Of a stretch of DNA of 64,000 nucleotides, positions 1-64,000 are shown piece after piece. The translations under genes were made by a program, and so were the position numbers. The stretch covers positions 1-64,000 of the forward strand of contig CAJTEX010000006.1 in the NCBI GenBank assembly GCA_910575615.1. Reading direction: 5' to 3'. Under the pieces are notes generated by a model. It was not told the origin of the DNA. It was given only the letters and a program-made list of their open reading frames with translations, and did not search any database. The stretch is from Bacteroidales bacterium (GTDB lineage Bacteria > Bacteroidota > Bacteroidia > Bacteroidales > Muribaculaceae). Numbering within the stretch: the first letter of the stretch is position 1; every line of letters begins with the position of its first letter.

Positions 1-135
1 ACCTACGGAAAATCTCCGCATCTAAAAATAATTCAGAAAATAAATCATCGGTTGGCTCAGTTAGCGGCTTAGCCTAGGATGAACAACCTCAAATTTTACC
101 GAATCATTGTATTATCACTCTATCAACATTTCCGT

Positions 136-1914
136 ATGAGAAAATTGTTACTCGCTATGTTGCTCGCGGGGCCCGCATTGGGCGCGTCCGCGGCTGACGC
201 GTTGGATATGTCTTATGAAGTCGTGGGACTATATGACGACAAATCCTATGCCACCCCCAACTATTACCTGATGCTATCCGACAAGGAGGACGCGACCTAC
301 AACTACAAGACCGGCGCTGTCTCTCTCCAGGAGGGGTATGTGCTGACGCTCGACCTCTACAACGTGGCGTCTGCCCCCCTGGCTCTCCAGACTGGCACCT
401 ACGGGGTGTCATACGACATGACCCCCTTCACCATGTCTCCCGACGCCTCGCAGCTGTCATACTACACGGCGGGCCGTCCGGCCTCGACCACAGTCTCCTC
501 CCCGGTGGAGGTGAGCCGTGACGGCGATGGAATCTACACCCTGCAGACAACCGTCACCGACCCGGTGTCGGGCCAGACCCGCGAGCTCAAATATGTGGGC
601 CGTCTCCCGATCTCGGATGTGAATGAGAAACCGGCCTCTTTTCCTATGCTCAGAAAGGATGTCATCGACGCTGAAATCAAAGCCGGAGGCATCGCCTATT
701 ATTACGGCATCACCGATTACTCTGACAACGGAGTCACCTACCTCAACTTCTACTCGTCGACCTTCGACCAGACCACTGGCGCGCTCACCGGAGATGGTAT
801 CAACCTGTCAATGATGATTGCCCACAAGCGTATGGCCAAGGACAAATACACCATCGAGTCAGGTGTGTATGAAGACGCTCTGACCTTTGACCGACAGACA
901 TGGTATCCCTGCCGCGAGATTGAATACAACATCGGGGAATATGTGTCGGTGCCTTTCGGCTCATATATCCGCATCCGCGAGAATGGCGGCGAATATGTTT
1001 ACGGCTACCTTAAGTCCGGCACACTGACGCTTGAGTTTGACCCCGCCACCAAGCAGATTTCCGGTACGCTCGACGCATACACCGACCTCGGTTTCCATGT
1101 CACCGCCAACCTCGGCGGCACCATAATCTATGACATGTCGTCGGCATCGGTACCCCCCACTGTGTCAAATCTCACCGATGATGTCGAGCTCGACCTTGAT
1201 TACCTCGAGGTGGGCCGTCTGTGGCACCGTGGCGAGAAGGCCGGTTGCCGAGCATTCACCCTCGACCTCGGTTCACCCGCAGGCAGGGACTCTGAGCCCG
1301 GCGTGGCCGCCGACCTGCTCCGCGTCGAGTTCTTCACCCCGCTTGACGAGGCTGTCGTGAAGCCGGGTCTTTACACTGTGGTAAAGCGCCGCTGGAACTC
1401 CAACGAGCTTGCCGCTGGCGGCACTTACGAGCCTATGAGCATTGGCCAGGGATGGTCGATGGTGGACGGTGGCTCCAGCTACCGCCATTTCCAGGAGGGC
1501 ATGACCTATGTGTATGACCTGTTCGCCCCCGTGCAGAGCGGCACAATACGTGTCGACACGGAGGATTATGTCAATTATTCCTTTGAAATCGACCTGCGAG
1601 ACGATGCGGAATACAAAATCACGGGTCTGTGGCAGAACAAGCCCATCGAGTATATGTATGACCGTCAAGCCCTCGAAGAAGAACTGAGCGGCGTGGCCAC
1701 AGTAGCCGACGGAATCGTAGGACTGCAGGTTGTCGTGAACGGACGTGAGATCATGGCTCTCAACGCCGGCGATGCTCCTATGGCGCTTTATGACCTCAAT
1801 GGCCGTATGGTGATGTCGGGCGACGCCACCCAGGTGCTTGATGCCTCAGGCCTCGGCTCGGGGGTCTATGTGCTTACCGTCGACAACAAGGCTGTCAAAG
1901 TAGTTTTGAAGTAA
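136..1914 (+). CDS. Secreted protein with C-terminal sorting-domain-like tail
   Basis: Encodes about 592 residues. An ATG at 79 is in frame, but the start at 136 gives a clean signal peptide (MRKLLLAMLLAGPALGASA), so I prefer it. The middle is rich in Tyr, Asp, Thr and Gly with no motif I recognise and looks like a beta-rich extracellular protein. The last 60 or so residues contain the pattern ALYDLNGRMV, then GSGVYVLTV, then a basic end. This is typical of Por/T9SS-type C-terminal sorting domains, so export through the outer membrane is likely (inference). It is first in a run of four secreted-protein genes. The function is unknown; a surface adhesin or carbohydrate-binding protein is possible but not shown. 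Confidence 0.8.
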   Translation: MRKLLLAMLLAGPALGASAADALDMSYEVVGLYDDKSYATPNYYLMLSDKEDATYNYKTGAVSLQEGYVLTLDLYNVASAPLALQTGTYGVSYDMTPFTMSPDASQLSYYTAGRPASTTVSSPVEVSRDGDGIYTLQTTVTDPVSGQTRELKYVGRLPISDVNEKPASFPMLRKDVIDAEIKAGGIAYYYGITDYSDNGVTYLNFYSSTFDQTTGALTGDGINLSMMIAHKRMAKDKYTIESGVYEDALTFDRQTWYPCREIEYNIGEYVSVPFGSYIRIRENGGEYVYGYLKSGTLTLEFDPATKQISGTLDAYTDLGFHVTANLGGTIIYDMSSASVPPTVSNLTDDVELDLDYLEVGRLWHRGEKAGCRAFTLDLGSPAGRDSEPGVAADLLRVEFFTPLDEAVVKPGLYTVVKRRWNSNELAAGGTYEPMSIGQGWSMVDGGSSYRHFQEGMTYVYDLFAPVQSGTIRVDTEDYVNYSFEIDLRDDAEYKITGLWQNKPIEYMYDRQALEEELSGVATVADGIVGLQVVVNGREIMALNAGDAPMALYDLNGRMVMSGDATQVLDASGLGSGVYVLTVDNKAVKVVLK

Positions 1915-1930
1915 GAAATCAGTATTGAAT

Positions 1931-3433
1931 ATGAAAATAAAGAATATGCTGCTGGCCTTTGGGGGCGCCGCCATGGCCACCTGTGCCTATGCCTACACCG
2001 AACTGGTGGAGACAATGACCGTCGAGCTAAATGACGGGTCGAAAGTGGAGTATGTCATCGAAGATGTGGCCAAAGTGTCGTTTGACATCCGTGAGGAGAC
2101 CACCGGCTTCCTGCTGACCGGTGCTGACGGCCAGCAGGTCTACCGCGCCGAGACGCTTGCCCCGGTGTTCAGGTATGCTCCCGAGGGGGAGAACGCCCAT
2201 GTGCAGTTCCTGTTTGGCACGGCCGACAACGCCGGCGCGCTTGCCGACCTCAAGGAGTGCAGCCACATGGTTGTGGTCGATTTCACCAATGCCGGACTTT
2301 TCGCCGCCGATGTCAACCTGGCGGGCGACTCTCCCGCCGCCACCGTGAAAATCTACGAGTGGACCGACGGCGAGGTGTCGGCTGTGAACGAACTGGTGTC
2401 GGAGGGCACCGTAACCACGTCGCGCAACACCAAGGGGGTGGTGACTATGGAGCTGGAAGCCCGCTTTGACGACGGCACATCGCTGCGCGCATCTTACAAC
2501 GGCACTCCAGTCGATGTCGATGGCCTGGAAGTCCTCTTCCCGACTCCCGGCCCGAAAAACGAGCTTAACTACTACAACATGGACGGGGCGTTGGCCAACA
2601 CCCTCAAGATAACCGGCTTCGCTAAGACATCGACAAGCAGCGGACGTGTGAAGTACACCGCCGCGTTTGAGAATTCCACTGAAAAGTGCTACATCGAGCT
2701 GATGCCCGAGTATGTCGGCCAGTCAATCAACTTCGCCGAGCATATCGAGGCCAACAGCGGCACCCCCTATTACTTCTTCTATTACGGCAACGTGCAGCTG
2801 GCCAGCCCCAACGGCGAATACCGCAACCAGGGTCTTTCGGGCACCATGCAGGTGGTGGAGAACGAGGATGGCACTCTGACTGTCACCGCCGATGTCACCA
2901 ACTGGTACAAGTCACTCTGGGGCGACTCCAGGGCCGGAACCCCCGAGCGCGTCACCATCGAGTACACCGGCGAGTGTGAGGGCCTGGCTCCCCAGGCCAA
3001 GAACACCGTCGAGTATTACAACATGGATGGCGATCTGGCCTCATCCATCAATATCACGGACTTCGCTAAGACATCGACAAGCAGCGGACGTGTGAAATAC
3101 ACCGCCACGCTTGAAAATTCCACCGAAAGGTGCTACATCGAGCTGATGCCCGAGTATGTAGGCCAGTCAATCAACTTCGCCGAGCACACCGAGGCCAACA
3201 GCGGCACCGCCTACTACATCTTCTATTATGGCTCGGTGCAGCTTGCCAGTCCCAACGGCGAATACCGCAACCAGGGTCTTTCGGGCACCATGCAAGTGGT
3301 TGAGAACGGCGACGGCACCATTACCGTCAACGCCGATGTCACCAACTGGTACAAGTCGCTCTGGGGCGACTCCAGGGACGGAACCCCCGAACGCGTCGTG
3401 ATTGAATACAAAGGGGAATGCTCAGGTCTCTGA
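1931..3433 (+). CDS. Secreted protein with tandem 148-residue repeat
   Basis: About 500 residues. A TTG at 1925 is in frame two codons upstream, but the ATG at 1931 gives the better signal peptide (MKIKNMLLAFGGAAMATCAYA). Just after it comes a module (VELNDGSKVEYVI, then DVAKVSFDI) that resembles the N-terminus of the protein encoded at 5688. Residues from about 210 to the end are two near-identical copies of a 148-residue unit, the second cut short at 143 residues. Unlike its neighbours it has no sorting-domain-like tail. It starts 16 bases after the preceding stop, so the genes are probably co-transcribed. I recognise no enzyme motif; a repetitive surface or matrix protein is the best guess. 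Confidence 0.8.
   Translation: MKIKNMLLAFGGAAMATCAYAYTELVETMTVELNDGSKVEYVIEDVAKVSFDIREETTGFLLTGADGQQVYRAETLAPVFRYAPEGENAHVQFLFGTADNAGALADLKECSHMVVVDFTNAGLFAADVNLAGDSPAATVKIYEWTDGEVSAVNELVSEGTVTTSRNTKGVVTMELEARFDDGTSLRASYNGTPVDVDGLEVLFPTPGPKNELNYYNMDGALANTLKITGFAKTSTSSGRVKYTAAFENSTEKCYIELMPEYVGQSINFAEHIEANSGTPYYFFYYGNVQLASPNGEYRNQGLSGTMQVVENEDGTLTVTADVTNWYKSLWGDSRAGTPERVTIEYTGECEGLAPQAKNTVEYYNMDGDLASSINITDFAKTSTSSGRVKYTATLENSTERCYIELMPEYVGQSINFAEHTEANSGTAYYIFYYGSVQLASPNGEYRNQGLSGTMQVVENGDGTITVNADVTNWYKSLWGDSRDGTPERVVIEYKGECSGL
2558..3430 (+). repeat. Tandem coding repeat, unit 444 bp (148 residues)
   Basis: Two copies lie at 2558-3001 and 3002-3430. Identical DNA stretches are offset by exactly 444 bases, for example 2617-2652 against 3061-3096 (36 identical bases). 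Both copies begin N-x(3)-YYNMDG and end in the pattern GECxGL. The near identity at DNA level, including third positions, points to a recent duplication or gene conversion within the gene. Confidence 0.93.
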
Positions 3434-3462
3434 TTTGAAAAAAACACTGTCGTAGAAAAATC

Positions 3463-5667
3463 ATGAAAAAACTGATTACAGGATTTTTAGCGGCGGCCAT
3501 AGGGCTGGCGGCCATTCCGGCCGCCGCCCGCACCCTGGCCCCCGGCGCAAGGCTTCTGCTGGCCGGAAAGACCCATGGAGTGGCCCCGATGAAGGTCAAC
3601 ATAAAAGAGCGCAGCGCCGAGGTGGCCGATGAGGCCGCCACCGTGGGCGCGTGCATATTCCTCAATGACAAAAGTGCTGTCGAGGCGCTTGAGGCGCTCG
3701 GGGTGGTGATTAACCATGACCACGGTGTGTTCTTTTCGGCCACCATTCCGGTCGATGTCCTCGCGCAGGCAGGAGAGGTTCCGGGGGTGAGATATATCAC
3801 GCTCGGCAATCGAGTGAACCTCCTCAACGACTACTCGCGTGATGTCGCCGGGGTAGACAAGGTACACAACAACACCGGCGGATTCCTTGCGCGTCCGTTC
3901 ACCGGCAAGGGGGTAGTGGTCGGCCTTATCGACATAGGTGTGGAGTATGACCACATAGCGTTCCGCGACACCGACGGCAACAACCGTATCAAGGCCGTGT
4001 GGAACCAGAGTTCCTCATTCGGCACCCCGCCCGAAGGTTTCGGGTATGGAGTCGAATATGCCGACCCTGACAAGATCAGCCAGGCCAAGTATGACACCCT
4101 GACAGAGTTTCACGGATGCCATACGATGGGAACTGCCGCCGGAGGTGATTTCTTCTCGGAGTATTACGGCGTGGCTCCCGACGCGGAGATTGTCTTTGTA
4201 AGCTTTGACCAGGAGAACAGCGTGGCCATCGCCGATGGCATAAAATACATCTTCGATTATGCCGACCGTGTGGGCAAGCCTTGCGTTATCAACATGAGTC
4301 TCGGCGACCATATCGGCCCCCACAACGGCACCTCCCCCCTTGACCAGTTCATCGACCAGGTCACAGGCCCGGGCCGCATCATAGTGGGCGCGTGTGGCAA
4401 CGAGGGTTTTGAACGTCTTCACGCCAGTGAGACATTCACGGCCTCCGACCGCCAGCTCAAGTCGATGCTCACCCAGGCGGCCAACGCCACCCACAACCTC
4501 CATTACCTTGATATCTGGGGCAAGAACAGCTCTGACATAAAGGTGAAAATCTGTGTGGTCAGCTCCCTGAAGGGCAATATCGTCGCCGAGACCAGGGAGA
4601 TAAGCACCGCCTCGGATGGTGACTATGTGTGGGACTCTTTCGGAATCAACGACTGCGGAGTGTCGGCGACGGTGCTGATCGACGCCGAGGTGAATCCGCT
4701 CAACGGCCAGCCCCACGTCAGTGTGCAGTGCAATGTGTCTGAGCTTTCGGCAGGACGCCTGCTCGGTGTGGTTGTTGAGGGCGAGGAGGGCCAGACCGTC
4801 GATATGTGGAATTACGGCCACAACGAGTTCTCCTCCAACAACAAGAACGGATGGACCGACGGCACGACTGAAGGAACCGTGGGGGAAATCGGCGGTACAG
4901 CCAAACGCATCATCACCGTCGGGGCTTTCGACGCCCGCAACCGGCTTGACTGGACCTCGGGAGGCTACTCGCTGATGGACGAGCTGCCCAATTATGAGCA
5001 GGGCCACCACTCTTATTTCTCGAGCTACGGGCCGACAGCCGACGGCCGCACCGTGCCGCATATCCTCGCGGCCGGAAACCCGGTGGTCTCGTCGATCAAC
5101 AAGTATTATTACACCGGGCTCGGGGCAACCACGGAGCAGATTGAATATATGACAAACGGGGTCACGGTCGAAGGTGGTGAACGCTACTACTACGCCTACA
5201 ACATCGGCACCTCGATGGCGGCTCCTTTCGTGGCCGGCACGGTGGCACTGATGCTTGAGGCCAATCCCGAGCTGACCCCCGAGCAGGCACGTGACATCAT
5301 CGCCTCCACGGCTTCCACCGAGGATTTCATGGGTGAGCTTCCAAACAACACATATGGTGCCGGACGTGTCAACTCGGCTGCTTGCGTCAAGGAGGCTGTC
5401 GCGATGTCGGGCGTTGATGCTGTCCCTGAGGCCGTGGCCGCCGACGACATCCGCGTGTGGGCAGAGGGTACGACCGTCCACATCCTCTCCCTGTCTGGAG
5501 CCTCAGACTGTTTGGCCACCGTCTACACCGCCTCGGGCAATCTGATCGGCTCTTACCCGGTGGAGGGTGGAGTCGGTTCGGTCGACGCTTCATCTTGGGG
5601 CAACGGTATATTTTTGGTCAACGTCAAGGGGGCGCAGGTGGCTTGCAGCCGCAAGATTGCCCTCTGA
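3463..5667 (+). CDS. Secreted subtilisin-family (S8) serine protease
   Basis: 734 residues with a signal peptide (MKKLITGFLAAAIGLAAIPA). The catalytic triad of peptidase family S8 is visible: Asp157 in LIDIG, His217 in HGCHTMGTAAG and Ser584 in GTSMAAPFVAG. The long stretch between His and Ser probably holds an inserted beta-rich (PA- or jelly-roll-like) region. The N-terminal 120 residues resemble an inhibitor-type propeptide. The last 80 residues form a beta-rich module (VYTASGNLIGSY, GNGIFLVNV) like a Por/T9SS sorting domain, so secretion to the surface is likely. The gene lies within the secreted-protein cassette, 29 bases after its neighbour. Its substrate cannot be told from sequence; processing of the neighbouring proteins or of host or dietary protein are both possible. 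Confidence 0.93.
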   Translation: MKKLITGFLAAAIGLAAIPAAARTLAPGARLLLAGKTHGVAPMKVNIKERSAEVADEAATVGACIFLNDKSAVEALEALGVVINHDHGVFFSATIPVDVLAQAGEVPGVRYITLGNRVNLLNDYSRDVAGVDKVHNNTGGFLARPFTGKGVVVGLIDIGVEYDHIAFRDTDGNNRIKAVWNQSSSFGTPPEGFGYGVEYADPDKISQAKYDTLTEFHGCHTMGTAAGGDFFSEYYGVAPDAEIVFVSFDQENSVAIADGIKYIFDYADRVGKPCVINMSLGDHIGPHNGTSPLDQFIDQVTGPGRIIVGACGNEGFERLHASETFTASDRQLKSMLTQAANATHNLHYLDIWGKNSSDIKVKICVVSSLKGNIVAETREISTASDGDYVWDSFGINDCGVSATVLIDAEVNPLNGQPHVSVQCNVSELSAGRLLGVVVEGEEGQTVDMWNYGHNEFSSNNKNGWTDGTTEGTVGEIGGTAKRIITVGAFDARNRLDWTSGGYSLMDELPNYEQGHHSYFSSYGPTADGRTVPHILAAGNPVVSSINKYYYTGLGATTEQIEYMTNGVTVEGGERYYYAYNIGTSMAAPFVAGTVALMLEANPELTPEQARDIIASTASTEDFMGELPNNTYGAGRVNSAACVKEAVAMSGVDAVPEAVAADDIRVWAEGTTVHILSLSGASDCLATVYTASGNLIGSYPVEGGVGSVDASSWGNGIFLVNVKGAQVACSRKIAL

Positions 5668-5687
5668 CATAACTAATCAGTGAACGA

Positions 5688-6191
5688 ATGAAAAAGATAA
5701 TATTGACTCTGTGTGTCGCGTTGCTTTCGATTGCGGCCGGCCACAAGACGCAGGCCCAGGATGCCGGGGAGTTGGTGACCATTGTCAAAATCAACAGGAC
5801 CGACGGCCGAATCGTGCGCTACGGGCTCCCCTCCTCGCCGGTGGTGGATTTCGTGGGCGACAACCTCGTGGTCAGCGCCGCCGAGGTGGAGGAGCTGGAG
5901 ATTCCCCGTGGAGAGGTCTCGCATATCGACTTCGAGCAGAACTGGCAGAGCGCGCTTGACGCGTCGTCGCTGGGTGAGAATGATTTCTCATTCAGCTTCG
6001 ACGGGGCCAACACCCTGCTGCTTGCTTCTCCCCGGCTGACAAAGGTGGAGCTGTTTGACACCGCAGGCCGCAAGGCGATTTCGGCAGGCGCTGTCGACGG
6101 CAATGCCCGTGTCTCGCTCGATGCTCTTCCCGCAGGGGTGTATGTGGTCGTTCCCGACTGTCATCCTGCCATCAAGATTGTGAAGAAATAA
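5688..6191 (+). CDS. Small secreted protein with sorting-domain-like tail
   Basis: 167 residues. The signal peptide is MKKIILTLCVALLSIAAGHKTQA. Residues 25-85 form a module (VKINRTDGRIVRYGL, then VEELEIPRGEVSHIDF) resembling the start of the protein at 1931. Residues 95-167 form a sorting-domain-like tail (VELFDTAGRKA, LPAGVYVV, ending KIVKK). The protein therefore seems to consist of one N-terminal module joined directly to a sorting tail. It is the last gene of the four-gene cassette and is followed by a terminator. No function is recognised. Confidence 0.8.
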   Translation: MKKIILTLCVALLSIAAGHKTQAQDAGELVTIVKINRTDGRIVRYGLPSSPVVDFVGDNLVVSAAEVEELEIPRGEVSHIDFEQNWQSALDASSLGENDFSFSFDGANTLLLASPRLTKVELFDTAGRKAISAGAVDGNARVSLDALPAGVYVVVPDCHPAIKIVKK

Positions 6192-6198
6192 ATCCCTG

Positions 6199-6215
6199 TT
6201 CCCCTTCAAGGGGAA
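6199..6215. other. 17-base dyad after the secreted-protein cassette
   Basis: Arms TTCCCCTT and AAGGGGAA are separated by one base. The dyad starts 8 bases after the stop codon of the gene at 5688 and precedes the larger terminator hairpin. A loop of one base is too tight for a full RNA stem, so it may instead be a protein-binding site or an mRNA-end element. Confidence 0.5.
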
Positions 6216-6226
6216 TGCGTTAAATG

Positions 6227-6281
6227 CCGCCCGTCAGGCGACGCCCCTTGGGGTGAGTCGCCCGGCGGGCGGTGCGTTTTT
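6227..6281 (+). terminator. Rho-independent terminator of the secreted-protein cassette
   Basis: The left arm 6227-6242 and right arm 6257-6272 pair over 16 positions with one mismatch and one G-U pair. A 14-base spacer that can itself pair (CCCC with GGGG) separates them. A run of five T follows at 6277-6281. It separates the secreted-protein genes from gyrB. Confidence 0.85.
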
Positions 6282-6375
6282 GAGCGGGATGGCGTTATAT
6301 CGCGTGGCGTAATCGGTTGATTCCCAGGATGTGTCGTGCGCGGTCGGCGCATATGGCCATTTGGTTTTGATAAAG

Positions 6376-6407
6376 TTTGTTTGATTGAATAAATTTTAGT
6401 AATTTTG
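6376..6407 (+). promoter_or_regulatory. Bacteroidetes-type promoter for gyrB
   Basis: TTTG at 6376-6379, a 20-base spacer, then TAATTTTG at 6400-6407. This matches the known Bacteroidetes sigma-ABfr consensus (TTTG, 19-21 bases, TAnnTTTG). Transcription would begin near 6414, leaving a leader of about 70 bases before gyrB. Confidence 0.8.
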
Positions 6408-6414
6408 TATCGTG

Positions 6415-6451
6415 GAACCATAGGGCGCGCCGCGTCGTGACGCTATGGTTC
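6415..6451 (+). promoter_or_regulatory. Stem-loop at the predicted 5' end of gyrB mRNA
   Basis: GAACCATAG at 6415-6423 pairs perfectly with CTATGGTTC at 6443-6451. The 19-base loop can form an inner CGTC/GACG stem. It starts almost exactly at the transcription start implied by the promoter, so it may protect the mRNA 5' end or control gyrB output (inference). Confidence 0.55.
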
Positions 6452-6483
6452 TTGTATTGATTTTCAATAGCTTATACGATTTT

Positions 6484-8460
6484 ATGTCAGAGAATCTTTT
6501 TGACTTGGATAGTGCCGCGGAATCAGCCGAGGGCAAGAGCGCCCAGGAATACAGCGCGAGCAATATCCAGGTGCTTGAAGGCCTGGAGGCTGTCCGCAAG
6601 CGTCCGGCCATGTATATAGGCGACATCAGCGAGAAGGGACTTCACCATCTTGTCTATGAGGTCGTCGACAACTCAATCGACGAGGCCCTGGCGGGCTTCT
6701 GCACCCATATCGAGGTGACCATCAACGAGGACAACTCGATAACCGTGGTCGACAACGGTCGCGGTATCCCCGTTGACATGCACGAGAAGGAACACAAGAG
6801 CGCCCTTGAGGTGGTTCTCACCGTGCTTCACGCCGGCGGCAAGTTCGACAAAGGCTCATACAAGGTGTCGGGCGGTCTCCACGGTGTGGGTGTCAGCTGT
6901 GTCAACGCCCTGTCGACCTACCTCCGCGCCGAGGTGCGCCGCAACGGCAAAGTCTACATGCAGGAGTATTCGGTCGGCAAGCCCACCAGCGAGCTTACAG
7001 TGATAGGGGAGACCGACGAACACGGTACCTCCGTCACCTTCCTCCCCGACCCGACGATATTCACCGTCACCGTCTACGACTACGACACCCTGGCAAAGCG
7101 TCTGCGCGACCTTGCCTTCCTCAACGCCGGAATTACCCTCACCATCACTGACCGCCGTCAGCTCGACAGCGAGGGGAATCCCCGCCGCGAGGTGTTTTAC
7201 TCGGCCAACGGGCTGAGCGAGTTCGTGAAATACATCGACTCCTCTAAGGAGCCGCTGATTCCCGACGTGATCCATCTCAACACTGAGCGTCAGGGTGTGC
7301 CTGTCGAGGTGGCGCTCACCTACAACACCACCTTCAACGAGAATGTCTACTCGTTTGTCAACAACATCAACACCATCGAGGGTGGTACACACCTGACAGG
7401 CTTCCGCCGCGGACTTACCACCACCCTCAAGAAATATGCCGAGGACAACAAGCTCCTCGAGAAGAGCAAGGTCGAGATTTCGAGCGACGACTTCCGCGAG
7501 GGTCTTACCGCCGTGGTTTCCGTCAAGGTCATGGAGCCCCAGTTTGAAGGGCAGACCAAGACCAAGCTCGGCAACTCGGAGGTGGCCGGAGCCGTCTCGG
7601 CAGCTGTCTCCGAGGCCCTGCGCAACTACCTTGAGGAGCATCCCTCCGAGGCCAAGGCGATTGTCAGCAAGGTGATTCTCGCCGCCCAGGCCCGCAAGGC
7701 CGCCTACGACGCCCGCACCAAGATTCAGCGCAAGTCGCCCCTCTGCGGCGGCGGCCTCCCCGGCAAGCTCGCCGACTGCTCGAGCCGCACAGCCGAGGAA
7801 TGTGAGATTTTCCTGGTCGAGGGAGACTCCGCGGGCGGTACCGCCAAGAGCGGACGCGACCGCCGTTACCAGGCAATCCTCCCCCTGCGAGGCAAGGTGC
7901 TGAACGTGGAGAAGGCGATGGAACACAAGGTGTTTGACTCAGAGCAGATCACCAACATCTTCCGCGCCCTGCGTGTCACCATCGGCACCGAGAATGACCC
8001 CAAGGAGGCCAACCTCTCGAAGCTCGCCTACCACAAGGTTATAATAATGACCGATGCCGATGTCGACGGCTCGCATATCGCGACATTGCTGATGACCCTC
8101 TTCTTCCGCCGCATGCGCCCCATCATCGAGCAGGGCTACCTCTATCTCGCCACCCCGCCGCTTTACAAATGCTCCAAAGGCAAAATCGAGGAGTATTGCT
8201 GGACCGACCAGCAGCGCCAGGCTTTCGTCGACCAGCACGGGCCGCAAGTCAAGGTGCAGCGTTACAAAGGTCTTGGCGAGATGAGCGACAAGGAGCTGCG
8301 CGACACCACCATGTCTCCCGAACACCGTTTGCTCAAGCAGGTGCAGATAACCGACGCCGCCGAGGCCGACCGCATCTTCTCGATGCTCATGGGCGAGGAT
8401 GTGGGGCCGAGACGCGAGTTCATCGAAGCCAACGCAAGCTACGCCAATATCGACGCCTGA
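6484..8460 (+). CDS. gyrB: DNA gyrase subunit B
   Basis: 658 residues. This is the ATPase subunit of DNA gyrase, which with GyrA introduces negative supercoils in the cytoplasm. The GHKL ATPase domain is at the N-terminus (RKRPAMYIGD, VVDNSIDEA, DNGRGIPV, GGLHGVGVSCVN). The Toprim domain carries Glu446 in EGDSAGG and Asp524/Asp526 in DADVDGSH. The C-terminus holds the GyrA-binding segment (QRYKGLGEMS). The length matches the short GyrB type rather than the 800-residue E. coli type. An in-frame ATG at 6445 lies inside the leader hairpin, so the ATG at 6484 is preferred. ParE is a paralogue with similar motifs, so GyrB is very likely rather than certain. Confidence 0.93.
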   Translation: MSENLFDLDSAAESAEGKSAQEYSASNIQVLEGLEAVRKRPAMYIGDISEKGLHHLVYEVVDNSIDEALAGFCTHIEVTINEDNSITVVDNGRGIPVDMHEKEHKSALEVVLTVLHAGGKFDKGSYKVSGGLHGVGVSCVNALSTYLRAEVRRNGKVYMQEYSVGKPTSELTVIGETDEHGTSVTFLPDPTIFTVTVYDYDTLAKRLRDLAFLNAGITLTITDRRQLDSEGNPRREVFYSANGLSEFVKYIDSSKEPLIPDVIHLNTERQGVPVEVALTYNTTFNENVYSFVNNINTIEGGTHLTGFRRGLTTTLKKYAEDNKLLEKSKVEISSDDFREGLTAVVSVKVMEPQFEGQTKTKLGNSEVAGAVSAAVSEALRNYLEEHPSEAKAIVSKVILAAQARKAAYDARTKIQRKSPLCGGGLPGKLADCSSRTAEECEIFLVEGDSAGGTAKSGRDRRYQAILPLRGKVLNVEKAMEHKVFDSEQITNIFRALRVTIGTENDPKEANLSKLAYHKVIIMTDADVDGSHIATLLMTLFFRRMRPIIEQGYLYLATPPLYKCSKGKIEEYCWTDQQRQAFVDQHGPQVKVQRYKGLGEMSDKELRDTTMSPEHRLLKQVQITDAAEADRIFSMLMGEDVGPRREFIEANASYANIDA

Positions 8461-8478
8461 GACCCCGCCCTTTTAATG

Positions 8479-8507
8479 ACGCTTAACATTCACGCGATGT
8501 TAAGCGT
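8479..8507 (+). terminator. Hairpin between gyrB and rnr
   Basis: ACGCTTAACAT at 8479-8489 pairs perfectly over 11 bases with ATGTTAAGCGT at 8497-8507 across a 7-base loop. Only a weak T-rich stretch (TGTATTT) follows, so it may be a partial terminator or an mRNA stabiliser. It starts 18 bases after the gyrB stop. Confidence 0.55.
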
Positions 8508-8543
8508 TGTATTTAACAACTAACAATCTGAACACTCACTGAT

Positions 8544-10973
8544 ATGGCCCGAAAAGGATCAAGCGCCTCCGCCCGCCAACAGCTCCGCAACAAGGTTGAG
8601 GACTGCATATGGAAGCAGGGCAACAACACGTTCAACTACAAGCAGGTGTCGGCAGCCGTCGGCGCCAAGACCCCTGTCGCCCAACGGTCGGTGGCGATGC
8701 TCCTGGCCGAGATGGCTTTCGACGGGGAGATTCTGGAGGTGGAGAAAGGCAAATACAAGGCCCCCGAGAGGTCGAGCGTGGCCACCGGCACCTTCGTGCG
8801 CCGCTCCAACGGAAAGAACTCCGTCATTACCGACGAGGACTCCGAGGCGATATTCATCGCCGAACGCAACTCTCTCCACGCCCTCAACGGCGACCGGGTA
8901 AGGATACATATAGCCGCCCGCCGGCGCGGACAGGAGCCTGAGGCCGAGGTGATTGAGATTGTCGAGAAGAAGGAGCAGACTTTCATCGGCACACTGCAGG
9001 TCGACAAGACCATGGCGTTCCTCAAGACCGACTCGAAGTTTCTCGCCTGCGACATATTCATCCCCAAGGGCAAGCTCAAGGGGGGTGTGACCGGCGACAA
9101 GGCCATCGTGAAAATCACCGACTGGCCCGAGGAGGCCAAGAACCCGCGCGGCGAGGTGATAGACATCCTGGGCAAGACGGGCGACAACCAGGCCGAGATG
9201 CATGCCATCCTGGCCGAGTTCGGGCTTCCTTACAGGTATCCGGCCAATGTCGAGAAGGCCGCCGACAAGATAAGCGGCGAGATAACCCCCGAGGAGGTTG
9301 CCCTGCGCGAGGATTTCCGCAAGGTCACCACCTTCACCATCGACCCCAAGGACGCTAAGGACTTTGACGACGCGCTGTCGATACGCTGTCTCCCCTCGGG
9401 CAACTGGGAGGTCGGGGTGCATATCGCCGATGTCACCCATTACGTCACCCCCAACTCCGTCATCGACCGCGAGGCCAAAGACCGAGCCACATCGGTGTAT
9501 CTCGTCGACCGCACGATACCGATGCTGCCCGAGCATCTCTGCAACGGCATCTGCTCGCTGCGCCCCAACGAGGAGAAACTGGCATTCTCATGTGTCTTCG
9601 AGCTTGACGACGAGGCCGAGATAATCAACGCCCGCATCTGCCGCACGGTCATCGAGAGCGACCGCCGATTCACCTACGAGGAGGCCCAGGAGCGCATAGA
9701 GACCGGCCAGGGGGATTTCACCGAGGAGATTCTGACTCTCGATCGTCTGGCCAAGAAACTGCGTGCCAGGAGGTTTGAGAACGGTTCGGTCGATTTCGAC
9801 CGGGAGGAGGTGCGCTTCGACATCGACGAGACAGGCCATCCCGTGGGTGTGTATTTCAAGGAGTCGAAAGACGCCAACAAGCTCATCGAGGAGTTCATGC
9901 TCCTGGCCAACAAGACTGTGGCCACCACCATAGGCAAACCCGCAGGGCGCCGCAAGGCCAAGCCGTTTGTCTACCGCATACACGATGTCCCCGACCAGAC
10001 ACGCCTTTCCGACCTCGCGACGATTGCCGCTGCCTTCGGCTACAAGATAAAGACCTCCGGCAGCTCGTCGGAAATCAACCGTTCCCTCAACAAGATGCTC
10101 AAGGACATCAAGGGCAAGGGTGAGGAGAATTTCCTCTCGGTGCTGGCCATCCGCACTATGGCGAAGGCTGTCTACACCACCGAGAATGTGGGCCATTACG
10201 GTCTCGGTTTCGATTATTACACCCATTTCACCTCTCCCATCCGCCGTTATCCCGACATGATGGTCCACCGTCTGCTTGAGCGTTATCTCAAGGGTGGGCG
10301 AAGCGTGGACGTGGTCAAGCTTGAGGAGGATTGCAAGCACTCCTCCGACATGGAACAGCTTGCGGCCAACGCCGAGCGCGCCTCCATCAAGTACAAGCAG
10401 GTGGAATATATGCAAGACCATATCGGCGAGGAGTTTGACGGCATGATTTCCGGTGTGACCGAGTGGGGCATATATGTCGAGCTTGACGAGAACCATTGCG
10501 AGGGGCTTGTCCCGATGCGCGACCTCGCCGACGACTATTATGATTATGACGAGAAGAACTATTGCATACGCGGCCGCCGCCGCGGCACCGTCTACCGTCT
10601 CGGCGACCAGGTGAGGGTCAGGGTGGCCAACGCCAACCTTGACAAGAAGCAGCTCGACTTCCTGCTGGTAGACATGAGGCTGCGTGTCCCCGGCGAGGAT
10701 GACCTGGGCAAGACCGTCACTTTCAAACAGGCCCTGAGCAACACCGCCGCCAAGAAGGCCGCACGCGCGATTCCCCACAAACTCGAGAAGCCGGGGCGCA
10801 AGAAGAAAGAGGACAAGTCGCAGCAGGCAAAGGAAAAGAAGGCCAAAAGCTCACGCGGCGAGAAGGCTGTCGCCGCCGCCCGTGCCGCAAGGGCCAAGAA
10901 AGCCACCCGCAAGGGTAAGGAGAAAGAGAGCGCCAAGCGGCCCTCTACCCGCCGCCGTCCCGGCCGTTCCTGA
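8544..10973 (+). CDS. rnr: Ribonuclease R (RNase II/R family 3'-5' exoribonuclease)
   Basis: 809 residues. RNase R degrades structured RNA from the 3' end in the cytoplasm. Domain order: winged-helix-like N-terminus (about 15-75), cold-shock OB domains (about 80-220), RNB catalytic domain (about 255-590), S1 domain (about 645-725), and a Lys/Arg/Ala-rich tail (about 740-809). The catalytic acidic cluster is clear: Asp267, Asp270, Asp273, Asp275 and Asp276 in IDPKDAKDFDDALS. YTHFTSPIRRYPDMMVHR is the conserved RNB end motif. The strongly basic tail fits RNase R rather than RNase II and probably binds RNA. It lies 83 bases after gyrB. Confidence 0.94.
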   Translation: MARKGSSASARQQLRNKVEDCIWKQGNNTFNYKQVSAAVGAKTPVAQRSVAMLLAEMAFDGEILEVEKGKYKAPERSSVATGTFVRRSNGKNSVITDEDSEAIFIAERNSLHALNGDRVRIHIAARRRGQEPEAEVIEIVEKKEQTFIGTLQVDKTMAFLKTDSKFLACDIFIPKGKLKGGVTGDKAIVKITDWPEEAKNPRGEVIDILGKTGDNQAEMHAILAEFGLPYRYPANVEKAADKISGEITPEEVALREDFRKVTTFTIDPKDAKDFDDALSIRCLPSGNWEVGVHIADVTHYVTPNSVIDREAKDRATSVYLVDRTIPMLPEHLCNGICSLRPNEEKLAFSCVFELDDEAEIINARICRTVIESDRRFTYEEAQERIETGQGDFTEEILTLDRLAKKLRARRFENGSVDFDREEVRFDIDETGHPVGVYFKESKDANKLIEEFMLLANKTVATTIGKPAGRRKAKPFVYRIHDVPDQTRLSDLATIAAAFGYKIKTSGSSSEINRSLNKMLKDIKGKGEENFLSVLAIRTMAKAVYTTENVGHYGLGFDYYTHFTSPIRRYPDMMVHRLLERYLKGGRSVDVVKLEEDCKHSSDMEQLAANAERASIKYKQVEYMQDHIGEEFDGMISGVTEWGIYVELDENHCEGLVPMRDLADDYYDYDEKNYCIRGRRRGTVYRLGDQVRVRVANANLDKKQLDFLLVDMRLRVPGEDDLGKTVTFKQALSNTAAKKAARAIPHKLEKPGRKKKEDKSQQAKEKKAKSSRGEKAVAAARAARAKKATRKGKEKESAKRPSTRRRPGRS

Positions 10974-11036
10974 CACCGGCCTGTTGGGTGCCCCGCCATG
11001 CCTGAAACCTGACCAATCGTTTTTGCATCATCACCT

Positions 11037-12518
11037 ATGGAAAAGGGATTCCAGCTTTCACAGGAACAGAAACTGCAGCAGCGTCTCACGCCGTTGCAGG
11101 TTCGTTATGTGAGGATGCTTGAAATGTCGGGTCCGGAATTCGAGGAGGAGGTGCGCAACGCCGTCGACGAGATGCCGGCCCTGGAGGCCACATCCGCTGA
11201 ATCGCCGGGGGCTGACATGGAGACGGCGGTGACCGAGGATGGCGACCGGTTCACGGAGTCGGCCCGCGACATGCAGCTGGCAGACTATGGGTCGGAGGAT
11301 GACATCCCCGACTACCTGCGGAAGCAGATGTTCCGCAGCTCCCAGGCCTCCCCCGACGATTATTTCGAGCCTGTGGTGGGGGCGGGCGAGGATTCCCTCC
11401 TTGACACACTGACCAGGCAGCTCGACGAGCATAATGTGACGGATGACGAGCGTGTCATCGCGCGTTACATAATCGGCAATCTCGACGACAACGGCTATCT
11501 GACGCGCGACATCGCCGCCGTGGCCGACGACATAGCCTTCTCTGAAGGACACGACTTCCCGGTCGACACCGTGAGGCGGGTCTGGGAAATCGTCAGGAGC
11601 CTTGACCCTCCCGGCATCGGGGCAGTGGACTTGCGCGACTGCTTGGTGCTGCAGCTCAAAAGGTTGCCCCGGACTGTCGATAACCTCGCCGCCCTGGAGG
11701 TGGTCAGGGATTATTTCGACCTTTTCGCCAAGAAGCATTTCCGAAGGATTGTCTCGGCGATGGGAATCGATGACCGGCAGATGAGGGAGGCGGTGACGGT
11801 GATAAGCCGTCTGAATCCCAAGCCGGCGAGTCTGCTTGAATCGACCGGGGGAGGGTCGGCTATGGCTGTCAGTCCCGACTTCATGGTCGAGGCCGACACA
11901 GAGGGAAGCCTGACGCTGACCCTGCTCAACCGCATACCAGAGCTGAGTGTCGAGAAGACTTTCGCCCCTGACACCCTCCTGCCCGAGTCTTCTGGCAGAA
12001 ACGAGGCCGCCGCGCGGATGTTCCTGAAACAGAAACGCGACGAGGCCACGGACTTCATAAAGATAGTGGGGATGCGCCAGCAGACCTTATTCACCGTGAT
12101 GTCGGCCATACTTGATTTCCAGAGGCCGTTTTTCCTGACCGAGGATGAGTCGAAGATAAGGCCGATGGTGTTGCGCGAACTTGCCGCCGCTACAGGGCTT
12201 GACCTCTCTGTGGTGTCGCGCGCCACACAGGGGAAATATGTCATGACCCCCCACGGGATATATCCCCTAAAGATGTTTTTCAACGAGCGCCGCCGCAAGG
12301 AGGAGCAACCGGGTGACGCCGATTCCGACAACACCACTCCGATGATTGTCGCCGCTTTGAAGTCGATAATCGAGACAGAGGACAAACTCCATCCTTTGAG
12401 CGACGAGCAGATCACCCGGCGGCTGACCGGGCAAGGGTTTGACATAGCGCGGCGCACTGTGGCCAAGTACCGTGAGAAGCTCGGATTTCCGGTGGGGCGG
12501 CTGCGGAAGACTTTGTGA
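11037..12518 (+). CDS. rpoN: RNA polymerase sigma-54 factor
   Basis: 493 residues. Sigma-54 directs RNA polymerase to -24/-12 promoters and needs an AAA+ activator. The N-terminal region I is Gln/Leu-rich (LSQEQKLQQRLTPLQ). The core-binding region follows (YIIGNLDDNGYL, LDPPGIGAVDLRDCL). The C-terminus carries the RpoN box ARRTVAKYRE at about residues 471-480. No activator is encoded in this window and I found no sigma-54 promoter, so its targets lie elsewhere. It follows rnr by 63 bases. Confidence 0.95.
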   Translation: MEKGFQLSQEQKLQQRLTPLQVRYVRMLEMSGPEFEEEVRNAVDEMPALEATSAESPGADMETAVTEDGDRFTESARDMQLADYGSEDDIPDYLRKQMFRSSQASPDDYFEPVVGAGEDSLLDTLTRQLDEHNVTDDERVIARYIIGNLDDNGYLTRDIAAVADDIAFSEGHDFPVDTVRRVWEIVRSLDPPGIGAVDLRDCLVLQLKRLPRTVDNLAALEVVRDYFDLFAKKHFRRIVSAMGIDDRQMREAVTVISRLNPKPASLLESTGGGSAMAVSPDFMVEADTEGSLTLTLLNRIPELSVEKTFAPDTLLPESSGRNEAAARMFLKQKRDEATDFIKIVGMRQQTLFTVMSAILDFQRPFFLTEDESKIRPMVLRELAAATGLDLSVVSRATQGKYVMTPHGIYPLKMFFNERRRKEEQPGDADSDNTTPMIVAALKSIIETEDKLHPLSDEQITRRLTGQGFDIARRTVAKYREKLGFPVGRLRKTL

Positions 12519-12568
12519 GCCATCACGGCCTGACAGAAACAAAACCACGACATACAATCTACTGAGAC

Positions 12569-13201
12569 ATGAAATTTATAAAAGGCGCGGCAAGCGTCAT
12601 ATCGACAATCTTCTCTCCGCTGCTGATGGCCACCTACGGTGTCGCCCTGGCGATGTTCTTGTCATTTCTTTGTTTCATACCCGCCGCCACCAAGCTGACG
12701 GTGATTCTTGAGACATTCCTGGCCACCGCCGCCATCCCGGTCATAGGCATATTCATCCTGTCAAGGCTCAAGGTCATTTCCGACCCGAAGCTCAATGAAC
12801 GCCGCGACCGCACATTACCTTACATCATTGAGACCGCCTGTTTCATAGGTCTGGCCGTTTATCTCAACCATATAAACGCCCCGGCGTGGCTGTCGCTCTT
12901 CCTGATAGGGGGCGCGGTGGCGCTGATTGTGCTTACGGTTGTGAACAGATGGTGGAAAATCTCAGGCCACGCCACCGGCATGGGGGGGCTTTGTGCCATG
13001 CTTTTCTACCTGATGCTCAGCGGCAACAGCATATACAGCCTGCATTGGGAATTCCTCGCTGCGATTCTGCTGGCCGGGGCAGTCTGCTCGGCGCGGGTGG
13101 TGATGGGACGCCATACCCTCGGCCAGGTGGCCGCCGGATTCCTCAACGGCTTCCTGTGGGTGGCCATTCTGCCGATGATATTCCAAGTCACACGCCTGTG
13201 A
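12569..13201 (+). CDS. PAP2-like integral membrane protein
   Basis: 210 residues with about six membrane segments. Remnants of the PAP2 acid phosphatase signature are present: RRDRTLPY near residue 78, SGHATG at 132-137 and an ARVVMGRHTLGQ segment around 175-186. PAP2 enzymes remove phosphate from lipid phosphates such as phosphatidic acid or undecaprenyl pyrophosphate. The catalytic His (His134, His182) and Arg176 appear present, but the usual Asp four residues after the last His is Gln186. It may therefore be a divergent enzyme or a non-catalytic relative. It lies 50 bases after rpoN. Confidence 0.75.
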   Translation: MKFIKGAASVISTIFSPLLMATYGVALAMFLSFLCFIPAATKLTVILETFLATAAIPVIGIFILSRLKVISDPKLNERRDRTLPYIIETACFIGLAVYLNHINAPAWLSLFLIGGAVALIVLTVVNRWWKISGHATGMGGLCAMLFYLMLSGNSIYSLHWEFLAAILLAGAVCSARVVMGRHTLGQVAAGFLNGFLWVAILPMIFQVTRL

Positions 13202-13244
13202 GACTGAAAACCAAACCATACAACAAAAACAATCATACATAACG

Positions 13245-13751
13245 ATGAAACCATCTGTCAGCATTATAATGGGAAGCACCTCTGACCTTCCCGTGATGAA
13301 GAAAGCCGCCGATTTCCTCAACTCGATGGAAGTGCCATTCGAGATGCTCGCCCTGTCGGCCCACCGTACCCCCGAGGAGGTGGCGCAGTTTGCCCGCGAC
13401 GCGGCTCCGAGGGGTGTCAAGGTGATAATCGCCGGTGCGGGCATGGCTGCCGCGCTTCCCGGTGTGATCGCGGCCATCACCCCCCTGCCGGTCATCGGAG
13501 TGCCTCTGTCGGCCACCCTCCAGGGCACCGACGCGCTTTATTCGATTGTGCAGATGCCTCCCGCCATACCTGTGGCCACGGTCGGCATAGACGGGGCGAT
13601 GAACGCCGCAGTGCTTGCCGTTAGGATGCTTGCCCTGTTAGATGATGCCCTGGCCGAGAGATATGCCGCCTGGGCATCTGAGCTTAACAGCAAGATAGTG
13701 AAGGCCAACGAGGCCCTCTCTGAGATCCAATATGACTTCAAGACCAACTGA
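13245..13751 (+). CDS. purE: N5-carboxyaminoimidazole ribonucleotide mutase
   Basis: 168 residues, the normal length for PurE class I. It moves the carboxyl group of N5-CAIR to give CAIR in de novo purine synthesis. Visible signatures are IIMGSTSDLPVM at the N-terminus (phosphate-binding Ser and Asp), LSAHRTPEE and the Gly/Ala-rich stretch AGAGMAAALPGV. No purK lies next to it. It starts 43 bases after the PAP2-like gene and is followed 24 bases later by ispG, so the genes may share a transcript. Confidence 0.95.
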   Translation: MKPSVSIIMGSTSDLPVMKKAADFLNSMEVPFEMLALSAHRTPEEVAQFARDAAPRGVKVIIAGAGMAAALPGVIAAITPLPVIGVPLSATLQGTDALYSIVQMPPAIPVATVGIDGAMNAAVLAVRMLALLDDALAERYAAWASELNSKIVKANEALSEIQYDFKTN

Positions 13752-13775
13752 TTACCCGGGTAACGAGAGTTGACT

Positions 13776-15437
<1,662 letters not shown>

Positions 15438-15477
15438 TGGAGCTTGTTGACATATCTGCGTCAACCTCTTTTCAAAG

Positions 15478-16704
15478 ATGAAAGAACTGGAGACTGAGAT
15501 ATTTGATTTGTCGTGCGGCATGCGCCTGGTGTGCCGCAAGGCTCCTCTCGCGCTGGAGTATTTCGGTGTGGCAGTCAATGCCGGCAGCCGCGACGAGAAG
15601 GTGGGGGAATATGGACTGGCGCATTTTGTAGAGCATACCATTTTCAAAGGTACAGACCGTCGGCGCGCCGGACATATCATCAACCGTATGGAGGCTGTCG
15701 GGGGAGATCTCAACGCCTTCACCTCGAAGGAGGAGACCAATGTCTACTCGGTGTTTCCCCGGGGCAACCTTTCGCGGGCGATTGACCTGATCGCCGACCT
15801 GCTGGCCAACTCGCGATTCCCTGAAAAGGAGATTGACCGGGAGAGGGAGGTGGTCAGGGATGAGATAGACAGCTATCTCGACACCCCTTCGGAGGCTGTG
15901 TATGATGATTTCGAGGATCTGTTTTTCGTCGGTAGCCAGCTGGGCCACAACATACTGGGTACAGACGCAGACCTCGGGCGGTTCACACCGGAGGTGTGTC
16001 GTGCCTACCTGACTGGCAATTTCCATGGCGGCAGGATGGTGGCGTATTACCTCGGCCCGGAGTCGCCCCGTAGGGTGATGGCCAAGGTCAGCCGCGGATT
16101 TGACGGCATACGCGGCAGAGGGCAGTCGCTCGACCGGCGTGAGCCTGCGTCTGTGGCTCGGTTTGACATCCGCCGCGAGACCGAGACCCACCAGAGCCAC
16201 ACCGTCGTTGGCGCGCGCCTGCCGGGGCTGGGCGATTCACGCCGTGACACCGTCGCCCTTGTCACCAACATCCTCGGAGGTCCTGGCATGAACTCGCGGC
16301 TCAACATCTCTTTGCGCGAGAGGCGCGGACTGGTCTACACGGTCGAGGCCTCGACCACCATGTTCAGCGACTGCGGACTCTTCAACATCTATTTCGGGTG
16401 TGACCCCGACGACCGCGACCGTTGCCTTGAACTTGTCTTCCGTGAGCTGAGGATGATGGCCGACTCTCCGCTGACCCCTGCGAGGCTCGCCGCCGCCAAG
16501 AAGCAGTATCTCGGCCAGATGATAGTGGCCTCTGAGAACCTTGAGCAGGGGATATTGTCGACCGGGCGCGCGTTGCTGATGACAGGCCGGGTGCGCACTC
16601 CCAGAATGATGGCCGACGCGGTGGCGGCAATCACCACTGATGACATTGCAGAGGTGGCCGCGATGCTCAGGCCCGAGAATTGCTCGGTGCTGTCGCTCGG
16701 ATGA
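15478..16704 (+). CDS. M16 family zinc metallopeptidase
   Basis: 408 residues. The inverted zinc site of family M16 is present: His49, Glu52 and His53 in HFVEH, with the downstream Glu129 in RDEID at the expected distance. The N-terminal catalytic half is followed by the second, non-catalytic half containing RERRGLVYTV, the usual M16 substrate-binding motif. No signal peptide is visible, so a cytoplasmic protein is likely. It resembles the processing-peptidase-like group (YmxG/PepR type). It starts 40 bases after ispG. Confidence 0.92.
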   Translation: MKELETEIFDLSCGMRLVCRKAPLALEYFGVAVNAGSRDEKVGEYGLAHFVEHTIFKGTDRRRAGHIINRMEAVGGDLNAFTSKEETNVYSVFPRGNLSRAIDLIADLLANSRFPEKEIDREREVVRDEIDSYLDTPSEAVYDDFEDLFFVGSQLGHNILGTDADLGRFTPEVCRAYLTGNFHGGRMVAYYLGPESPRRVMAKVSRGFDGIRGRGQSLDRREPASVARFDIRRETETHQSHTVVGARLPGLGDSRRDTVALVTNILGGPGMNSRLNISLRERRGLVYTVEASTTMFSDCGLFNIYFGCDPDDRDRCLELVFRELRMMADSPLTPARLAAAKKQYLGQMIVASENLEQGILSTGRALLMTGRVRTPRMMADAVAAITTDDIAEVAAMLRPENCSVLSLG

Positions 16705-16778
16705 CCCCCTCCTGTCTGGGCGTGATTTGTTAAAATCGCGTAATTATTGGTCGTTAGGTAGCTGTAACTGACCTCGCG

Positions 16779-16811
16779 GTTGACCATTGACGGAGATTTT
16801 TCGTAACTTTA
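16779..16811 (+). promoter_or_regulatory. Possible promoter for dusB
   Basis: GTTG at 16779-16782, a 21-base spacer, then TAACTTTA at 16804-16811. This is one base away from the Bacteroidetes consensus in each element. It lies in the 144-base gap between the M16 gene and dusB, and start of transcription would fall about 30 bases before dusB. Confidence 0.45.
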
Positions 16812-16848
16812 CAAATGCAAAGGTGAAATAATATTCTAACAGTCGCTT

Positions 16849-17880
16849 ATGAAGATAGGAAATGTCGACCTTGGCCAGAGACCGGTGATGTTGGCTCCGA
16901 TGGAGGATGTCACCGACCAGTCGTTCCGCCTGATATGCAAGGAGCTTGGCGCGGATATGACCTACTCAGAGTTTGTCTCGGCCGATGCGTTGATACGCAA
17001 TATCGCCGCCACCACGCGCAAACTGTCGATTCATCCTGGCGAACGTCCCACGGCCATCCAGATTTATGGCCGCGAGACAGGCCCGATGGTCGAGGCTGCC
17101 AGGATGGTCGAAGAGGCACGTCCCGACATCATCGACATCAATTTCGGTTGTCCGGTCAAGAAGGTGGCCGGTAAAGGGGCCGGGGCCGGCATGCTGCGCG
17201 ACATTCCGCGCATGCTCGAAATCACCCGCGAGGTGGTGAAAGCCGTCAGCCTTCCTGTCACGGTCAAGACCCGTCTTGGCTGGGATCATGAATCGAAGAT
17301 AATCGTGGAGCTTGCCGAACAGCTGCAGGACTGCGGAATCCAGGCCCTGACGGTGCATGGGCGCACGCGCTCGCAGATGTACAACGGTGAGGCCGACTGG
17401 GAGATGATAGCCAGGGTCAAGGCCAATCCCCGCTTGAAGATACCTGTCATCGGCAATGGCGACATCACTTCACCCCAGAAATTGGTGGAGGCGTTTGACC
17501 GCTACGGGGTGGATGGAGTGATGGTGGGCCGCGCCGCCATTGGCAATCCCTGGATTTTCAGCGACATGAGGCAGACGCTGCTTTACGGGGAGGTGCGCCG
17601 TCAGCTCACCATGGCTGAGAAATTCGACATACTGCGCCGCCAGATTGACGAGAGCATCGACCGCATAGATGAATACCGGGGGATTCTGCATATCCGCCGC
17701 CACCTTGCCGTCAGCTCCCTCTTCAAGGGGATTCCTTTCTTCCGCGAGACCCGCATAAGGATGTTGAGGGCCGACACCAAGCAGGAGCTTTTCGACATAA
17801 TAGCCGCCGTGGAGGAGAAATTGGCCAGCGGCGAGGCGTTCGCCGAGCCTAAGGAGGATGCGTCCCCCTCGGAATCATGA
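16849..17880 (+). CDS. dusB: tRNA-dihydrouridine synthase (DusB type)
   Basis: 343 residues. This is an FMN- and NADPH-dependent enzyme that reduces uridine to dihydrouridine in the tRNA D-loop. Visible motifs are the N-terminal LAPMEDVTDQSFR, the catalytic Cys101 in NFGCPVKKVAGKGAGAG, TVKTRLGWD and the phosphate-binding GNGDI and DGVMVGRAAIGNPW. The C-terminal helical tRNA-binding domain is present (IRRHLAVSSLFKG). It begins a possible transcription unit running through 21037. Confidence 0.93.
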   Translation: MKIGNVDLGQRPVMLAPMEDVTDQSFRLICKELGADMTYSEFVSADALIRNIAATTRKLSIHPGERPTAIQIYGRETGPMVEAARMVEEARPDIIDINFGCPVKKVAGKGAGAGMLRDIPRMLEITREVVKAVSLPVTVKTRLGWDHESKIIVELAEQLQDCGIQALTVHGRTRSQMYNGEADWEMIARVKANPRLKIPVIGNGDITSPQKLVEAFDRYGVDGVMVGRAAIGNPWIFSDMRQTLLYGEVRRQLTMAEKFDILRRQIDESIDRIDEYRGILHIRRHLAVSSLFKGIPFFRETRIRMLRADTKQELFDIIAAVEEKLASGEAFAEPKEDASPSES

Positions 17881-17914
17881 CAATATAAACCTGAACCAAT
17901 CAAACCATTAGCCT

Positions 17915-18706
17915 GTGAAAAAGCAATTAGCGACATTCATCGCGGTGTTCATCGCCGCTGTGGCCGCTCTTTCGGCCGAGAATACCCACCGATATGAATT
18001 GAAAGTGGGGGATTTCAACCGCCTTGTGGTGGATGACGGCATAAATGTGGAGTACCGTTGCAGCGAGGACTCCGCCGGGCTTGCTGTCTACGAGGCTACC
18101 AAAGCCTTGGCCGACCAGCTGATATTCGATTTCTCAAAGAAAGGGCGGTTGATGATTCAGAAGCAATTTCATGGAGAGGGTGAGCTTTCAGATGATCTCC
18201 CGGTTGTCAGGGTATATTCAAAATTCCTCAGCCAGGTGCAGAACAACGGCGACTCGGCAGTGGTTGTCGTGTCGGTGGCCCCCTGCCCGGAATTCAAGGC
18301 CACGGTGATAGGCAATGGACGGCTGGTGGTGAAAGACATACACGCCAACAAGTTTGACGGCGCGATAAAGACCGGCAACGGCCAGCTCGTCGTGTCGGGG
18401 AAATGTGATCAGGCGTCGTTCAGCAACACCGGTGTCGGCTCCGTGCAGGCCGACAACCTGGAGGCGGGGGATGTCTCTTGCCGTTTCTTCGGCACCGGCA
18501 CGACCGGTGTCTGGGCGACCGACCGACTGACCATCAAGGGGATGTTCCCCGGCAAGCTTTATTACAAGGGGAATCCCGGCAAGGTGAAGAATTACAGCAT
18601 GGGTGTGAAGATTTTCAGGATGGATGCCGACGGCAAAATCACCGAAGAGGCATCCGGAGACCCTTCTGAGCTTGAGAATGTGAAATCGGGGGCCGAGGAG
18701 GAGTAA
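17915..18706 (+). CDS. Secreted GIN-domain (DUF2807-like) protein
   Basis: 263 residues starting at GTG 17915. Residues 1-21 form a signal peptide (MKKQLATFIAVFIAAVAALSA). The body begins FNRLVVDDGINVEYR and continues with short repeated beta-strand patterns (VIGNGRLVVKD, KTGNGQLVVSG, NTGVGSVQADN). These are typical of the head-GIN domain, a right-handed beta-helix found in many Bacteroidetes secreted proteins and suggested to be adhesin-like. The acidic C-terminus (SGAEEE) has no sorting motif. The gap to the flippase is only 3 bases, so the two are co-transcribed. The exact role is unknown. Confidence 0.8.
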   Translation: MKKQLATFIAVFIAAVAALSAENTHRYELKVGDFNRLVVDDGINVEYRCSEDSAGLAVYEATKALADQLIFDFSKKGRLMIQKQFHGEGELSDDLPVVRVYSKFLSQVQNNGDSAVVVVSVAPCPEFKATVIGNGRLVVKDIHANKFDGAIKTGNGQLVVSGKCDQASFSNTGVGSVQADNLEAGDVSCRFFGTGTTGVWATDRLTIKGMFPGKLYYKGNPGKVKNYSMGVKIFRMDADGKITEEASGDPSELENVKSGAEEE

Positions 18707-18709
18707 CGT

Positions 18710-20197
18710 TTGTCAGGATTGGAAACCGGACTGAAGATACGGACTGCCGGCGCGGTGAAATGGAACGTCATCGACAAGGTCTCCCAGCAACTGCTGTATG
18801 CTGTCACCGGGATTGTGCTTGCGCGTCTGCTTGACCAGGAGGATTTCGGCCTGATAGGGGCCGTGCTGGTTTTCCAGGCATTCGCCTCGCTGTTTGTCGA
18901 CAGTGGTTTCTCATATGCCCTGATTCAGCGCAAGTCGCCGACGCGCCTCGACTACTCGACGGTGTTGTGGTTCAACCTCGGTGTGGCCACGTCCATATAC
19001 GCCATCCTGTTTTTCAGCGCGCCGCTGATAGCCGACTGCTTCCAGGGAGACCGGCGCATCATTCCCATAAGCCGTGTCATGTTCCTTGGGTTCATTCTGA
19101 ACGCCACAGCCATCGTGCAGACCAACCGCCTGATGAAGAAGATGGATGTCAGGATGGTCGCGGTGTCCAACGCCGTCGGGCTGTTTGCAGGAGCCGTGGT
19201 CGGGATATGGCTCGCCGTGGCCGGATATGGCGCGTGGGCCATCGTGTGGCAGACACTCGCGTTGAACTTCACCAAGAGCCTTGTGTTGTGGCTCACCTCC
19301 GGCTGGCTGCCGCTGATGAGATTTTCGTGGCGGTCGTTAAAGTCATTTTTCGCCGTGGGGAGCGGAATGATGGTGTCGTCGTTTCTCAATGTGCTGTTTC
19401 AGAACATATACTCCTTTTTCATCGGCAACCGTGCGGGACTGGCACCGTTGGGATATTACACCCAGGCCGACAAATGGAGCAAGATGGGCATCAGCTCATT
19501 GTCGCAGGTGCTGACCTCTTCATTCCTGCCGGCGCTTTCGGCGGTGCAGGATGACCCTGGGCGTTTCGCCCGCGTCACCTCGAAGATGAACCGCTTCACA
19601 TCCTACCTGCTTTTTCCCGCTATGGGGTTCCTGGCGGTGATGGCCACCCCGGTTTTCCACTGCCTTTTCGGCGAGAAATGGGACGCGTCGATAGTCCTCT
19701 TCCAGCTGTTGCTTGCCAGAGGGATATTCACTGTGCTTACGTCGCTCTACAACAATTATGTCATAGCCTTGGCCCGTACACGGCTGGTTGTGGCCATGGA
19801 GGTGCTTCGCGACGGGGCGGCGCTGCTGCTGCTTTTCGCCGCGTTGCCATTCATATCGATGGAAAGGGGAGGGGATGTGGTCTACGGCATCAAACTGCTG
19901 CTCGCCGGCCAGATACTCGCCTCGGCCATAAGCTGGGGCGTGATGGTGGTCAAGACAGCCCCGGTCAGCGGTCGGTCGGTTGGGTCGTTCCTGGCCGACA
20001 GTCTGCCATATCTGTGTGAGACACTATTGATAATGGCTGTGCTGTGGGGTGAGTCGCTGCTGATTTCCGACTGCTGGAAGTTGCTGGTGTGCCAGGGTGT
20101 GACCTGCATTGCGCTGTATGTCGGCATCAACGCGTTGCTCAACTCTGTGATACAACGGGAGGTGTTTGCCTTTCTGCGCGGCAAGAAACTCGAATGA
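18710..20197 (+). CDS. Polysaccharide flippase (MOP superfamily, Wzx-like)
   Basis: 495 residues with about 12-14 membrane segments. The start is TTG at 18710; GAGGAGG lies a short distance upstream and the next residues (SGLETGLKIRTAGAVKWN) fit the family. Motifs such as ARLLDQEDFGLIGAV and YYTQADKWSKMGISSLSQV match the oligosaccharide flippase family, which moves lipid-linked sugar chains across the inner membrane. No glycosyltransferases lie next to it, so the sugar substrate cannot be told. The nonulosonate genes at 26.4-29.5 kb are on the other strand. Confidence 0.88.
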   Translation: MSGLETGLKIRTAGAVKWNVIDKVSQQLLYAVTGIVLARLLDQEDFGLIGAVLVFQAFASLFVDSGFSYALIQRKSPTRLDYSTVLWFNLGVATSIYAILFFSAPLIADCFQGDRRIIPISRVMFLGFILNATAIVQTNRLMKKMDVRMVAVSNAVGLFAGAVVGIWLAVAGYGAWAIVWQTLALNFTKSLVLWLTSGWLPLMRFSWRSLKSFFAVGSGMMVSSFLNVLFQNIYSFFIGNRAGLAPLGYYTQADKWSKMGISSLSQVLTSSFLPALSAVQDDPGRFARVTSKMNRFTSYLLFPAMGFLAVMATPVFHCLFGEKWDASIVLFQLLLARGIFTVLTSLYNNYVIALARTRLVVAMEVLRDGAALLLLFAALPFISMERGGDVVYGIKLLLAGQILASAISWGVMVVKTAPVSGRSVGSFLADSLPYLCETLLIMAVLWGESLLISDCWKLLVCQGVTCIALYVGINALLNSVIQREVFAFLRGKKLE

Positions 20198-20221
20198 AAC
20201 AAGCGTAAATAACGACAAGTC

Positions 20222-21037
20222 ATGAAAAAGATACTCCTCGCGGCTCTTGCCGCTGTGCTTCCGGCGTTGCTGCTCGCCGCGAGCGACTACCTAAAGTATA
20301 TTGACCTTGCCGACGAGGCGGTCAGGAAACAGGACTGGAACCGCGCCGAGGAGCTGCTGCGCGAGGCGATGCGCAGTGAGCCGTCCAACCCTCAGAATGT
20401 CATGCTGCTGTCAAACGTGGGTATGTTCCAATTTTATCGCGGGGAAGATTCGCTGGCCCTCCACACACTCTCGGAGGCACGGGCGATAGCCCCGGCCTCG
20501 ACAGTGATTCTCAACAACCGCGCGAAGATCCTGCGCCATATGGGACGCGAACAGGACGCGATGAAAGACTATGACAAGGTGATAGAGATGGACTCACTTA
20601 ACTATGACGCGTATTTCAACAGGGGATACCTCCGCCTTGTGCATGGAGATTCGGTGGGGGCCAAATCTGACCTGGCCACACTTGAGCGCCTGCGCCCCGA
20701 CGACCCCAACACGCTGCTGGTGCTGGCTGTGATGTACAGCAACCAGGGGAGGTATGACGAGGCGGTGTCGTATTACAACAAGCTTATCAAGAAAGTGGAG
20801 AAAGCAGAGTATTACACAGGCCGAGCGATGTGTCGACTGGCCAAAGGCGATCTTGCCGAGGCTTCGGATGACATAGGTCGCGGGCTTGAGCTTGACCCCG
20901 AGGATGGTGAACTGTATTATTGCCGCGCTTACCTGCATCTTCTCCAGTACCGGGAGGAGGATGCCAAGGCTGATGCCGCGCTCGCCCTGCGTTATGGGGT
21001 GTCGCAGGCCCGCATCGACGAGCTTTTCGCCCAGTGA
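20222..21037 (+). CDS. Secreted tetratricopeptide-repeat protein
   Basis: 271 residues. The N-terminus (MKKILLAALAAVLPALLLAAS) is a signal peptide. From about residue 25 to the end there are tandem 34-residue TPR units with the usual A/G/Y pattern (for example AYFNRGYLRLVHGDSVGAKSDL and the DDPNTLLVLAVMYSNQGRYDEA stretch). TPR repeats bind other proteins, so this is probably a periplasmic scaffold. It starts 24 bases after the flippase gene and its end faces the MATE gene on the opposite strand. Confidence 0.85.
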   Translation: MKKILLAALAAVLPALLLAASDYLKYIDLADEAVRKQDWNRAEELLREAMRSEPSNPQNVMLLSNVGMFQFYRGEDSLALHTLSEARAIAPASTVILNNRAKILRHMGREQDAMKDYDKVIEMDSLNYDAYFNRGYLRLVHGDSVGAKSDLATLERLRPDDPNTLLVLAVMYSNQGRYDEAVSYYNKLIKKVEKAEYYTGRAMCRLAKGDLAEASDDIGRGLELDPEDGELYYCRAYLHLLQYREEDAKADAALALRYGVSQARIDELFAQ

Positions 21038-21055
21038 CGTTATTTCCGCGTCACT
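21033..21055. terminator. Hairpin spanning the convergent TPR/MATE gene ends
   Basis: AGTGACG at 21033-21039 pairs with CGTCACT at 21049-21055 across a 9-base loop. The stop codon of the TPR gene (21035-21037) and that of the MATE gene (21051-21053, read on the other strand) both lie inside the stem. It may act as a short two-way terminator, although no good T-run is present. Confidence 0.45.
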
Positions 21056-22352
21056 CCCAGCGGTGGCGGCGATAGATGATGGTCTGCAGCACTCCGCGCA
21101 TGGACAGGTAGAGGATGAAGGCGAGCCAGAGGGCGTGGTTGCCCATCGTAGGGTAGAGCAGCATGTAGGTGATGAAGAATGTGGCCATGGCCCCGAGCAT
21201 CGACAGCAGCAGTCCACGCGTCATCGTGGCCCCGATGAAGACCCCGTCCCATGCGAATGCCGCGAATCCGGCGAATGGCACGGTGAGCGCCCATACGAAA
21301 TACTCGCGCGAGGCTCCGATGACGTCCGTGTCGTCGCTCAGCAGCCCGAGGAATCCTTCACCGCCGCCGAGATAAAGGAGGGTGAAAAATGCCGCCCATA
21401 TAGTGCCCCACATGAAAAGCCTCCTCACACAGAGCCGCAGGCTTATCCAGTTGCGCGCGCCGACAAAACGCCCCACAAGGGCTTCCCCGGCAAATGCGAA
21501 GCCATCCATCATATATGAGAATAGCAGGAACAGCTGCATCAGCAGGGTGTTGACCGCCAGGATGAGCGGGCCCTGCTGCGACCCGGCGCGGGTGAACCAC
21601 AGGGTGACGGCAATCAGGCAGACAGTGCGCAGCATCACATCGAGATTGACGCTGAAGAAACGTTTCAGTTCGCCCCACCGCAGTATCTCGGCGAATGTGG
21701 CGGATGTGAGACGGTAACGTCTCAGGAATAGGAATCCGGCCCCGAATCCGACCCACTGGGCGGTCAGCGAACCTGTCGCCACACCGGCTATGCCCCATCC
21801 GAGGCCGTAGACCAGCAGAAGGCTCGCAAGTATGTTGACGCAGTTTATGGTGAGTGACACCCACAGCAGCATCCGGGAGTTCTGCATCCCCAGGAACCAT
21901 CCCGACATGGCGTAGTTGCCGAGCACTGCCGGCGCGCCGTAGATGAGTATGTGGAAATAGAGCGACGCCAGAGCGGTGGTCTCGGTGCCCGCGTCGAGAA
22001 ACCAAGAAAAAAGCCTGAACACCGGTTGCTGGAGCATGACCATCATGACACCGGCCCCGATGGCTACGATGAGCGACCGGCGCAGCACAAGGGTTGAGAC
22101 GCGGTTGTCTCCGGCTCCGCAGGCCTGTGCCGACAGCCCGGAGGTGCCTGCGCGCAGAAAGGAAAACAGCCAGTAGAGCATGTTGAACATCACACCGCCG
22201 ACGGCAATCGCGGCTATGTAGAGTTCGCTGCCCATATGGCCCACAATGGCGGTGTCGACCAGGGCCAGCAGGGGGGTGGTAATGTTGGCGGCGATTGAAG
22301 GAATCGCCAGGCTGAGTATCTTGCGGTTCAATGTGTTGGCGGGCGATGACAA
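21051..22352 (-). CDS. MATE family efflux transporter (DinF-like)
   Basis: 433 residues with about 12 membrane segments. MATE proteins export cationic drugs or metabolites using a proton or sodium gradient. The N-terminus (LNRKILSLAIPSIAANITTPLLALVD, here shortened by family comparison) and the TAIVGHMG motif are typical of the DinF group. The first codon at 22352 is TTG; another TTG at 22331 would give the usual MNRKIL start, so the exact start is uncertain. It probably ends the ssb-OPT-MATE unit. Its own terminator may be the small hairpin shared with the convergent TPR gene. Confidence 0.9.
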   Translation of the reverse strand: MSSPANTLNRKILSLAIPSIAANITTPLLALVDTAIVGHMGSELYIAAIAVGGVMFNMLYWLFSFLRAGTSGLSAQACGAGDNRVSTLVLRRSLIVAIGAGVMMVMLQQPVFRLFSWFLDAGTETTALASLYFHILIYGAPAVLGNYAMSGWFLGMQNSRMLLWVSLTINCVNILASLLLVYGLGWGIAGVATGSLTAQWVGFGAGFLFLRRYRLTSATFAEILRWGELKRFFSVNLDVMLRTVCLIAVTLWFTRAGSQQGPLILAVNTLLMQLFLLFSYMMDGFAFAGEALVGRFVGARNWISLRLCVRRLFMWGTIWAAFFTLLYLGGGEGFLGLLSDDTDVIGASREYFVWALTVPFAGFAAFAWDGVFIGATMTRGLLLSMLGAMATFFITYMLLYPTMGNHALWLAFILYLSMRGVLQTIIYRRHRWE

Positions 22353-22369
22353 GTGTCGGTGACTTAAGA

Positions 22370-22407
22370 TGTATGCCGTAATTGAACGAATCCAACTACG
22401 GCATACA
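22370..22407. promoter_or_regulatory. Inverted repeat between OPT and MATE genes
   Basis: TGTATGCCGTA at 22370-22380 and TACGGCATACA at 22397-22407 form a perfect 11-base dyad with a 16-base loop. It lies between the OPT stop and the MATE start. There is no T-run after it on the - strand, but on the + strand TTTTATAT follows 5 bases later. An operator, an mRNA-processing site or a partial terminator are all possible. Confidence 0.5.
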
Positions 22408-22434
22408 CTCGTTTTATATCAGGATTGTTATTGC

Positions 22435-24459
22435 TCAGAGCTTCTTGGCGCGGAGGGAGTCGAGCCAGAGGTAGGCAATCAGGGCCACATAGGCCACGAT
22501 GCCGAGAATCTGGAGGGTTCCGGCCTCAAGCGGGCAGGCGTACTCGAATCCGCAGAAACGGGTCAGGGCGGCGAACACGCCGAAGAGTGCGCCACCGGCG
22601 ATAAGGCCAGAGGCGATGAGGGTGCCACGGTCGCGGCGGGCGTCGCTGACAGCCTTGTCCTTGGAGCTTCTGGCCACGAACCAGGAGATGGCTCCGCCGA
22701 CGAGCAGGGGGGTGTTGAGCGACAGGGGGATGAACATGCCCAGGCAGAAGGCAAGCACCGGCACGCCGAGCCAGTTGAGCAGCAGGGCGAGGATGATGCC
22801 GACCATGTAGAGAATCCAGGGGGTGTCGCCTCCCATCATGAGCGGTTCGATCACCTTGGCCATTGCGTTGGCCTGGGGAGCGACGAGCGAGTTGGCGTTG
22901 TCGGGGTCGAAACCATATACCTGGTTAAGCACCAGAATCACGCCGCCGACGGTGGCAGCCGAGACCAGGGTGCCGAGGAATTTCCATTGCTCCTGCTTCT
23001 TGGGGGTGGTGCCGAGCCAGTAACCTACCTTGAGGTCGGTGACGAAGCCTCCGGCCATTGACAGGGCGGTGCAGACCACACCTCCGATTACCATCGAGGC
23101 CACGATGCCAGAGGTGCCGTTGAGGCCGATTCCCACGAAGATGGCCGACGCTATGATGAGGGTCATGAGGGTCATGCCAGACACAGGGTTGGAGCCGACG
23201 ATGGCGATTGCGTTGGCTGCCACGGTGGTGAAGAGGAACGCGATGAATGTCACCACAATCCAGGCCACAAGTGCCTGCCACCAGTTATGTATCACTCCGA
23301 ACCAGAAGAACACCAGCACGGCCACGAGGGCTATCGAGATGAAGAACACGATATGCTTCATGGAGATGTCGAGCTGCCAGCGTACAGGTTTAGACTGGCT
23401 GGGGGCGCCACCCTTGAACTCGCGTCCGGCCAGGCCGACGGCCTGCTTGATGATGGGCCATGACTTGATGATGCCGATGACTCCGGCCATGGCGATGCCG
23501 CCGATGCCGATCATCCTGACGTAGTTGCCGAATATCGCTTCGGGGGCCATTGCCGCTATCTCGGCGTTGCCGTATGTGCCCATCAGGGGCACCAGCACCC
23601 ACCAGGCGAAGAGGGAGCCTGCGGTGATGATGAACGCGTATTTGAGACCGATGATGTAGCCCAGACCGAGGACGGCGGCTCCGGTGTTGCAGCTAAGCAC
23701 GAGTTTGGTCTTGGCGGCCACGGCCTGCCCCCACTCGCTGACAGTGGTGGAGAGGGTCCCGGCCCAGAAGCCGAATGTCTCGACCACATAGTCGTAGATA
23801 CCGCCGATGAGCGAGGCTATCACGAGTGTCTTGGCCTGTGAGCCTCCGGCAGCGCTCGCGCTCTGGCCGCTGGCCAGCACCTGGGTGGTGGCTGTCGCTT
23901 CAGGGAAGGGATACTTGCCGTGCATGTCCTTCACGAAATATTTGCGGAAGGGGATGAAGAATAGTATGCCAAGCACGCCTCCGAGGAGCGAGCTGAGGAA
24001 TATCTGGAAGAAGCTGACGGTGATTTCGGGATATTTTGCCTGCAGGATGTAGAGGGCAGGGAGGGTGAAGATGGCTCCGGCCACAATCACGCCTGAGCAG
24101 GCGCCGATTGACTGGATGATGACATTCTGGCCAAGGGCGTTTTTCTTGCCGAGCGCGCCGGAGAGGCCCACGGCGATGATGGCGATGGGGATGGCCGCCT
24201 CAAACACCTGCCCGACCTTAAGCCCGAGATAGGCGGCGGCCGCGCTGAATATCACACAAAGAACCAGACCGAGGGTCACCGAGTAGGTGGTCACCTCAGG
24301 ATAGTTGCGGGCCGGATGCATCAGCGGCCTGTACTTCTCGTCTGCGGCGAGTTCGCGGAACGCGTTTTCCGGCAGCTCGATGGGATCGGCCTCGGGCGAC
24401 ATCTCGATGTCGTGGATTTGGGCCTCCTCCGCCGGGGGGATGTTGTTTGCTTTTTTCAT
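22435..24459 (-). CDS. OPT family oligopeptide transporter
   Basis: 674 residues with about 14-16 membrane segments. OPT transporters import small peptides or metal chelates with protons. An acidic soluble N-terminus (about 55 residues) precedes the first membrane helix. Family motifs include AAAYLGLKVGQVFEAAIP, a Gly-rich LLGGVLGILFFIPFRK stretch and GSNPVSGMTLMTL in the second half. This is the bacterial OPT (YisL/ISP4-related) type often seen in Bacteroidetes. It starts 21 bases after the ssb stop, so ssb and this gene are probably on one mRNA. Confidence 0.92.
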   Translation of the reverse strand: MKKANNIPPAEEAQIHDIEMSPEADPIELPENAFRELAADEKYRPLMHPARNYPEVTTYSVTLGLVLCVIFSAAAAYLGLKVGQVFEAAIPIAIIAVGLSGALGKKNALGQNVIIQSIGACSGVIVAGAIFTLPALYILQAKYPEITVSFFQIFLSSLLGGVLGILFFIPFRKYFVKDMHGKYPFPEATATTQVLASGQSASAAGGSQAKTLVIASLIGGIYDYVVETFGFWAGTLSTTVSEWGQAVAAKTKLVLSCNTGAAVLGLGYIIGLKYAFIITAGSLFAWWVLVPLMGTYGNAEIAAMAPEAIFGNYVRMIGIGGIAMAGVIGIIKSWPIIKQAVGLAGREFKGGAPSQSKPVRWQLDISMKHIVFFISIALVAVLVFFWFGVIHNWWQALVAWIVVTFIAFLFTTVAANAIAIVGSNPVSGMTLMTLIIASAIFVGIGLNGTSGIVASMVIGGVVCTALSMAGGFVTDLKVGYWLGTTPKKQEQWKFLGTLVSAATVGGVILVLNQVYGFDPDNANSLVAPQANAMAKVIEPLMMGGDTPWILYMVGIILALLLNWLGVPVLAFCLGMFIPLSLNTPLLVGGAISWFVARSSKDKAVSDARRDRGTLIASGLIAGGALFGVFAALTRFCGFEYACPLEAGTLQILGIVAYVALIAYLWLDSLRAKKL

Positions 24460-24480
24460 TATAGGAAATGTGGATGATTG

Positions 24481-24825
24481 TCAGGTGGTGGTTGAAGGAC
24501 GCGAGAGTATGTCGAATGTGTCGACGTAAATCTCAGTTGTGCGGCGTTTTATGGCGTTGAAGTCTTGCCATTCGCGGGTGCGCAGCTTCCCTTCGATGTA
24601 AAGCTTTGTGCCTTTGGTGACATATCTCTCGGCGATTTCGGCGTTGCGGTCCCACATGACGATGTTGTGCCATTCCGTGCGCTCCGGCACCTCGGCGCCG
24701 CTCGGTGCCCGGTAGCCGCGCTCGGTGGTGGCCAGCGAGAATGTGGCGCATGGGCGCGAGTCGATGTAGCGTATCTCGGGATTTTTCCCGACATTGCCTA
24801 CGAGAATCACTTTGTTGACAGACAT
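24481..24825 (-). CDS. ssb: Single-stranded DNA-binding protein, short form
   Basis: 114 residues. SSB coats single-stranded DNA during replication and repair. The OB fold covers almost the whole protein (MSVNKVILVGNVGKNPEIRY, FSLATTERG, TEWHNIVMWD, LYIEGKLRTREW). The usual acidic C-terminal tail (DDDIPF type), which recruits partner proteins, is absent: the protein ends RPSTTT. It may be a second SSB or a naturally tail-less Bacteroidetes form. It is the first gene after a consensus promoter, with a leader of about 95 bases. Confidence 0.92.
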   Translation of the reverse strand: MSVNKVILVGNVGKNPEIRYIDSRPCATFSLATTERGYRAPSGAEVPERTEWHNIVMWDRNAEIAERYVTKGTKLYIEGKLRTREWQDFNAIKRRTTEIYVDTFDILSRPSTTT

Positions 24826-24924
24826 GGGCCTACGGGTATTATGGTTTCTGCCGGAGATCCGCAGGGAGGCACGACGTTGGTCAGACGGTGTGCCACGGCC
24901 TGCGAGCCGCCTTGTTGACAGCTA

Positions 24925-24964
24925 CAAAATTAGCCAACTTTCGGCAAACATCCAAAAGTTGGCT
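24925..24964 (-). promoter_or_regulatory. ssb promoter overlapped by a perfect palindrome
   Basis: On the - strand, TTTG (24956-24953), a 20-base spacer and TAATTTTG (24932-24925) match the Bacteroidetes consensus exactly. AGCCAACTTT at 24932-24941 and AAAGTTGGCT at 24955-24964 form a perfect 10-base dyad with a 13-base loop. The dyad covers the -33 element and the spacer up to the -7 box. It could be a repressor site for ssb, or the terminator of obgE (a T-rich stretch follows on the - strand), or both. Confidence 0.75.
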
Positions 24965-25001
24965 GATTATAATATCGTGGGACTGCTGTTATTTTTCCCG
25001 A

Positions 25002-26315
25002 TTATTTCCTTTTGCGGGGCTGACCGTCGGGTCCGGCCTCGTAGAGGTCGTCATAAATGTCTGAATAGGTGTCGAGGGTCGTGGGGTCAAGCTGCTCGGG
25101 ATAATCCCCCTCGTTGTCGAGGTCGTCGATGTCGTCAAGGTCGTCGTCATCGAAGTCGTCTCCGTCATACTCGAAGTCGTCGACCATGCGGCCTCCGGCG
25201 TCGGGAGCCTCCTCGTCGTCGGCTACCGGTTCGGGCGAGAAGATAAACTCATCCTCCTCCCTTACGCGGTGATGTCCGTCGAGCGGCCGGTGAGTGATCG
25301 GGGTCTCCTCGATGCGGTTGGCGTCATCGGTGATGGCTTTCCACAGAGCGTCTTTCAGCTCCACGAGGCCTTCGCCGGTGACTGCCGAGATGAACACATG
25401 TGGGATGTCGGCCGGGAGTGTCGGCTCGATCTCATCTTTCAGCTCCTGGTCGAGCATGTCGCTCTTGGAGACTGCCAGCACCCTTTGCTTGTCGATGAGC
25501 TGGGGGTTGAAACGGCGCAACTCCTCAAGCAGCACCTCATATTCCTTGGCGATGTCGGCGGTGTCGGCGGGGACCATGAACAACAGCACGGCGTTACGCT
25601 CGATATGGCGTAGGAACCTCAGACCTAGCCCTTTGCCCTCACTCGCCCCCTCGATGATGCCGGGAATGTCGGCCATCACAAAGGAGCGGTTGCCACGGTA
25701 GTCGACGATGCCGAGCTGCGGCTCCATGGTGGTGAAGGGATAGTCGGCGATTTTTGGACGGGCGGCAGACAGGGCCGACAGCAGGGTTGACTTCCCGGCG
25801 TTGGGGAATCCTACCAGGCCGACATCGGCAAGCAGTTTCAGCTCCATCACGACGCTGCGCTCCACGGCCGGTTCGCCCGGCTGGGCGTAGCGCGGGGCGC
25901 GGTTGGTGGCAGTCTTGAAGTGCCAGTTGCCCAGGCCGCCGCGACCTCCCCGGAGGAGGTTTATTTCCTGGCCGTCCTCGGTGACTTCGCAAAGAAACTG
26001 GCCTGTCTCCGAGTCGAACACCACGGTGCCGCACGGCACCTCTATTATCTGGTCTTCCCCATCCTTGCCGAAGCTGCGTCCGCCCGAACCTGCCTGGCCG
26101 TTGCCGGCAAAGACATGGCGGCGGTATTTCAGAGGCAGCAGGGTCCACATGTTCTTGTTGCCACGGAGGATGACATGGCCGCCGCGTCCGCCGTCACCGC
26201 CGTCAGGGCCACCTTTGGGCACATACTTGGCCCGGTAGAAATGGCTTGAGCCGGCTCCGCCCTTGCCGCTGCGGCAAAGTATCTTCACATAATCTATAAA
26301 ATTCGAGTCTGCCAT
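25002..26315 (-). CDS. obgE: GTPase ObgE/CgtA
   Basis: 437 residues. This essential GTPase binds the 50S ribosomal subunit and links ribosome assembly to growth state. The Obg fold covers residues 1-160 (Gly-rich: [25 protein letters not shown]). The G domain follows, with G1 at 169-176 (GFPNAGKS), G2 [13 protein letters not shown]3 DIPGIIEG and G4 SKSD in place of the common NKxD. The C-terminus is very acidic ([17 protein letters not shown]) and ends in a basic tip. The open frame runs upstream to 26480, but the ATG at 26315 ([12 protein letters not shown]) is the family start. It lies 83 bases after the PtmE-like gene. Confidence 0.95.
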
Positions 26316-26398
26316 AAATAAACTGTCTGAAAAGTTGAACGTTGGGGGAGAGATATGGCCGTCGACGCTTCGACGAGGAGGGATTGGCGGCAGGGAGG

Positions 26399-27445
26399 TC
26401 AGTGCCGCCCCATGGCGCGATGGTGGCGCATAAGCTCCTCGGCATGGCGGAAGTCGGCAGGTGAGCCGATATCTATCCATGTGCCGTCGATGGGGAAGAA
26501 CACTGTCTTTCCTCCCCCGGCCATCGCTTTCTCTATCAGCTCGGGGGCATCGGTGGGGGTGTCCGGGGCGATAGAGTTGAGCAGCCTGTTGGAGAAAATG
26601 TATATCCCGGCGTTGGCGTAGTAGGAATATGTGGGCTTCTCCTCCAGCGAAAGCACCTCACGGCCCTGTGTGGCTAAAATCGCGTAAGGCACAGAGACGG
26701 AGTAGGGGATGGCGGCTATTGTCACGTCGGCTTCCTCCGCCTTATGCAATAAAAACATTTCTTCGAGCGAAAGAGTTGTCAGCAGGTCGGAATTCATCAC
26801 CAGGGTGTCACCCTCGTCGCTGCGGCTGATGAGCGACGCCGCTCCGATGGTGCCGAGCGGCTGATTCTCGACCACGCATTTCACGTCGATGCCGAAGACA
26901 GGTTTGGAGAAATGGTCTATTATCTGCTCGGCGAGGTAGCGGGTTGTGACGGTCACATCCGTTATGCCGGCCCGTGAGAGGTTGCGCACATTGTAGTCGA
27001 TGATGGGCATGCCGTCGATTTCGAGCAGAGGCTTGGGTGTCGAGAGGGTGAGCGGCCTGAGCCGTTCACCTTTCCCTCCGGCCATCAGTATGGCGCTCAG
27101 CGGGAGTATCGTCTCCACTTGGGTCAGGTCGAGGGCGCGGAGCAGTCTGCCCCTGCCGTCTACCACCGGCAGCAGGCGAATCCCCTTGAGCCTCGCCTCC
27201 TTGATTTCGCTGACAGGTGTGTCGGGCCCAACTGATGAGAAATCCTTGTGGGCTGCTTCGGTCACCGGGCTTTGCAGGGAGACGCCGCGCAACAGGGCCC
27301 GGCGTATGTCGCCGTCGGTCATCGTGCCGGCGGCACATCCCTCCTTGTCGGTGACGATGAGAGTCATCACGCCGTCGGTCAGGGAGTTGAGGCGTTCAAG
27401 GGCCTGTATCAGGGTGGCGTTTATGTCGATTATATGCTTGTCCAT
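26399..27445 (-). CDS. CBS-domain sugar nucleotidyltransferase (PtmE-like)
   Basis: 348 residues. Residues 1-115 carry a pair of CBS domains ([31 protein letters not shown]). From about 116 comes a nucleotidyltransferase domain with [24 protein letters not shown], the NTP-binding signature. This architecture matches Campylobacter PtmE, which makes GDP-GlcNAc for legionaminic acid synthesis. The two preceding genes are NeuA-like and NeuC-like, which supports a nonulosonate role. The sugar and nucleotide specificity cannot be read directly. Confidence 0.8.
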
Positions 27446-27466
27446 TGCTGCGGGGGTAGGTGAAAT

Positions 27467-28255
27467 TCAGTCTGTCGCGGCATCGTAGGCCCCGGAGGAG
27501 TCGAGGCGTGAGGTCATCACGGCCCTGGCTACAGTGAGGTCAATCGGGCTGTCTATGTCGAGCGAGTCCTCGGGCTGCATCTCATATGGAATCCTGCGGG
27601 GGAAAGCCCCGAGGGGCATGCGGCGGATTGAGTCGGGATTTATGACATACACGGCCCCGTTGTATTCCCATGCGTCGGGTGCGTCCTGCCTGCGGGTGAG
27701 CAATCCGTCTCCTTTGGATATGTGGAGGTAACCTGTCTCGGGGTCGGTCTCGAAGCAGTTGTAGTAGGGGTTGGCCGAAGCCTTGCATACCGACACCACC
27801 ATGTCTGTCTTCGCGGGGTCGAATAGGGCGATGGCCTCTGCCACATGGTTGCCGTCGCGGAATGGGGAGGTGGGCTGAAGCAGCACCACACAGTCATATT
27901 CCAGCCCCATTCTGTCGGCGAAATCCATGGCGTGGAGAATCACCTCACGCGACCCTGCGGTGTCGGTCGACAGCTCGGCGGGGCGCAGAAACGGCACTTC
28001 GATTCCCTCCTCGCCGACTTTCGCCGCAATCTCGGGTGAGTCGGTCGAGACGATGACGCGTCGGTTGTCGGGACGCTCCGCGGAGCCGTCGGCCCCCAGC
28101 AGGTCAAGACACTGGAGGGCGGCGTCGATGGTGTATGCGATCAGCGGACGTCCGCAGAGGTCGGCTATGTTTTTCATCGGAATCCCCTTGCTGCCTCCTC
28201 GGGCAGGGATGATGAACAGGGGCTGGCGTGATGCGGCTGTGGGTGATGTTGTCAT
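27467..28255 (-). CDS. neuA: Acylneuraminate cytidylyltransferase family protein
   Basis: 262 residues. This family activates sialic, legionaminic or pseudaminic acid as the CMP-sugar. The N-terminal signature PLFIIPARGGSKGIPMKNI binds CTP. Further motifs are RVIVSTDSPEIA, LLQPTSPFRDGNHVAEAI and EYNGAVYVIN. Start ATG 28255 overlaps the stop of the upstream NeuC-like gene by 4 bases (ATGA), which suggests coupled translation. The neuA symbol is used for the family; LegF is equally possible given the PtmE-like neighbour. Confidence 0.88.
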   Translation of the reverse strand: MTTSPTAASRQPLFIIPARGGSKGIPMKNIADLCGRPLIAYTIDAALQCLDLLGADGSAERPDNRRVIVSTDSPEIAAKVGEEGIEVPFLRPAELSTDTAGSREVILHAMDFADRMGLEYDCVVLLQPTSPFRDGNHVAEAIALFDPAKTDMVVSVCKASANPYYNCFETDPETGYLHISKGDGLLTRRQDAPDAWEYNGAVYVINPDSIRRMPLGAFPRRIPYEMQPEDSLDIDSPIDLTVARAVMTSRLDSSGAYDAATD

Positions 28256-29469
28256 AGTTCGTCGGAATCAGCGAATGTCGGCACATTCAGTATTGGATAC
28301 GGGTCGATGAACCGCTTGGAGTAAAGCTCGTCAAGACGAATGTGGACGAGGGTGTCGACAATGCGCGTTACAGTGTCGCGCTTCGCGTAAGGGTTGTCGG
28401 TCTCCAGGGCGAGGCGTTTGCCGGCCGGGGAGAGGGCGAAAGATATGGCCTGGTGTATTTGGTCATGCTCCCCCTCGCAGTGGATGACGGATGAGGCGGC
28501 GATGCGTCCTTGCTGGCGTATGCCGATGTCGACGGTCGGAATCCTCATCGTCGGCACCTCCACGATGCCGCTTGAGGAGTTGCCGACCACGGCGCTGACA
28601 AAATGCAGTGCCGAAAGGTAACGGCGGCGGCCGAGTGAGGGCACAACGGCCACGCGGCCCGGATACCGGGCGGCATATTCGTTTATCATCTTGATTATCA
28701 CCTCCCCGTCGGGGTCATTGTTGGGGTATGTGAAGATGATGTGTGAGCTGATGAATCCGTCGAGCGCTTGCAGCAGTGCCTCGCAGCGTTCCTTGACCGG
28801 CACCGGATCCATGGTCGCGGGATGGAATGTCACCAACAGGGTCGACGAGTTTATGTCGATACCGATGAATTTCTCAAGCTCTGGCTTGGGTATCACCGGC
28901 TCATGTATGATGTTGTAGACCCCGAGGGCTCCGGTGTTTAACACATATTTCGGGTTCTCGCCCATGGAAATCACTCGGTTGCGGTATGCGTCGGTTGCCG
29001 TGAAATGCAGGGCTGACAGCTTGGTCAGCGCATGCCGGATGTTGTCGTCAAACGCTCCCTCGGAGATTTCACCTCCGGCGATATGCGCTATAGGCACCCG
29101 CATGATTGTGGCAGCTGTGGCCACGGCGAGCATCTCATACCGGTCGCCGAGGATGACAAGGATGTCGGGATTGAGGCGCCCGAGGGCACGGGCCACCCCG
29201 ATGAGGCATTTCCCGGTGGCGGCGGCTGTCTCGACAGCTGAGTCGTTTCCGGCGTTCATCTCCACTCGCTCGTCAACCTTGAATCCGTCTTCGATGATTT
29301 CATCGACGGTCATGCCGTATCGGGCATCGAGGTGCATGTTGGTGGCGATGATCTGCAGTTCCACAGTCTCGTAGGCCCGCAGCTCACGGGCGACACTGCT
29401 GAGTAGGCCCCAGTCGGCTCGTGTCGATGTCACTATGCAAATTTTCCGTCTGATGAGATCGTTGTTCAT
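28252..29469 (-). CDS. neuC: UDP-GlcNAc 2-epimerase (hydrolysing) NeuC/LegG-like
   Basis: 405 residues. The family removes the nucleotide and inverts C2 to give ManNAc, or the 2,4-diacetamido analogue in the legionaminic pathway. Signatures are ICIVTSTRADWGLL, LGDRYEMLAVA, HIAGGEISEGAFDDNIRHA and the later GNSSSGIVE. The frame extends upstream to 29529, but the ATG at 29469 places the start next to the conserved RKICIV strand. It is first of a NeuC-NeuA-PtmE-Obg series. The synthase (NeuB/LegI) is not in this window. Confidence 0.88.
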   Translation of the reverse strand: MNNDLIRRKICIVTSTRADWGLLSSVARELRAYETVELQIIATNMHLDARYGMTVDEIIEDGFKVDERVEMNAGNDSAVETAAATGKCLIGVARALGRLNPDILVILGDRYEMLAVATAATIMRVPIAHIAGGEISEGAFDDNIRHALTKLSALHFTATDAYRNRVISMGENPKYVLNTGALGVYNIIHEPVIPKPELEKFIGIDINSSTLLVTFHPATMDPVPVKERCEALLQALDGFISSHIIFTYPNNDPDGEVIIKMINEYAARYPGRVAVVPSLGRRRYLSALHFVSAVVGNSSSGIVEVPTMRIPTVDIGIRQQGRIAASSVIHCEGEHDQIHQAISFALSPAGKRLALETDNPYAKRDTVTRIVDTLVHIRLDELYSKRFIDPYPILNVPTFADSDEL

Positions 29470-29518
29470 TTCGGGGAGATGTTCTGGAGGAGTTTTTGGA
29501 AAAAGAGATGTTGTCTTC

Positions 29519-29570
29519 AAAACCGCCACGTCACGGCCCCCTCATTTCAGAGGAAGCCGCGACGGTGGTT
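29519..29570 (-). terminator. Terminator of the receptor-lipoprotein operon
   Basis: The segments 29521-29537 and about 29556-29570 form a long imperfect stem (CGTCACGGC against GCCGCGACG, flanked by AACC and GGTT). On the - strand it is followed by TTTTG. It lies just after the lipoprotein stop at 29604. Confidence 0.6.
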
Positions 29571-29603
29571 GAGATGGATGCAATGGCCGCGTGTGGGCGC
29601 CGG

Positions 29604-30455
29604 TCAATAGGCGGTGCCGGTCACGGTCACCTTGCGGTCGTATTTCTCACACTCGAAGGTGAGGCTTAGGCTCTTGCCTGCCACCACGGTGCCCTGGAGG
29701 TTGGTTATGGCGAAAGCCGGGTAGGGGGTGCTAGCGATTTCAGGGATGAGGCTGCTGGTGCTGAATGTGAAGCCATCCTCGGTGTAGGTCATCGGTATGT
29801 CGGCAAACCTCATTATTCCGAGGTTGGCGGGCATGCCCTCCATGAAACGGGGATATGCGATCTGCACTTCGGCTTTCTTAGTCTTGCCGTCGAAGACAAT
29901 CAGATAACGCGACTGGTTGGTCGTGAACGGGGCATTGGCGGGGTCGGAGATGTCGGTCGACTTGGTCTCGCCGATGAACTGGTTGTGGGTGAAGAAGGTG
30001 GTCACCTCATAGCGGTTGTCCATCACGAAGCTGATGGTGACGAGGTTCTGCGAGCCGTCGGCGCGGAGGACGAAATCCACTTTGACGTCTGAGATTGTCA
30101 CGGTGGTGCTGCCGGCCTCCACCTGGATGGGGGAGGGGGCGTTGACTTTCCAGCCGGTCTGTGTGTAGTCCATCCTCAGTTCTGGGAGGGTGAATGATAT
30201 GGCGCGTTCGTCAGAACTGTACTGGAAGTTGTTGACATGGAGCTGCAGGGTGGAGCGGTCGAGGTTGACCATCACGCCGTAGTCGGCTCCAATCAGCACG
30301 GTCTGGCTGTTGTCCGAGCGGTCGATTACCGACACATAGTTGAGCGATGACTGGATGGTCAGCGCCTGGGTGTTCTCGGTGGGGCCGTCATCCCCGCAAG
30401 ATGAGAGGATGAAGGCTGACAGCATCAGGAGAGGGAGGAATTTGAGAAATTTCAT
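29604..30455 (-). CDS. Outer-membrane-type lipoprotein paired with TonB receptor
   Basis: 283 residues. The ATG at 30455 gives a lipoprotein signal with the lipobox LSSC (Cys20); the in-frame ATG at 30488 would add a charged 11-residue extension. The body is beta-rich with two similar halves (for example FTLPELRMDYTQTGW and ADIPMTYTEDGF), suggesting a duplicated calycin-like or jelly-roll fold. It begins 29 bases after the receptor stop. In such pairs the lipoprotein usually binds the ligand on the cell surface for the receptor (inference). It is not a SusD homologue as far as I can see. Confidence 0.8.
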   Translation of the reverse strand: MKFLKFLPLLMLSAFILSSCGDDGPTENTQALTIQSSLNYVSVIDRSDNSQTVLIGADYGVMVNLDRSTLQLHVNNFQYSSDERAISFTLPELRMDYTQTGWKVNAPSPIQVEAGSTTVTISDVKVDFVLRADGSQNLVTISFVMDNRYEVTTFFTHNQFIGETKSTDISDPANAPFTTNQSRYLIVFDGKTKKAEVQIAYPRFMEGMPANLGIMRFADIPMTYTEDGFTFSTSSLIPEIASTPYPAFAITNLQGTVVAGKSLSLTFECEKYDRKVTVTGTAY

Positions 30456-30484
30456 ATCTATGTCTGTTGATTTGTTATACGTTG

Positions 30485-32752
30485 TCAAAAGTCAAGTTGC
30501 CAGCTCAATGTGGCTCCGGCTGAGAAGCCGTTGCCGCGCTGCAGGAATGCATTCCCTATTGAAACGAAATAAAAGGTCGCATATTGCGTGGCGGTGATAT
30601 TGTCTGCCCACAGTTCGAGCCGGAATCCCTTCCGGGTGGCTGCCACCGAGGCGTTGAGTAGCATGTAATATGGCTGTCTGACGGTGTTGGCCTCGTCCCA
30701 CCAGATGCTTCCGGTGCCTCGGGTGTTGACCTCGGCCGATATGCCGTCGACCAACCGGGAGCCGCTTATGCCTCTGGTGTATCCTGCCGACAGGAAGAGG
30801 GTGTTGGAGGGGGCGTAGGGGACGCGTTTGCCCGAGTAGTCGGCCCGGCCATTGTTGAACTCGATGAATCGGGCGTCGGTGAACCCGTATGCCCCGCGTG
30901 TGAACCATCCGGCCGGGGAGTGGTATGACAGTGACAGCTCCACACCCCTTGAGCGGGCGCGTCCGGCGTTGGCCATTATGCGTCCGGTGATGCTCCCTTC
31001 GGGAAACATCGTGACCTGCTGGTTGTCGATGTTGATCCAGAACGCAGAGAAATCCATCGTGAGCGACTGCTCCAGGAATGCCAGGTGAGCGCCGACCTCG
31101 AAGTTCCAGTCGGTCTCCGGACGGTATGACACCGTCTGGTCCACATCATATTGCTGCATCAGCCCCATCTCAGACATCAGCCTCTGCTGCAGGAAGTCGG
31201 AGAACATCTGGGTGTTGTATCCTCCGGCCTTGTATCCCTTGGTGACAGAGGCGTATAAGTTGCCCGACTCTGCCGGGAGGCGGTATGAGACTGACAGTTT
31301 TGGCAGCAGCTGGGTGAAGTCGTGCGACAGGCTGCCTGTCTCGTCGATGTCAACCGGGCAGCGGCTGTAGACCGGCAGCGGGGAAATGCCGGGGTCGGTG
31401 TTGTCGTATATGGTGTAGGCTGTGTTGCAGAAGCTCCGGAAGTCGAGGCCGGTACGTTCCCAGTCAAACCTGAGTCCTGCCGTGAGGGTGAATGCCCCGA
31501 GCCTCAATGAGCTTTCGTGGTAGAGCGACAGGCCGCCAGACGGCATCGTGAACTCGCTCCCGAGGGTGAACGACGGCTCATCCCAGCCGATGGGGTAGTA
31601 GGGGTTGGCGTTGTTGCGGTTGGCGACAATCAGCCGGTCTATTCCGGTCTGCATGAAGGTCACGGGAGCCTCCATCCTGGAGCGGCGCCAGAAACCGAAC
31701 ATTCCTGTCAGCCAGGAGTATTTACCGGTTTGCGGGCCGCGGGCAACGAAGTCGCCCGTGAAAGCCCACTCTTTGCGTTTCTGGCGCAGGGTGAAGTAGT
31801 CGGCTTCGGTGAAATCCTGGTCGAGGACCATGTCGTCGTCGAGATACTGCACGCTCATTATCGAGGAGAATGTGATTCCCCTGAAAGAATGTTTCACCGT
31901 GAGGCCGTCGACGAATGACAGGCGACTGTAATGGCATGTGTCGTTGTATGCGATTCGGTCGGTCGCGACATTGAGGTAGGGGTAGCCATGCTGGCGGCCA
32001 CGGGTGAGCATGGCGGTGTTCTCCACCACCACCTTTCCTGTTGGCCTGAAGGATGTCTTCCACCGCAGTGCCCCGAGGCGTTCGCGGCCGGTCTTGCTGC
32101 CGTTGTGGGTGTTGCGGAAGAAACCGTCGGTGCCGGAGGCCTCGGCGGTGAGCGACATGCCGAGTTTGCCCGACAGTTTGCCGTAGACCCCGGCCGACGC
32201 GCGCCAGGTGTTGCGGGAACCGTATGACAGCTTTGCCCTCACCCCCTCAAAGCTGAGCGGAGAGAGTGTGTAGATGTTGACAAGTCCGCCCATAGTGTTG
32301 CGGCCGTAGAGTATGTTCTGGGGGCCGCGCAGCAGTTCCACCCGGTCGATGTCGGCCAGGTCGAAGTCAAAGTTGTCCTTATTTATAATAGGAATGTTGT
32401 CGATGTTGAGGCCTACGACTGGCTGGTCGATGCGGGTTCCCATTCCTCTGACATATATCGAGGATGTCATCCGCGAGCCGTAGGCCGGGATGTAGAAGTT
32501 TGGGGCCAGCGCCGAGGCGTCGCGCAGGTTGACAAGGTCGTATGTCTCGACCGCCTGGCTGCCGATGTATGTGACCGCCTCGTCGGCGTTGGGGTGGTCT
32601 CCCCCCTTTATGGCCGTCACTGATACCTCGCCGAGCACGACACCGCGCCGGGTGCCCACCGAGTCTGTGGCGGCAGCGTTTTCCCCGGCGATGGCGCTCG
32701 CGGGAAGCAGGGCTGAAACCAGCGGCAATATGGCAGGCAGTATCTCTCGCAT
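30485..32752 (-). CDS. TonB-dependent outer membrane receptor
   Basis: 755 residues with a signal peptide (about 1-22). The plug domain (about 40-165) contains SSIYVRGMGTRIDQPVVGLN and VELLRGPQNILYGRNTMGG, the classic TonB receptor signature. The rest is a beta barrel of Tyr/Trp-rich strands ending in Phe (LSWQLDF), as required for BAM-dependent folding. It lacks the N-terminal carboxypeptidase-like domain of SusC receptors, so it fits iron chelate, haem, cobalamin or small-molecule uptake better than glycan uptake. The substrate is unknown. It has its own promoter, divergent from the ECF sigma gene. Confidence 0.93.
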   Translation of the reverse strand: MREILPAILPLVSALLPASAIAGENAAATDSVGTRRGVVLGEVSVTAIKGGDHPNADEAVTYIGSQAVETYDLVNLRDASALAPNFYIPAYGSRMTSSIYVRGMGTRIDQPVVGLNIDNIPIINKDNFDFDLADIDRVELLRGPQNILYGRNTMGGLVNIYTLSPLSFEGVRAKLSYGSRNTWRASAGVYGKLSGKLGMSLTAEASGTDGFFRNTHNGSKTGRERLGALRWKTSFRPTGKVVVENTAMLTRGRQHGYPYLNVATDRIAYNDTCHYSRLSFVDGLTVKHSFRGITFSSIMSVQYLDDDMVLDQDFTEADYFTLRQKRKEWAFTGDFVARGPQTGKYSWLTGMFGFWRRSRMEAPVTFMQTGIDRLIVANRNNANPYYPIGWDEPSFTLGSEFTMPSGGLSLYHESSLRLGAFTLTAGLRFDWERTGLDFRSFCNTAYTIYDNTDPGISPLPVYSRCPVDIDETGSLSHDFTQLLPKLSVSYRLPAESGNLYASVTKGYKAGGYNTQMFSDFLQQRLMSEMGLMQQYDVDQTVSYRPETDWNFEVGAHLAFLEQSLTMDFSAFWINIDNQQVTMFPEGSITGRIMANAGRARSRGVELSLSYHSPAGWFTRGAYGFTDARFIEFNNGRADYSGKRVPYAPSNTLFLSAGYTRGISGSRLVDGISAEVNTRGTGSIWWDEANTVRQPYYMLLNASVAATRKGFRLELWADNITATQYATFYFVSIGNAFLQRGNGFSAGATLSWQLDF

Positions 32753-32801
32753 TTCGGTCTTTGAAGCGGGCCCCGGCCCCGGGGCGCGTTGTTTCAGGCT
32801 G

Positions 32802-32833
32802 CAAAGTTACAATTTTTTTATGACATATGAAAA
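32802..32833 (-). promoter_or_regulatory. Promoter for the TonB receptor operon
   Basis: On the - strand, TAACTTTG (32809-32802) matches the -7 consensus. TTTT at 32833-32830 sits 20 bases upstream where TTTG is expected. Transcription would start about 45 bases before the receptor ATG. Confidence 0.65.
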
Positions 32834-32906
32834 AGGGGGGTGCGTTATATGGATGTGTCTCAGCAGGGGCTGAAATCGTAAATAAATTGTAAAAAAGCCA
32901 GCCGAT

Positions 32907-32938
32907 TTTGCCAGACCGGAATTTAATTGTTAAATTTG
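32907..32938 (+). promoter_or_regulatory. Promoter for the ECF sigma factor gene
   Basis: TTTG at 32907-32910, a 20-base spacer and TAAATTTG at 32931-32938 match the Bacteroidetes consensus exactly. The ATG of the sigma gene is only 19 bases after the -7 box, giving a very short leader. Confidence 0.82.
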
Positions 32939-32957
32939 AGGCTCAAAACCCCCATTG

Positions 32958-33518
32958 ATGGCAAAAGAACCACCCCGCGAAGACTCCCGACTGATTGAAC
33001 GACTACGGCAACCTGAGACTTGCCGCGATGCGTTCAATGATGTCATACGGCAGTATTCCGAGCCGCTGTACTGGCAGATACGCCGTATGGTGGAGAGCCA
33101 CGACGACGCTAACGACATCCTTCAGAACACATTCCTGAAGGCGTGGCAGTCGGTCGAGGGTTTCCGTGGCGACGCGAAACTGTCGACATGGCTTTACAAG
33201 ATAGCCCTAAACGAGTCCATAACGTTTCTGTCAAAGGAGCGCAAGCGCCTGAGCCTTAGCCTTGACGATGAGGAAAGCCATCTTGTCAACCTCATAGAGA
33301 GCGATGAATATGTCGATGGCGACGCGCTTGCCCTGAAGCTGAGGAAGGCGGTGGCGGCCCTGCCTGAGAAGCAAAGACTCGTGTTCAACATGAAATATTA
33401 CGACGAGATGAAGTATGAGCAGATGTCTGAGATTCTCGGCACATCGGTCGGCGCGCTGAAGGCCTCGTATCATCTCGCCGTGAAGAAAATCGAGCAATAT
33501 TTCACTGACCATGACTGA
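32958..33518 (+). CDS. ECF-type RNA polymerase sigma factor
   Basis: 186 residues. Region 2 is seen in DANDILQNTFLKAWQSVEGFRGDAKLSTWLYKIALN (listed as separate motifs: DILQNTFLKAW, STWLYKIALN). Region 4 is seen in LPEKQRLVFNMKYYDEM and LGTSVGALKASYHLAVKKI, a helix-turn-helix that reads the -35 element. ECF factors respond to envelope signals through an anti-sigma factor, and the next gene is a candidate. An in-frame TTG lies at 32955, but the ATG at 32958 is preferred. Confidence 0.92.
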   Translation: MAKEPPREDSRLIERLRQPETCRDAFNDVIRQYSEPLYWQIRRMVESHDDANDILQNTFLKAWQSVEGFRGDAKLSTWLYKIALNESITFLSKERKRLSLSLDDEESHLVNLIESDEYVDGDALALKLRKAVAALPEKQRLVFNMKYYDEMKYEQMSEILGTSVGALKASYHLAVKKIEQYFTDHD

Positions 33519-33540
33519 CGCCCCACGGCCTGTGGGGGCG
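33519..33540 (+). other. Hairpin just after the sigma factor stop
   Basis: CGCCCCAC (33519-33526) pairs with GTGGGG-CG (33532-33540) with one bulged G and a 5-base loop. No T-run follows. It lies at the start of the 126-base gap before the next gene and could reduce read-through from the sigma gene into the downstream genes. Confidence 0.45.
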
Positions 33541-33644
33541 CCAATGGTGAAACGGCTCTGAAAAAAGATTAGTCATAGATTTAAACCTTTCATTTCCGAT
33601 CCAGTCAAAAAATCAGAAAAGCGACAGCTTCAAAAACAACCGCG

Positions 33645-34079
33645 ATGAGAACTGACAAGGAAAATATACTTGACATCATAGGCCGGAAGGATGGGATGAC
33701 CGTCCCTGATGGCTACTTCGCCGACTTTCAGGCGAGGATGGAGGCCCTGCTCCCCGTCAACGAGCAGGCCGAGACTCCGCGTGAAATCGAGGCTCCCCGT
33801 TCGTTCTGGGACAGGGTGCGGCCATTCGTTTACATGGCGGCGATGTTCGCCGGCGTATGGTGCATGGTCAAGATGTTCTCCATGCTCGGCACCGGCAATG
33901 TCGACCTCTCCATCGACAACAACGAGATTCTGTCAAGCGCCTTGTCTGACGACACATTCATATATGAATACCTGCGCGACGATGTCTCGGGGCGCGAGGT
34001 GCTGGAAGACATGTATCTCGACAGCATATCTGTCGACGACATCGTCCCGGCCGACTCGCTGGAAGAGACATTGTATTGA
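33645..34079 (+). CDS. Single-pass membrane protein, possible anti-sigma factor
   Basis: 144 residues. A charged N-terminal 60 residues (likely cytoplasmic) are followed by one membrane segment (FVYMAAMFAGVWCMVKMF, about 62-80) and an acidic C-terminal part. There is no zinc-binding anti-sigma motif. The size, topology and place directly after an ECF sigma gene suggest an anti-sigma factor, but the sequence alone does not prove it. The next gene follows 45 bases later. Confidence 0.7.
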   Translation: MRTDKENILDIIGRKDGMTVPDGYFADFQARMEALLPVNEQAETPREIEAPRSFWDRVRPFVYMAAMFAGVWCMVKMFSMLGTGNVDLSIDNNEILSSALSDDTFIYEYLRDDVSGREVLEDMYLDSISVDDIVPADSLEETLY

Positions 34080-34124
34080 CCGAGGATGACTAAAGACTGT
34101 CGTATAACTAAAAATGACCGGCTT

Positions 34125-34610
34125 ATGAATATCAGGATATTTGCGCTGGCAGCGTTGATTTGGGTGTCCCTTTCAGCCTCACTGACCGTGAACGGTGCCC
34201 CTCAGACTCCGGAAGAACGTGAGCAGTGGATGACAGAGATGCGCCAGTACAAGCGTATCTATCTCACCAAGGAACTCGAGCTCACGCGTGAACAGCAGAC
34301 CAAGTTCTACCCCCTCTACGATGAGATGGAAGACAACGAGGCGAAGATAAACGACGAGGCCCGCGCCATGGAGAAGCGTGTGGCCGAGATGCAGAATCCT
34401 TCCGACCTTGAATATGAAAAGGCGACCGAGGCGGTTTATGACGCGGCGGTGCGCTCGGCCCAGCTCGAGCGTGAGTATATGGACAAATTCAAGGAGATAC
34501 TCTCGCACAAGCAGCTTTTCCGTCTGAAAGCCGTTGAACGCCAGTTCAACAGGGAGATGATGAAGCAGCACCATAGGCTCCGCACCAAGGTGAAGGCTAC
34601 CGAAAAGTAA
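34125..34610 (+). CDS. Periplasmic LTxxQ (Spy/CpxP-like) protein
   Basis: 161 residues. The frame opens at 34086, but the ATG at 34125 gives a signal peptide (MNIRIFALAALIWVSLSASL). The mature protein is helical and highly charged, with LTREQQTKFYPLYDEME matching the LTxxQ motif and a second helical repeat (LSHKQLFRLKAVERQ). Spy/CpxP proteins are periplasmic chaperones and stress sensors. Together with the ECF sigma and membrane protein this resembles an envelope-stress module. Confidence 0.82.
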   Translation: MNIRIFALAALIWVSLSASLTVNGAPQTPEEREQWMTEMRQYKRIYLTKELELTREQQTKFYPLYDEMEDNEAKINDEARAMEKRVAEMQNPSDLEYEKATEAVYDAAVRSAQLEREYMDKFKEILSHKQLFRLKAVERQFNREMMKQHHRLRTKVKATEK

Positions 34611-34667
34611 GCCTGCGCTGGCGATTCATACTCCGTAGAAAACATAAACGGACATCGTGTGAACATT

Positions 34668-34709
34668 CAGGCCATGGCCTGGTGTTTATCTGACGCAGCG
34701 TGCTGCGTT
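34668..34709. promoter_or_regulatory. Two palindromes upstream of the macroglobulin gene
   Basis: CAGGCCATGGCCTG at 34668-34681 is a perfect 14-base palindrome. ACGCAGC-GT-GCTGCGT at 34694-34709 is a second dyad. Both lie in the 191-base gap between the LTxxQ gene and the macroglobulin-like gene. They may be regulator sites; I could not find a clear promoter beside them. Confidence 0.45.
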
Positions 34710-34801
34710 TGCCCATGGTAAGACCAGCATACAGAAGGGCAAACACCGGTGCGCTGCGGCGTTTCAACATATTCAACCAATTCCTAATCCTCCCAACAGG
34801 T

Positions 34802-37800
34802 ATGACATCATTAAAAAAGTCGAGCCTGCACGGCCTTTCAAAAATCGTTTTCATACTGTCACTGATGTTTGTCAACCCATTCCACGGCTTTGGAGCCGAC
34901 CCGGATTTCGCTTTCCCGGAAAAGGTGGAGAAAACCGCCGCCTCTGATTTGCGCGCGGCTGTCAAGGATGGCGACGGCAAGGGGGCGGTAAACGCGATGA
35001 TACGTCTCGGGCTGGCAAAGGCGCAGGTCAACACCGACTCGCTGCCCGCTGTGCTGAGACAGGTGGCAGACCTGACGGCTGCCGAGACCGACCCTGCTGC
35101 CAAGGCATTGCTCAACGCCCTGTCAGCTAAAATCTACACCCAGGTCTACACTTCAGACCGCTGGACTTATGACCGCCGCGAGAGTGTCGCCGGAGTCGGC
35201 GACGACTATCGCCAGTGGAGCTCGCGCCAGTTTCTCGACAAGGTGATGGGGCTCGTCCAGGCGTCGCTGGCCGATGCCGATGCCTTGCGTCTTCTGCCGT
35301 TGCGGGATTACGCCGGGATAGTGGAGATTGAGGAGCAAGACCTCCGTTTTTATCCCACATTGTTTGATTTCATAGCCGAGTCCGGTATCGGCAATCTTAA
35401 GGTTTTCGCCGACGCGCAGAATCTCAATGTGTTGAACGAAAGGCTTTTGGAGACCCCTTGCGACCCCACGTTGCGACCTGGGCCAACATGCCGCCCGCTC
35501 GGGATGATACTCGGCATATACGGTTCGGTGATTGATTTCCACAAAGACAGTCCCGCGCCACGGTTTGTCGCGGAAATCGCGGTCAGGGAGTTTGTGGAGC
35601 GTCATATGTTCACCTCCCGGATGGCTGCCCCGCGTTCTGCCGCCGCGGTTGCCGACAATATGCCCTCGGCTTTCACGGCCGAGATGATCAGGCTGTATGA
35701 GGAAAACAAAGATAATGAGTTGTCAGGGCTCTTCCTTGACAAGGCTGCCGAGGAGTTCTACCCCGGGGAGGAAGCCAGGGAGTTTTGCGCTCTGCTCAGA
35801 GGCTATCTTGACCGGTTCCCGTCGGGATTGCCGGCAAATGATGTCAGCAACAGCCTTGACCGCCTCTGCCAGCCTTCTGCCCGCTTTGAGATGCCGACAC
35901 AGGTGTCTCCCGGCAAACCTGTTAGGCTTACCGTGTCGACTGTCAATGGTAAGACCGTGAAGCTGGAGGTGTTTGATGTGACATCGGTCAGCGGAATATC
36001 CTCGGAAGACTACTGGGTCAGGGCCGCGAGTCTCGGGAAGGCGATAGATGCCAAGACCGTCAGCTTTGACGGAGAACTGCCATTCTCGGCCTCGGCCCCG
36101 GTCGAACTGACGTTTCCCGGTTACGGGCTTTATGCCGTGAGGATTTCAGTTGACGGGAAATATGACAACGGAAGCTTGCGTGTCATCCGCTGCAGCGACA
36201 TGTCGCTGTCTTCGCTGGTGGTGGGAGAGTCATCGTCGGCCTGGGTGGCCGATGCCTCGACCGGCGCTCCTGTGGCGGGAGCGGAGATATATTTCCGCCC
36301 TTGGTCGCGCCGCAACGCCGCCGCGCGTCTTGACGGGCGGACAAACGCTTCTGGAGAGAAATCGCTTGATGTTAAGGAATACGGGCAGCTGTCGGTGGTC
36401 AAGGGCGCTGACAAGTATGCTCCCGGAATATCGGTCTCGACCCCTTACGGTGTGGATGACTCGAAGGAGCTTGCCATAGAACTGTTCACCTCCCTGGGGC
36501 TGTACCGCCCTGGCGATGAGGTGGATTTCGCCCTGGTTGCGTATGACAACCGGCCCGGGAACCGTGTGATTGCCGCCGGGCGGCGTGTCGGGGTGGAGCT
36601 GCTTGATGTCAACTATCAGCCGGTCGACACCCTGTTTCTTATGACCGACGCCTGGGGTCGTGCCGAGGGCAAGTTCACGCTCCCCTCTGCCGGGCTCACA
36701 GGCAGCTTCAGGCTCAGGGCCGGCAGTGCCCCGGGAGCCACCAAGGTGATAGATGCCTGCGGCTCACATTCATTTATGGTGAGCGACTACAAGTTGCCCA
36801 CATTCGAGGTCAGGACACTGGAGGTCAACCGTCCGGTGTCGGCGGCCGACAGCGCGTCGGTGTCCGGGGAGGCAATCGCCTATTCCGGATTCCCGATAGG
36901 GGATGCCCAGGTCAAGGCTTCGCTGAATGTGCAGCAGGGGTTCTGGTGGTGGAAGACCGAGTCTCCGGTATTCTACACCACCGAGACAGTTACCGGTGCC
37001 GACGGCAGATTCGCGGTGGTGATTCCCTCCTCTGTCATTTCGGCCAGCCCTGCCCCCGGCGGAATATTCGTGTGTGACATAGAGGTGACATCGGCCGACG
37101 GGGAGACCCGCCAGATGACCGCCAAGTTCAATATGGGGAAACCGCTCGGCATAGTAGCCTCGGTTCCCGCCCAGATAAACCTCGCCAAGCCGTTCAAGGC
37201 CACGGTTGAGGCCCGTGACGCGAATGGAGACCGCAAGCCTCTGGAAATGAAATACACCGTGACCCTCGACACGGCCATAGTAGCTGAGGGGCTGGTGGCC
37301 GATGGTGATGTGACACCTGTGTTGAAGCAACTGCCATCGGGCAGGTATTCACTGGTGTTCGCCCCCGTTGATTCCGCGATGGCCGACCAGTCTGCGCCTT
37401 GCCAGACGGTGCTTTACCGTCCGCAGGATGAAGTTTGCCCTGTGGCCAAGACCCTCTGGATGCCGTCGGGCGACATCACTGCCGACGCAGATGGCCGATT
37501 CAAGCTGATTGTCGGGTCAGACTGCGGTGATGCCAATGTCAGGATGATAGTCTCGACATATCCGGGCAAAGTGATAGACAAACGCTGGCTCAAACTGAAG
37601 AAGGGCATGCAGGAGATTGAAGGGAAACTCCCCGCCGGCATAGAGTCGGCCCGTGTGCTTCTCGAATGTGTCAGAAACTTTGAGTCATTCAGTTACGAGA
37701 CCGAGATTGAGGCGGAGGCCTCGCGCCGGTCGATAAGCATTGAGATTGAGACATTCCGCGACCGGGTGATGCCAGGCCAGGAGGAGAAAATCACCTTCAG

Positions 37801-40528
37801 GGTGAAGCCCTCTGACAAGGCCACGGCCGAGAGCGCGGTTTTCCTCGATATGTCAAACAAGGCCATCGATGCCTTGGCGGCCAATCCGATGATGCTTGAT
37901 CCGTTCTCCACAGGTGGCTGGGATGTGCTGTCAAACGGCTGGAACTTCACGACATTGCCGAGTACGGTCACAAAGAGGTTCAAGTATCTGGATGGCTTCA
38001 CGATTGAAGCGCCGTCGTTCCAGCTTTACGGTATGAGCTTCACCGGGGGCGGTTTCCGCAACCTGCGTGTGCGCGGCACCAACGCGGTCATGTACAAGGC
38101 TGCCGCCAAAATGGAGTCTGCCGAAGGGGAAGAGATGGCGGAGGATATGGCCGTGGCCGTAACGGGTGCCCCGATGATGGCCTACGGAGTTGCCTCCGAC
38201 GCAGGAGCCAGCCTCGACGAGGTTGTGACCGTGTCGGCCAAGGAGCATGCAGAGGAGGTTGAGGTAGAGACGGCTGATGAGGCTCAGGAAACTTACCGCC
38301 CGTCTGAAATCCCCCTCGCTTTCTTCCGTCCGATGCTGGCCACTGCCGCCGACGGTTCATTGGAAATCAGCTATACCGTGCCTGACGCCAACACCACCTG
38401 GATTCTGAGGGCCATGGCATACAACAAGGAATTGCTCTCCGCCACGACTTCGGCTGAAATCATATCCTCCAAGCCGGTGATGGTGTCGCAGAACGCACCG
38501 CGTTTCCTCCGCACCGCCGACTCGGTGGTGCTGGCCACGTCGGTGATGAACAACACCGATTCGCTGCGCGACATCAGAGTCGTGTCTGAGGTGATGGCCT
38601 CGGCCACCGGCAAGGTGATTGCCCGCCAGGAGAAGCTGATGACCCTCCCGGCAAAGGGTTCGGATGTGGCGACGGTGGATGTGGTGGCCCCTGCCGGGGA
38701 TGCCGGGCTTGTCTACCGCGTTAAGGCCACGTCGGGCGACTACACTGACGGTGAACAGGTCTTGCTGCCGGTGCTCCCCTCACAACAGGATGTTGTGGAG
38801 TCGGAGATGTTCTACCTCGCTCCCGGCCAGGCATCATTCTCGTTGCAGCTTCCGGCTATGTCGGGCGACGATCGCGCCTACCTGAATTTCACGGAGAATC
38901 CCGCCTGGCAGGTTGTCTCGGCATTGCCCGGCCTCAGGGAGAATGGCATTAACTCATCCGTCGAGGCATCGGCGGCCCTTTTCTCGGCGGCGGTGGCCGA
39001 GGGTATCCTCCGCGACAATCCCGAGGTGGCCAGGGTGCTGCGCAAGTGGGCCGAGACCGGCGACTCCGCTCTCATTTCCAACCTGGAGAAGAACCAGGAG
39101 CTGAAAAGCATGCTCCTCGATGCCACCCCTTGGGTCTCCGAGGCCCTCGACGACACCGAGAGGATGCAGCGTCTCGCGTTGCTGTTTGACAAGCGTCAGA
39201 CCCGCAAGGTGATATCCGAGGCGGTCGACCGCCTGTCGCAGATGCGTGTTGACGGAGCCTGGAGCTGGTCAGACCGTTATCCGGTCGCCTCGATGTGGGC
39301 CACGGAGGTGATTCTCGACGAGCTGGGAGACCTTAACCGCATGGGGTGGCTCCCGTCTGACGCGCGTCTTGACAAGATGATAAAGGAGTCTCTGGCATGG
39401 TTCGACCGTGAAACAGTCAAGGAATTCAAGAAATATCCCAAGGCTGATTACTGGCTTTATGTGGCCATCCGCGACAAGTTCCCGCAGGTGAAACCCTCGA
39501 CGGCCGCCTCGCGTGTGATTGAGTCAGAGGTGCAGAAGGCCGTCGCCGGATGGAAAGGCGCGACAGTGCCCATGAAGGGAGTGTATGCCCTGATTCTCAA
39601 CAACCATGGCTACAACGCCACGGCCCGGCAGATTCTCAGGTCGTTGCGCGAGTATGCCACATCGACCCCGGAGAGGGGCATGTGGTGGCAGCAGCTCGAC
39701 CGTTATGTCTCCCTTTGGAGCTATGACAGGGTGGGAATCACCTCAATATTGCTGGACGCGTTCAATGCCGTCGAGCCGGGATGCGATGACGTTGAGAAGA
39801 TACGCCAGTGGCTCATACTCAACAAGACCAACAATGACTGGGGCAATGCCATAATGACCACCCAGACCATAGCCTCCATACTCACCAGTGGCAAGCCGCT
39901 GAAGGTCAACACCCGAGGAACGGCCATACACATCGGTGACGAACTGCTGCAGCCCCAGGCTGAGGAGTATGCCACCGGGGCGTTCACCGAGCAGATCACA
40001 TCTATGCTCTCGGCTCCGGCCACATTGACGGTTGACCGTCAGGCCGACTATCCCTCGGTTGGCGGTGTGGTGATGATGCGCCGTCTGCCTATGGACTCCA
40101 TAAAGTCGGTAGGATGTCAGGAGATTTCGGTGGAGAAGTCGATGATGGTGGCTGACGGAGAACAGTGGGTGCCTGGAGAGGAATTCAAGGTCGGAGACCG
40201 CGTCAGGGTCGAGCTTACCCTGTTTGTCGAGGATGACCTGTCATATGTCGTTATTGAGGATCTGCGTGCCGCCGGGCTTGAGCCTGTCGAGCAGCTTCCG
40301 TCGCCGATTTTCTCCGAGGGGCTGTGCTTCTATCGAGAGAACCGCGACTCGCAGACCAATATTTTCATAGATTTCCTGCCGAGAGGCACCTACCGCCTGG
40401 CTTATGAGCTATTTGCCTCGCAGGCCGGACGCTTCTCCAGCGGTGTGGCCCGTACACAGAGCCAGTATAACCCGGTGGTGGCCGCGCATTCAGCAGGCTG
40501 CACCATTGAAATCAGACCAGCGAGATGA
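34802..40528 (+). CDS. Alpha-2-macroglobulin-like protein lacking thioester residues
   Basis: About 1,908 residues. The frame opens at 34700, but the ATG at 34802 gives a signal peptide (ending FHGFGA). Macroglobulin (MG) domains are recognisable, including GLYRPGDEVDFALVAYD (MG2-like) and FRPMLATAADGSLEISYTVPDANTTW before the thioester-domain region. Alpha-2-macroglobulins trap proteases. In thioester-bearing members a CxEQ motif sits in the stretch after the conserved W-x-LPGL segment. Here the matching position reads Ser1386-Val-Glu1388-Ala1389, so covalent trapping should be lost. A C-terminal receptor-like domain is present. The GHL10 gene overlaps its stop by 4 bases. Confidence 0.88.
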   Translation: MTSLKKSSLHGLSKIVFILSLMFVNPFHGFGADPDFAFPEKVEKTAASDLRAAVKDGDGKGAVNAMIRLGLAKAQVNTDSLPAVLRQVADLTAAETDPAAKALLNALSAKIYTQVYTSDRWTYDRRESVAGVGDDYRQWSSRQFLDKVMGLVQASLADADALRLLPLRDYAGIVEIEEQDLRFYPTLFDFIAESGIGNLKVFADAQNLNVLNERLLETPCDPTLRPGPTCRPLGMILGIYGSVIDFHKDSPAPRFVAEIAVREFVERHMFTSRMAAPRSAAAVADNMPSAFTAEMIRLYEENKDNELSGLFLDKAAEEFYPGEEAREFCALLRGYLDRFPSGLPANDVSNSLDRLCQPSARFEMPTQVSPGKPVRLTVSTVNGKTVKLEVFDVTSVSGISSEDYWVRAASLGKAIDAKTVSFDGELPFSASAPVELTFPGYGLYAVRISVDGKYDNGSLRVIRCSDMSLSSLVVGESSSAWVADASTGAPVAGAEIYFRPWSRRNAAARLDGRTNASGEKSLDVKEYGQLSVVKGADKYAPGISVSTPYGVDDSKELAIELFTSLGLYRPGDEVDFALVAYDNRPGNRVIAAGRRVGVELLDVNYQPVDTLFLMTDAWGRAEGKFTLPSAGLTGSFRLRAGSAPGATKVIDACGSHSFMVSDYKLPTFEVRTLEVNRPVSAADSASVSGEAIAYSGFPIGDAQVKASLNVQQGFWWWKTESPVFYTTETVTGADGRFAVVIPSSVISASPAPGGIFVCDIEVTSADGETRQMTAKFNMGKPLGIVASVPAQINLAKPFKATVEARDANGDRKPLEMKYTVTLDTAIVAEGLVADGDVTPVLKQLPSGRYSLVFAPVDSAMADQSAPCQTVLYRPQDEVCPVAKTLWMPSGDITADADGRFKLIVGSDCGDANVRMIVSTYPGKVIDKRWLKLKKGMQEIEGKLPAGIESARVLLECVRNFESFSYETEIEAEASRRSISIEIETFRDRVMPGQEEKITFRVKPSDKATAESAVFLDMSNKAIDALAANPMMLDPFSTGGWDVLSNGWNFTTLPSTVTKRFKYLDGFTIEAPSFQLYGMSFTGGGFRNLRVRGTNAVMYKAAAKMESAEGEEMAEDMAVAVTGAPMMAYGVASDAGASLDEVVTVSAKEHAEEVEVETADEAQETYRPSEIPLAFFRPMLATAADGSLEISYTVPDANTTWILRAMAYNKELLSATTSAEIISSKPVMVSQNAPRFLRTADSVVLATSVMNNTDSLRDIRVVSEVMASATGKVIARQEKLMTLPAKGSDVATVDVVAPAGDAGLVYRVKATSGDYTDGEQVLLPVLPSQQDVVESEMFYLAPGQASFSLQLPAMSGDDRAYLNFTENPAWQVVSALPGLRENGINSSVEASAALFSAAVAEGILRDNPEVARVLRKWAETGDSALISNLEKNQELKSMLLDATPWVSEALDDTERMQRLALLFDKRQTRKVISEAVDRLSQMRVDGAWSWSDRYPVASMWATEVILDELGDLNRMGWLPSDARLDKMIKESLAWFDRETVKEFKKYPKADYWLYVAIRDKFPQVKPSTAASRVIESEVQKAVAGWKGATVPMKGVYALILNNHGYNATARQILRSLREYATSTPERGMWWQQLDRYVSLWSYDRVGITSILLDAFNAVEPGCDDVEKIRQWLILNKTNNDWGNAIMTTQTIASILTSGKPLKVNTRGTAIHIGDELLQPQAEEYATGAFTEQITSMLSAPATLTVDRQADYPSVGGVVMMRRLPMDSIKSVGCQEISVEKSMMVADGEQWVPGEEFKVGDRVRVELTLFVEDDLSYVVIEDLRAAGLEPVEQLPSPIFSEGLCFYRENRDSQTNIFIDFLPRGTYRLAYELFASQAGRFSSGVARTQSQYNPVVAAHSAGCTIEIRPAR

Positions 40529-42114
40529 AAAGGATATTTTTCCTGACGTTGCTGTCGGTGGTGTCGTGGGTGTTGGCCCCAGTGGGGCATGCTGCCCCGA
40601 AATGTGAGATGCGAGGCCTGTGGGTCGCCACCGTGTATGGCATTGACTGGCCGTCGACTTCGGGGGCGACTCCGGCCGCTGCCGAGGCGCAGAAGAAGGA
40701 GCTGTCGGCGTTGCTCGACATGGCGGCTTCGTCGGGTTTCAACTCGGTGTTGCTTCAGGTGAGGCCTATGGCCGACGCGCTGTACAAGTCGTCGCTCGAA
40801 CCGTGGAGCGCCTACCTGACGGGAGGCCGCGGGACCGCCCCTGCAAAGGGATGGGACCCTCTGGAGTTTGCCGTCAGGGAGTGTCACGCGCGAGGCCTGG
40901 AGCTGCACGCGTGGGTCAATCCTTTCAGGTTCTCCTCCTCGGCGACCCTCCCCTCCACTACGGCCGACCGCCGGGCCATCGAGAATGAGTGGGTGCTGAC
41001 CCAGCTCAAGACGGTCTCAGCGCCTTCCCCGAAATCGCGGGCCAAGTCCAGGAAAGGGAAGCGTCGCGCGGCCCCGAGGAAGACCACCGTCAAGGGTGTG
41101 TCGATTCTCGACCCCGGGAATCCTGACGCACGTAGACATATCGTGGAGGTCTGTCGGGAGATAGTGAAGAACTATGATGTCGACGGGCTTGTGTTTGACG
41201 ACTACTTTTATCCCGAGAAATTCCCTGTGGCCGACGGGGTCGATCCCAGGGAGGAGGGTGACCGCCGCAGGGCCAATGTGGCCACGGCCATCTCCGAGGT
41301 CTACTCAATGATACAGGAGGAGAAGCCTTGGGTAAGGTTCGGGGTGGCTCCCGCCGGGGTTGCCGGAGGCAACGGCAGGGCAGCGGCCGAACATGGCCTT
41401 GAGCCCCCGTCGGTGGGTAATGACTGGATGTATGACGATATTTATTGCGATCCGTTGAGATGGCTCGCCGACGGCACTGTGGATTATGTCTCTCCGCAGG
41501 TGTACTGGCCGATGGATCATGCCACCAACCCGTTCCAGCCGCTTGTGGAGTGGTGGGCCGGAGTGGCCCGCCATTTCGGACGTCATCTGTTCGTGAGCCA
41601 GAATGTGCCGAGCCTTCCCGCAGGGGAAGCCGCGTGGAAAGAGCAGCGCAAGGAGGTGGCGGTGACCCGGCTCGCCTCCCGCAAGGAGGGGATACCCTCG
41701 GGGCAGGTGTTTTATTCCGCCGCCCACCTGACCGGCAAAAAGGCCCGCGGACTTGACCGCGAGCTTTCGATGAACGAGTACTCCTCCCGGGCGTTGATGC
41801 CCCCCATGACCTGGAAGAAGGCCCCCCAGGCCGAGAAGGTTAAGAATCTCAAACGCAACGACCGCTCGTTGAGCTGGTTTGACAGGGGGAGCGGACGCTA
41901 TGTCTGTTACGCCATACCGATGGATGTGGGGCCTATCGACGCGCTTGCCCAGGATGGCCCCAATTTCGACGGTAGATACATCGTGGGCGTGACCTACGGA
42001 AACAATTTCGAATTGCCAATGCAGGTGCTGAAAGGATACTGGTATGCTGTCGCCCCGTATGACCGTTATGGCAACGAGGGGGAGGCGGTGACCCTTAACG
42101 CGCCAGGATTGTGA
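40525..42114 (+). CDS. GHL10 (DUF187-type) glycosyl hydrolase-like lipid/envelope protein
   Basis: 529 residues. The signal peptide is MKRIFFLTLLSVVSWVLAPVGHA. The mature part starts EMRGLWVATVYGIDWPS and contains VLLQVRPMADALYKS, LHAWVNPFR, DGLVFDDYFYP and YVSPQVYWP, all typical of the YngK/GHL10 TIM barrel, in which the Asp pair DDYFYP is a likely catalytic site. A basic insert of about 25 residues (KSRAKSRKGKRRAAPRKTT) occurs near residue 170 before LDPGNPDARR. The C-terminus is a fibronectin-like or lyase-like module. The start overlaps the macroglobulin stop (ATGA), so the two are coupled. The substrate is probably a cell-wall or surface glycan (inference). Confidence 0.85.
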   Translation: MKRIFFLTLLSVVSWVLAPVGHAAPKCEMRGLWVATVYGIDWPSTSGATPAAAEAQKKELSALLDMAASSGFNSVLLQVRPMADALYKSSLEPWSAYLTGGRGTAPAKGWDPLEFAVRECHARGLELHAWVNPFRFSSSATLPSTTADRRAIENEWVLTQLKTVSAPSPKSRAKSRKGKRRAAPRKTTVKGVSILDPGNPDARRHIVEVCREIVKNYDVDGLVFDDYFYPEKFPVADGVDPREEGDRRRANVATAISEVYSMIQEEKPWVRFGVAPAGVAGGNGRAAAEHGLEPPSVGNDWMYDDIYCDPLRWLADGTVDYVSPQVYWPMDHATNPFQPLVEWWAGVARHFGRHLFVSQNVPSLPAGEAAWKEQRKEVAVTRLASRKEGIPSGQVFYSAAHLTGKKARGLDRELSMNEYSSRALMPPMTWKKAPQAEKVKNLKRNDRSLSWFDRGSGRYVCYAIPMDVGPIDALAQDGPNFDGRYIVGVTYGNNFELPMQVLKGYWYAVAPYDRYGNEGEAVTLNAPGL

Positions 42115-42125
42115 CAGTCTGACAT

Positions 42126-43148
42126 ATGGAAATCAACGAAGCTTATATGCGCCGCGCGTTGCGGCTCGCGGCCAATGGCCGAGGATTCACAGCTCCCAAT
42201 CCTATGGTTGGGGCGGTGATTGTGGCAGCCGGAGGCAAGGTGATAGGGGAGGGGTGGCATCGCCGGTGTGGCGAGGGCCATGCCGAGGTCAACGCGGTGG
42301 CTTCAGTGAGAGAGTCCGACCGCCATCTGCTGGCCGACTCCACGATGTATGTGACCTTGGAGCCATGCTCCCATTATGGCAAGACCCCGCCCTGCTCCAG
42401 GCTTATCGTGGAGACCGGCATACCAAGGGTGGTGGTCGGGGCCGGCGATCCCAATCCAAAGGTGAATGGGCGGGGAATAGCGATGATAAGGGAATCGGGG
42501 GCGGAAGTGGTGACCGGAGTTCTCGCCGACGAGTCTATAGCCCTCAACCGGGTTTTCTTCACCGCCCAGACCCTGCATCGCCCCTACATAACGCTGAAAT
42601 GGGCGCAGTCGGCCGACGGTTTCATGGATGCCAGACGCGGGGAGGGAGCCCCGGCCTATGCGTTCTCCAACCCGCTGACAAGGCTGACCACAATGAAGCT
42701 GCGCGCCGAGAACGAGGCGATTCTGACCACCGCCGCCACTGTCAATGCCGACAATCCTCGGCTCACCCTCAGGGGCTGGCCTGGACGGGAGCCACGACCG
42801 TTCATCATTGACCGCCATGGAAAGACTAACCCTGTCGCGGCGCTTCTTTCCGCGGCCACTGTGCTGTCTGATGATAATCCCTTTGACACCCTTTTCCGGG
42901 ATTTTGGGGTCTCCTCCGTGCTTGTAGAGGCAGGCCCCCGCTACCTCTCGCATCTGTTGCGGGCAGAACAGTGGGACTGTCTGCGTGTTGAAATCGCTCA
43001 GGAGGCTCTGGGCGACCGCGGCGTATGTCCGGCTCCGGTTTTGCCTTTCGGCGACGGCGTATTGGAGAGGACAGAAGAGATTGGAGGACATCAGATGCTC
43101 CATTTTGTGAGGCGCGGCGCAGTGGGTTGTCACCCGGCATTCCTATGA
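42126..43148 (+). CDS. ribD: Riboflavin biosynthesis deaminase/reductase RibD
   Basis: 340 residues. It performs the second and third steps of riboflavin synthesis: deamination of the pyrimidine ring and NADPH reduction of the ribosyl group. The N-terminal deaminase has the zinc site His52-Ala-Glu54 (GHAEVNA), Cys81 and Cys90 (EPCSHYGKTPPCS). The reductase half begins around residue 145 (PYITLKWAQSADG) and includes NEAILTTAATVNADNPRLTLR. It lies 11 bases after the GHL10 gene with no other riboflavin gene nearby, so it seems to be a lone member of the pathway here. Confidence 0.95.
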   Translation: MEINEAYMRRALRLAANGRGFTAPNPMVGAVIVAAGGKVIGEGWHRRCGEGHAEVNAVASVRESDRHLLADSTMYVTLEPCSHYGKTPPCSRLIVETGIPRVVVGAGDPNPKVNGRGIAMIRESGAEVVTGVLADESIALNRVFFTAQTLHRPYITLKWAQSADGFMDARRGEGAPAYAFSNPLTRLTTMKLRAENEAILTTAATVNADNPRLTLRGWPGREPRPFIIDRHGKTNPVAALLSAATVLSDDNPFDTLFRDFGVSSVLVEAGPRYLSHLLRAEQWDCLRVEIAQEALGDRGVCPAPVLPFGDGVLERTEEIGGHQMLHFVRRGAVGCHPAFL

Positions 43149-43483
43149 CCGGCAGTCCGGTGCGGAGGGGTGGGGCATCCGTTTTTTTTAGAAAAATTGG
43201 CCATATGGATAATTTCCCCGGTGTTTTTAACAATTGATTACTGAAAAATGCCTATCTTTGTAGCCGTAAAACCGCCCCGGAGGGGGCGCGGCTTTGCTCT
43301 TCTGATTACAGATTGTTGATAACCAGATGATAAGGTTGTGTCTTGTTGACAGGCTAATCGCTTTCCCCTTGTCTCTGATTTAGGCATCTCGGATCACCCC
43401 TACTAACCCTAAAGGTTGTCCATCGCGGCCCGCAGCCAGTTGATGGCGGCCACCACAGACCAGGAATCACAACAATATAGTTC
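43149..43483 (+). other. Non-coding region: nuo promoter and long leader
   Basis: 335 bases without a convincing gene. The perfect -7 box TATCTTTG lies at 43253-43260. A GC-rich hairpin (CGCCCC 43273-43278 with GGGGCG 43283-43288) lies a few bases after the implied start of transcription near 43267. The leader to nuoA is therefore about 215 bases. A small open frame from ATG 43443 to 43487 ends in an ATGA overlap with the nuoA start. No known riboswitch pattern was recognised. Confidence 0.6.
43253..43260 (+). promoter_or_regulatory. -7 element of the nuo/atp operon promoter
   Basis: TATCTTTG matches the Bacteroidetes -7 consensus TAnnTTTG. No TTTG is found at the ideal distance; ATTG at 43233-43236 lies 16 bases upstream and TTTTT at 43224-43228 lies 24 bases upstream. 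It is the only good promoter element before nuoA. Confidence 0.6.
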
Positions 43484-43861
43484 ATGATATCTTTAGGAAT
43501 TTTTGGCATCGACGCCGTAGTGTTCGCCATTGTGGCGCTGCTCACCGGAGCAGGGCTGGTATGGCTGGCCATGTGGCTCGCCGGCCTTATTTCTCCCCGC
43601 TCTTTCAATCCGCAGAAAGGTGAGGCATACGAGTGTGGTATCCCTACCCGCGGTGAATCAATGGCCCGCTTCCATGTGGGCTACTACCTGTTCGCCATCC
43701 TCTTCCTGATGTTCGACGTGGAAACAGTCTTCCTGTTCCCCTGGGCCGTGAAAATGCGCGCCCTCGGAGGTGAAGGCGTTCTCTGCGTCGCTGTTTTTTT
43801 CGCAATCTTAGTGCTGGGCCTCGTTTACGCCTGGCGGAAAGGAGCGCTTGAATGGAAATGA
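43484..43861 (+). CDS. nuoA: NADH-quinone oxidoreductase subunit A
   Basis: 125 residues with three membrane helices. It is part of the membrane arm of complex I near the quinone site. The conserved loop motif YECGIP (with Cys) and ARFHVGYYLFAILFLMFDVE (Asp and Glu in helix 2) are present. First gene of the complex I operon; its end overlaps nuoB by 10 bases. Confidence 0.95.
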   Translation: MISLGIFGIDAVVFAIVALLTGAGLVWLAMWLAGLISPRSFNPQKGEAYECGIPTRGESMARFHVGYYLFAILFLMFDVETVFLFPWAVKMRALGGEGVLCVAVFFAILVLGLVYAWRKGALEWK

Positions 43862-44481
43862 GACATGTGACCGCCCAGGGTATACCTTACGAGGCCTGGA
43901 AGGACAACGAATACATCGAGAAGCTCGTCACCGAGCTTCAGGAGTCGGGAACCAACGTGCTTGTCGGTTCGCTCGACAAACTTATCAACTGGGGGCGTTC
44001 AAACTCGCTCTGGCCGCTCACCTTCGCCACCAGTTGCTGCGGCATCGAATTCGTGTCGCTTGGAGCCGCCCGTTTTGACATGGCGCGATTCGGCTGGGAA
44101 GTTGCCCGTGCCTCGCCCCGCCAGGCCGACTTCATGATGGTGGCCGGTACCATCGTACACCGCATGGTGCCTGTGTTCCGCCGCCTCTATGACCAGCTCG
44201 CTGAGCCCAAATACGTCATAGCCTGCGGCTCGTGTGCCATCTCTGGCGGTCCGTTCCGCAAAAGCTACCATGTCGCCAAGGGCATCGAGGACATCGTGCC
44301 TGTCGACGTGTTCTGTCCCGGATGCCCCCCGCGCCCGGAGGCAATGATTTACTCGATCATGCAGCTCTCGCGCAAAATCAAGGTGGAACGCTTCTTCGGA
44401 GGCAAGAACCGCCAGGAGAGCCAGAAGGAATTTCTCGCCGCCCACCCCATCGAGGATGTCGCCGCGGCCAACATTGACTGA
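43852..44481 (+). CDS. nuoB: NADH-quinone oxidoreductase subunit B
   Basis: 209 residues. It carries the terminal iron-sulfur cluster N2 that passes electrons to quinone. The ligands are visible as Cys62, Cys63, Cys128 and Cys158 (TSCCGIEF, CGSCAISGG, CPGCPPRPE). The start at 43852 has AGGAG about 8 bases upstream; the second ATG at 43858 would give an ATGA overlap with nuoA but a worse ribosome-binding site spacing. The C-terminal 40 residues are longer than in many NuoB proteins. Confidence 0.96.
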   Translation: MEMRHVTAQGIPYEAWKDNEYIEKLVTELQESGTNVLVGSLDKLINWGRSNSLWPLTFATSCCGIEFVSLGAARFDMARFGWEVARASPRQADFMMVAGTIVHRMVPVFRRLYDQLAEPKYVIACGSCAISGGPFRKSYHVAKGIEDIVPVDVFCPGCPPRPEAMIYSIMQLSRKIKVERFFGGKNRQESQKEFLAAHPIEDVAAANID

Positions 44482-44501
44482 TAAACCATCATACGACATA
44501 C

Positions 44502-46124
44502 ATGGCTAACTTGCAGGAAAAAGTCTCGCGTCTCTTCCCCGAAGCTACCTTCGAGGAGGGCGAGATTTTGCTGGTGAACATCCCCGACGCAAAGCTTCAC
44601 GACCTTGTGAAGTCGCTCCGTGACGACTGCGGTTTCGACTATCTCGTGACCATCGTCGGTATGGACTGGGTGTCCTCCCTGGGATGTGTATATTATCTGA
44701 CTTCGTCGCTCTCAAAGGAGTTTGTCTCGGTAAAGGTGCAGACCACCGACCGCGACAATCCGATGATTCATTCCATTGCCGACCTTTACCGCATCGCCGG
44801 CATATATGAGCGCGAAGTCTATGACTTCTACGGGATTATCTTTATAAACAATCCCGATATGCGTCGCCTTTTCCTCAACATTGACTGGGTGGGTTACCCC
44901 CTCCGCAAGGATTACGACGCCAATCCTGAAATCAACCCCGTCTCGATTGAGAACGAACGCCAGACCGACCACACCGACTCTTGGGTGGAGCAGCCCGACG
45001 GCTCGATCAAGCATGAGCGCCCGAGGGTCTTCAAAGAGGATGACTTCGTGGTGAACATCGGCCCGCAGCATCCCGCCACTCACGGTGTGTTGCGTTTCCG
45101 CACCGCCGTCGATGGTGAGACCATCCAGAAAATCGATGTCTATATGGGCTATATCCATCGCGGAGTCGAGAAACTCTGTGAGGATCTGGGCTATATGCAG
45201 ACCCTCCATTTTATGGACCGTCTCGACTATTTCTCGGCCCACAATTACCACCACGGACTTTGCCTGGCGATTGAGAAAGCTGCCGGAATCGAGGTTCCGC
45301 GCCGCGCGCAGGTTATCCGCGTCATGATGGACGAGTTGTCGCGTATCGCCTCCCACTGCCTCTTCATCGGCACATTCTGCATGGACCTCGGCGCTACGAC
45401 GATGCTGTTCTACACATTGCGTGTGCGCGAGCAGGTGCTTGACATTATGGAGAAGACCTGCGGGGCGCGTATGACCTTCAACTACGACTGCCTCGGCGGC
45501 GTGATGGCCGACCTTCACCCCGATTTCGTCAAGGATGTCAAAGCCCTCCTCGAGGTGCTTCCCAAAAATGTCGCCGAATACAACAAGCTCTTCACCGGAA
45601 ACGTCATTGCCCACAACCGTCTCAAGAATGTCGGTGTCCTCTCCAACGAGGATGCCCGCTCCTGGGCCATCACCGGCCCGTCAGGCCGAGCATCAGGTTG
45701 GGCTTGTGATGTCCGCAAGACTCATCCATACAGCGTTTATTCCGAAATCAAGTTCGACCAGGTGGTGCGCACCGAGGGTGACTCCCTCGCCCGTTTCCAG
45801 AACCGTGTCGACGAGATTCTCCAGTCGAAGGGCATCCTCGAGCAGCTTCTCGAGATGCTTCCCGAAGGGGAATACTGCGCAAAAGTGCCCAAGGTGATCA
45901 AGCTTCCCGTCGGCCACTGGTTCCAGGTGGTTGAGGGATGTCGCGGCCTCTTCGGCGTGTACATCGAGAGTGACGGCTCGGCGAAGCCTTATCGCCTGAA
46001 ACTTGTCACTCCGGGTCTGCCCGCAGCCGCTGTGGTGGACCACATCACACGCGGACAGAAGATTGCCGACCTCATCACAATCGGAGGGTCGATGGATTAC
46101 ATCGTGCCCGACATGGACCGTTGA
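44502..46124 (+). CDS. nuoCD: NADH-quinone oxidoreductase, fused subunits C and D
   Basis: 540 residues. Residues 1-160 are NuoC-like (YEREVYDFYGIIFINNPDMRRLF). Residues from about 188 are NuoD-like (VNIGPQHPATHGVLRF, GYIHRGVEKLCE, and the C-terminal GGSMDYIVPDMDR). Together they form the quinone-reducing module with NuoB. The His and Tyr that line the quinone pocket (NIGPQHPATHG) are present. The fusion is known from several Bacteroidetes and enteric bacteria. Confidence 0.96.
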   Translation: MANLQEKVSRLFPEATFEEGEILLVNIPDAKLHDLVKSLRDDCGFDYLVTIVGMDWVSSLGCVYYLTSSLSKEFVSVKVQTTDRDNPMIHSIADLYRIAGIYEREVYDFYGIIFINNPDMRRLFLNIDWVGYPLRKDYDANPEINPVSIENERQTDHTDSWVEQPDGSIKHERPRVFKEDDFVVNIGPQHPATHGVLRFRTAVDGETIQKIDVYMGYIHRGVEKLCEDLGYMQTLHFMDRLDYFSAHNYHHGLCLAIEKAAGIEVPRRAQVIRVMMDELSRIASHCLFIGTFCMDLGATTMLFYTLRVREQVLDIMEKTCGARMTFNYDCLGGVMADLHPDFVKDVKALLEVLPKNVAEYNKLFTGNVIAHNRLKNVGVLSNEDARSWAITGPSGRASGWACDVRKTHPYSVYSEIKFDQVVRTEGDSLARFQNRVDEILQSKGILEQLLEMLPEGEYCAKVPKVIKLPVGHWFQVVEGCRGLFGVYIESDGSAKPYRLKLVTPGLPAAAVVDHITRGQKIADLITIGGSMDYIVPDMDR

Positions 46125-46189
46125 TCCAGACGACAGGAGAACCAACTTAGAAACCAAACAACCCCTGATATACAATCACGTTACTTGTC

Positions 46190-47296
46190 ATGAGTAATTA
46201 CACAATAGATAATTTCAGCAGCCTCGCGACCTGGTTCGACACGATGCTCAACGATTTCATGCCATCCTGGCTCGCGACCACCGTGGAGTGTGTGCTGGTC
46301 GGTGTCGGTCTGCTGCTGGTCTACTCTGTGCTGGCGCTCTTCTACATCCTCTACGAGCGTAAGATCTGTGCCTACTTCCAGTGTCGTCTCGGCCCCAACC
46401 GTGTCGGCCCCTGGGGGCTTCTCCAGAGTATCGCCGATATGTTCAAGATTCTCATCAAGGAGCTTATCGCCCTGAACCATATCGACAAGTTCCTTTTCGC
46501 CCTGGCTCCATACCTGGTGATTATCGCGTCAGTGCTCTGCTTCGCGGTGCTTCCCTGGGGCAACGGCTTGCAGATCATCGACTTCAACATCGGTATCTTC
46601 TTCCTGCTTGCCTGCTCCTCGATTGGTGTCCTGGGAATCCTGCTCGCAGGTTGGTCGTCAAACAACAAGTTCACCCTCATCGGTGCGCTACGTTCGGGTG
46701 CTCAGATGGTCAGCTATGAGCTTTCTGTCGGCCTCTCGATTCTCACGATGGTGGTTTTCGCAGGCACGATGGATGTGGCCAAGATTGTGGAGGCCCAGGC
46801 CGACCACTGGTTTATCTTCTCGGCCCATATTCCCGCCATCATCGCTTTCGTGATTTACATGATTGCGGGTACCGCCGAGACCAACCGTGGCCCCTTCGAC
46901 CTTCCTGAGGCCGAGAGCGAGCTTACTGCGGGATACCACACGGAGTATTCCGGTATCCATTTCGGATTCTTCTATCTTGCCGAATATCTCAACCTTTTCA
47001 TCGTCTCAGGTGTTGCTACATTGCTGTTCTTCGGAGGCTGGATGCCTTTCCGCGTCGCCGGCTGGGATGGCTTCAATGAGATCATGGGCTACATTCCCTC
47101 GGTGGTGTGGTTCCTCGGCAAGGCTTTCGTCATCTCTTTCATCATCATCTGGTTCAAGTGGACATACCCCCGTCTCCGTATCGACCAGCTGCTGACACTG
47201 GAGTGGAAATACCTCCTGCCCATCAACCTGGTAAACCTCGCCCTGATGGTCTGGATTGTGGTTGAAGGCTTCTATTTCGGCCAGCTCCCCCAGTAA
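46190..47296 (+). CDS. nuoH: NADH-quinone oxidoreductase subunit H
   Basis: 368 residues with about eight membrane helices. NuoH joins the quinone-reducing arm to the membrane arm. Motifs are [22 protein letters not shown] and [30 protein letters not shown], the latter with conserved acidic residues for proton coupling. It is followed 48 bases later by atpD rather than by nuoI, which is unusual. Confidence 0.96.
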
Positions 47297-48847
<1,551 letters not shown>

Positions 48848-48865
48848 CCATGTAGCAACCCTCCC

Positions 48866-48884
48866 GGGCGCGGCGCTCCCGCGC
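48866..48884 (+). other. GC-rich hairpin between atpD and atpC
   Basis: GGCGCGG (48866-48872) pairs perfectly with CCGCGCC (48878-48884) across a 5-base loop. No T-run follows, so it is not a classic terminator. It may set the ratio of atpD to the downstream genes by slowing 3' decay (inference). Confidence 0.6.
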
Positions 48885-48915
48885 CACGGGGTCAATATCT
48901 ATCGACAACTCAATT

Positions 48916-49149
48916 ATGGTTCTCAAGATAATTTCAGCCGAAAAAGTGCTTTTCGAGGGAGAGGCCTCCTCGGTCACCCTTCCCGGCGAGATGGGGCAGT
49001 TCACAGTGCTGCCGCGTCACGCGTCGCTGGTGTCGACCCTCGTCAAAGGTAAGATCAAGTATGCCGAAGGCTCGGGACACCATGAGATAGAAGTCGAAGG
49101 CGGAATTGTCGATGTCGACAACGATGTCGTTTCCGTTTGCATTTACTGA
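48916..49149 (+). CDS. atpC: ATP synthase F1 subunit epsilon, short form
   Basis: 77 residues. It contains only the N-terminal beta sandwich (VLFEGEASSVTLPGEMGQFTVLPRHASLVSTL). The C-terminal helical hairpin that inhibits ATP hydrolysis in E. coli is absent. Short epsilon subunits are common in this phylum. It ends 33 bases before atpB. Confidence 0.92.
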   Translation: MVLKIISAEKVLFEGEASSVTLPGEMGQFTVLPRHASLVSTLVKGKIKYAEGSGHHEIEVEGGIVDVDNDVVSVCIY

Positions 49150-49181
49150 CCGTTCAACAAGACAATCACCAGGCTTCCAAA

Positions 49182-50378
49182 ATGAAGAAGTTGCTTTTTA
49201 TACTGGTTCTGATGACAAGCTGGGCCGTCTCGGCCGCCCAGGAGAATGTCGCGCAGGACACCGCTTCGGTGGCGTCGGCCTGTCATGCCTCCTCCGTAGG
49301 CGGGGACAGGCTTGAAGAGGCCCTTGACAGGGCCGCCGAAGAGACCGACGAGCATAAGTTCGACATCAAGGAAACCATCTTCGAGCATCTCGGGGACGGT
49401 TACGGTTGGGAAGTGCCTTTCAACCACCACAAGCGTATCCCCCTCCCTGTGATAGTGTGGGGCAAGGACGGCCTCCATGTCTTCTCTTCATCGCGCGTGA
49501 CCCACGGCGACGAGTATGTTGATGGAGACGCTACTTTCAAAATCGCCACCGAAGGTGATTACAAAGGCAAAATCGTTGAGATAATCGATGGCAAGGAATA
49601 CAAGCCCTGGGATTTCTCGATTACAAAGAATGTCTGCGCCATCTTCATCGCCTGCATCGTGGTGCTGCTGTTACTCATACAGCTTGCACGCTGGCACAAG
49701 AAGAATCCCTTCAAGGCTCCCCGCAAAATGACCGGGGCCATAGAGGCCATCGTTGAGTTCATATACGCCGGTGTGATCAAGCCGACACTGAAAGAGAAGT
49801 CTGCCAAGTTCGCGCCTTACCTGCTTACGGCGTTCTTCTTCATCTTCTTTATGAACCTACTGGGACTCATCGTTGTCTTCCCCGGAGGTGCCAATGTGAC
49901 AGGCAATATCGCCGTGACTATGGTGCTTGCCATCATGACCTTTGTGATGACCAATGTGTTCGGCACCAAGGTCTACTGGAAGGAAATCTTCTGGCCTGAC
50001 GTTCCCATCTGGCTCAAGTGTCCGCTCCCCATCATGCAGCTCATAGAGGTGTTTGGCATCTTCACCAAGCCTGCGGCCCTTACAGTCCGTCTGTTCGCCA
50101 ACATGATGGGTGGCCATATGATTGTGTTGATTCTGACGTTGTTGATTTTCATCTTCGCCGGAGCCGGTGTGGCCATTGCGTCTGGCACCGCCGCGATTTC
50201 AGTGGCCTTCTCAGTCTTCATGCTTTTGATTGATGTGCTGGTGAGCTTCATCCAGGCATATGTCTTCACGATGCTCTCCACCATCTTCATCTCCCTTGCC
50301 CAGGCAGAGCATGAGGAGCATGGCGCTCACGGGGATGCCCATAGTGCAGCCGCGCATGCGTCGGAAACTTCAAAATGA
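49182..50378 (+). CDS. atpB: ATP synthase F0 subunit a, with N-terminal extracytoplasmic extension
   Basis: 398 residues. The open frame starts at 49137, but the ATG at 49182 gives a signal-peptide-like start (MKKLLFILVLMTSWAVSAAQ). About 130 soluble residues follow before the first membrane helix near residue 150. The essential Arg303 in AALTVRLFANMMGGH forms the proton path with the c subunit. The C-terminus is His/Glu/Ala-rich. Subunits a with such an N-terminal part are known in Bacteroidetes. Confidence 0.95.
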   Translation: MKKLLFILVLMTSWAVSAAQENVAQDTASVASACHASSVGGDRLEEALDRAAEETDEHKFDIKETIFEHLGDGYGWEVPFNHHKRIPLPVIVWGKDGLHVFSSSRVTHGDEYVDGDATFKIATEGDYKGKIVEIIDGKEYKPWDFSITKNVCAIFIACIVVLLLLIQLARWHKKNPFKAPRKMTGAIEAIVEFIYAGVIKPTLKEKSAKFAPYLLTAFFFIFFMNLLGLIVVFPGGANVTGNIAVTMVLAIMTFVMTNVFGTKVYWKEIFWPDVPIWLKCPLPIMQLIEVFGIFTKPAALTVRLFANMMGGHMIVLILTLLIFIFAGAGVAIASGTAAISVAFSVFMLLIDVLVSFIQAYVFTMLSTIFISLAQAEHEEHGAHGDAHSAAAHASETSK

Positions 50379-50423
50379 AATTAAAACAAAAGTTATAAAC
50401 CCCCAAAACAAAAACTCTTCGTT

Positions 50424-50669
50424 ATGTTAGCAATGATTTTAGCAGCAGTCGAGGCTCTTCTTGGCCTTGGTGCATCCGTAGCCGCCGGTATCGCCGCAAT
50501 CGCTGCCGGTATCGGTATCGGTAAGATTGGTGCTTCCGCCATGGAGGCCATCGCCCGCCAGCCTGAAGCTGCCGGCGACATCCGCTCGAACATGATTGTG
50601 ATTGCCGCTCTTATCGAAGGTGTGGCTCTGTTTGCGGTCATCGTCTGCATCCTCGCCCTGTTCGTATAA
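50424..50669 (+). CDS. atpE: ATP synthase F0 subunit c
   Basis: 81 residues forming two membrane helices with the polar loop ARQPEA. The ion-binding Glu65 lies in AALIEGVALFA. The surrounding residues do not show the Ser/Thr-rich pattern of sodium-binding c subunits, so a proton-driven ring is likely. A 124-base gap with a strong hairpin follows, the largest gap within the atp genes. Confidence 0.96.
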   Translation: MLAMILAAVEALLGLGASVAAGIAAIAAGIGIGKIGASAMEAIARQPEAAGDIRSNMIVIAALIEGVALFAVIVCILALFV

Positions 50670-50679
50670 ACCTTGCTGA

Positions 50680-50710
50680 CCGGGGAGGCATCCTCGCGGT
50701 GTCTTCCCGG
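50680..50710 (+). promoter_or_regulatory. Intercistronic hairpin after atpE
   Basis: The arms 50680-50691 and 50699-50710 pair over 12 positions, including three G-U pairs, with a 7-base loop. There is no T-run. It begins 11 bases after the atpE stop. A stable structure at this place could protect the atpE message and help supply the excess of c subunits needed for the ring (inference). Confidence 0.65.
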
Positions 50711-50793
50711 CCAAAGCTTGATTATTGTCGGGGGCCGTCCGGCTCCCGATGCAAAACAAATGCTTAACCCTTAACAATGAGGTTGTTTTAACT

Positions 50794-51291
50794 ATGGAAC
50801 TTTTCAAAGTTGATTTTGGCTTGACCATCTGGATGTTTGTGGCTTTCGCCATCCTGTTTTTCATCCTGTGGAAATTCGCCTGGCCTGCCATCATGAAGGG
50901 CATTGACGGGCGTGCCGACCTTATAGACAAGGGTGTTGAGTATGCTCAGAACGCCAAGGAACAGCTTGACAACGCCCAGCTTGAGGCTGACCGCCAGATT
51001 CAGGAGGCCCGCCGCAAGGAGGCTGACATCATCGCCGAAGCCAACCGTATGAAATCACAAATCATAGAGGACGCCCGCGAGGAAGCCAAGAAGGAGGCAC
51101 AGAAAGAGAAGGATGCCGCCAAGCTTTCAATCGAGCAGAGCCGCCGGGAGGCTGAGCAGAACCTGCGCGACGAGGTCAGCCGCGTCGCCCTGGAGATTGC
51201 CGGCAAGGTCACCCGCGGACAGCTTTCAGACGATGCTGCCCAGAAAAAGCTGGTCAACAGCTACCTTGATGAAATTGAAAGTCAGAACTGA
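50794..51291 (+). CDS. atpF: ATP synthase F0 subunit b
   Basis: 165 residues. The frame opens at 50725, but the ATG at 50794 (MELFKVDFGLTIW) is the family start. One membrane helix (about 8-28) is followed by a long charged coiled coil (KEADIIAEANRMKSQIIEDA), the peripheral stalk of the enzyme. It lies 33 bases before atpH. Confidence 0.94.
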   Translation: MELFKVDFGLTIWMFVAFAILFFILWKFAWPAIMKGIDGRADLIDKGVEYAQNAKEQLDNAQLEADRQIQEARRKEADIIAEANRMKSQIIEDAREEAKKEAQKEKDAAKLSIEQSRREAEQNLRDEVSRVALEIAGKVTRGQLSDDAAQKKLVNSYLDEIESQN

Positions 51292-51324
51292 CAACTGAGG
51301 ACCCCATTGTAATCCAATATCGCA

Positions 51325-51891
51325 ATGAACGAAGGTTTGATTCCCAAACGCTACGCAAAGGCCCTTTACAAGTTTGCTTGTGAGAAAGGGGTCGACCAGG
51401 GACTTTACCGTCTCATGGGCAACCTCGGTAGGAGTTTTGCCGACAATCCTGCCCTGGATTCGACTGTCGCAAACCCTTTCGTGGGTGACGATGACAAAAT
51501 CGCCCTGCTTAAGACCGCAGCCACCGGAGCGGCCGACACCACCGACAAGAAAGCCGGCGATGTCTATGCCGACTTCCTCAAGCTGCTCCGTGAGAACAAG
51601 CGCCTGCCTATGGCCGGAGCCATCTCCCGCGCCTATTGCGACATCTACCGCAAGGAGAACAGAATCTATCGGGTGGCGGTTGTCTCGGCCAAGCCGCTCG
51701 ACACTCCCGAGCAGCACCGGTTGTTGAAGCTAATCGAGGGACACCTCGATGGCGGGAAGATGGAACACTCTTTCTCGACCGACCCGGAGCTGATCGGCGG
51801 TTTCACGGTCGACATTGACAACGAGCGTCTCGACGCCTCGGTAAAGAACGAACTTAAACAATTGCGATTGAAGCTTTTGAAGCAGGCTTGA
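51325..51891 (+). CDS. atpH: ATP synthase F1 subunit delta
   Basis: 188 residues. It links the peripheral stalk to the top of F1. The helical N-terminal domain ([17 protein letters not shown]) and the C-terminal signature [25 protein letters not shown] are clear. It lies between atpF and atpA, the normal order. Confidence 0.94.
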
Positions 51892-51934
51892 CGCCCGTGA
51901 AAGCTTAGAATGGCTCATAACAACTTTTGGACAA

Positions 51935-53509
<1,575 letters not shown>

Positions 53510-53581
53510 CGCGCGCCTTGCATAGAAAGCTTGACTTACCAACCAACAAGAACCTAATCGGATTCCCGAAAACAACCGTTA

Positions 53582-54454
53582 ATGGCAACATTAAGAGAAC
53601 TCAAAGGCAGAATCGGCTCGGTGGCTTCTTCCGAGAAAATCACCGGCGCCATGAAGATGATTTCGTCGGCGAAAATGCATAAGGCCGAGGGCGCGTTGCG
53701 CCAGCTGCGTCCCTACCGCGACCAGGTGGAGACTATCATCGGCAACCTGCTCGCCTCCGACGCGGCTTTTGATTCGCCGCTGATGACCCCCCGCGACACT
53801 ATCGGTCGCGTGGCAGTGGTTGTGTGGGGTTCCGACGATGGCCTTTGTGGAGCCTACAACATAAACATCTTCAAACAGCTGGTCGCCAGAATCAACGGCT
53901 ACCGCGAGGAGTTTGGCGACGATGTGCGTGTCACGGTCATCCCTGTCGGTGCCAAGATGGCGAAGGCAGCCGCGAAAATTAAAGGTGTCGACATACAGCG
54001 CCCGCAGGGAGTCGATTCAAAGACTACCGAGGTGCGCGACTTCACCTGGATGCTGCGCGACGGTTTCCTCTCCGGCGAGTTTGACCGCGTCGATGTCCTC
54101 TATATGTCATACAAGTCGGTCAGCCGCCAGCGTCTGGAGTCGGCCGAGCTTCTGCCCGTGACCACGGCAGCGTTTGCCGCTGTGGAGGGAGAGGTGTCGG
54201 CCAAGCCCTACATCTTCGAGCCTTCTGCCGACGCCATCTTCAACAAGGTGTTGCCGATGTACCTGCTTGCCGTTGTCCAGGACATCTTCACCGAGAACCG
54301 CGCCAGCGAGCAGGCTGCCCGAGTGATGGCCATGCAAAGCGCCAACGACAACGCCAAGAAGCTCCACGAACAGTTGCAGCTTGAGTTCAACAAACTTCGC
54401 CAGCAGGCTATCACCACCGAATTGCTCGACATTCTCGGCGGCCAGGTGAAGTAA
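53582..54454 (+). CDS. atpG: ATP synthase F1 subunit gamma
   Basis: 290 residues. It is the rotor shaft. The N-terminal helix (MATLRELKGRIGSVASSEKITGAM as LKGRIGSVASSEKITGAMKM) and the C-terminal helix with MQSANDNAKKLHEQLQ and TTELLDILGG are typical. It is the last atp gene and is followed 46 bases later by nuoI. Confidence 0.95.
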   Translation: MATLRELKGRIGSVASSEKITGAMKMISSAKMHKAEGALRQLRPYRDQVETIIGNLLASDAAFDSPLMTPRDTIGRVAVVVWGSDDGLCGAYNINIFKQLVARINGYREEFGDDVRVTVIPVGAKMAKAAAKIKGVDIQRPQGVDSKTTEVRDFTWMLRDGFLSGEFDRVDVLYMSYKSVSRQRLESAELLPVTTAAFAAVEGEVSAKPYIFEPSADAIFNKVLPMYLLAVVQDIFTENRASEQAARVMAMQSANDNAKKLHEQLQLEFNKLRQQAITTELLDILGGQVK

Positions 54455-54500
54455 CCTCCAAGAATAATAACAGACATTATCATATCGCTTAAAAAACAAT

Positions 54501-55346
54501 ATGGGTAGTATTAAAGATTATTTTTCAGGTCTGGGAAAAGGAGTGACCAGCCTTGTCAAAGGTCTGCAAGTGACCGGCAAGGAGTTTGTCACCCCAAAGA
54601 TCACTGAGAAATATCCCGACAACCGCGAGGACATGCACATCGCCCAGCGATTCCGCGCAACCCTCCAGTTCATTTATGACAATGAGGGAAACCACAAGTG
54701 CATCGCTTGCGGGACATGCGAGAGGAACTGTCCTAACGGCACGATCTCCATCGAGACAAAGATGGTAGACACCTGGGACGGAAAGAAGAAGAAAAAACTC
54801 GACCGTTATACCTACGATCTCGGCAGCTGCACCTTCTGTCAGTTGTGTGTGCAGACCTGTCCTACGAACGCGCTCGAGTTCAGCAACGATTTCGAGCAGG
54901 CTGTGTTCACCCGCTCCAAGCTCGTGAAACAGCTCAACTACCTCCCTGAGAAGCCCGAGCCCAAGCCTACACCCGAGCAGATAGCAAAGTTCGAGGCTGA
55001 GAAGCAAGCCAAGCTTGAGGCCGCAAAAGCTGCCGCTGCCAAGAAAGCCGCCGCTGCCGAGGCTCCCGCCACCATCGAGCTTGACGAGAAGGCCAAGAAG
55101 GCCCTTGCTGCCGCCGAGGCCACCGGAGACCCTGAGAAAATCGCCAAGGTGAGAGCAGCCCTCGAAAAGGCCGCAAAGCTCAAGGCCGCTCAGGCGCCGG
55201 CCGCTCCCGCTGCCATCGAGCTTGACGAAAAGGCCAAGAAGGCCCTCGCCGCCGCCGAGGCCACCGGAGACCCTGAGAAAATCGCTAAAGTCAAGGCCGC
55301 CCTTGAAAAGGCTGCAAAACTCAAGGCCGAGAAAGGCAACGCCTGA
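54501..55346 (+). CDS. nuoI: NADH-quinone oxidoreductase subunit I with repeat tail
   Basis: 281 residues. NuoI carries clusters N6a and N6b. Ligands are Cys67, 70, 73, 77 (CIACGTCERNCP) and Cys110, 113, 116, 120 (CTFCQLCVQTCP). The domain ends near residue 146. The rest, about 135 residues, is a Pro-rich linker and an Ala/Lys/Glu-rich tail with two near-identical 47-residue units. Such a tail is absent from ordinary NuoI (about 150-180 residues). The tail should be helical and may bind a partner or the membrane surface. The gene restarts the nuo series after the atp block. Confidence 0.94.
   Translation: MGSIKDYFSGLGKGVTSLVKGLQVTGKEFVTPKITEKYPDNREDMHIAQRFRATLQFIYDNEGNHKCIACGTCERNCPNGTISIETKMVDTWDGKKKKKLDRYTYDLGSCTFCQLCVQTCPTNALEFSNDFEQAVFTRSKLVKQLNYLPEKPEPKPTPEQIAKFEAEKQAKLEAAKAAAAKKAAAAEAPATIELDEKAKKALAAAEATGDPEKIAKVRAALEKAAKLKAAQAPAAPAAIELDEKAKKALAAAEATGDPEKIAKVKAALEKAAKLKAEKGNA
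55062..55343 (+). repeat. Two 141-bp repeats in the nuoI tail
   Basis: Units lie at 55062-55202 and 55203-55343, each 47 codons. Both contain IELDEKAKKALAAAEATGD followed by a PEKIAK segment and an ALEKAAKLKA end. The DNA is nearly identical with a few silent changes, indicating a recent duplication. Confidence 0.92.
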
Positions 55347-55392
55347 CCCTCCACGGGCCCACAAACCAATCAGAAAAAAGTAAAAAAATAAT

Positions 55393-55911
55393 ATGGAATC
55401 AGTAGGAAGTATCATCGTTTATGTGGTAATCGCTCTGACGATTGTCATCTGCTCGGTGCTTGCTGTCACCACGCGCAAGATTCTGCGCGCCGCGACCTAC
55501 CTGCTCTTCACCCTCTTCGCCACTGCCGCCCTTTACTTCAAGCTCGACTACGAGTTCCTGGGCGCTGTGCAGATTGCGGTGTACGCGGGCGGTATCGTGG
55601 TTCTGTTCGTCTTCTCAATTCTCCTGACGAGCCACCCCGGCGACAACAGTGCCAAACTTGCCTCCAGAAAGCGCGCGCTCGGGCTTACCGGGTCGCTGTT
55701 GCTCCTGATTGTCGCAGGTTACTCCCTTGTAAGCCGCTGCGAGCTGTGGTCGGCCCTCCCCCAGGGAGAGAATCCTTCAATGAATGAAATCGGCGAGACC
55801 CTGATGGGTACGGCCCATGGCCAGTATCTCCTCCCATTCGAGGCAATCAGCGTGTTGTTGCTCGCCTGTATAATCGGTGGTGTGGTAGTCGCCCGCAAAA
55901 ACAAAAATTAA
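55393..55911 (+). CDS. nuoJ: NADH-quinone oxidoreductase subunit J
   Basis: 172 residues with about five membrane helices. The conserved region YLLFTLFATAALYFKLDYEF and QIAVYAGGIVVLFVFSILL (third helix with the pi-bulge Gly and Tyr) is clear. It follows nuoI by 46 bases. Confidence 0.94.
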   Translation: MESVGSIIVYVVIALTIVICSVLAVTTRKILRAATYLLFTLFATAALYFKLDYEFLGAVQIAVYAGGIVVLFVFSILLTSHPGDNSAKLASRKRALGLTGSLLLLIVAGYSLVSRCELWSALPQGENPSMNEIGETLMGTAHGQYLLPFEAISVLLLACIIGGVVVARKNKN

Positions 55912-55922
55912 ACCCCGCGAAT

Positions 55923-56234
55923 ATGGAACTTACAATCCTCTGGTATCTGATTCCGAGCCTGTTGATGTTCTGCTGCGGCGTTTATGGCTTCATCACCCGC
56001 AAGAATATGATCGCGATGCTCATCTCCCTGGAGCTGATGCTCAACGCGGTCGACATCAACTTCGTTGTCTTCAACCGATTCCTCTTCCCCGGGGAGCTTG
56101 AGGGCATGTTCTTCACCCTGTTCGCCATCGCCCTGGCCGCAGCCGAGACCGCGCTGGCAATCGCCATCATCATCAATGTCTTCCGTGTCTCCGAGAAGAT
56201 TGATGTCGACGATGTAACTAAAATGAAATTCTAA
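55923..56234 (+). CDS. nuoK: NADH-quinone oxidoreductase subunit K
   Basis: 103 residues with three membrane helices. The conserved Glu in helix 2 (ISLELMLNAVDINFV) and Glu in helix 3 (AAAETALAIAI) for proton transfer are present. It is 11 bases after nuoJ and 8 bases before nuoL. Confidence 0.95.
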   Translation: MELTILWYLIPSLLMFCCGVYGFITRKNMIAMLISLELMLNAVDINFVVFNRFLFPGELEGMFFTLFAIALAAAETALAIAIIINVFRVSEKIDVDDVTKMKF

Positions 56235-56242
56235 GCACCGAT

Positions 56243-58273
56243 ATGGAACCTGTAATACCTATCATTATCCTGGCTTTGCCCCTGACGATGTTCCTGGTGC
56301 TGGGACTTTTAGGCCACAAGATGGCCCACCGCACCGCAGGCATCCTCGGCACTCTCAGCATGGGAGTGACAATGGTGCTGGCCTACATCACAACGCTAAC
56401 CTATTTCTTCTCGGGTTCGTCCGAGTTCATCAATGAAGAGGGTGTGCGCCTGCAGAGCGTCATCTTCAACTGGGACTGGCTGGCCTTCACCGATTCGCTG
56501 GTCATCCGTCTCGGATTCCTCCTCGACCCCATCTCAGCCCTGCTGCTTGTGGTGATCACCACCATCTCCTTTATGGTGCATCTTTACAGCAACGGCTACA
56601 TGCGCGACCATCACGGAGTATGGGAGACCGGATTCCAGCGTTTCTACGCATTCCTGTCTCTGTTCAGCTTCTCGATGCTCGGCCTGGTGGTGGCCACCAA
56701 CATCTTCCAGATGTACATCTTCTGGGAGCTTGTGGGTGCCTCATCATACCTGCTCATCGGGTTCTACTACACCAAACCCTCCGCGGTGTCCGCTTCAAAG
56801 AAAGCATTCATCGTCACCCGTTTCGCCGACCTTGGCTTCCTGATTGGAATCCTCGTGCTGAGCTTCTACACCGGCACATTCGATTTCACCAACTTTACTT
56901 CGACCGGAGTTGAAGGCATGGCCAATGTCTACCAGGTAGACCTCACCACCGCTGAAGGCATCCGCAACTGGATTGCCAGCTCTCCAGCTCCTGTATTCAT
57001 GGGCGGCTCGGTGCTGACATGGGCCCTGGTTCTCATCTTTATGGGCGGTATGGGTAAATCAGCGATGATGCCCCTCCATATCTGGCTCCCTGACGCTATG
57101 GAAGGCCCGACCCCTGTGTCGGCCCTCATCCATGCCGCTACCATGGTTGTCGCAGGCGTGTTCCTCGTGGCCCGTCTCTTCCCCCTCTACCTGATGGAGG
57201 AGGTCGCCCTCAACATCATCACGGTGGTCGGCGCGCTGACCGCTTTCTATGCCGCGATGGTGGCATGCGTACAGGTCGACATCAAGCGAGTACTCGCTTT
57301 CTCGACCATATCCCAGATCGCGTTCATGATGGTTTCGCTCGGCGTTGCCCGTCCGGAGTTCCATCACGGCCTGGGCTATATGGCGGCGATGTTCCACCTC
57401 TTCACCCACGCCATGTTCAAGGCCCTGCTCTTCCTTTGCGCCGGTGCCCTGATTCACGCCATCGGTTCCAACGACTACACAGACATGCACGGCCTGCGCA
57501 AGCATATGCCTGTCACCCATGTGACATTCTTGATTGGCTGTCTCGCAATCGCCGGCATCATCCCCTTCGCCGGGTTCTTCTCTAAAGATGAGATTCTTAC
57601 AGCCGTCTTCGGCCAGTCGATTTTCTGGTATATATGGATGTCGGCGGTAGCCGGTCTGACAGCCTTCTATATGTTCCGCCTCTACTACCTGATTTTCTGG
57701 TGGAAGGAACACAAGACGCCCGAAGGTCATCACGCTCCCCACGACCAGCTTTGGACTATGACCCTCCCCTTGGTCATCCTCGCTGTTGTCTCTTGCGTGG
57801 CCGGGTTTGTGCCTTTCGGTAATCTTGTCACCTGGAATGGTCATCCGATGTTCGAGTCGGTCAACTTCTTCACCAACCTTGGCGCGCTTGACTGGAGCGT
57901 GGCTGCCATCAGCCTCGCGGTCGCCATCCTGGCCATCATCCTGGCAACCGTCATGTACAAGAAGGAAAACCCCCTGCCCGCCAAGATGAGGAGCGCGCTG
58001 CCCCGCCTCTGGGACTGGTGCTACCACCGCTTCTACTGGGACGAGCTTTACATGTTCATCACCCACAAGATCATCTTCGGCTGCATCTCCCGTCCCATCG
58101 CCTGGTTTGACCGTCACGTCATCGACGGCTCGATGGACGGAATGGCCTGGGTGACCCAGCGTATCTCGTTTGCCATCCGTGGCCTCCAGTCGGGCAATAT
58201 CCAGCTGTATGTCTGGATTTACCTCGTCGGAGTCATCCTGCTTGGCGCGATAACCGCCGTCTGCCTACTCTGA
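56243..58273 (+). CDS. nuoL: NADH-quinone oxidoreductase subunit L
   Basis: 676 residues with about 16 membrane helices. It is the distal antiporter-like proton pump. Motifs include YIFWELVGASSYLLIG (helix-5 Glu), GGMGKSAMMPLHIWLPDAMEGPTPVSALIHAATMV (helix-7 Lys and broken helix, given here as GKSAMMPLHIWLPDAM) and the long lateral helix with DRHVID at the C-terminus. Confidence 0.96.
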   Translation: MEPVIPIIILALPLTMFLVLGLLGHKMAHRTAGILGTLSMGVTMVLAYITTLTYFFSGSSEFINEEGVRLQSVIFNWDWLAFTDSLVIRLGFLLDPISALLLVVITTISFMVHLYSNGYMRDHHGVWETGFQRFYAFLSLFSFSMLGLVVATNIFQMYIFWELVGASSYLLIGFYYTKPSAVSASKKAFIVTRFADLGFLIGILVLSFYTGTFDFTNFTSTGVEGMANVYQVDLTTAEGIRNWIASSPAPVFMGGSVLTWALVLIFMGGMGKSAMMPLHIWLPDAMEGPTPVSALIHAATMVVAGVFLVARLFPLYLMEEVALNIITVVGALTAFYAAMVACVQVDIKRVLAFSTISQIAFMMVSLGVARPEFHHGLGYMAAMFHLFTHAMFKALLFLCAGALIHAIGSNDYTDMHGLRKHMPVTHVTFLIGCLAIAGIIPFAGFFSKDEILTAVFGQSIFWYIWMSAVAGLTAFYMFRLYYLIFWWKEHKTPEGHHAPHDQLWTMTLPLVILAVVSCVAGFVPFGNLVTWNGHPMFESVNFFTNLGALDWSVAAISLAVAILAIILATVMYKKENPLPAKMRSALPRLWDWCYHRFYWDELYMFITHKIIFGCISRPIAWFDRHVIDGSMDGMAWVTQRISFAIRGLQSGNIQLYVWIYLVGVILLGAITAVCLL

Positions 58274-58332
58274 CCGGCAGCCCCCGAGACCTTACAGTGA
58301 AAATATAGTATCATAGAAATACAGAAACAGAG

Positions 58333-59850
58333 ATGTTTTCAAACCTTCTGATTTACTTCGTGGTGATTCCTCTGCTGATGCTGGCCGGTTTCGCCATCTG
58401 CAAAAACATCAGGCAGGTCCGCACGGTCGCCGTGGCCGGTTCGATTCTGCTGGTGGGCCTGAGCGTGTGGGTCCTCTGCGACTACCTCGCCCTTCGCGCG
58501 GCAGGCAACATGGAGGAGATGCTGTTCCGTGGAGACTGGACCTGGTTCGCTCCGCTCAACATCAAGCTTTCCGTCGGAGTCGACGGAGTCTCCATCGCGA
58601 TGCTCATACTCTCCTCGATAATCGTTTTCGCCGGTTCTTTCGCATCATGGAAGATTGACGACGCGCGCCACTTCTTCATGTGGCTCATCCTGCTTTCCAC
58701 TGGTGTCTACGGATTCTTCATCTGCATCGACCTCTTCACGATGTTCATGTTCTACGAGGTAGCCCTCATCCCGATGTATCTTCTCATCGGAGTCTGGGGC
58801 ACCGGACGCAAGGAATATTCGGCGATGAAGCTCACCCTGATGCTGATGGGCGGTTCCGCCTTCCTTATGCTCAGCCTCATCGGTATCTATTACCACTCCG
58901 CGCCCGAGGGACAGGCCCTTACCTGGAACATCATCGATATCGCACGCAACGTCGAGGAGACACAGTGTATCTCCAAAGGCTGGCAGTATTTCCTCTTCCC
59001 TATGTGCTTTGTCGGCTTCGGTGTCCTCGGCGCCATGTTCCCCTTCCATACCTGGAGCCCCGACGGTCATGCCTGTGCCCCGACCGCCGTGTCGATGCTC
59101 CATGCTGGTGTGCTTATGAAGCTGGGTGGTTACGGATGCTTCCGTGTGGCCATGTACCTCATGCCGCAGGCTGCCAATGACCTCGCCTGGATTTTCCTTA
59201 TCCTGACCGGCATCTCGGTTGTCTACGGAGCATTCTCGGCCTGCGTCCAGACCGACCTCAAATACATCAACGCCTACTCCTCGGTAAGCCACTGCGGCAT
59301 GGTGCTGTTCGCTATCCTGATGATCAACACCACCGCCCTCACCGGCGCGATCATGCAGATGCTTTCCCACGGTCTGATGACGGCCCTGTTCTTTGCCCTC
59401 ATCGGTATGATTTACGGACGTACCCACACCCGTGACATCCGCCTGATGGGTGGTCTGATGAAGATTCTTCCCTTCCTCGGAGTCGGCTATGTGATTGCCG
59501 GTATGGCTTCGCTCGGTCTGCCCGGTCTCTCGGGCTTCGTGGCCGAGATGACCATCTTCGTCGGATCGTTTGAGCATACAGACATGTTCCACCGTGTGTT
59601 CACCATCGTGGCCTGCTGCTCGATTGTGATTACCGCCGTCTACATCCTCCGCACAGTCGGCAAACTGCTCTTCGGCCCGGTGCTGGATCCCCATCACGCC
59701 GAGCTGACCGACGCCAGCTGGTGGGAACGCCTGTCGACCATCACACTCATCCTCAGCGTGGCCGCCATCGGCTGTTTCCCCAACTTCTTCGAGAGCCTTA
59801 TTCGTTTCACCTTCAGCCCCGAAATATTCCGCGCCATCGGCCTCAACTGA
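58333..59850 (+). CDS. nuoM: NADH-quinone oxidoreductase subunit M
   Basis: 505 residues with about 14 membrane helices. An antiporter-like proton pump subunit. FMFYEVALIPMYLLIGVWG holds the helix-5 Glu, and FPFHTWSPDGHACAPTAVSM the loop after helix 7. It lies 59 bases after nuoL and 44 bases before nuoN. Confidence 0.95.
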   Translation: MFSNLLIYFVVIPLLMLAGFAICKNIRQVRTVAVAGSILLVGLSVWVLCDYLALRAAGNMEEMLFRGDWTWFAPLNIKLSVGVDGVSIAMLILSSIIVFAGSFASWKIDDARHFFMWLILLSTGVYGFFICIDLFTMFMFYEVALIPMYLLIGVWGTGRKEYSAMKLTLMLMGGSAFLMLSLIGIYYHSAPEGQALTWNIIDIARNVEETQCISKGWQYFLFPMCFVGFGVLGAMFPFHTWSPDGHACAPTAVSMLHAGVLMKLGGYGCFRVAMYLMPQAANDLAWIFLILTGISVVYGAFSACVQTDLKYINAYSSVSHCGMVLFAILMINTTALTGAIMQMLSHGLMTALFFALIGMIYGRTHTRDIRLMGGLMKILPFLGVGYVIAGMASLGLPGLSGFVAEMTIFVGSFEHTDMFHRVFTIVACCSIVITAVYILRTVGKLLFGPVLDPHHAELTDASWWERLSTITLILSVAAIGCFPNFFESLIRFTFSPEIFRAIGLN

Positions 59851-59894
59851 TACGGTTGACAAACCCTTGAAACGGAAGAAATCAATTCTGTCAC

Positions 59895-61364
59895 ATGGAT
59901 TACTCTCAATTTTTGGCAATGAAACAGGAAATCGCCCTGCTTGTGGTGTTCCTGTTGGTATTCCTCTACGATACGTTCATGCCCCGCAAGGCCCTGGGCG
60001 CCACCTCGGCTGTGACCTCAGTGCTGTTTCTCCTATTCACCGTGTGGAGCTTCATCTGGGGCGGCACGGCAGACTCAGTCGAGGCATTCGCCGGGATGTA
60101 TGTCACCTCCCCCGTATGCGCGCTGATAAAAAACATCCTCAATGTCGGTGTGCTGATTGTGCTCGTGCAGGCCACCTCATGGGTCAACTCAGATTCCCAG
60201 CTTGTGCGCCGCGGGGAATATTACGAGCTTCTGCTGGTGACCCTCTTCGGAATGTACCTGATGATTTCGGCACGCCACTTCCTCTTGTTCCTAATCGGCC
60301 TTGAATCCGCGTCGCTCCCCCTGGCTGCGATGGTTGCGTTTGACAAGCACCGTTATGAGAGCCACGAGGCTGCCGTCAAATACCTGCTGACCGCCGTGTT
60401 CTCCTCAGCGATTTTCATGATGGGCCTCTCATTTGTCTATGGCCTGTCGGGCTCGCTCTACTTCGAGGACATCGCCATGCAGCTTGGCTCGCAGGGCGAC
60501 GCGATGCTCATCATAGCCCTCGCGTTTGTGGTCTCCGGTATCGGTTTCAAGCTCTCGCTTGTGCCCTTCCATCTCTGGACCGCCGATGTCTACCAAGGTG
60601 CGCCCACCCCTGTCACCTCCTATCTCTCGGTGATTTCAAAAGGAGCAGCCGCCTTTGCTTTCCTGATTATCCTCGTTCAGGCCTTTGGCCAGTTCTACAG
60701 CCAGGTTTGGGAATGGATGCTCTACGCCCTGATTATCGCCACCATCACCATCGGTAACCTCTTTGCCATCCGTCAGCGCAACATGAAGCGCTTCCTGGCG
60801 TTCTCCTCCATCTCACAGGCCGGCTACATCATGCTCGGAGTGGTGGGATGCAACGAGATGGGCCTGGCCGCGATGATGTATTACATCCTTGTCTACATCT
60901 TCTCCAACCTCGCCGCCTTCGGTGTCATCGGCGCAATCGAGAACAAGACAGGCATGGTTGAGATGACCGACTACAACGGCCTCTCTAAGACCAACCCCTG
61001 GCTCTCATTCTCGATGACCCTCGCGATGTTCTCCCTGGCCGGTATCCCCCCCTTCGCAGGCTTCTTCAGCAAGTTCTTCATCTTCACATCTGCCATCAAC
61101 CAAGGCTCAATCGCCATCTATGTGCTGGTGCTTATCGCCTTGATCAACACAATCATCTCCCTCTACTACTACCTGCTGGTCGTGAAGGCAATGTACATCT
61201 CTCCCGAAGAACCCCGCATAGCGACATTCCGCTCCACATGCAGTGAGCGCGCAAGCCTGTGGGTGACCGTTCTCGGAATCATCCTGCTCGGTATCGTAAG
61301 CTACTTCTATGACACCATCTTCAACACCGTTGCCCTGTCAGACATCTTCGGCTTCATTGCCTGA
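59895..61364 (+). CDS. nuoN: NADH-quinone oxidoreductase subunit N
   Basis: 489 residues with about 14 membrane helices. The third antiporter-like subunit. The helix-5 region (FLLFLIGLESASLPLAAM) and SLVPFHLWTADVYQGAPTPV with KRFLAFSSISQAGYIMLG are typical. It is the last gene of the operon and is followed by a strong terminator. Confidence 0.95.
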   Translation: MDYSQFLAMKQEIALLVVFLLVFLYDTFMPRKALGATSAVTSVLFLLFTVWSFIWGGTADSVEAFAGMYVTSPVCALIKNILNVGVLIVLVQATSWVNSDSQLVRRGEYYELLLVTLFGMYLMISARHFLLFLIGLESASLPLAAMVAFDKHRYESHEAAVKYLLTAVFSSAIFMMGLSFVYGLSGSLYFEDIAMQLGSQGDAMLIIALAFVVSGIGFKLSLVPFHLWTADVYQGAPTPVTSYLSVISKGAAAFAFLIILVQAFGQFYSQVWEWMLYALIIATITIGNLFAIRQRNMKRFLAFSSISQAGYIMLGVVGCNEMGLAAMMYYILVYIFSNLAAFGVIGAIENKTGMVEMTDYNGLSKTNPWLSFSMTLAMFSLAGIPPFAGFFSKFFIFTSAINQGSIAIYVLVLIALINTIISLYYYLLVVKAMYISPEEPRIATFRSTCSERASLWVTVLGIILLGIVSYFYDTIFNTVALSDIFGFIA

Positions 61365-61421
61365 TAGCCACGTCATAGCTTGTTGACAATCCTGAAAATA
61401 GTCACTTTCTCATAATTGACG

Positions 61422-61457
61422 ACTACGGAATCTGCCTGAGGGAGATTCCGTAGTTTT
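61422..61457 (+). terminator. Rho-independent terminator of the nuo/atp operon
   Basis: ACTACGGAATCT (61422-61433) pairs perfectly over 12 bases with AGATTCCGTAGT (61443-61454) across a 9-base loop and is followed by TTTT. It lies 57 bases after the nuoN stop. Confidence 0.9.
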
Positions 61458-61823
61458 GTGTCCTGCCGAGACAAGCCGGCCTTTCATATGGCGTTCTGAC
61501 AAAAACTCCGCTGTCAGATACGCCATGTGGAAGACCGGATTGTTTTGTGGGTTATGCAGTGCTTTTCGTCGCCTTTTTGCCGTCTTGGTTGGGGATTGTG
61601 CGGCAAAATGGATGTTTTATTTGGATGTTGGTTGTAAATGTGTTATCTTTGCTGGCAGTTGTGTGTATGGCAAAATGGCAAAAAAACGCAAGGCTTGTGT
61701 TTGATATGTGTAACTATGTAGGTGCATGTTGATTGCATATGTCTGCGGTTTGCTTTTTTGATTCTGTCAGGACTCATGAAGGATAATAATAGCACTAATC
61801 ATATTTTCAATTCAGTAACATTA
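61458..61823 (+). other. Non-coding region before the last gene
   Basis: About 366 bases, more AT-rich than its surroundings. It holds a perfect Bacteroidetes promoter (see 61620-61651) and a leader of about 165 bases. Open frames of 61-82 codons here have no recognisable features or good starts, so I do not call them genes. Confidence 0.6.
61620..61651 (+). promoter_or_regulatory. Promoter for the final secreted-protein gene
   Basis: TTTG at 61620-61623, a 20-base spacer and TATCTTTG at 61644-61651, an exact match to the Bacteroidetes consensus. Transcription would start near 61658. Confidence 0.82.
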
Positions 61824-64000
61824 TGAGAAAACATTTTGATCTGTTGCTCTTGGGCGCTTTGGCTCTTGGGTCTATGGTTCAGGCGGAAGGAGCGCCAGTG
61901 GCTCAGGCGAGATTTTCTTCGGCTGATGCCCGCAAGTGCCCTGTCACCGCCCGCAGCACAGCTTCAGGCGAGAACCGGAACTCTGATATGGCCAACCGGG
62001 CGAAAAGAGTTGTGACGATGGAGTCGCAGGCGTTCAGTCTGCCGGCTTCACCAGTCAGGAGCAAGAATGCCAAATCATTGCGTTCGGCAACCACGGCGAG
62101 CCGCGTGTCGACATCGCTAAATGTCTACGGCACAATGATTTTCAATGACTCCTGGACGAGTTATGACGATGTAGGAGTCTACAAGATTCCGGTCTCCACC
62201 GGCGGAAATTTCACCGGATTGTTCAACACCCCGATGCCGGTCTACAGTTTCTACGACGGAGAGAGCAAGGTCTACACCATGTATGAGCTGAACTACGGCG
62301 GATGGGTGATGGGTTACGACCTTTATGTGTATGACACGCAGACAAACACCCAGATTGGTCTGCTGGAGTTTGACGACATCCCCCTTAAAGCCACGGATGT
62401 GGCCTATGATCCGACATCAGGGCGTGTCTACGGGTGCTTCTCAGGCGACTATTATGGCGAAGCCTACCGTCATTGGGGCTATCTTGACATCAAGTCGAGG
62501 AAGGTGGTGAAAATCGCCGACATGGATTTCTCGTTGCGCGCAGTCGCAATTGACAAGTTTGGCAACGCCTACGGAATCGACCTCGATGGCAATCTTTATG
62601 CCATAAACAAAGAGACCGGCGCGATGTCGCTCAGGGGCGCGACTGGTTGTCCGAGCCTCTATTACCTCAGTTCGGCGGCCTACAACGATAAGGACAACAC
62701 AATCATCCTGGCCTACTGCAATTATTCAGGTGCCGGCTTGTGTGAAATCGACCCTGTGACCGCCCAGTCAGCGGTAATCTCCGAGTTTGGCCAAGGGGAG
62801 GAAATCATTGGGATGTATATACCCTTCCAGGCCCCAGACAAGGCTCCCGCCGTGCCCGAGTTCTCGGTGAGCTGCACTGATGGCTCCCTTGACGCTGATT
62901 TCACCCTTCACCTTCCCACGGAGCTTTACGACGGCACCGATGTGACGGGGAGTCCTATGGGTTACAAGATTTATGCCGACGGTGTTGAGATACTAAGCGG
63001 CAACTCAACGGCGGGCTCCACAGTGGAGGTGTCGAAGACCATGGAGGAGAGCGGCAATCTCGCCTTTGCTGCCGTTGCGACCAACGACGCCGGGGAGTCA
63101 AACCAGGCGAAAGTGTCATGCTACGTCGGAAAAGGCACACCCGATGCTCCGGCCAATGTATGCCTCGTCTATTCAGGCGGCGTGTTCACGCTGACCTGGG
63201 ACGCGGTGACGACAGCTGCCGATGGCGGGTATATCGCGCCCGGCGATGTCAGGTATGACATAGTCGACAGCGAGGGTACGGTGGTGGATTCAGGCATCGC
63301 CGGTGTAAGCTGGACAATGTCTCAGGCTCTGCCCGGTGAATTTACCGGTTACAGCTTCGGGGTGGTTGCCCGCTATGACACCAAGAGTTCCAAGGCGGTG
63401 ATGTCAAACACTCTCTATCTCGGCCATTACAATGCCCCCGTCGAGATGGATATGAAGAGCCAGGAGATGTTTGGACAGCATTCGGTGGTTGACGCCAACG
63501 ACGACGGAAAGACCTGGAAGTTCACGGATTCCAATGGCACATATTACGGTTACGGCAACAAGCAGGCAGATGACTGGCTCATCTCACCGGCCATCTATCT
63601 CGAAGCCGGGAAAGCATATGACTTCGAGGCCGTGGCACGTGCTTATGGCGACAAATATCCCGAGAAGATAGAGATATGGATTGGGACAGCCCCCGAAGCC
63701 GGGGCGATGACTGTCCGGCTGGTGGATACAACCACGCTTGGCGGCACAGAACTCACAATGTCTGCGCCGGTCGTTCCGGTTGTGACAGGCGAACATTACA
63801 TCGGTTTCCACGCGGTCAGCGACGGAGGCCAGTGGAATCTCTATCTCTCACGTTACTCCATATCCTCTCCCTATGGCGCGACGGCTCCTGATGCGGTCAC
63901 CAATCTCAAAGTCGTGCCCGACATCGCCGGCGACCTCACGGCTGTCGTGAACTTCACGACAGCTGCAAAAAATGTAATGGGCGGCGACTATGTCGGTGAC
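61824..64000 (+). CDS. Large secreted adhesin-like protein, incomplete at window end
   Basis: At least 725 residues, open to the end of the window. The start ATG at 61824 is followed by a signal peptide (MRKHFDLLLLGALALGSMVQA). Residues about 95-335 contain repeated strands with YDPTSGRVYGCF and DKFGNAYGIDLDGNLYAI, like a beta-propeller. Then come one or two fibronectin-III-like domains (PDAPANVCLVYSGGVFTLTWD region) and a choice-of-anchor-J-like module (GKTWKFTDSNG, DDWLISPAIYLEAGKAY). This domain set is typical of cleaved-adhesin type surface proteins of Bacteroidetes, often exported by T9SS; the C-terminus that would prove it lies outside the window. Confidence 0.82.

What the first reader, a model, noticed from the sequence alone, without database searches (positions are those of the whole stretch)
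43253..61457. Complete ATP synthase operon embedded inside the complex I operon
The gene order is nuoA-B-CD-H, then atpD-C-B-E-F-H-A-G, then nuoI-J-K-L-M-N, all on one strand. The two junctions are only 48 and 46 bases wide. There is a good promoter element only before nuoA and a clear terminator only after nuoN, so the proton pump and ATP synthase could be made from one transcript of about 18 kb. In the bacteria I know, the nuo and atp clusters are separate. The break point lies between the H and I subunits, which belong to different modules of complex I. NuoE, NuoF and NuoG are missing, so the electron donor may be a ferredoxin or flavodoxin rather than NADH.
Basis: partly seen in the sequence, partly recalled or inferred. 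Interest (0 to 1): 0.75.

Follow-up and report, generated by a model that had tools for sequence, protein, structure and literature searches.

The report
ATP synthase operon inside complex I operon
A group of gut bacteria keeps all the genes of its ATP-making enzyme in the middle of the genes of a membrane proton pump, an arrangement briefly reported in 2016 that, in the genomes sampled here, looks as if it arose once and was then inherited by at least seven related families.

Summary
Window 43484-61364 holds nuoA-B-CD-H, atpD-C-B-E-F-H-A-G, nuoI-J-K-L-M-N on one strand, with 48- and 46-base junctions.

It is not an assembly join. In the window's family 81 of 99 genomes show nuoH-atpG-nuoJ in order on one contig. 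Seventeen others have markers on different contigs or missing; the last has a scaffold gap inside the repetitive tail of NuoI.

The arrangement is already in print: Ormerod et al. [quoted passage not shown]

New here is extent and history. Seven families of the order have it (18 of 132 full-length NuoH copies); 105 copies in 55 other families are uninterrupted. The embedded rows form one branch in nuo and atp trees, and in an rpoB tree without f88: one fusion, inherited vertically.

Best reading: a headless 11-subunit complex I (donor unknown, perhaps ferredoxin or flavodoxin) and a predicted H+-driven ATP synthase, probably on one ~18 kb transcript. The single transcript is inferred, not shown.

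The parts
43253..43260 (+). promoter-like -7 element TATCTTTG (Bacteroidetes consensus TAnnTTTG, recalled); a leader of about 220 nt follows
   Evidence: sequence; -33 element weak, best 8 of 10
43484..43861 (+). nuoA
   Evidence: Pfam PF00507 1.7e-34
43852..44481 (+). nuoB; cysteines 62, 63, 128, 158 fit the N2 cluster ligands (assignment recalled)
   Evidence: NF011391 6.1e-103, over cut-off; cysteines
44502..46124 (+). nuoCD (fused)
   Evidence: PF00329 and PF00346; NF004739 over cut-off
46190..47296 (+). nuoH; only PF00146 match in this genome
   Evidence: NF004741 7.3e-100, over cut-off
47297..47344 (+). junction nuoH-atpD, 48 nt, no terminator-like site, no stable fold
47345..48847 (+). 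atpD (beta), Walker A GGAGVGKT at 155
   Evidence: TIGR01039 5.9e-233
48916..49149 (+). atpC (epsilon), 77 aa, beta-sandwich domain only
   Evidence: PF02823 2.5e-20
49137..50378 (+). atpB (a subunit); called start is TTG and overlaps atpC, an ATG at 49182 is likelier
   Evidence: PF00119 2.3e-55; sequence
50424..50669 (+). atpE (c subunit), carboxylate in ALIEGVAL; Na+ ligands not seen by comparison with a recalled Na+-type c subunit
   Evidence: TIGR01260 over cut-off
50725..51291 (+). atpF (b); start codon uncertain (most relatives 165 aa)
   Evidence: TIGR01144 over cut-off
51325..51891 (+). atpH (delta)
   Evidence: TIGR01145 over cut-off
51935..53509 (+). atpA (alpha)
   Evidence: TIGR00962 3.7e-223
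53582..54454 (+). atpG (gamma)
   Evidence: PF00231 8.8e-77; TIGR01146 over cut-off
54455..54500 (+). junction atpG-nuoI, 46 nt, no terminator-like site, no stable fold
54501..55346 (+). nuoI, 281 aa: 8 cysteines fit for two 4Fe-4S clusters, then an Ala/Lys/Glu-rich repeat tail (about residues 150-281)
   Evidence: Fer4; TIGR01971 below cut-off; C67,70,73,77,110,113,116,120 invariant in 36 sequences; repeats; model
55393..55911 (+). nuoJ
   Evidence: PF00499 3.9e-35
55923..56234 (+). nuoK
   Evidence: PF00420 3.4e-25; NF004320 over cut-off
56243..58273 (+). nuoL
   Evidence: NF005141 3.9e-176, over cut-off
58333..59850 (+). nuoM
   Evidence: TIGR01972 1.5e-117, over cut-off
59895..61364 (+). 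nuoN
   Evidence: TIGR01770 1.2e-112, over cut-off
61423..61457 (+). terminator-like hairpin: 11-bp stem, 9-nt loop, TTTT
   Evidence: sequence; fold z -6.0; not listed by the scan

Best explanation
This is a real, old, vertically inherited fused gene cluster. In the stem of a clade of Bacteroidales (the window's family, probably Muribaculaceae, and at least six other families) the resident F1Fo ATP synthase operon moved, once, into the gap between nuoH and nuoI of the resident 11-subunit ('headless') complex I operon. In these families no gap-free contig seen here shows the two apart. Both enzymes look intact. Inferred function: reduced ferredoxin or flavodoxin (or another non-NADH donor) feeds the Fe-S clusters of NuoI and NuoB, menaquinone is reduced, the membrane arm pumps protons, and the H+-type ATP synthase encoded in the same transcription unit uses them. 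Co-transcription from the nuoA promoter to the nuoN terminator would tie supply of pump and turbine. Shown: gene content, order, conservation, single origin in the sampled trees, no NuoF in the genome. Inferred: single transcript, donor, coupling ion, benefit.
For: Gene identities. 81 of 99 family genomes with both junctions spanned on one contig. 76 of 76 named loci that reach 150 bp past nuoH have atpD next; 56 of 56 that reach 300 bp past atpG have nuoI (55 by script; L011 by eye). Seven families embedded, 55 uninterrupted; gene content read in 11 loci of the six other families. Embedded rows are one side of a branch in the nuo tree (24 of 36 rows, SH-aLRT 100), the atp tree (24 of 39, 87) and the rpoB tree (14 of 29, 100/99; family f88 missing there because G185 gave no rpoB match). 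Terminator after nuoN, unstructured junctions. B. fragilis NUO, also without NuoEFG, has no NADH activity (PMC7002350, passages).
Against: No expression data. B. fragilis nuo, which stands alone, is reported as poorly expressed in rich medium (PMC7002350, passage), while ATP synthase is usually needed steadily; one shared promoter would tie both unless there are internal promoters or differential translation. Internal promoters are not excluded: atpD has the third highest mean promoter-like score of 15 genes, and two sigma-70-type sites lie just before nuoH. Support for the embedded group in the atp tree is only 87, and f106 inside it next to f88 is not rejected (AU p 0.11). Families other than the window's are unnamed. 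Donor and ion were not tested.
Confidence: 0.72

Rival explanations
1. The fusion is a neutral relocation: the atp block landed between two nuo genes, brought or gained its own promoter inside the 3' end of nuoH, and is kept together only because most breaks would be harmful. Pump and ATP synthase are regulated separately. (Odds raised from 0.30 to 0.33, and those of the best explanation lowered from 0.75 to 0.72, after the atpD scores were looked at again.)
For: The mean promoter-like score before atpD (7.19) is the third highest of 15 genes, though only 2 of 90 loci reach 9 of 10. Different demand for the two enzymes is suggested by poor nuo expression in B. fragilis (PMC7002350, passage).
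Against: nuoI scores like the inner genes (mean 6.37); no terminator-like site at the end of nuoH; spacing stays short over 90 and 67 loci.
Confidence: 0.33
2. Assembly or binning artefact joining two operons.
For: Two named loci (L005, L031) break next to nuoI, and the window's genome is in 89 contigs.
Against: 81 of 99 family genomes agree, among them the single-contig G092 and G057 in 3 contigs; six further families agree, G354 on one 3.44-Mb contig. The two breaks sit at runs of N inside the NuoI tail.
Confidence: 0.01
3. Several independent insertions, or spread of the fused cluster by horizontal transfer.
For: Family f106 (one genome, G203) has Atp proteins that join the embedded group (100), while its Nuo proteins do not (AU p 0.00018) and its rpoB lies outside: at least one atp transfer near this clade is likely.
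Against: Same break point and gene order in the seven families; embedded rows form one group in the nuo, atp and rpoB trees (no f88 row in the last).
Confidence: 0.05

Closest known systems
Complex I-ATP synthase locus of family S24-7 / 'Ca. Homeothermaceae' (Ormerod et al. 2016, PMC4936053)
   Same: Same family by inference; F-type ATP synthase (26 of 30 genomes) integrated in the locus of an 11-of-14-subunit complex I without NuoEFG (passage read).
   Different: The passages read give no break point, junctions, other families or origin.
NUO of Bacteroides fragilis (PMC7002350)
   Same: Complex I without NuoEFG; no NADH oxidation; unknown donor (passages).
   Different: nuo is one run of ten locus tags (BF638R_0850-0841), so uninterrupted; that the ATP synthase lies elsewhere is inferred from those tags.
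Headless NDH-I of Prevotella (PMC6560451)
   Same: 11 subunits; NuoEFG not detected by mass spectrometry in P. bryantii (passages).
   Different: No embedding mentioned in the passages read; a Mrp-like antiporter role is considered there.
[quoted passage not shown]
   Same: nuoABCDHIJKLMN operon without nuoEFG; ferredoxin proposed as donor (passages).
   Different: Different phylum; operon written there without an insert.

Membership tests
11-subunit (headless) complex I | NuoA, B, C, D, H, I, J, K, L, M, N all present | tested here: met
   (C and D fused; NuoI's TIGR01971 match is below its cut-off)
11-subunit (headless) complex I | No NuoE/F/G module | tested here: met
   None in the operon; no NuoF C-terminal domain PF10589 in the genome. 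NuoE and NuoG not searched genome-wide.
11-subunit (headless) complex I | Ligands of N6a, N6b and N2 Fe-S clusters kept | tested here: met
   8 NuoI cysteines invariant in 36 sequences; NuoB C62, C63, C128, C158; assignment to clusters recalled
11-subunit (headless) complex I | Reduces menaquinone with a non-NADH donor and pumps H+ | not testable with these tools
   needs biochemistry
F1Fo (F-type) ATP synthase | Eight subunit genes a, b, c, alpha, beta, gamma, delta, epsilon | tested here: met
   epsilon short (77 aa; 79-90 aa in the 8 full outgroup copies)
F1Fo (F-type) ATP synthase | Walker A in alpha and beta, carboxylate in c | tested here: met
F1Fo (F-type) ATP synthase | Coupling ion H+ rather than Na+ | tested here: inconclusive
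   c subunit lacks the Na+ ligands of a recalled Na+-type sequence, compared by eye; no assay
Single operon | Same strand, short gaps, one promoter, one terminator | tested here: inconclusive
   strand, gaps and terminator met; internal promoters not excluded
Single operon | One continuous transcript | not testable with these tools
   needs RNA

The most novel reading that the evidence does not exclude
The fusion is a functional 'energy operon': one transcript sets the pump-to-turbine ratio, nascent Nuo and Atp membrane subunits are made side by side and assemble in the same membrane patch, and the repeat tail carried by NuoI in most members of the window's family is a docking arm for the missing electron-input partner. 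It may also lock complex I into the genome: all 20 genomes sampled from the seven embedded families keep a full-length NuoH, against 88 of 257 from the rest of the order sample (counted by hand; membership of unlisted genomes inferred from the sampling order; not corrected for kinship).
Probability: 0.12. Interest if true: 0.7.

Novelty: already known. Interest (0 to 1): 0.36.

Why it matters
Complex I and ATP synthase are the classic pump and turbine, and their operons are usually apart (recalled; and 55 of 62 families resolved here have an uninterrupted nuo cluster). A clade that seems to have kept them in one cluster since before seven families split offers a natural test of whether co-transcription matters for bioenergetic stoichiometry. 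It also raises a sharp question for the headless complex I, whose donor is unknown: in B. fragilis its operon is reported to be poorly expressed in rich medium, but here it would have to be expressed whenever ATP synthase is, unless internal promoters exist. The 2016 passage gave no history; the extent and single origin seen here make the question testable.

Tried and rejected
Assembly join: rejected. A real split in G007 (nuoJ 1 Mb away, opposite strand): first noted as a natural exception, then rejected, because the NuoI tail on one side and the sequence before nuoJ on the other both meet runs of N; G007 and L031 lie on contigs of the same length, 1,585,627. L005 breaks in the same way. The other 17 incomplete family genomes were not looked at for N runs.

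Order count: NuoH rows weaker than 1e-110 were left out before the count; these are mostly hydrogenase-like but include two fragments, G155:C783 and G136:C156. NuoJ rows weaker than 1e-28 were also left out. Nine NuoH copies stayed unresolved; at least two of them (G250:C352, G338:C112) would be short gaps with the weaker NuoJ rows.

Independent insertions: rejected on the trees. Trees are quick ones; twelve of the 13 rows of the window's family lack nuoM and nuoN (cut by the flank). In the first rpoB tree the row for G210 was a wrong reading frame; rows were picked anew by shared 4-mers. The AU test on rpoB did not finish and was not repeated. The AU test for f106 next to f88 in the atp tree does not reject (p 0.11), so the place of f106 at the base of the embedded atp group is unsure.

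Phylum survey: place lists were cut, so only 148 NuoH rows (G000 and G261 left out) and 150 NuoJ rows were compared: 28 gaps of 620-1287 nt, none of 3-30 kb, 87 with the listed NuoJ elsewhere, 33 with none listed. No second case seen, but this is weak.

Internal promoters: the scan uses a recalled consensus and rings upstream of nuoB, inside coding sequence, in 11 of 86; treated as weak either way. Rfam: two sub-threshold mir-980 matches to an inverted repeat after nuoN, taken as chance. Pfam on three of the small genes between atpC and atpB of outgroups: no match over cut-off. A fold search with the NuoI model was not run. Paper searches for this arrangement; passages were read in PMC4936053, PMC7002350, PMC6560451 and PMC11238625 only, the other papers were seen as listings. 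Among these only PMC4936053 describes it.
Full report
WHAT IS THERE. The window carries 18 genes on the + strand between 43484 and 61364: nuoA, B, CD, H; atpD, C, B, E, F, H, A, G; nuoI, J, K, L, M, N (ORFs; profiles). The two junctions are 48 and 46 nt. A -7 promoter element TATCTTTG lies at 43253-43260 (the consensus is recalled), its -33 partner is poor. An 11-bp hairpin with TTTT lies at 61423-61457; the stretch folds far better than shuffles (z -6.0). The junctions do not fold (z about +1). A sigma-70-type scan finds more sites than shuffles do (17 against 9.8, sd 3.3), two of them just before nuoH and none in the two junctions.

ARE THE ENZYMES INTACT? NuoB and NuoI keep the cysteines of their Fe-S clusters (assignment recalled), the beta subunit keeps GGAGVGKT, the alpha subunit GDRQIGKT and the c subunit its glutamate. 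The c subunit lacks the Na+ ligands of Na+-type c rings (comparison recalled, by eye), so H+ is the likelier ion. NuoF's last domain (PF10589) is absent from the genome, which is 99.75% complete; in the family it is over cut-off in 5 of 99 genomes, all of genus g18, with one weaker match in G037. NuoE and NuoG were not searched for. PF00146 (NuoH) has one match in the genome.

IS IT AN ASSEMBLY JOIN? No. In 99 genomes of the window's family NuoH (98 found), gamma (96) and NuoJ (97) were placed. In 81 all three lie in order on one contig and strand, with NuoH to gamma 5.8-6.6 kb and gamma to NuoJ 0.6-1.2 kb. Of the other 18, 17 have a marker on another contig or missing. The last, G007, seemed to have nuoJ 1 Mb away on the other strand. 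Its contig has the same length as that of named locus L031; there NuoI runs into a stretch of N, and the sequence before nuoJ is the rest of a NuoI tail next to a stretch of N: a scaffold misjoin. Of 80 named loci (the best 80 of 349 relatives found), 76 reach 150 bp past nuoH and all 76 have atpD next; 56 reach 300 bp past atpG and all have nuoI (55 by script; L011 by eye); 55 reach 500 bp past nuoI and 53 have nuoJ, the two misses (L005, L031) being N runs in the NuoI tail.

HOW FAR DOES IT REACH? In 277 genomes of the order, 108 hold 132 full-length NuoH copies; weaker matches, mostly hydrogenase-like but including two fragments, were left out before this count. NuoJ lies 7.2-8.2 kb downstream in 18 copies from 7 families (f1, f22, f28, f60, f68, f88, f109), 0.5-1.06 kb downstream in 105 copies from 55 families, and was not placed for 9. 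No family has both states. Gamma lies inside the long gap, and 11 loci read from the six other families show the same 18-gene order. In 296 genomes of the phylum no second case was seen, but the lists were cut. Family codes are unnamed. The window's family is taken to be Muribaculaceae because its NuoH relatives at about 81% identity include Duncaniella muris and Paramuribaculum intestinale.

HOW OFTEN DID IT ARISE? Trees of eight concatenated Nuo proteins (36 rows), six Atp proteins (39 rows) and RpoB (29 rows) each put all embedded rows on one side of a branch (support 100; 87; 100/99). The rpoB tree has no row of f88, for which no rpoB match was found. The nuo and atp trees agree on the order of the families inside (f88 first; f60, f28 and f68 together; f22, f109 and f1 together). 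One fusion followed by vertical descent explains this. Family f106 (one genome, G203) is odd: its Atp proteins join the embedded group (100; a place next to f88 is not rejected, p 0.11), its Nuo proteins do not (AU p 0.00018), and its RpoB lies outside a well-supported group of 22 rows that holds the embedded ones. Its atp and nuo operons face each other about 11.4 kb apart on one contig. A transfer of the atp operon between f106 and the base of the embedded clade is the simplest reading; whether the closeness of the two operons is a trace of a pre-fusion stage is open. A gene for a small hydrophobic protein between atpC and atpB in seven outgroup loci is absent from the four embedded loci checked, from f106 and from f9.

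HOW IT PROBABLY WORKS. The spacing at the two junctions (medians 48 and 46 nt over 90 and 67 loci) is like that between genes within each operon (medians -10 to 51). Together with the terminator at the end and none between, this favours one transcript of about 18 kb. It is not shown, and the promoter-like scores are mixed: atpD has the third highest mean of 15 genes. In B. fragilis the stand-alone nuo operon was judged poorly expressed in rich medium, and its loss gave no colonization defect in mice (PMC7002350, passages). A shared promoter would change the picture for Muribaculaceae: either Nuo is made whenever ATP synthase is, or internal promoters exist. The donor of the headless complex is unknown; ferredoxin is proposed for Desulfitobacterium (PMC11238625, passages). 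NADH is probably handled by NQR, which Ormerod et al. found in 27 of 30 genomes of this family (passage).

WHAT IS KNOWN. Ormerod et al. 2016 (PMC4936053; [quoted passage not shown] one genome, H5, lacks both. So the arrangement itself is published. Eight paper searches, seen as listings apart from the four papers named in this report, showed no other description of it; subscription papers are mostly not held.

A SIDE FINDING. In most members of the window's family NuoI has a C-terminal tail (167-335 aa in 54 full sequences, median 213), which is short or absent elsewhere (146-169 aa in 23). In the window it holds two copies of a 127-nt unit, 89% identical, starting 141 nt apart, each predicted as a helical hairpin after one long helix (AlphaFold2: mean pLDDT 77, pTM 0.40, hairpin blocks 79-96). 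It breaks assemblies (above). Its place on the subunit that would meet the missing NADH module makes a docking role conceivable; that is speculation.

VERDICT. Real, conserved, correctly described, already in print in one passage; extended here by extent, single origin and removal of the apparent exception.

Noticed in passing
window 54930-55346 (end of nuoI): Ala/Lys/Glu-rich repeat tail on NuoI: 54 full sequences of the window's family are 167-335 aa (median 213) against 146-169 aa in 23 from other families; two 127-nt repeats in the window, predicted helical hairpins.
   Followed up: partly
L031 / L120 / L121 (G007) and L005: MAG scaffolds carry runs of N inside the NuoI tail; in G007 the parts of the operon are joined to unrelated sequence, so apparent splits at nuoI|nuoJ in public MAGs can be misjoins.
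   Followed up: yes
L093 and L102 (G203, family f106): ATP synthase close to the embedded type but nuo and rpoB not; the two operons face each other about 11.4 kb apart on one contig.
   Followed up: partly
L105, L106, L108, L110-L113, between atpC and atpB: A gene for a small hydrophobic protein of 119-146 aa (no Pfam match over cut-off in the three tested) that is absent from the four embedded loci checked, f106 and f9.
   Followed up: partly
window 48916-49149: Epsilon subunit is only 77 aa and lacks the C-terminal helical domain known from other bacteria (recalled); short in the 8 full outgroup copies too (79-90 aa).
   Followed up: partly
window 61468-61546: Imperfect long inverted repeat just after the nuoN terminator; sub-threshold mir-980 matches on both strands, probably chance.
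   Followed up: no
G017, G040, G060, G079, G095 (genus g18): Only genus of the family sample with a PF10589 domain over cut-off (open frames of 639-663 aa), perhaps a NuoF- or HydB-like protein.
   Followed up: no
window 34700-40528 and 40525-42114: A 1942-aa alpha-2-macroglobulin-like protein followed directly by a GHL10 glycosyl-hydrolase-like protein.
   Followed up: no
L053, L005: Record titles 'Paenibacillus sp.' and 'Alistipes timonensis' on MAG contigs that carry this family's operon: probably mislabelled records.
   Followed up: no
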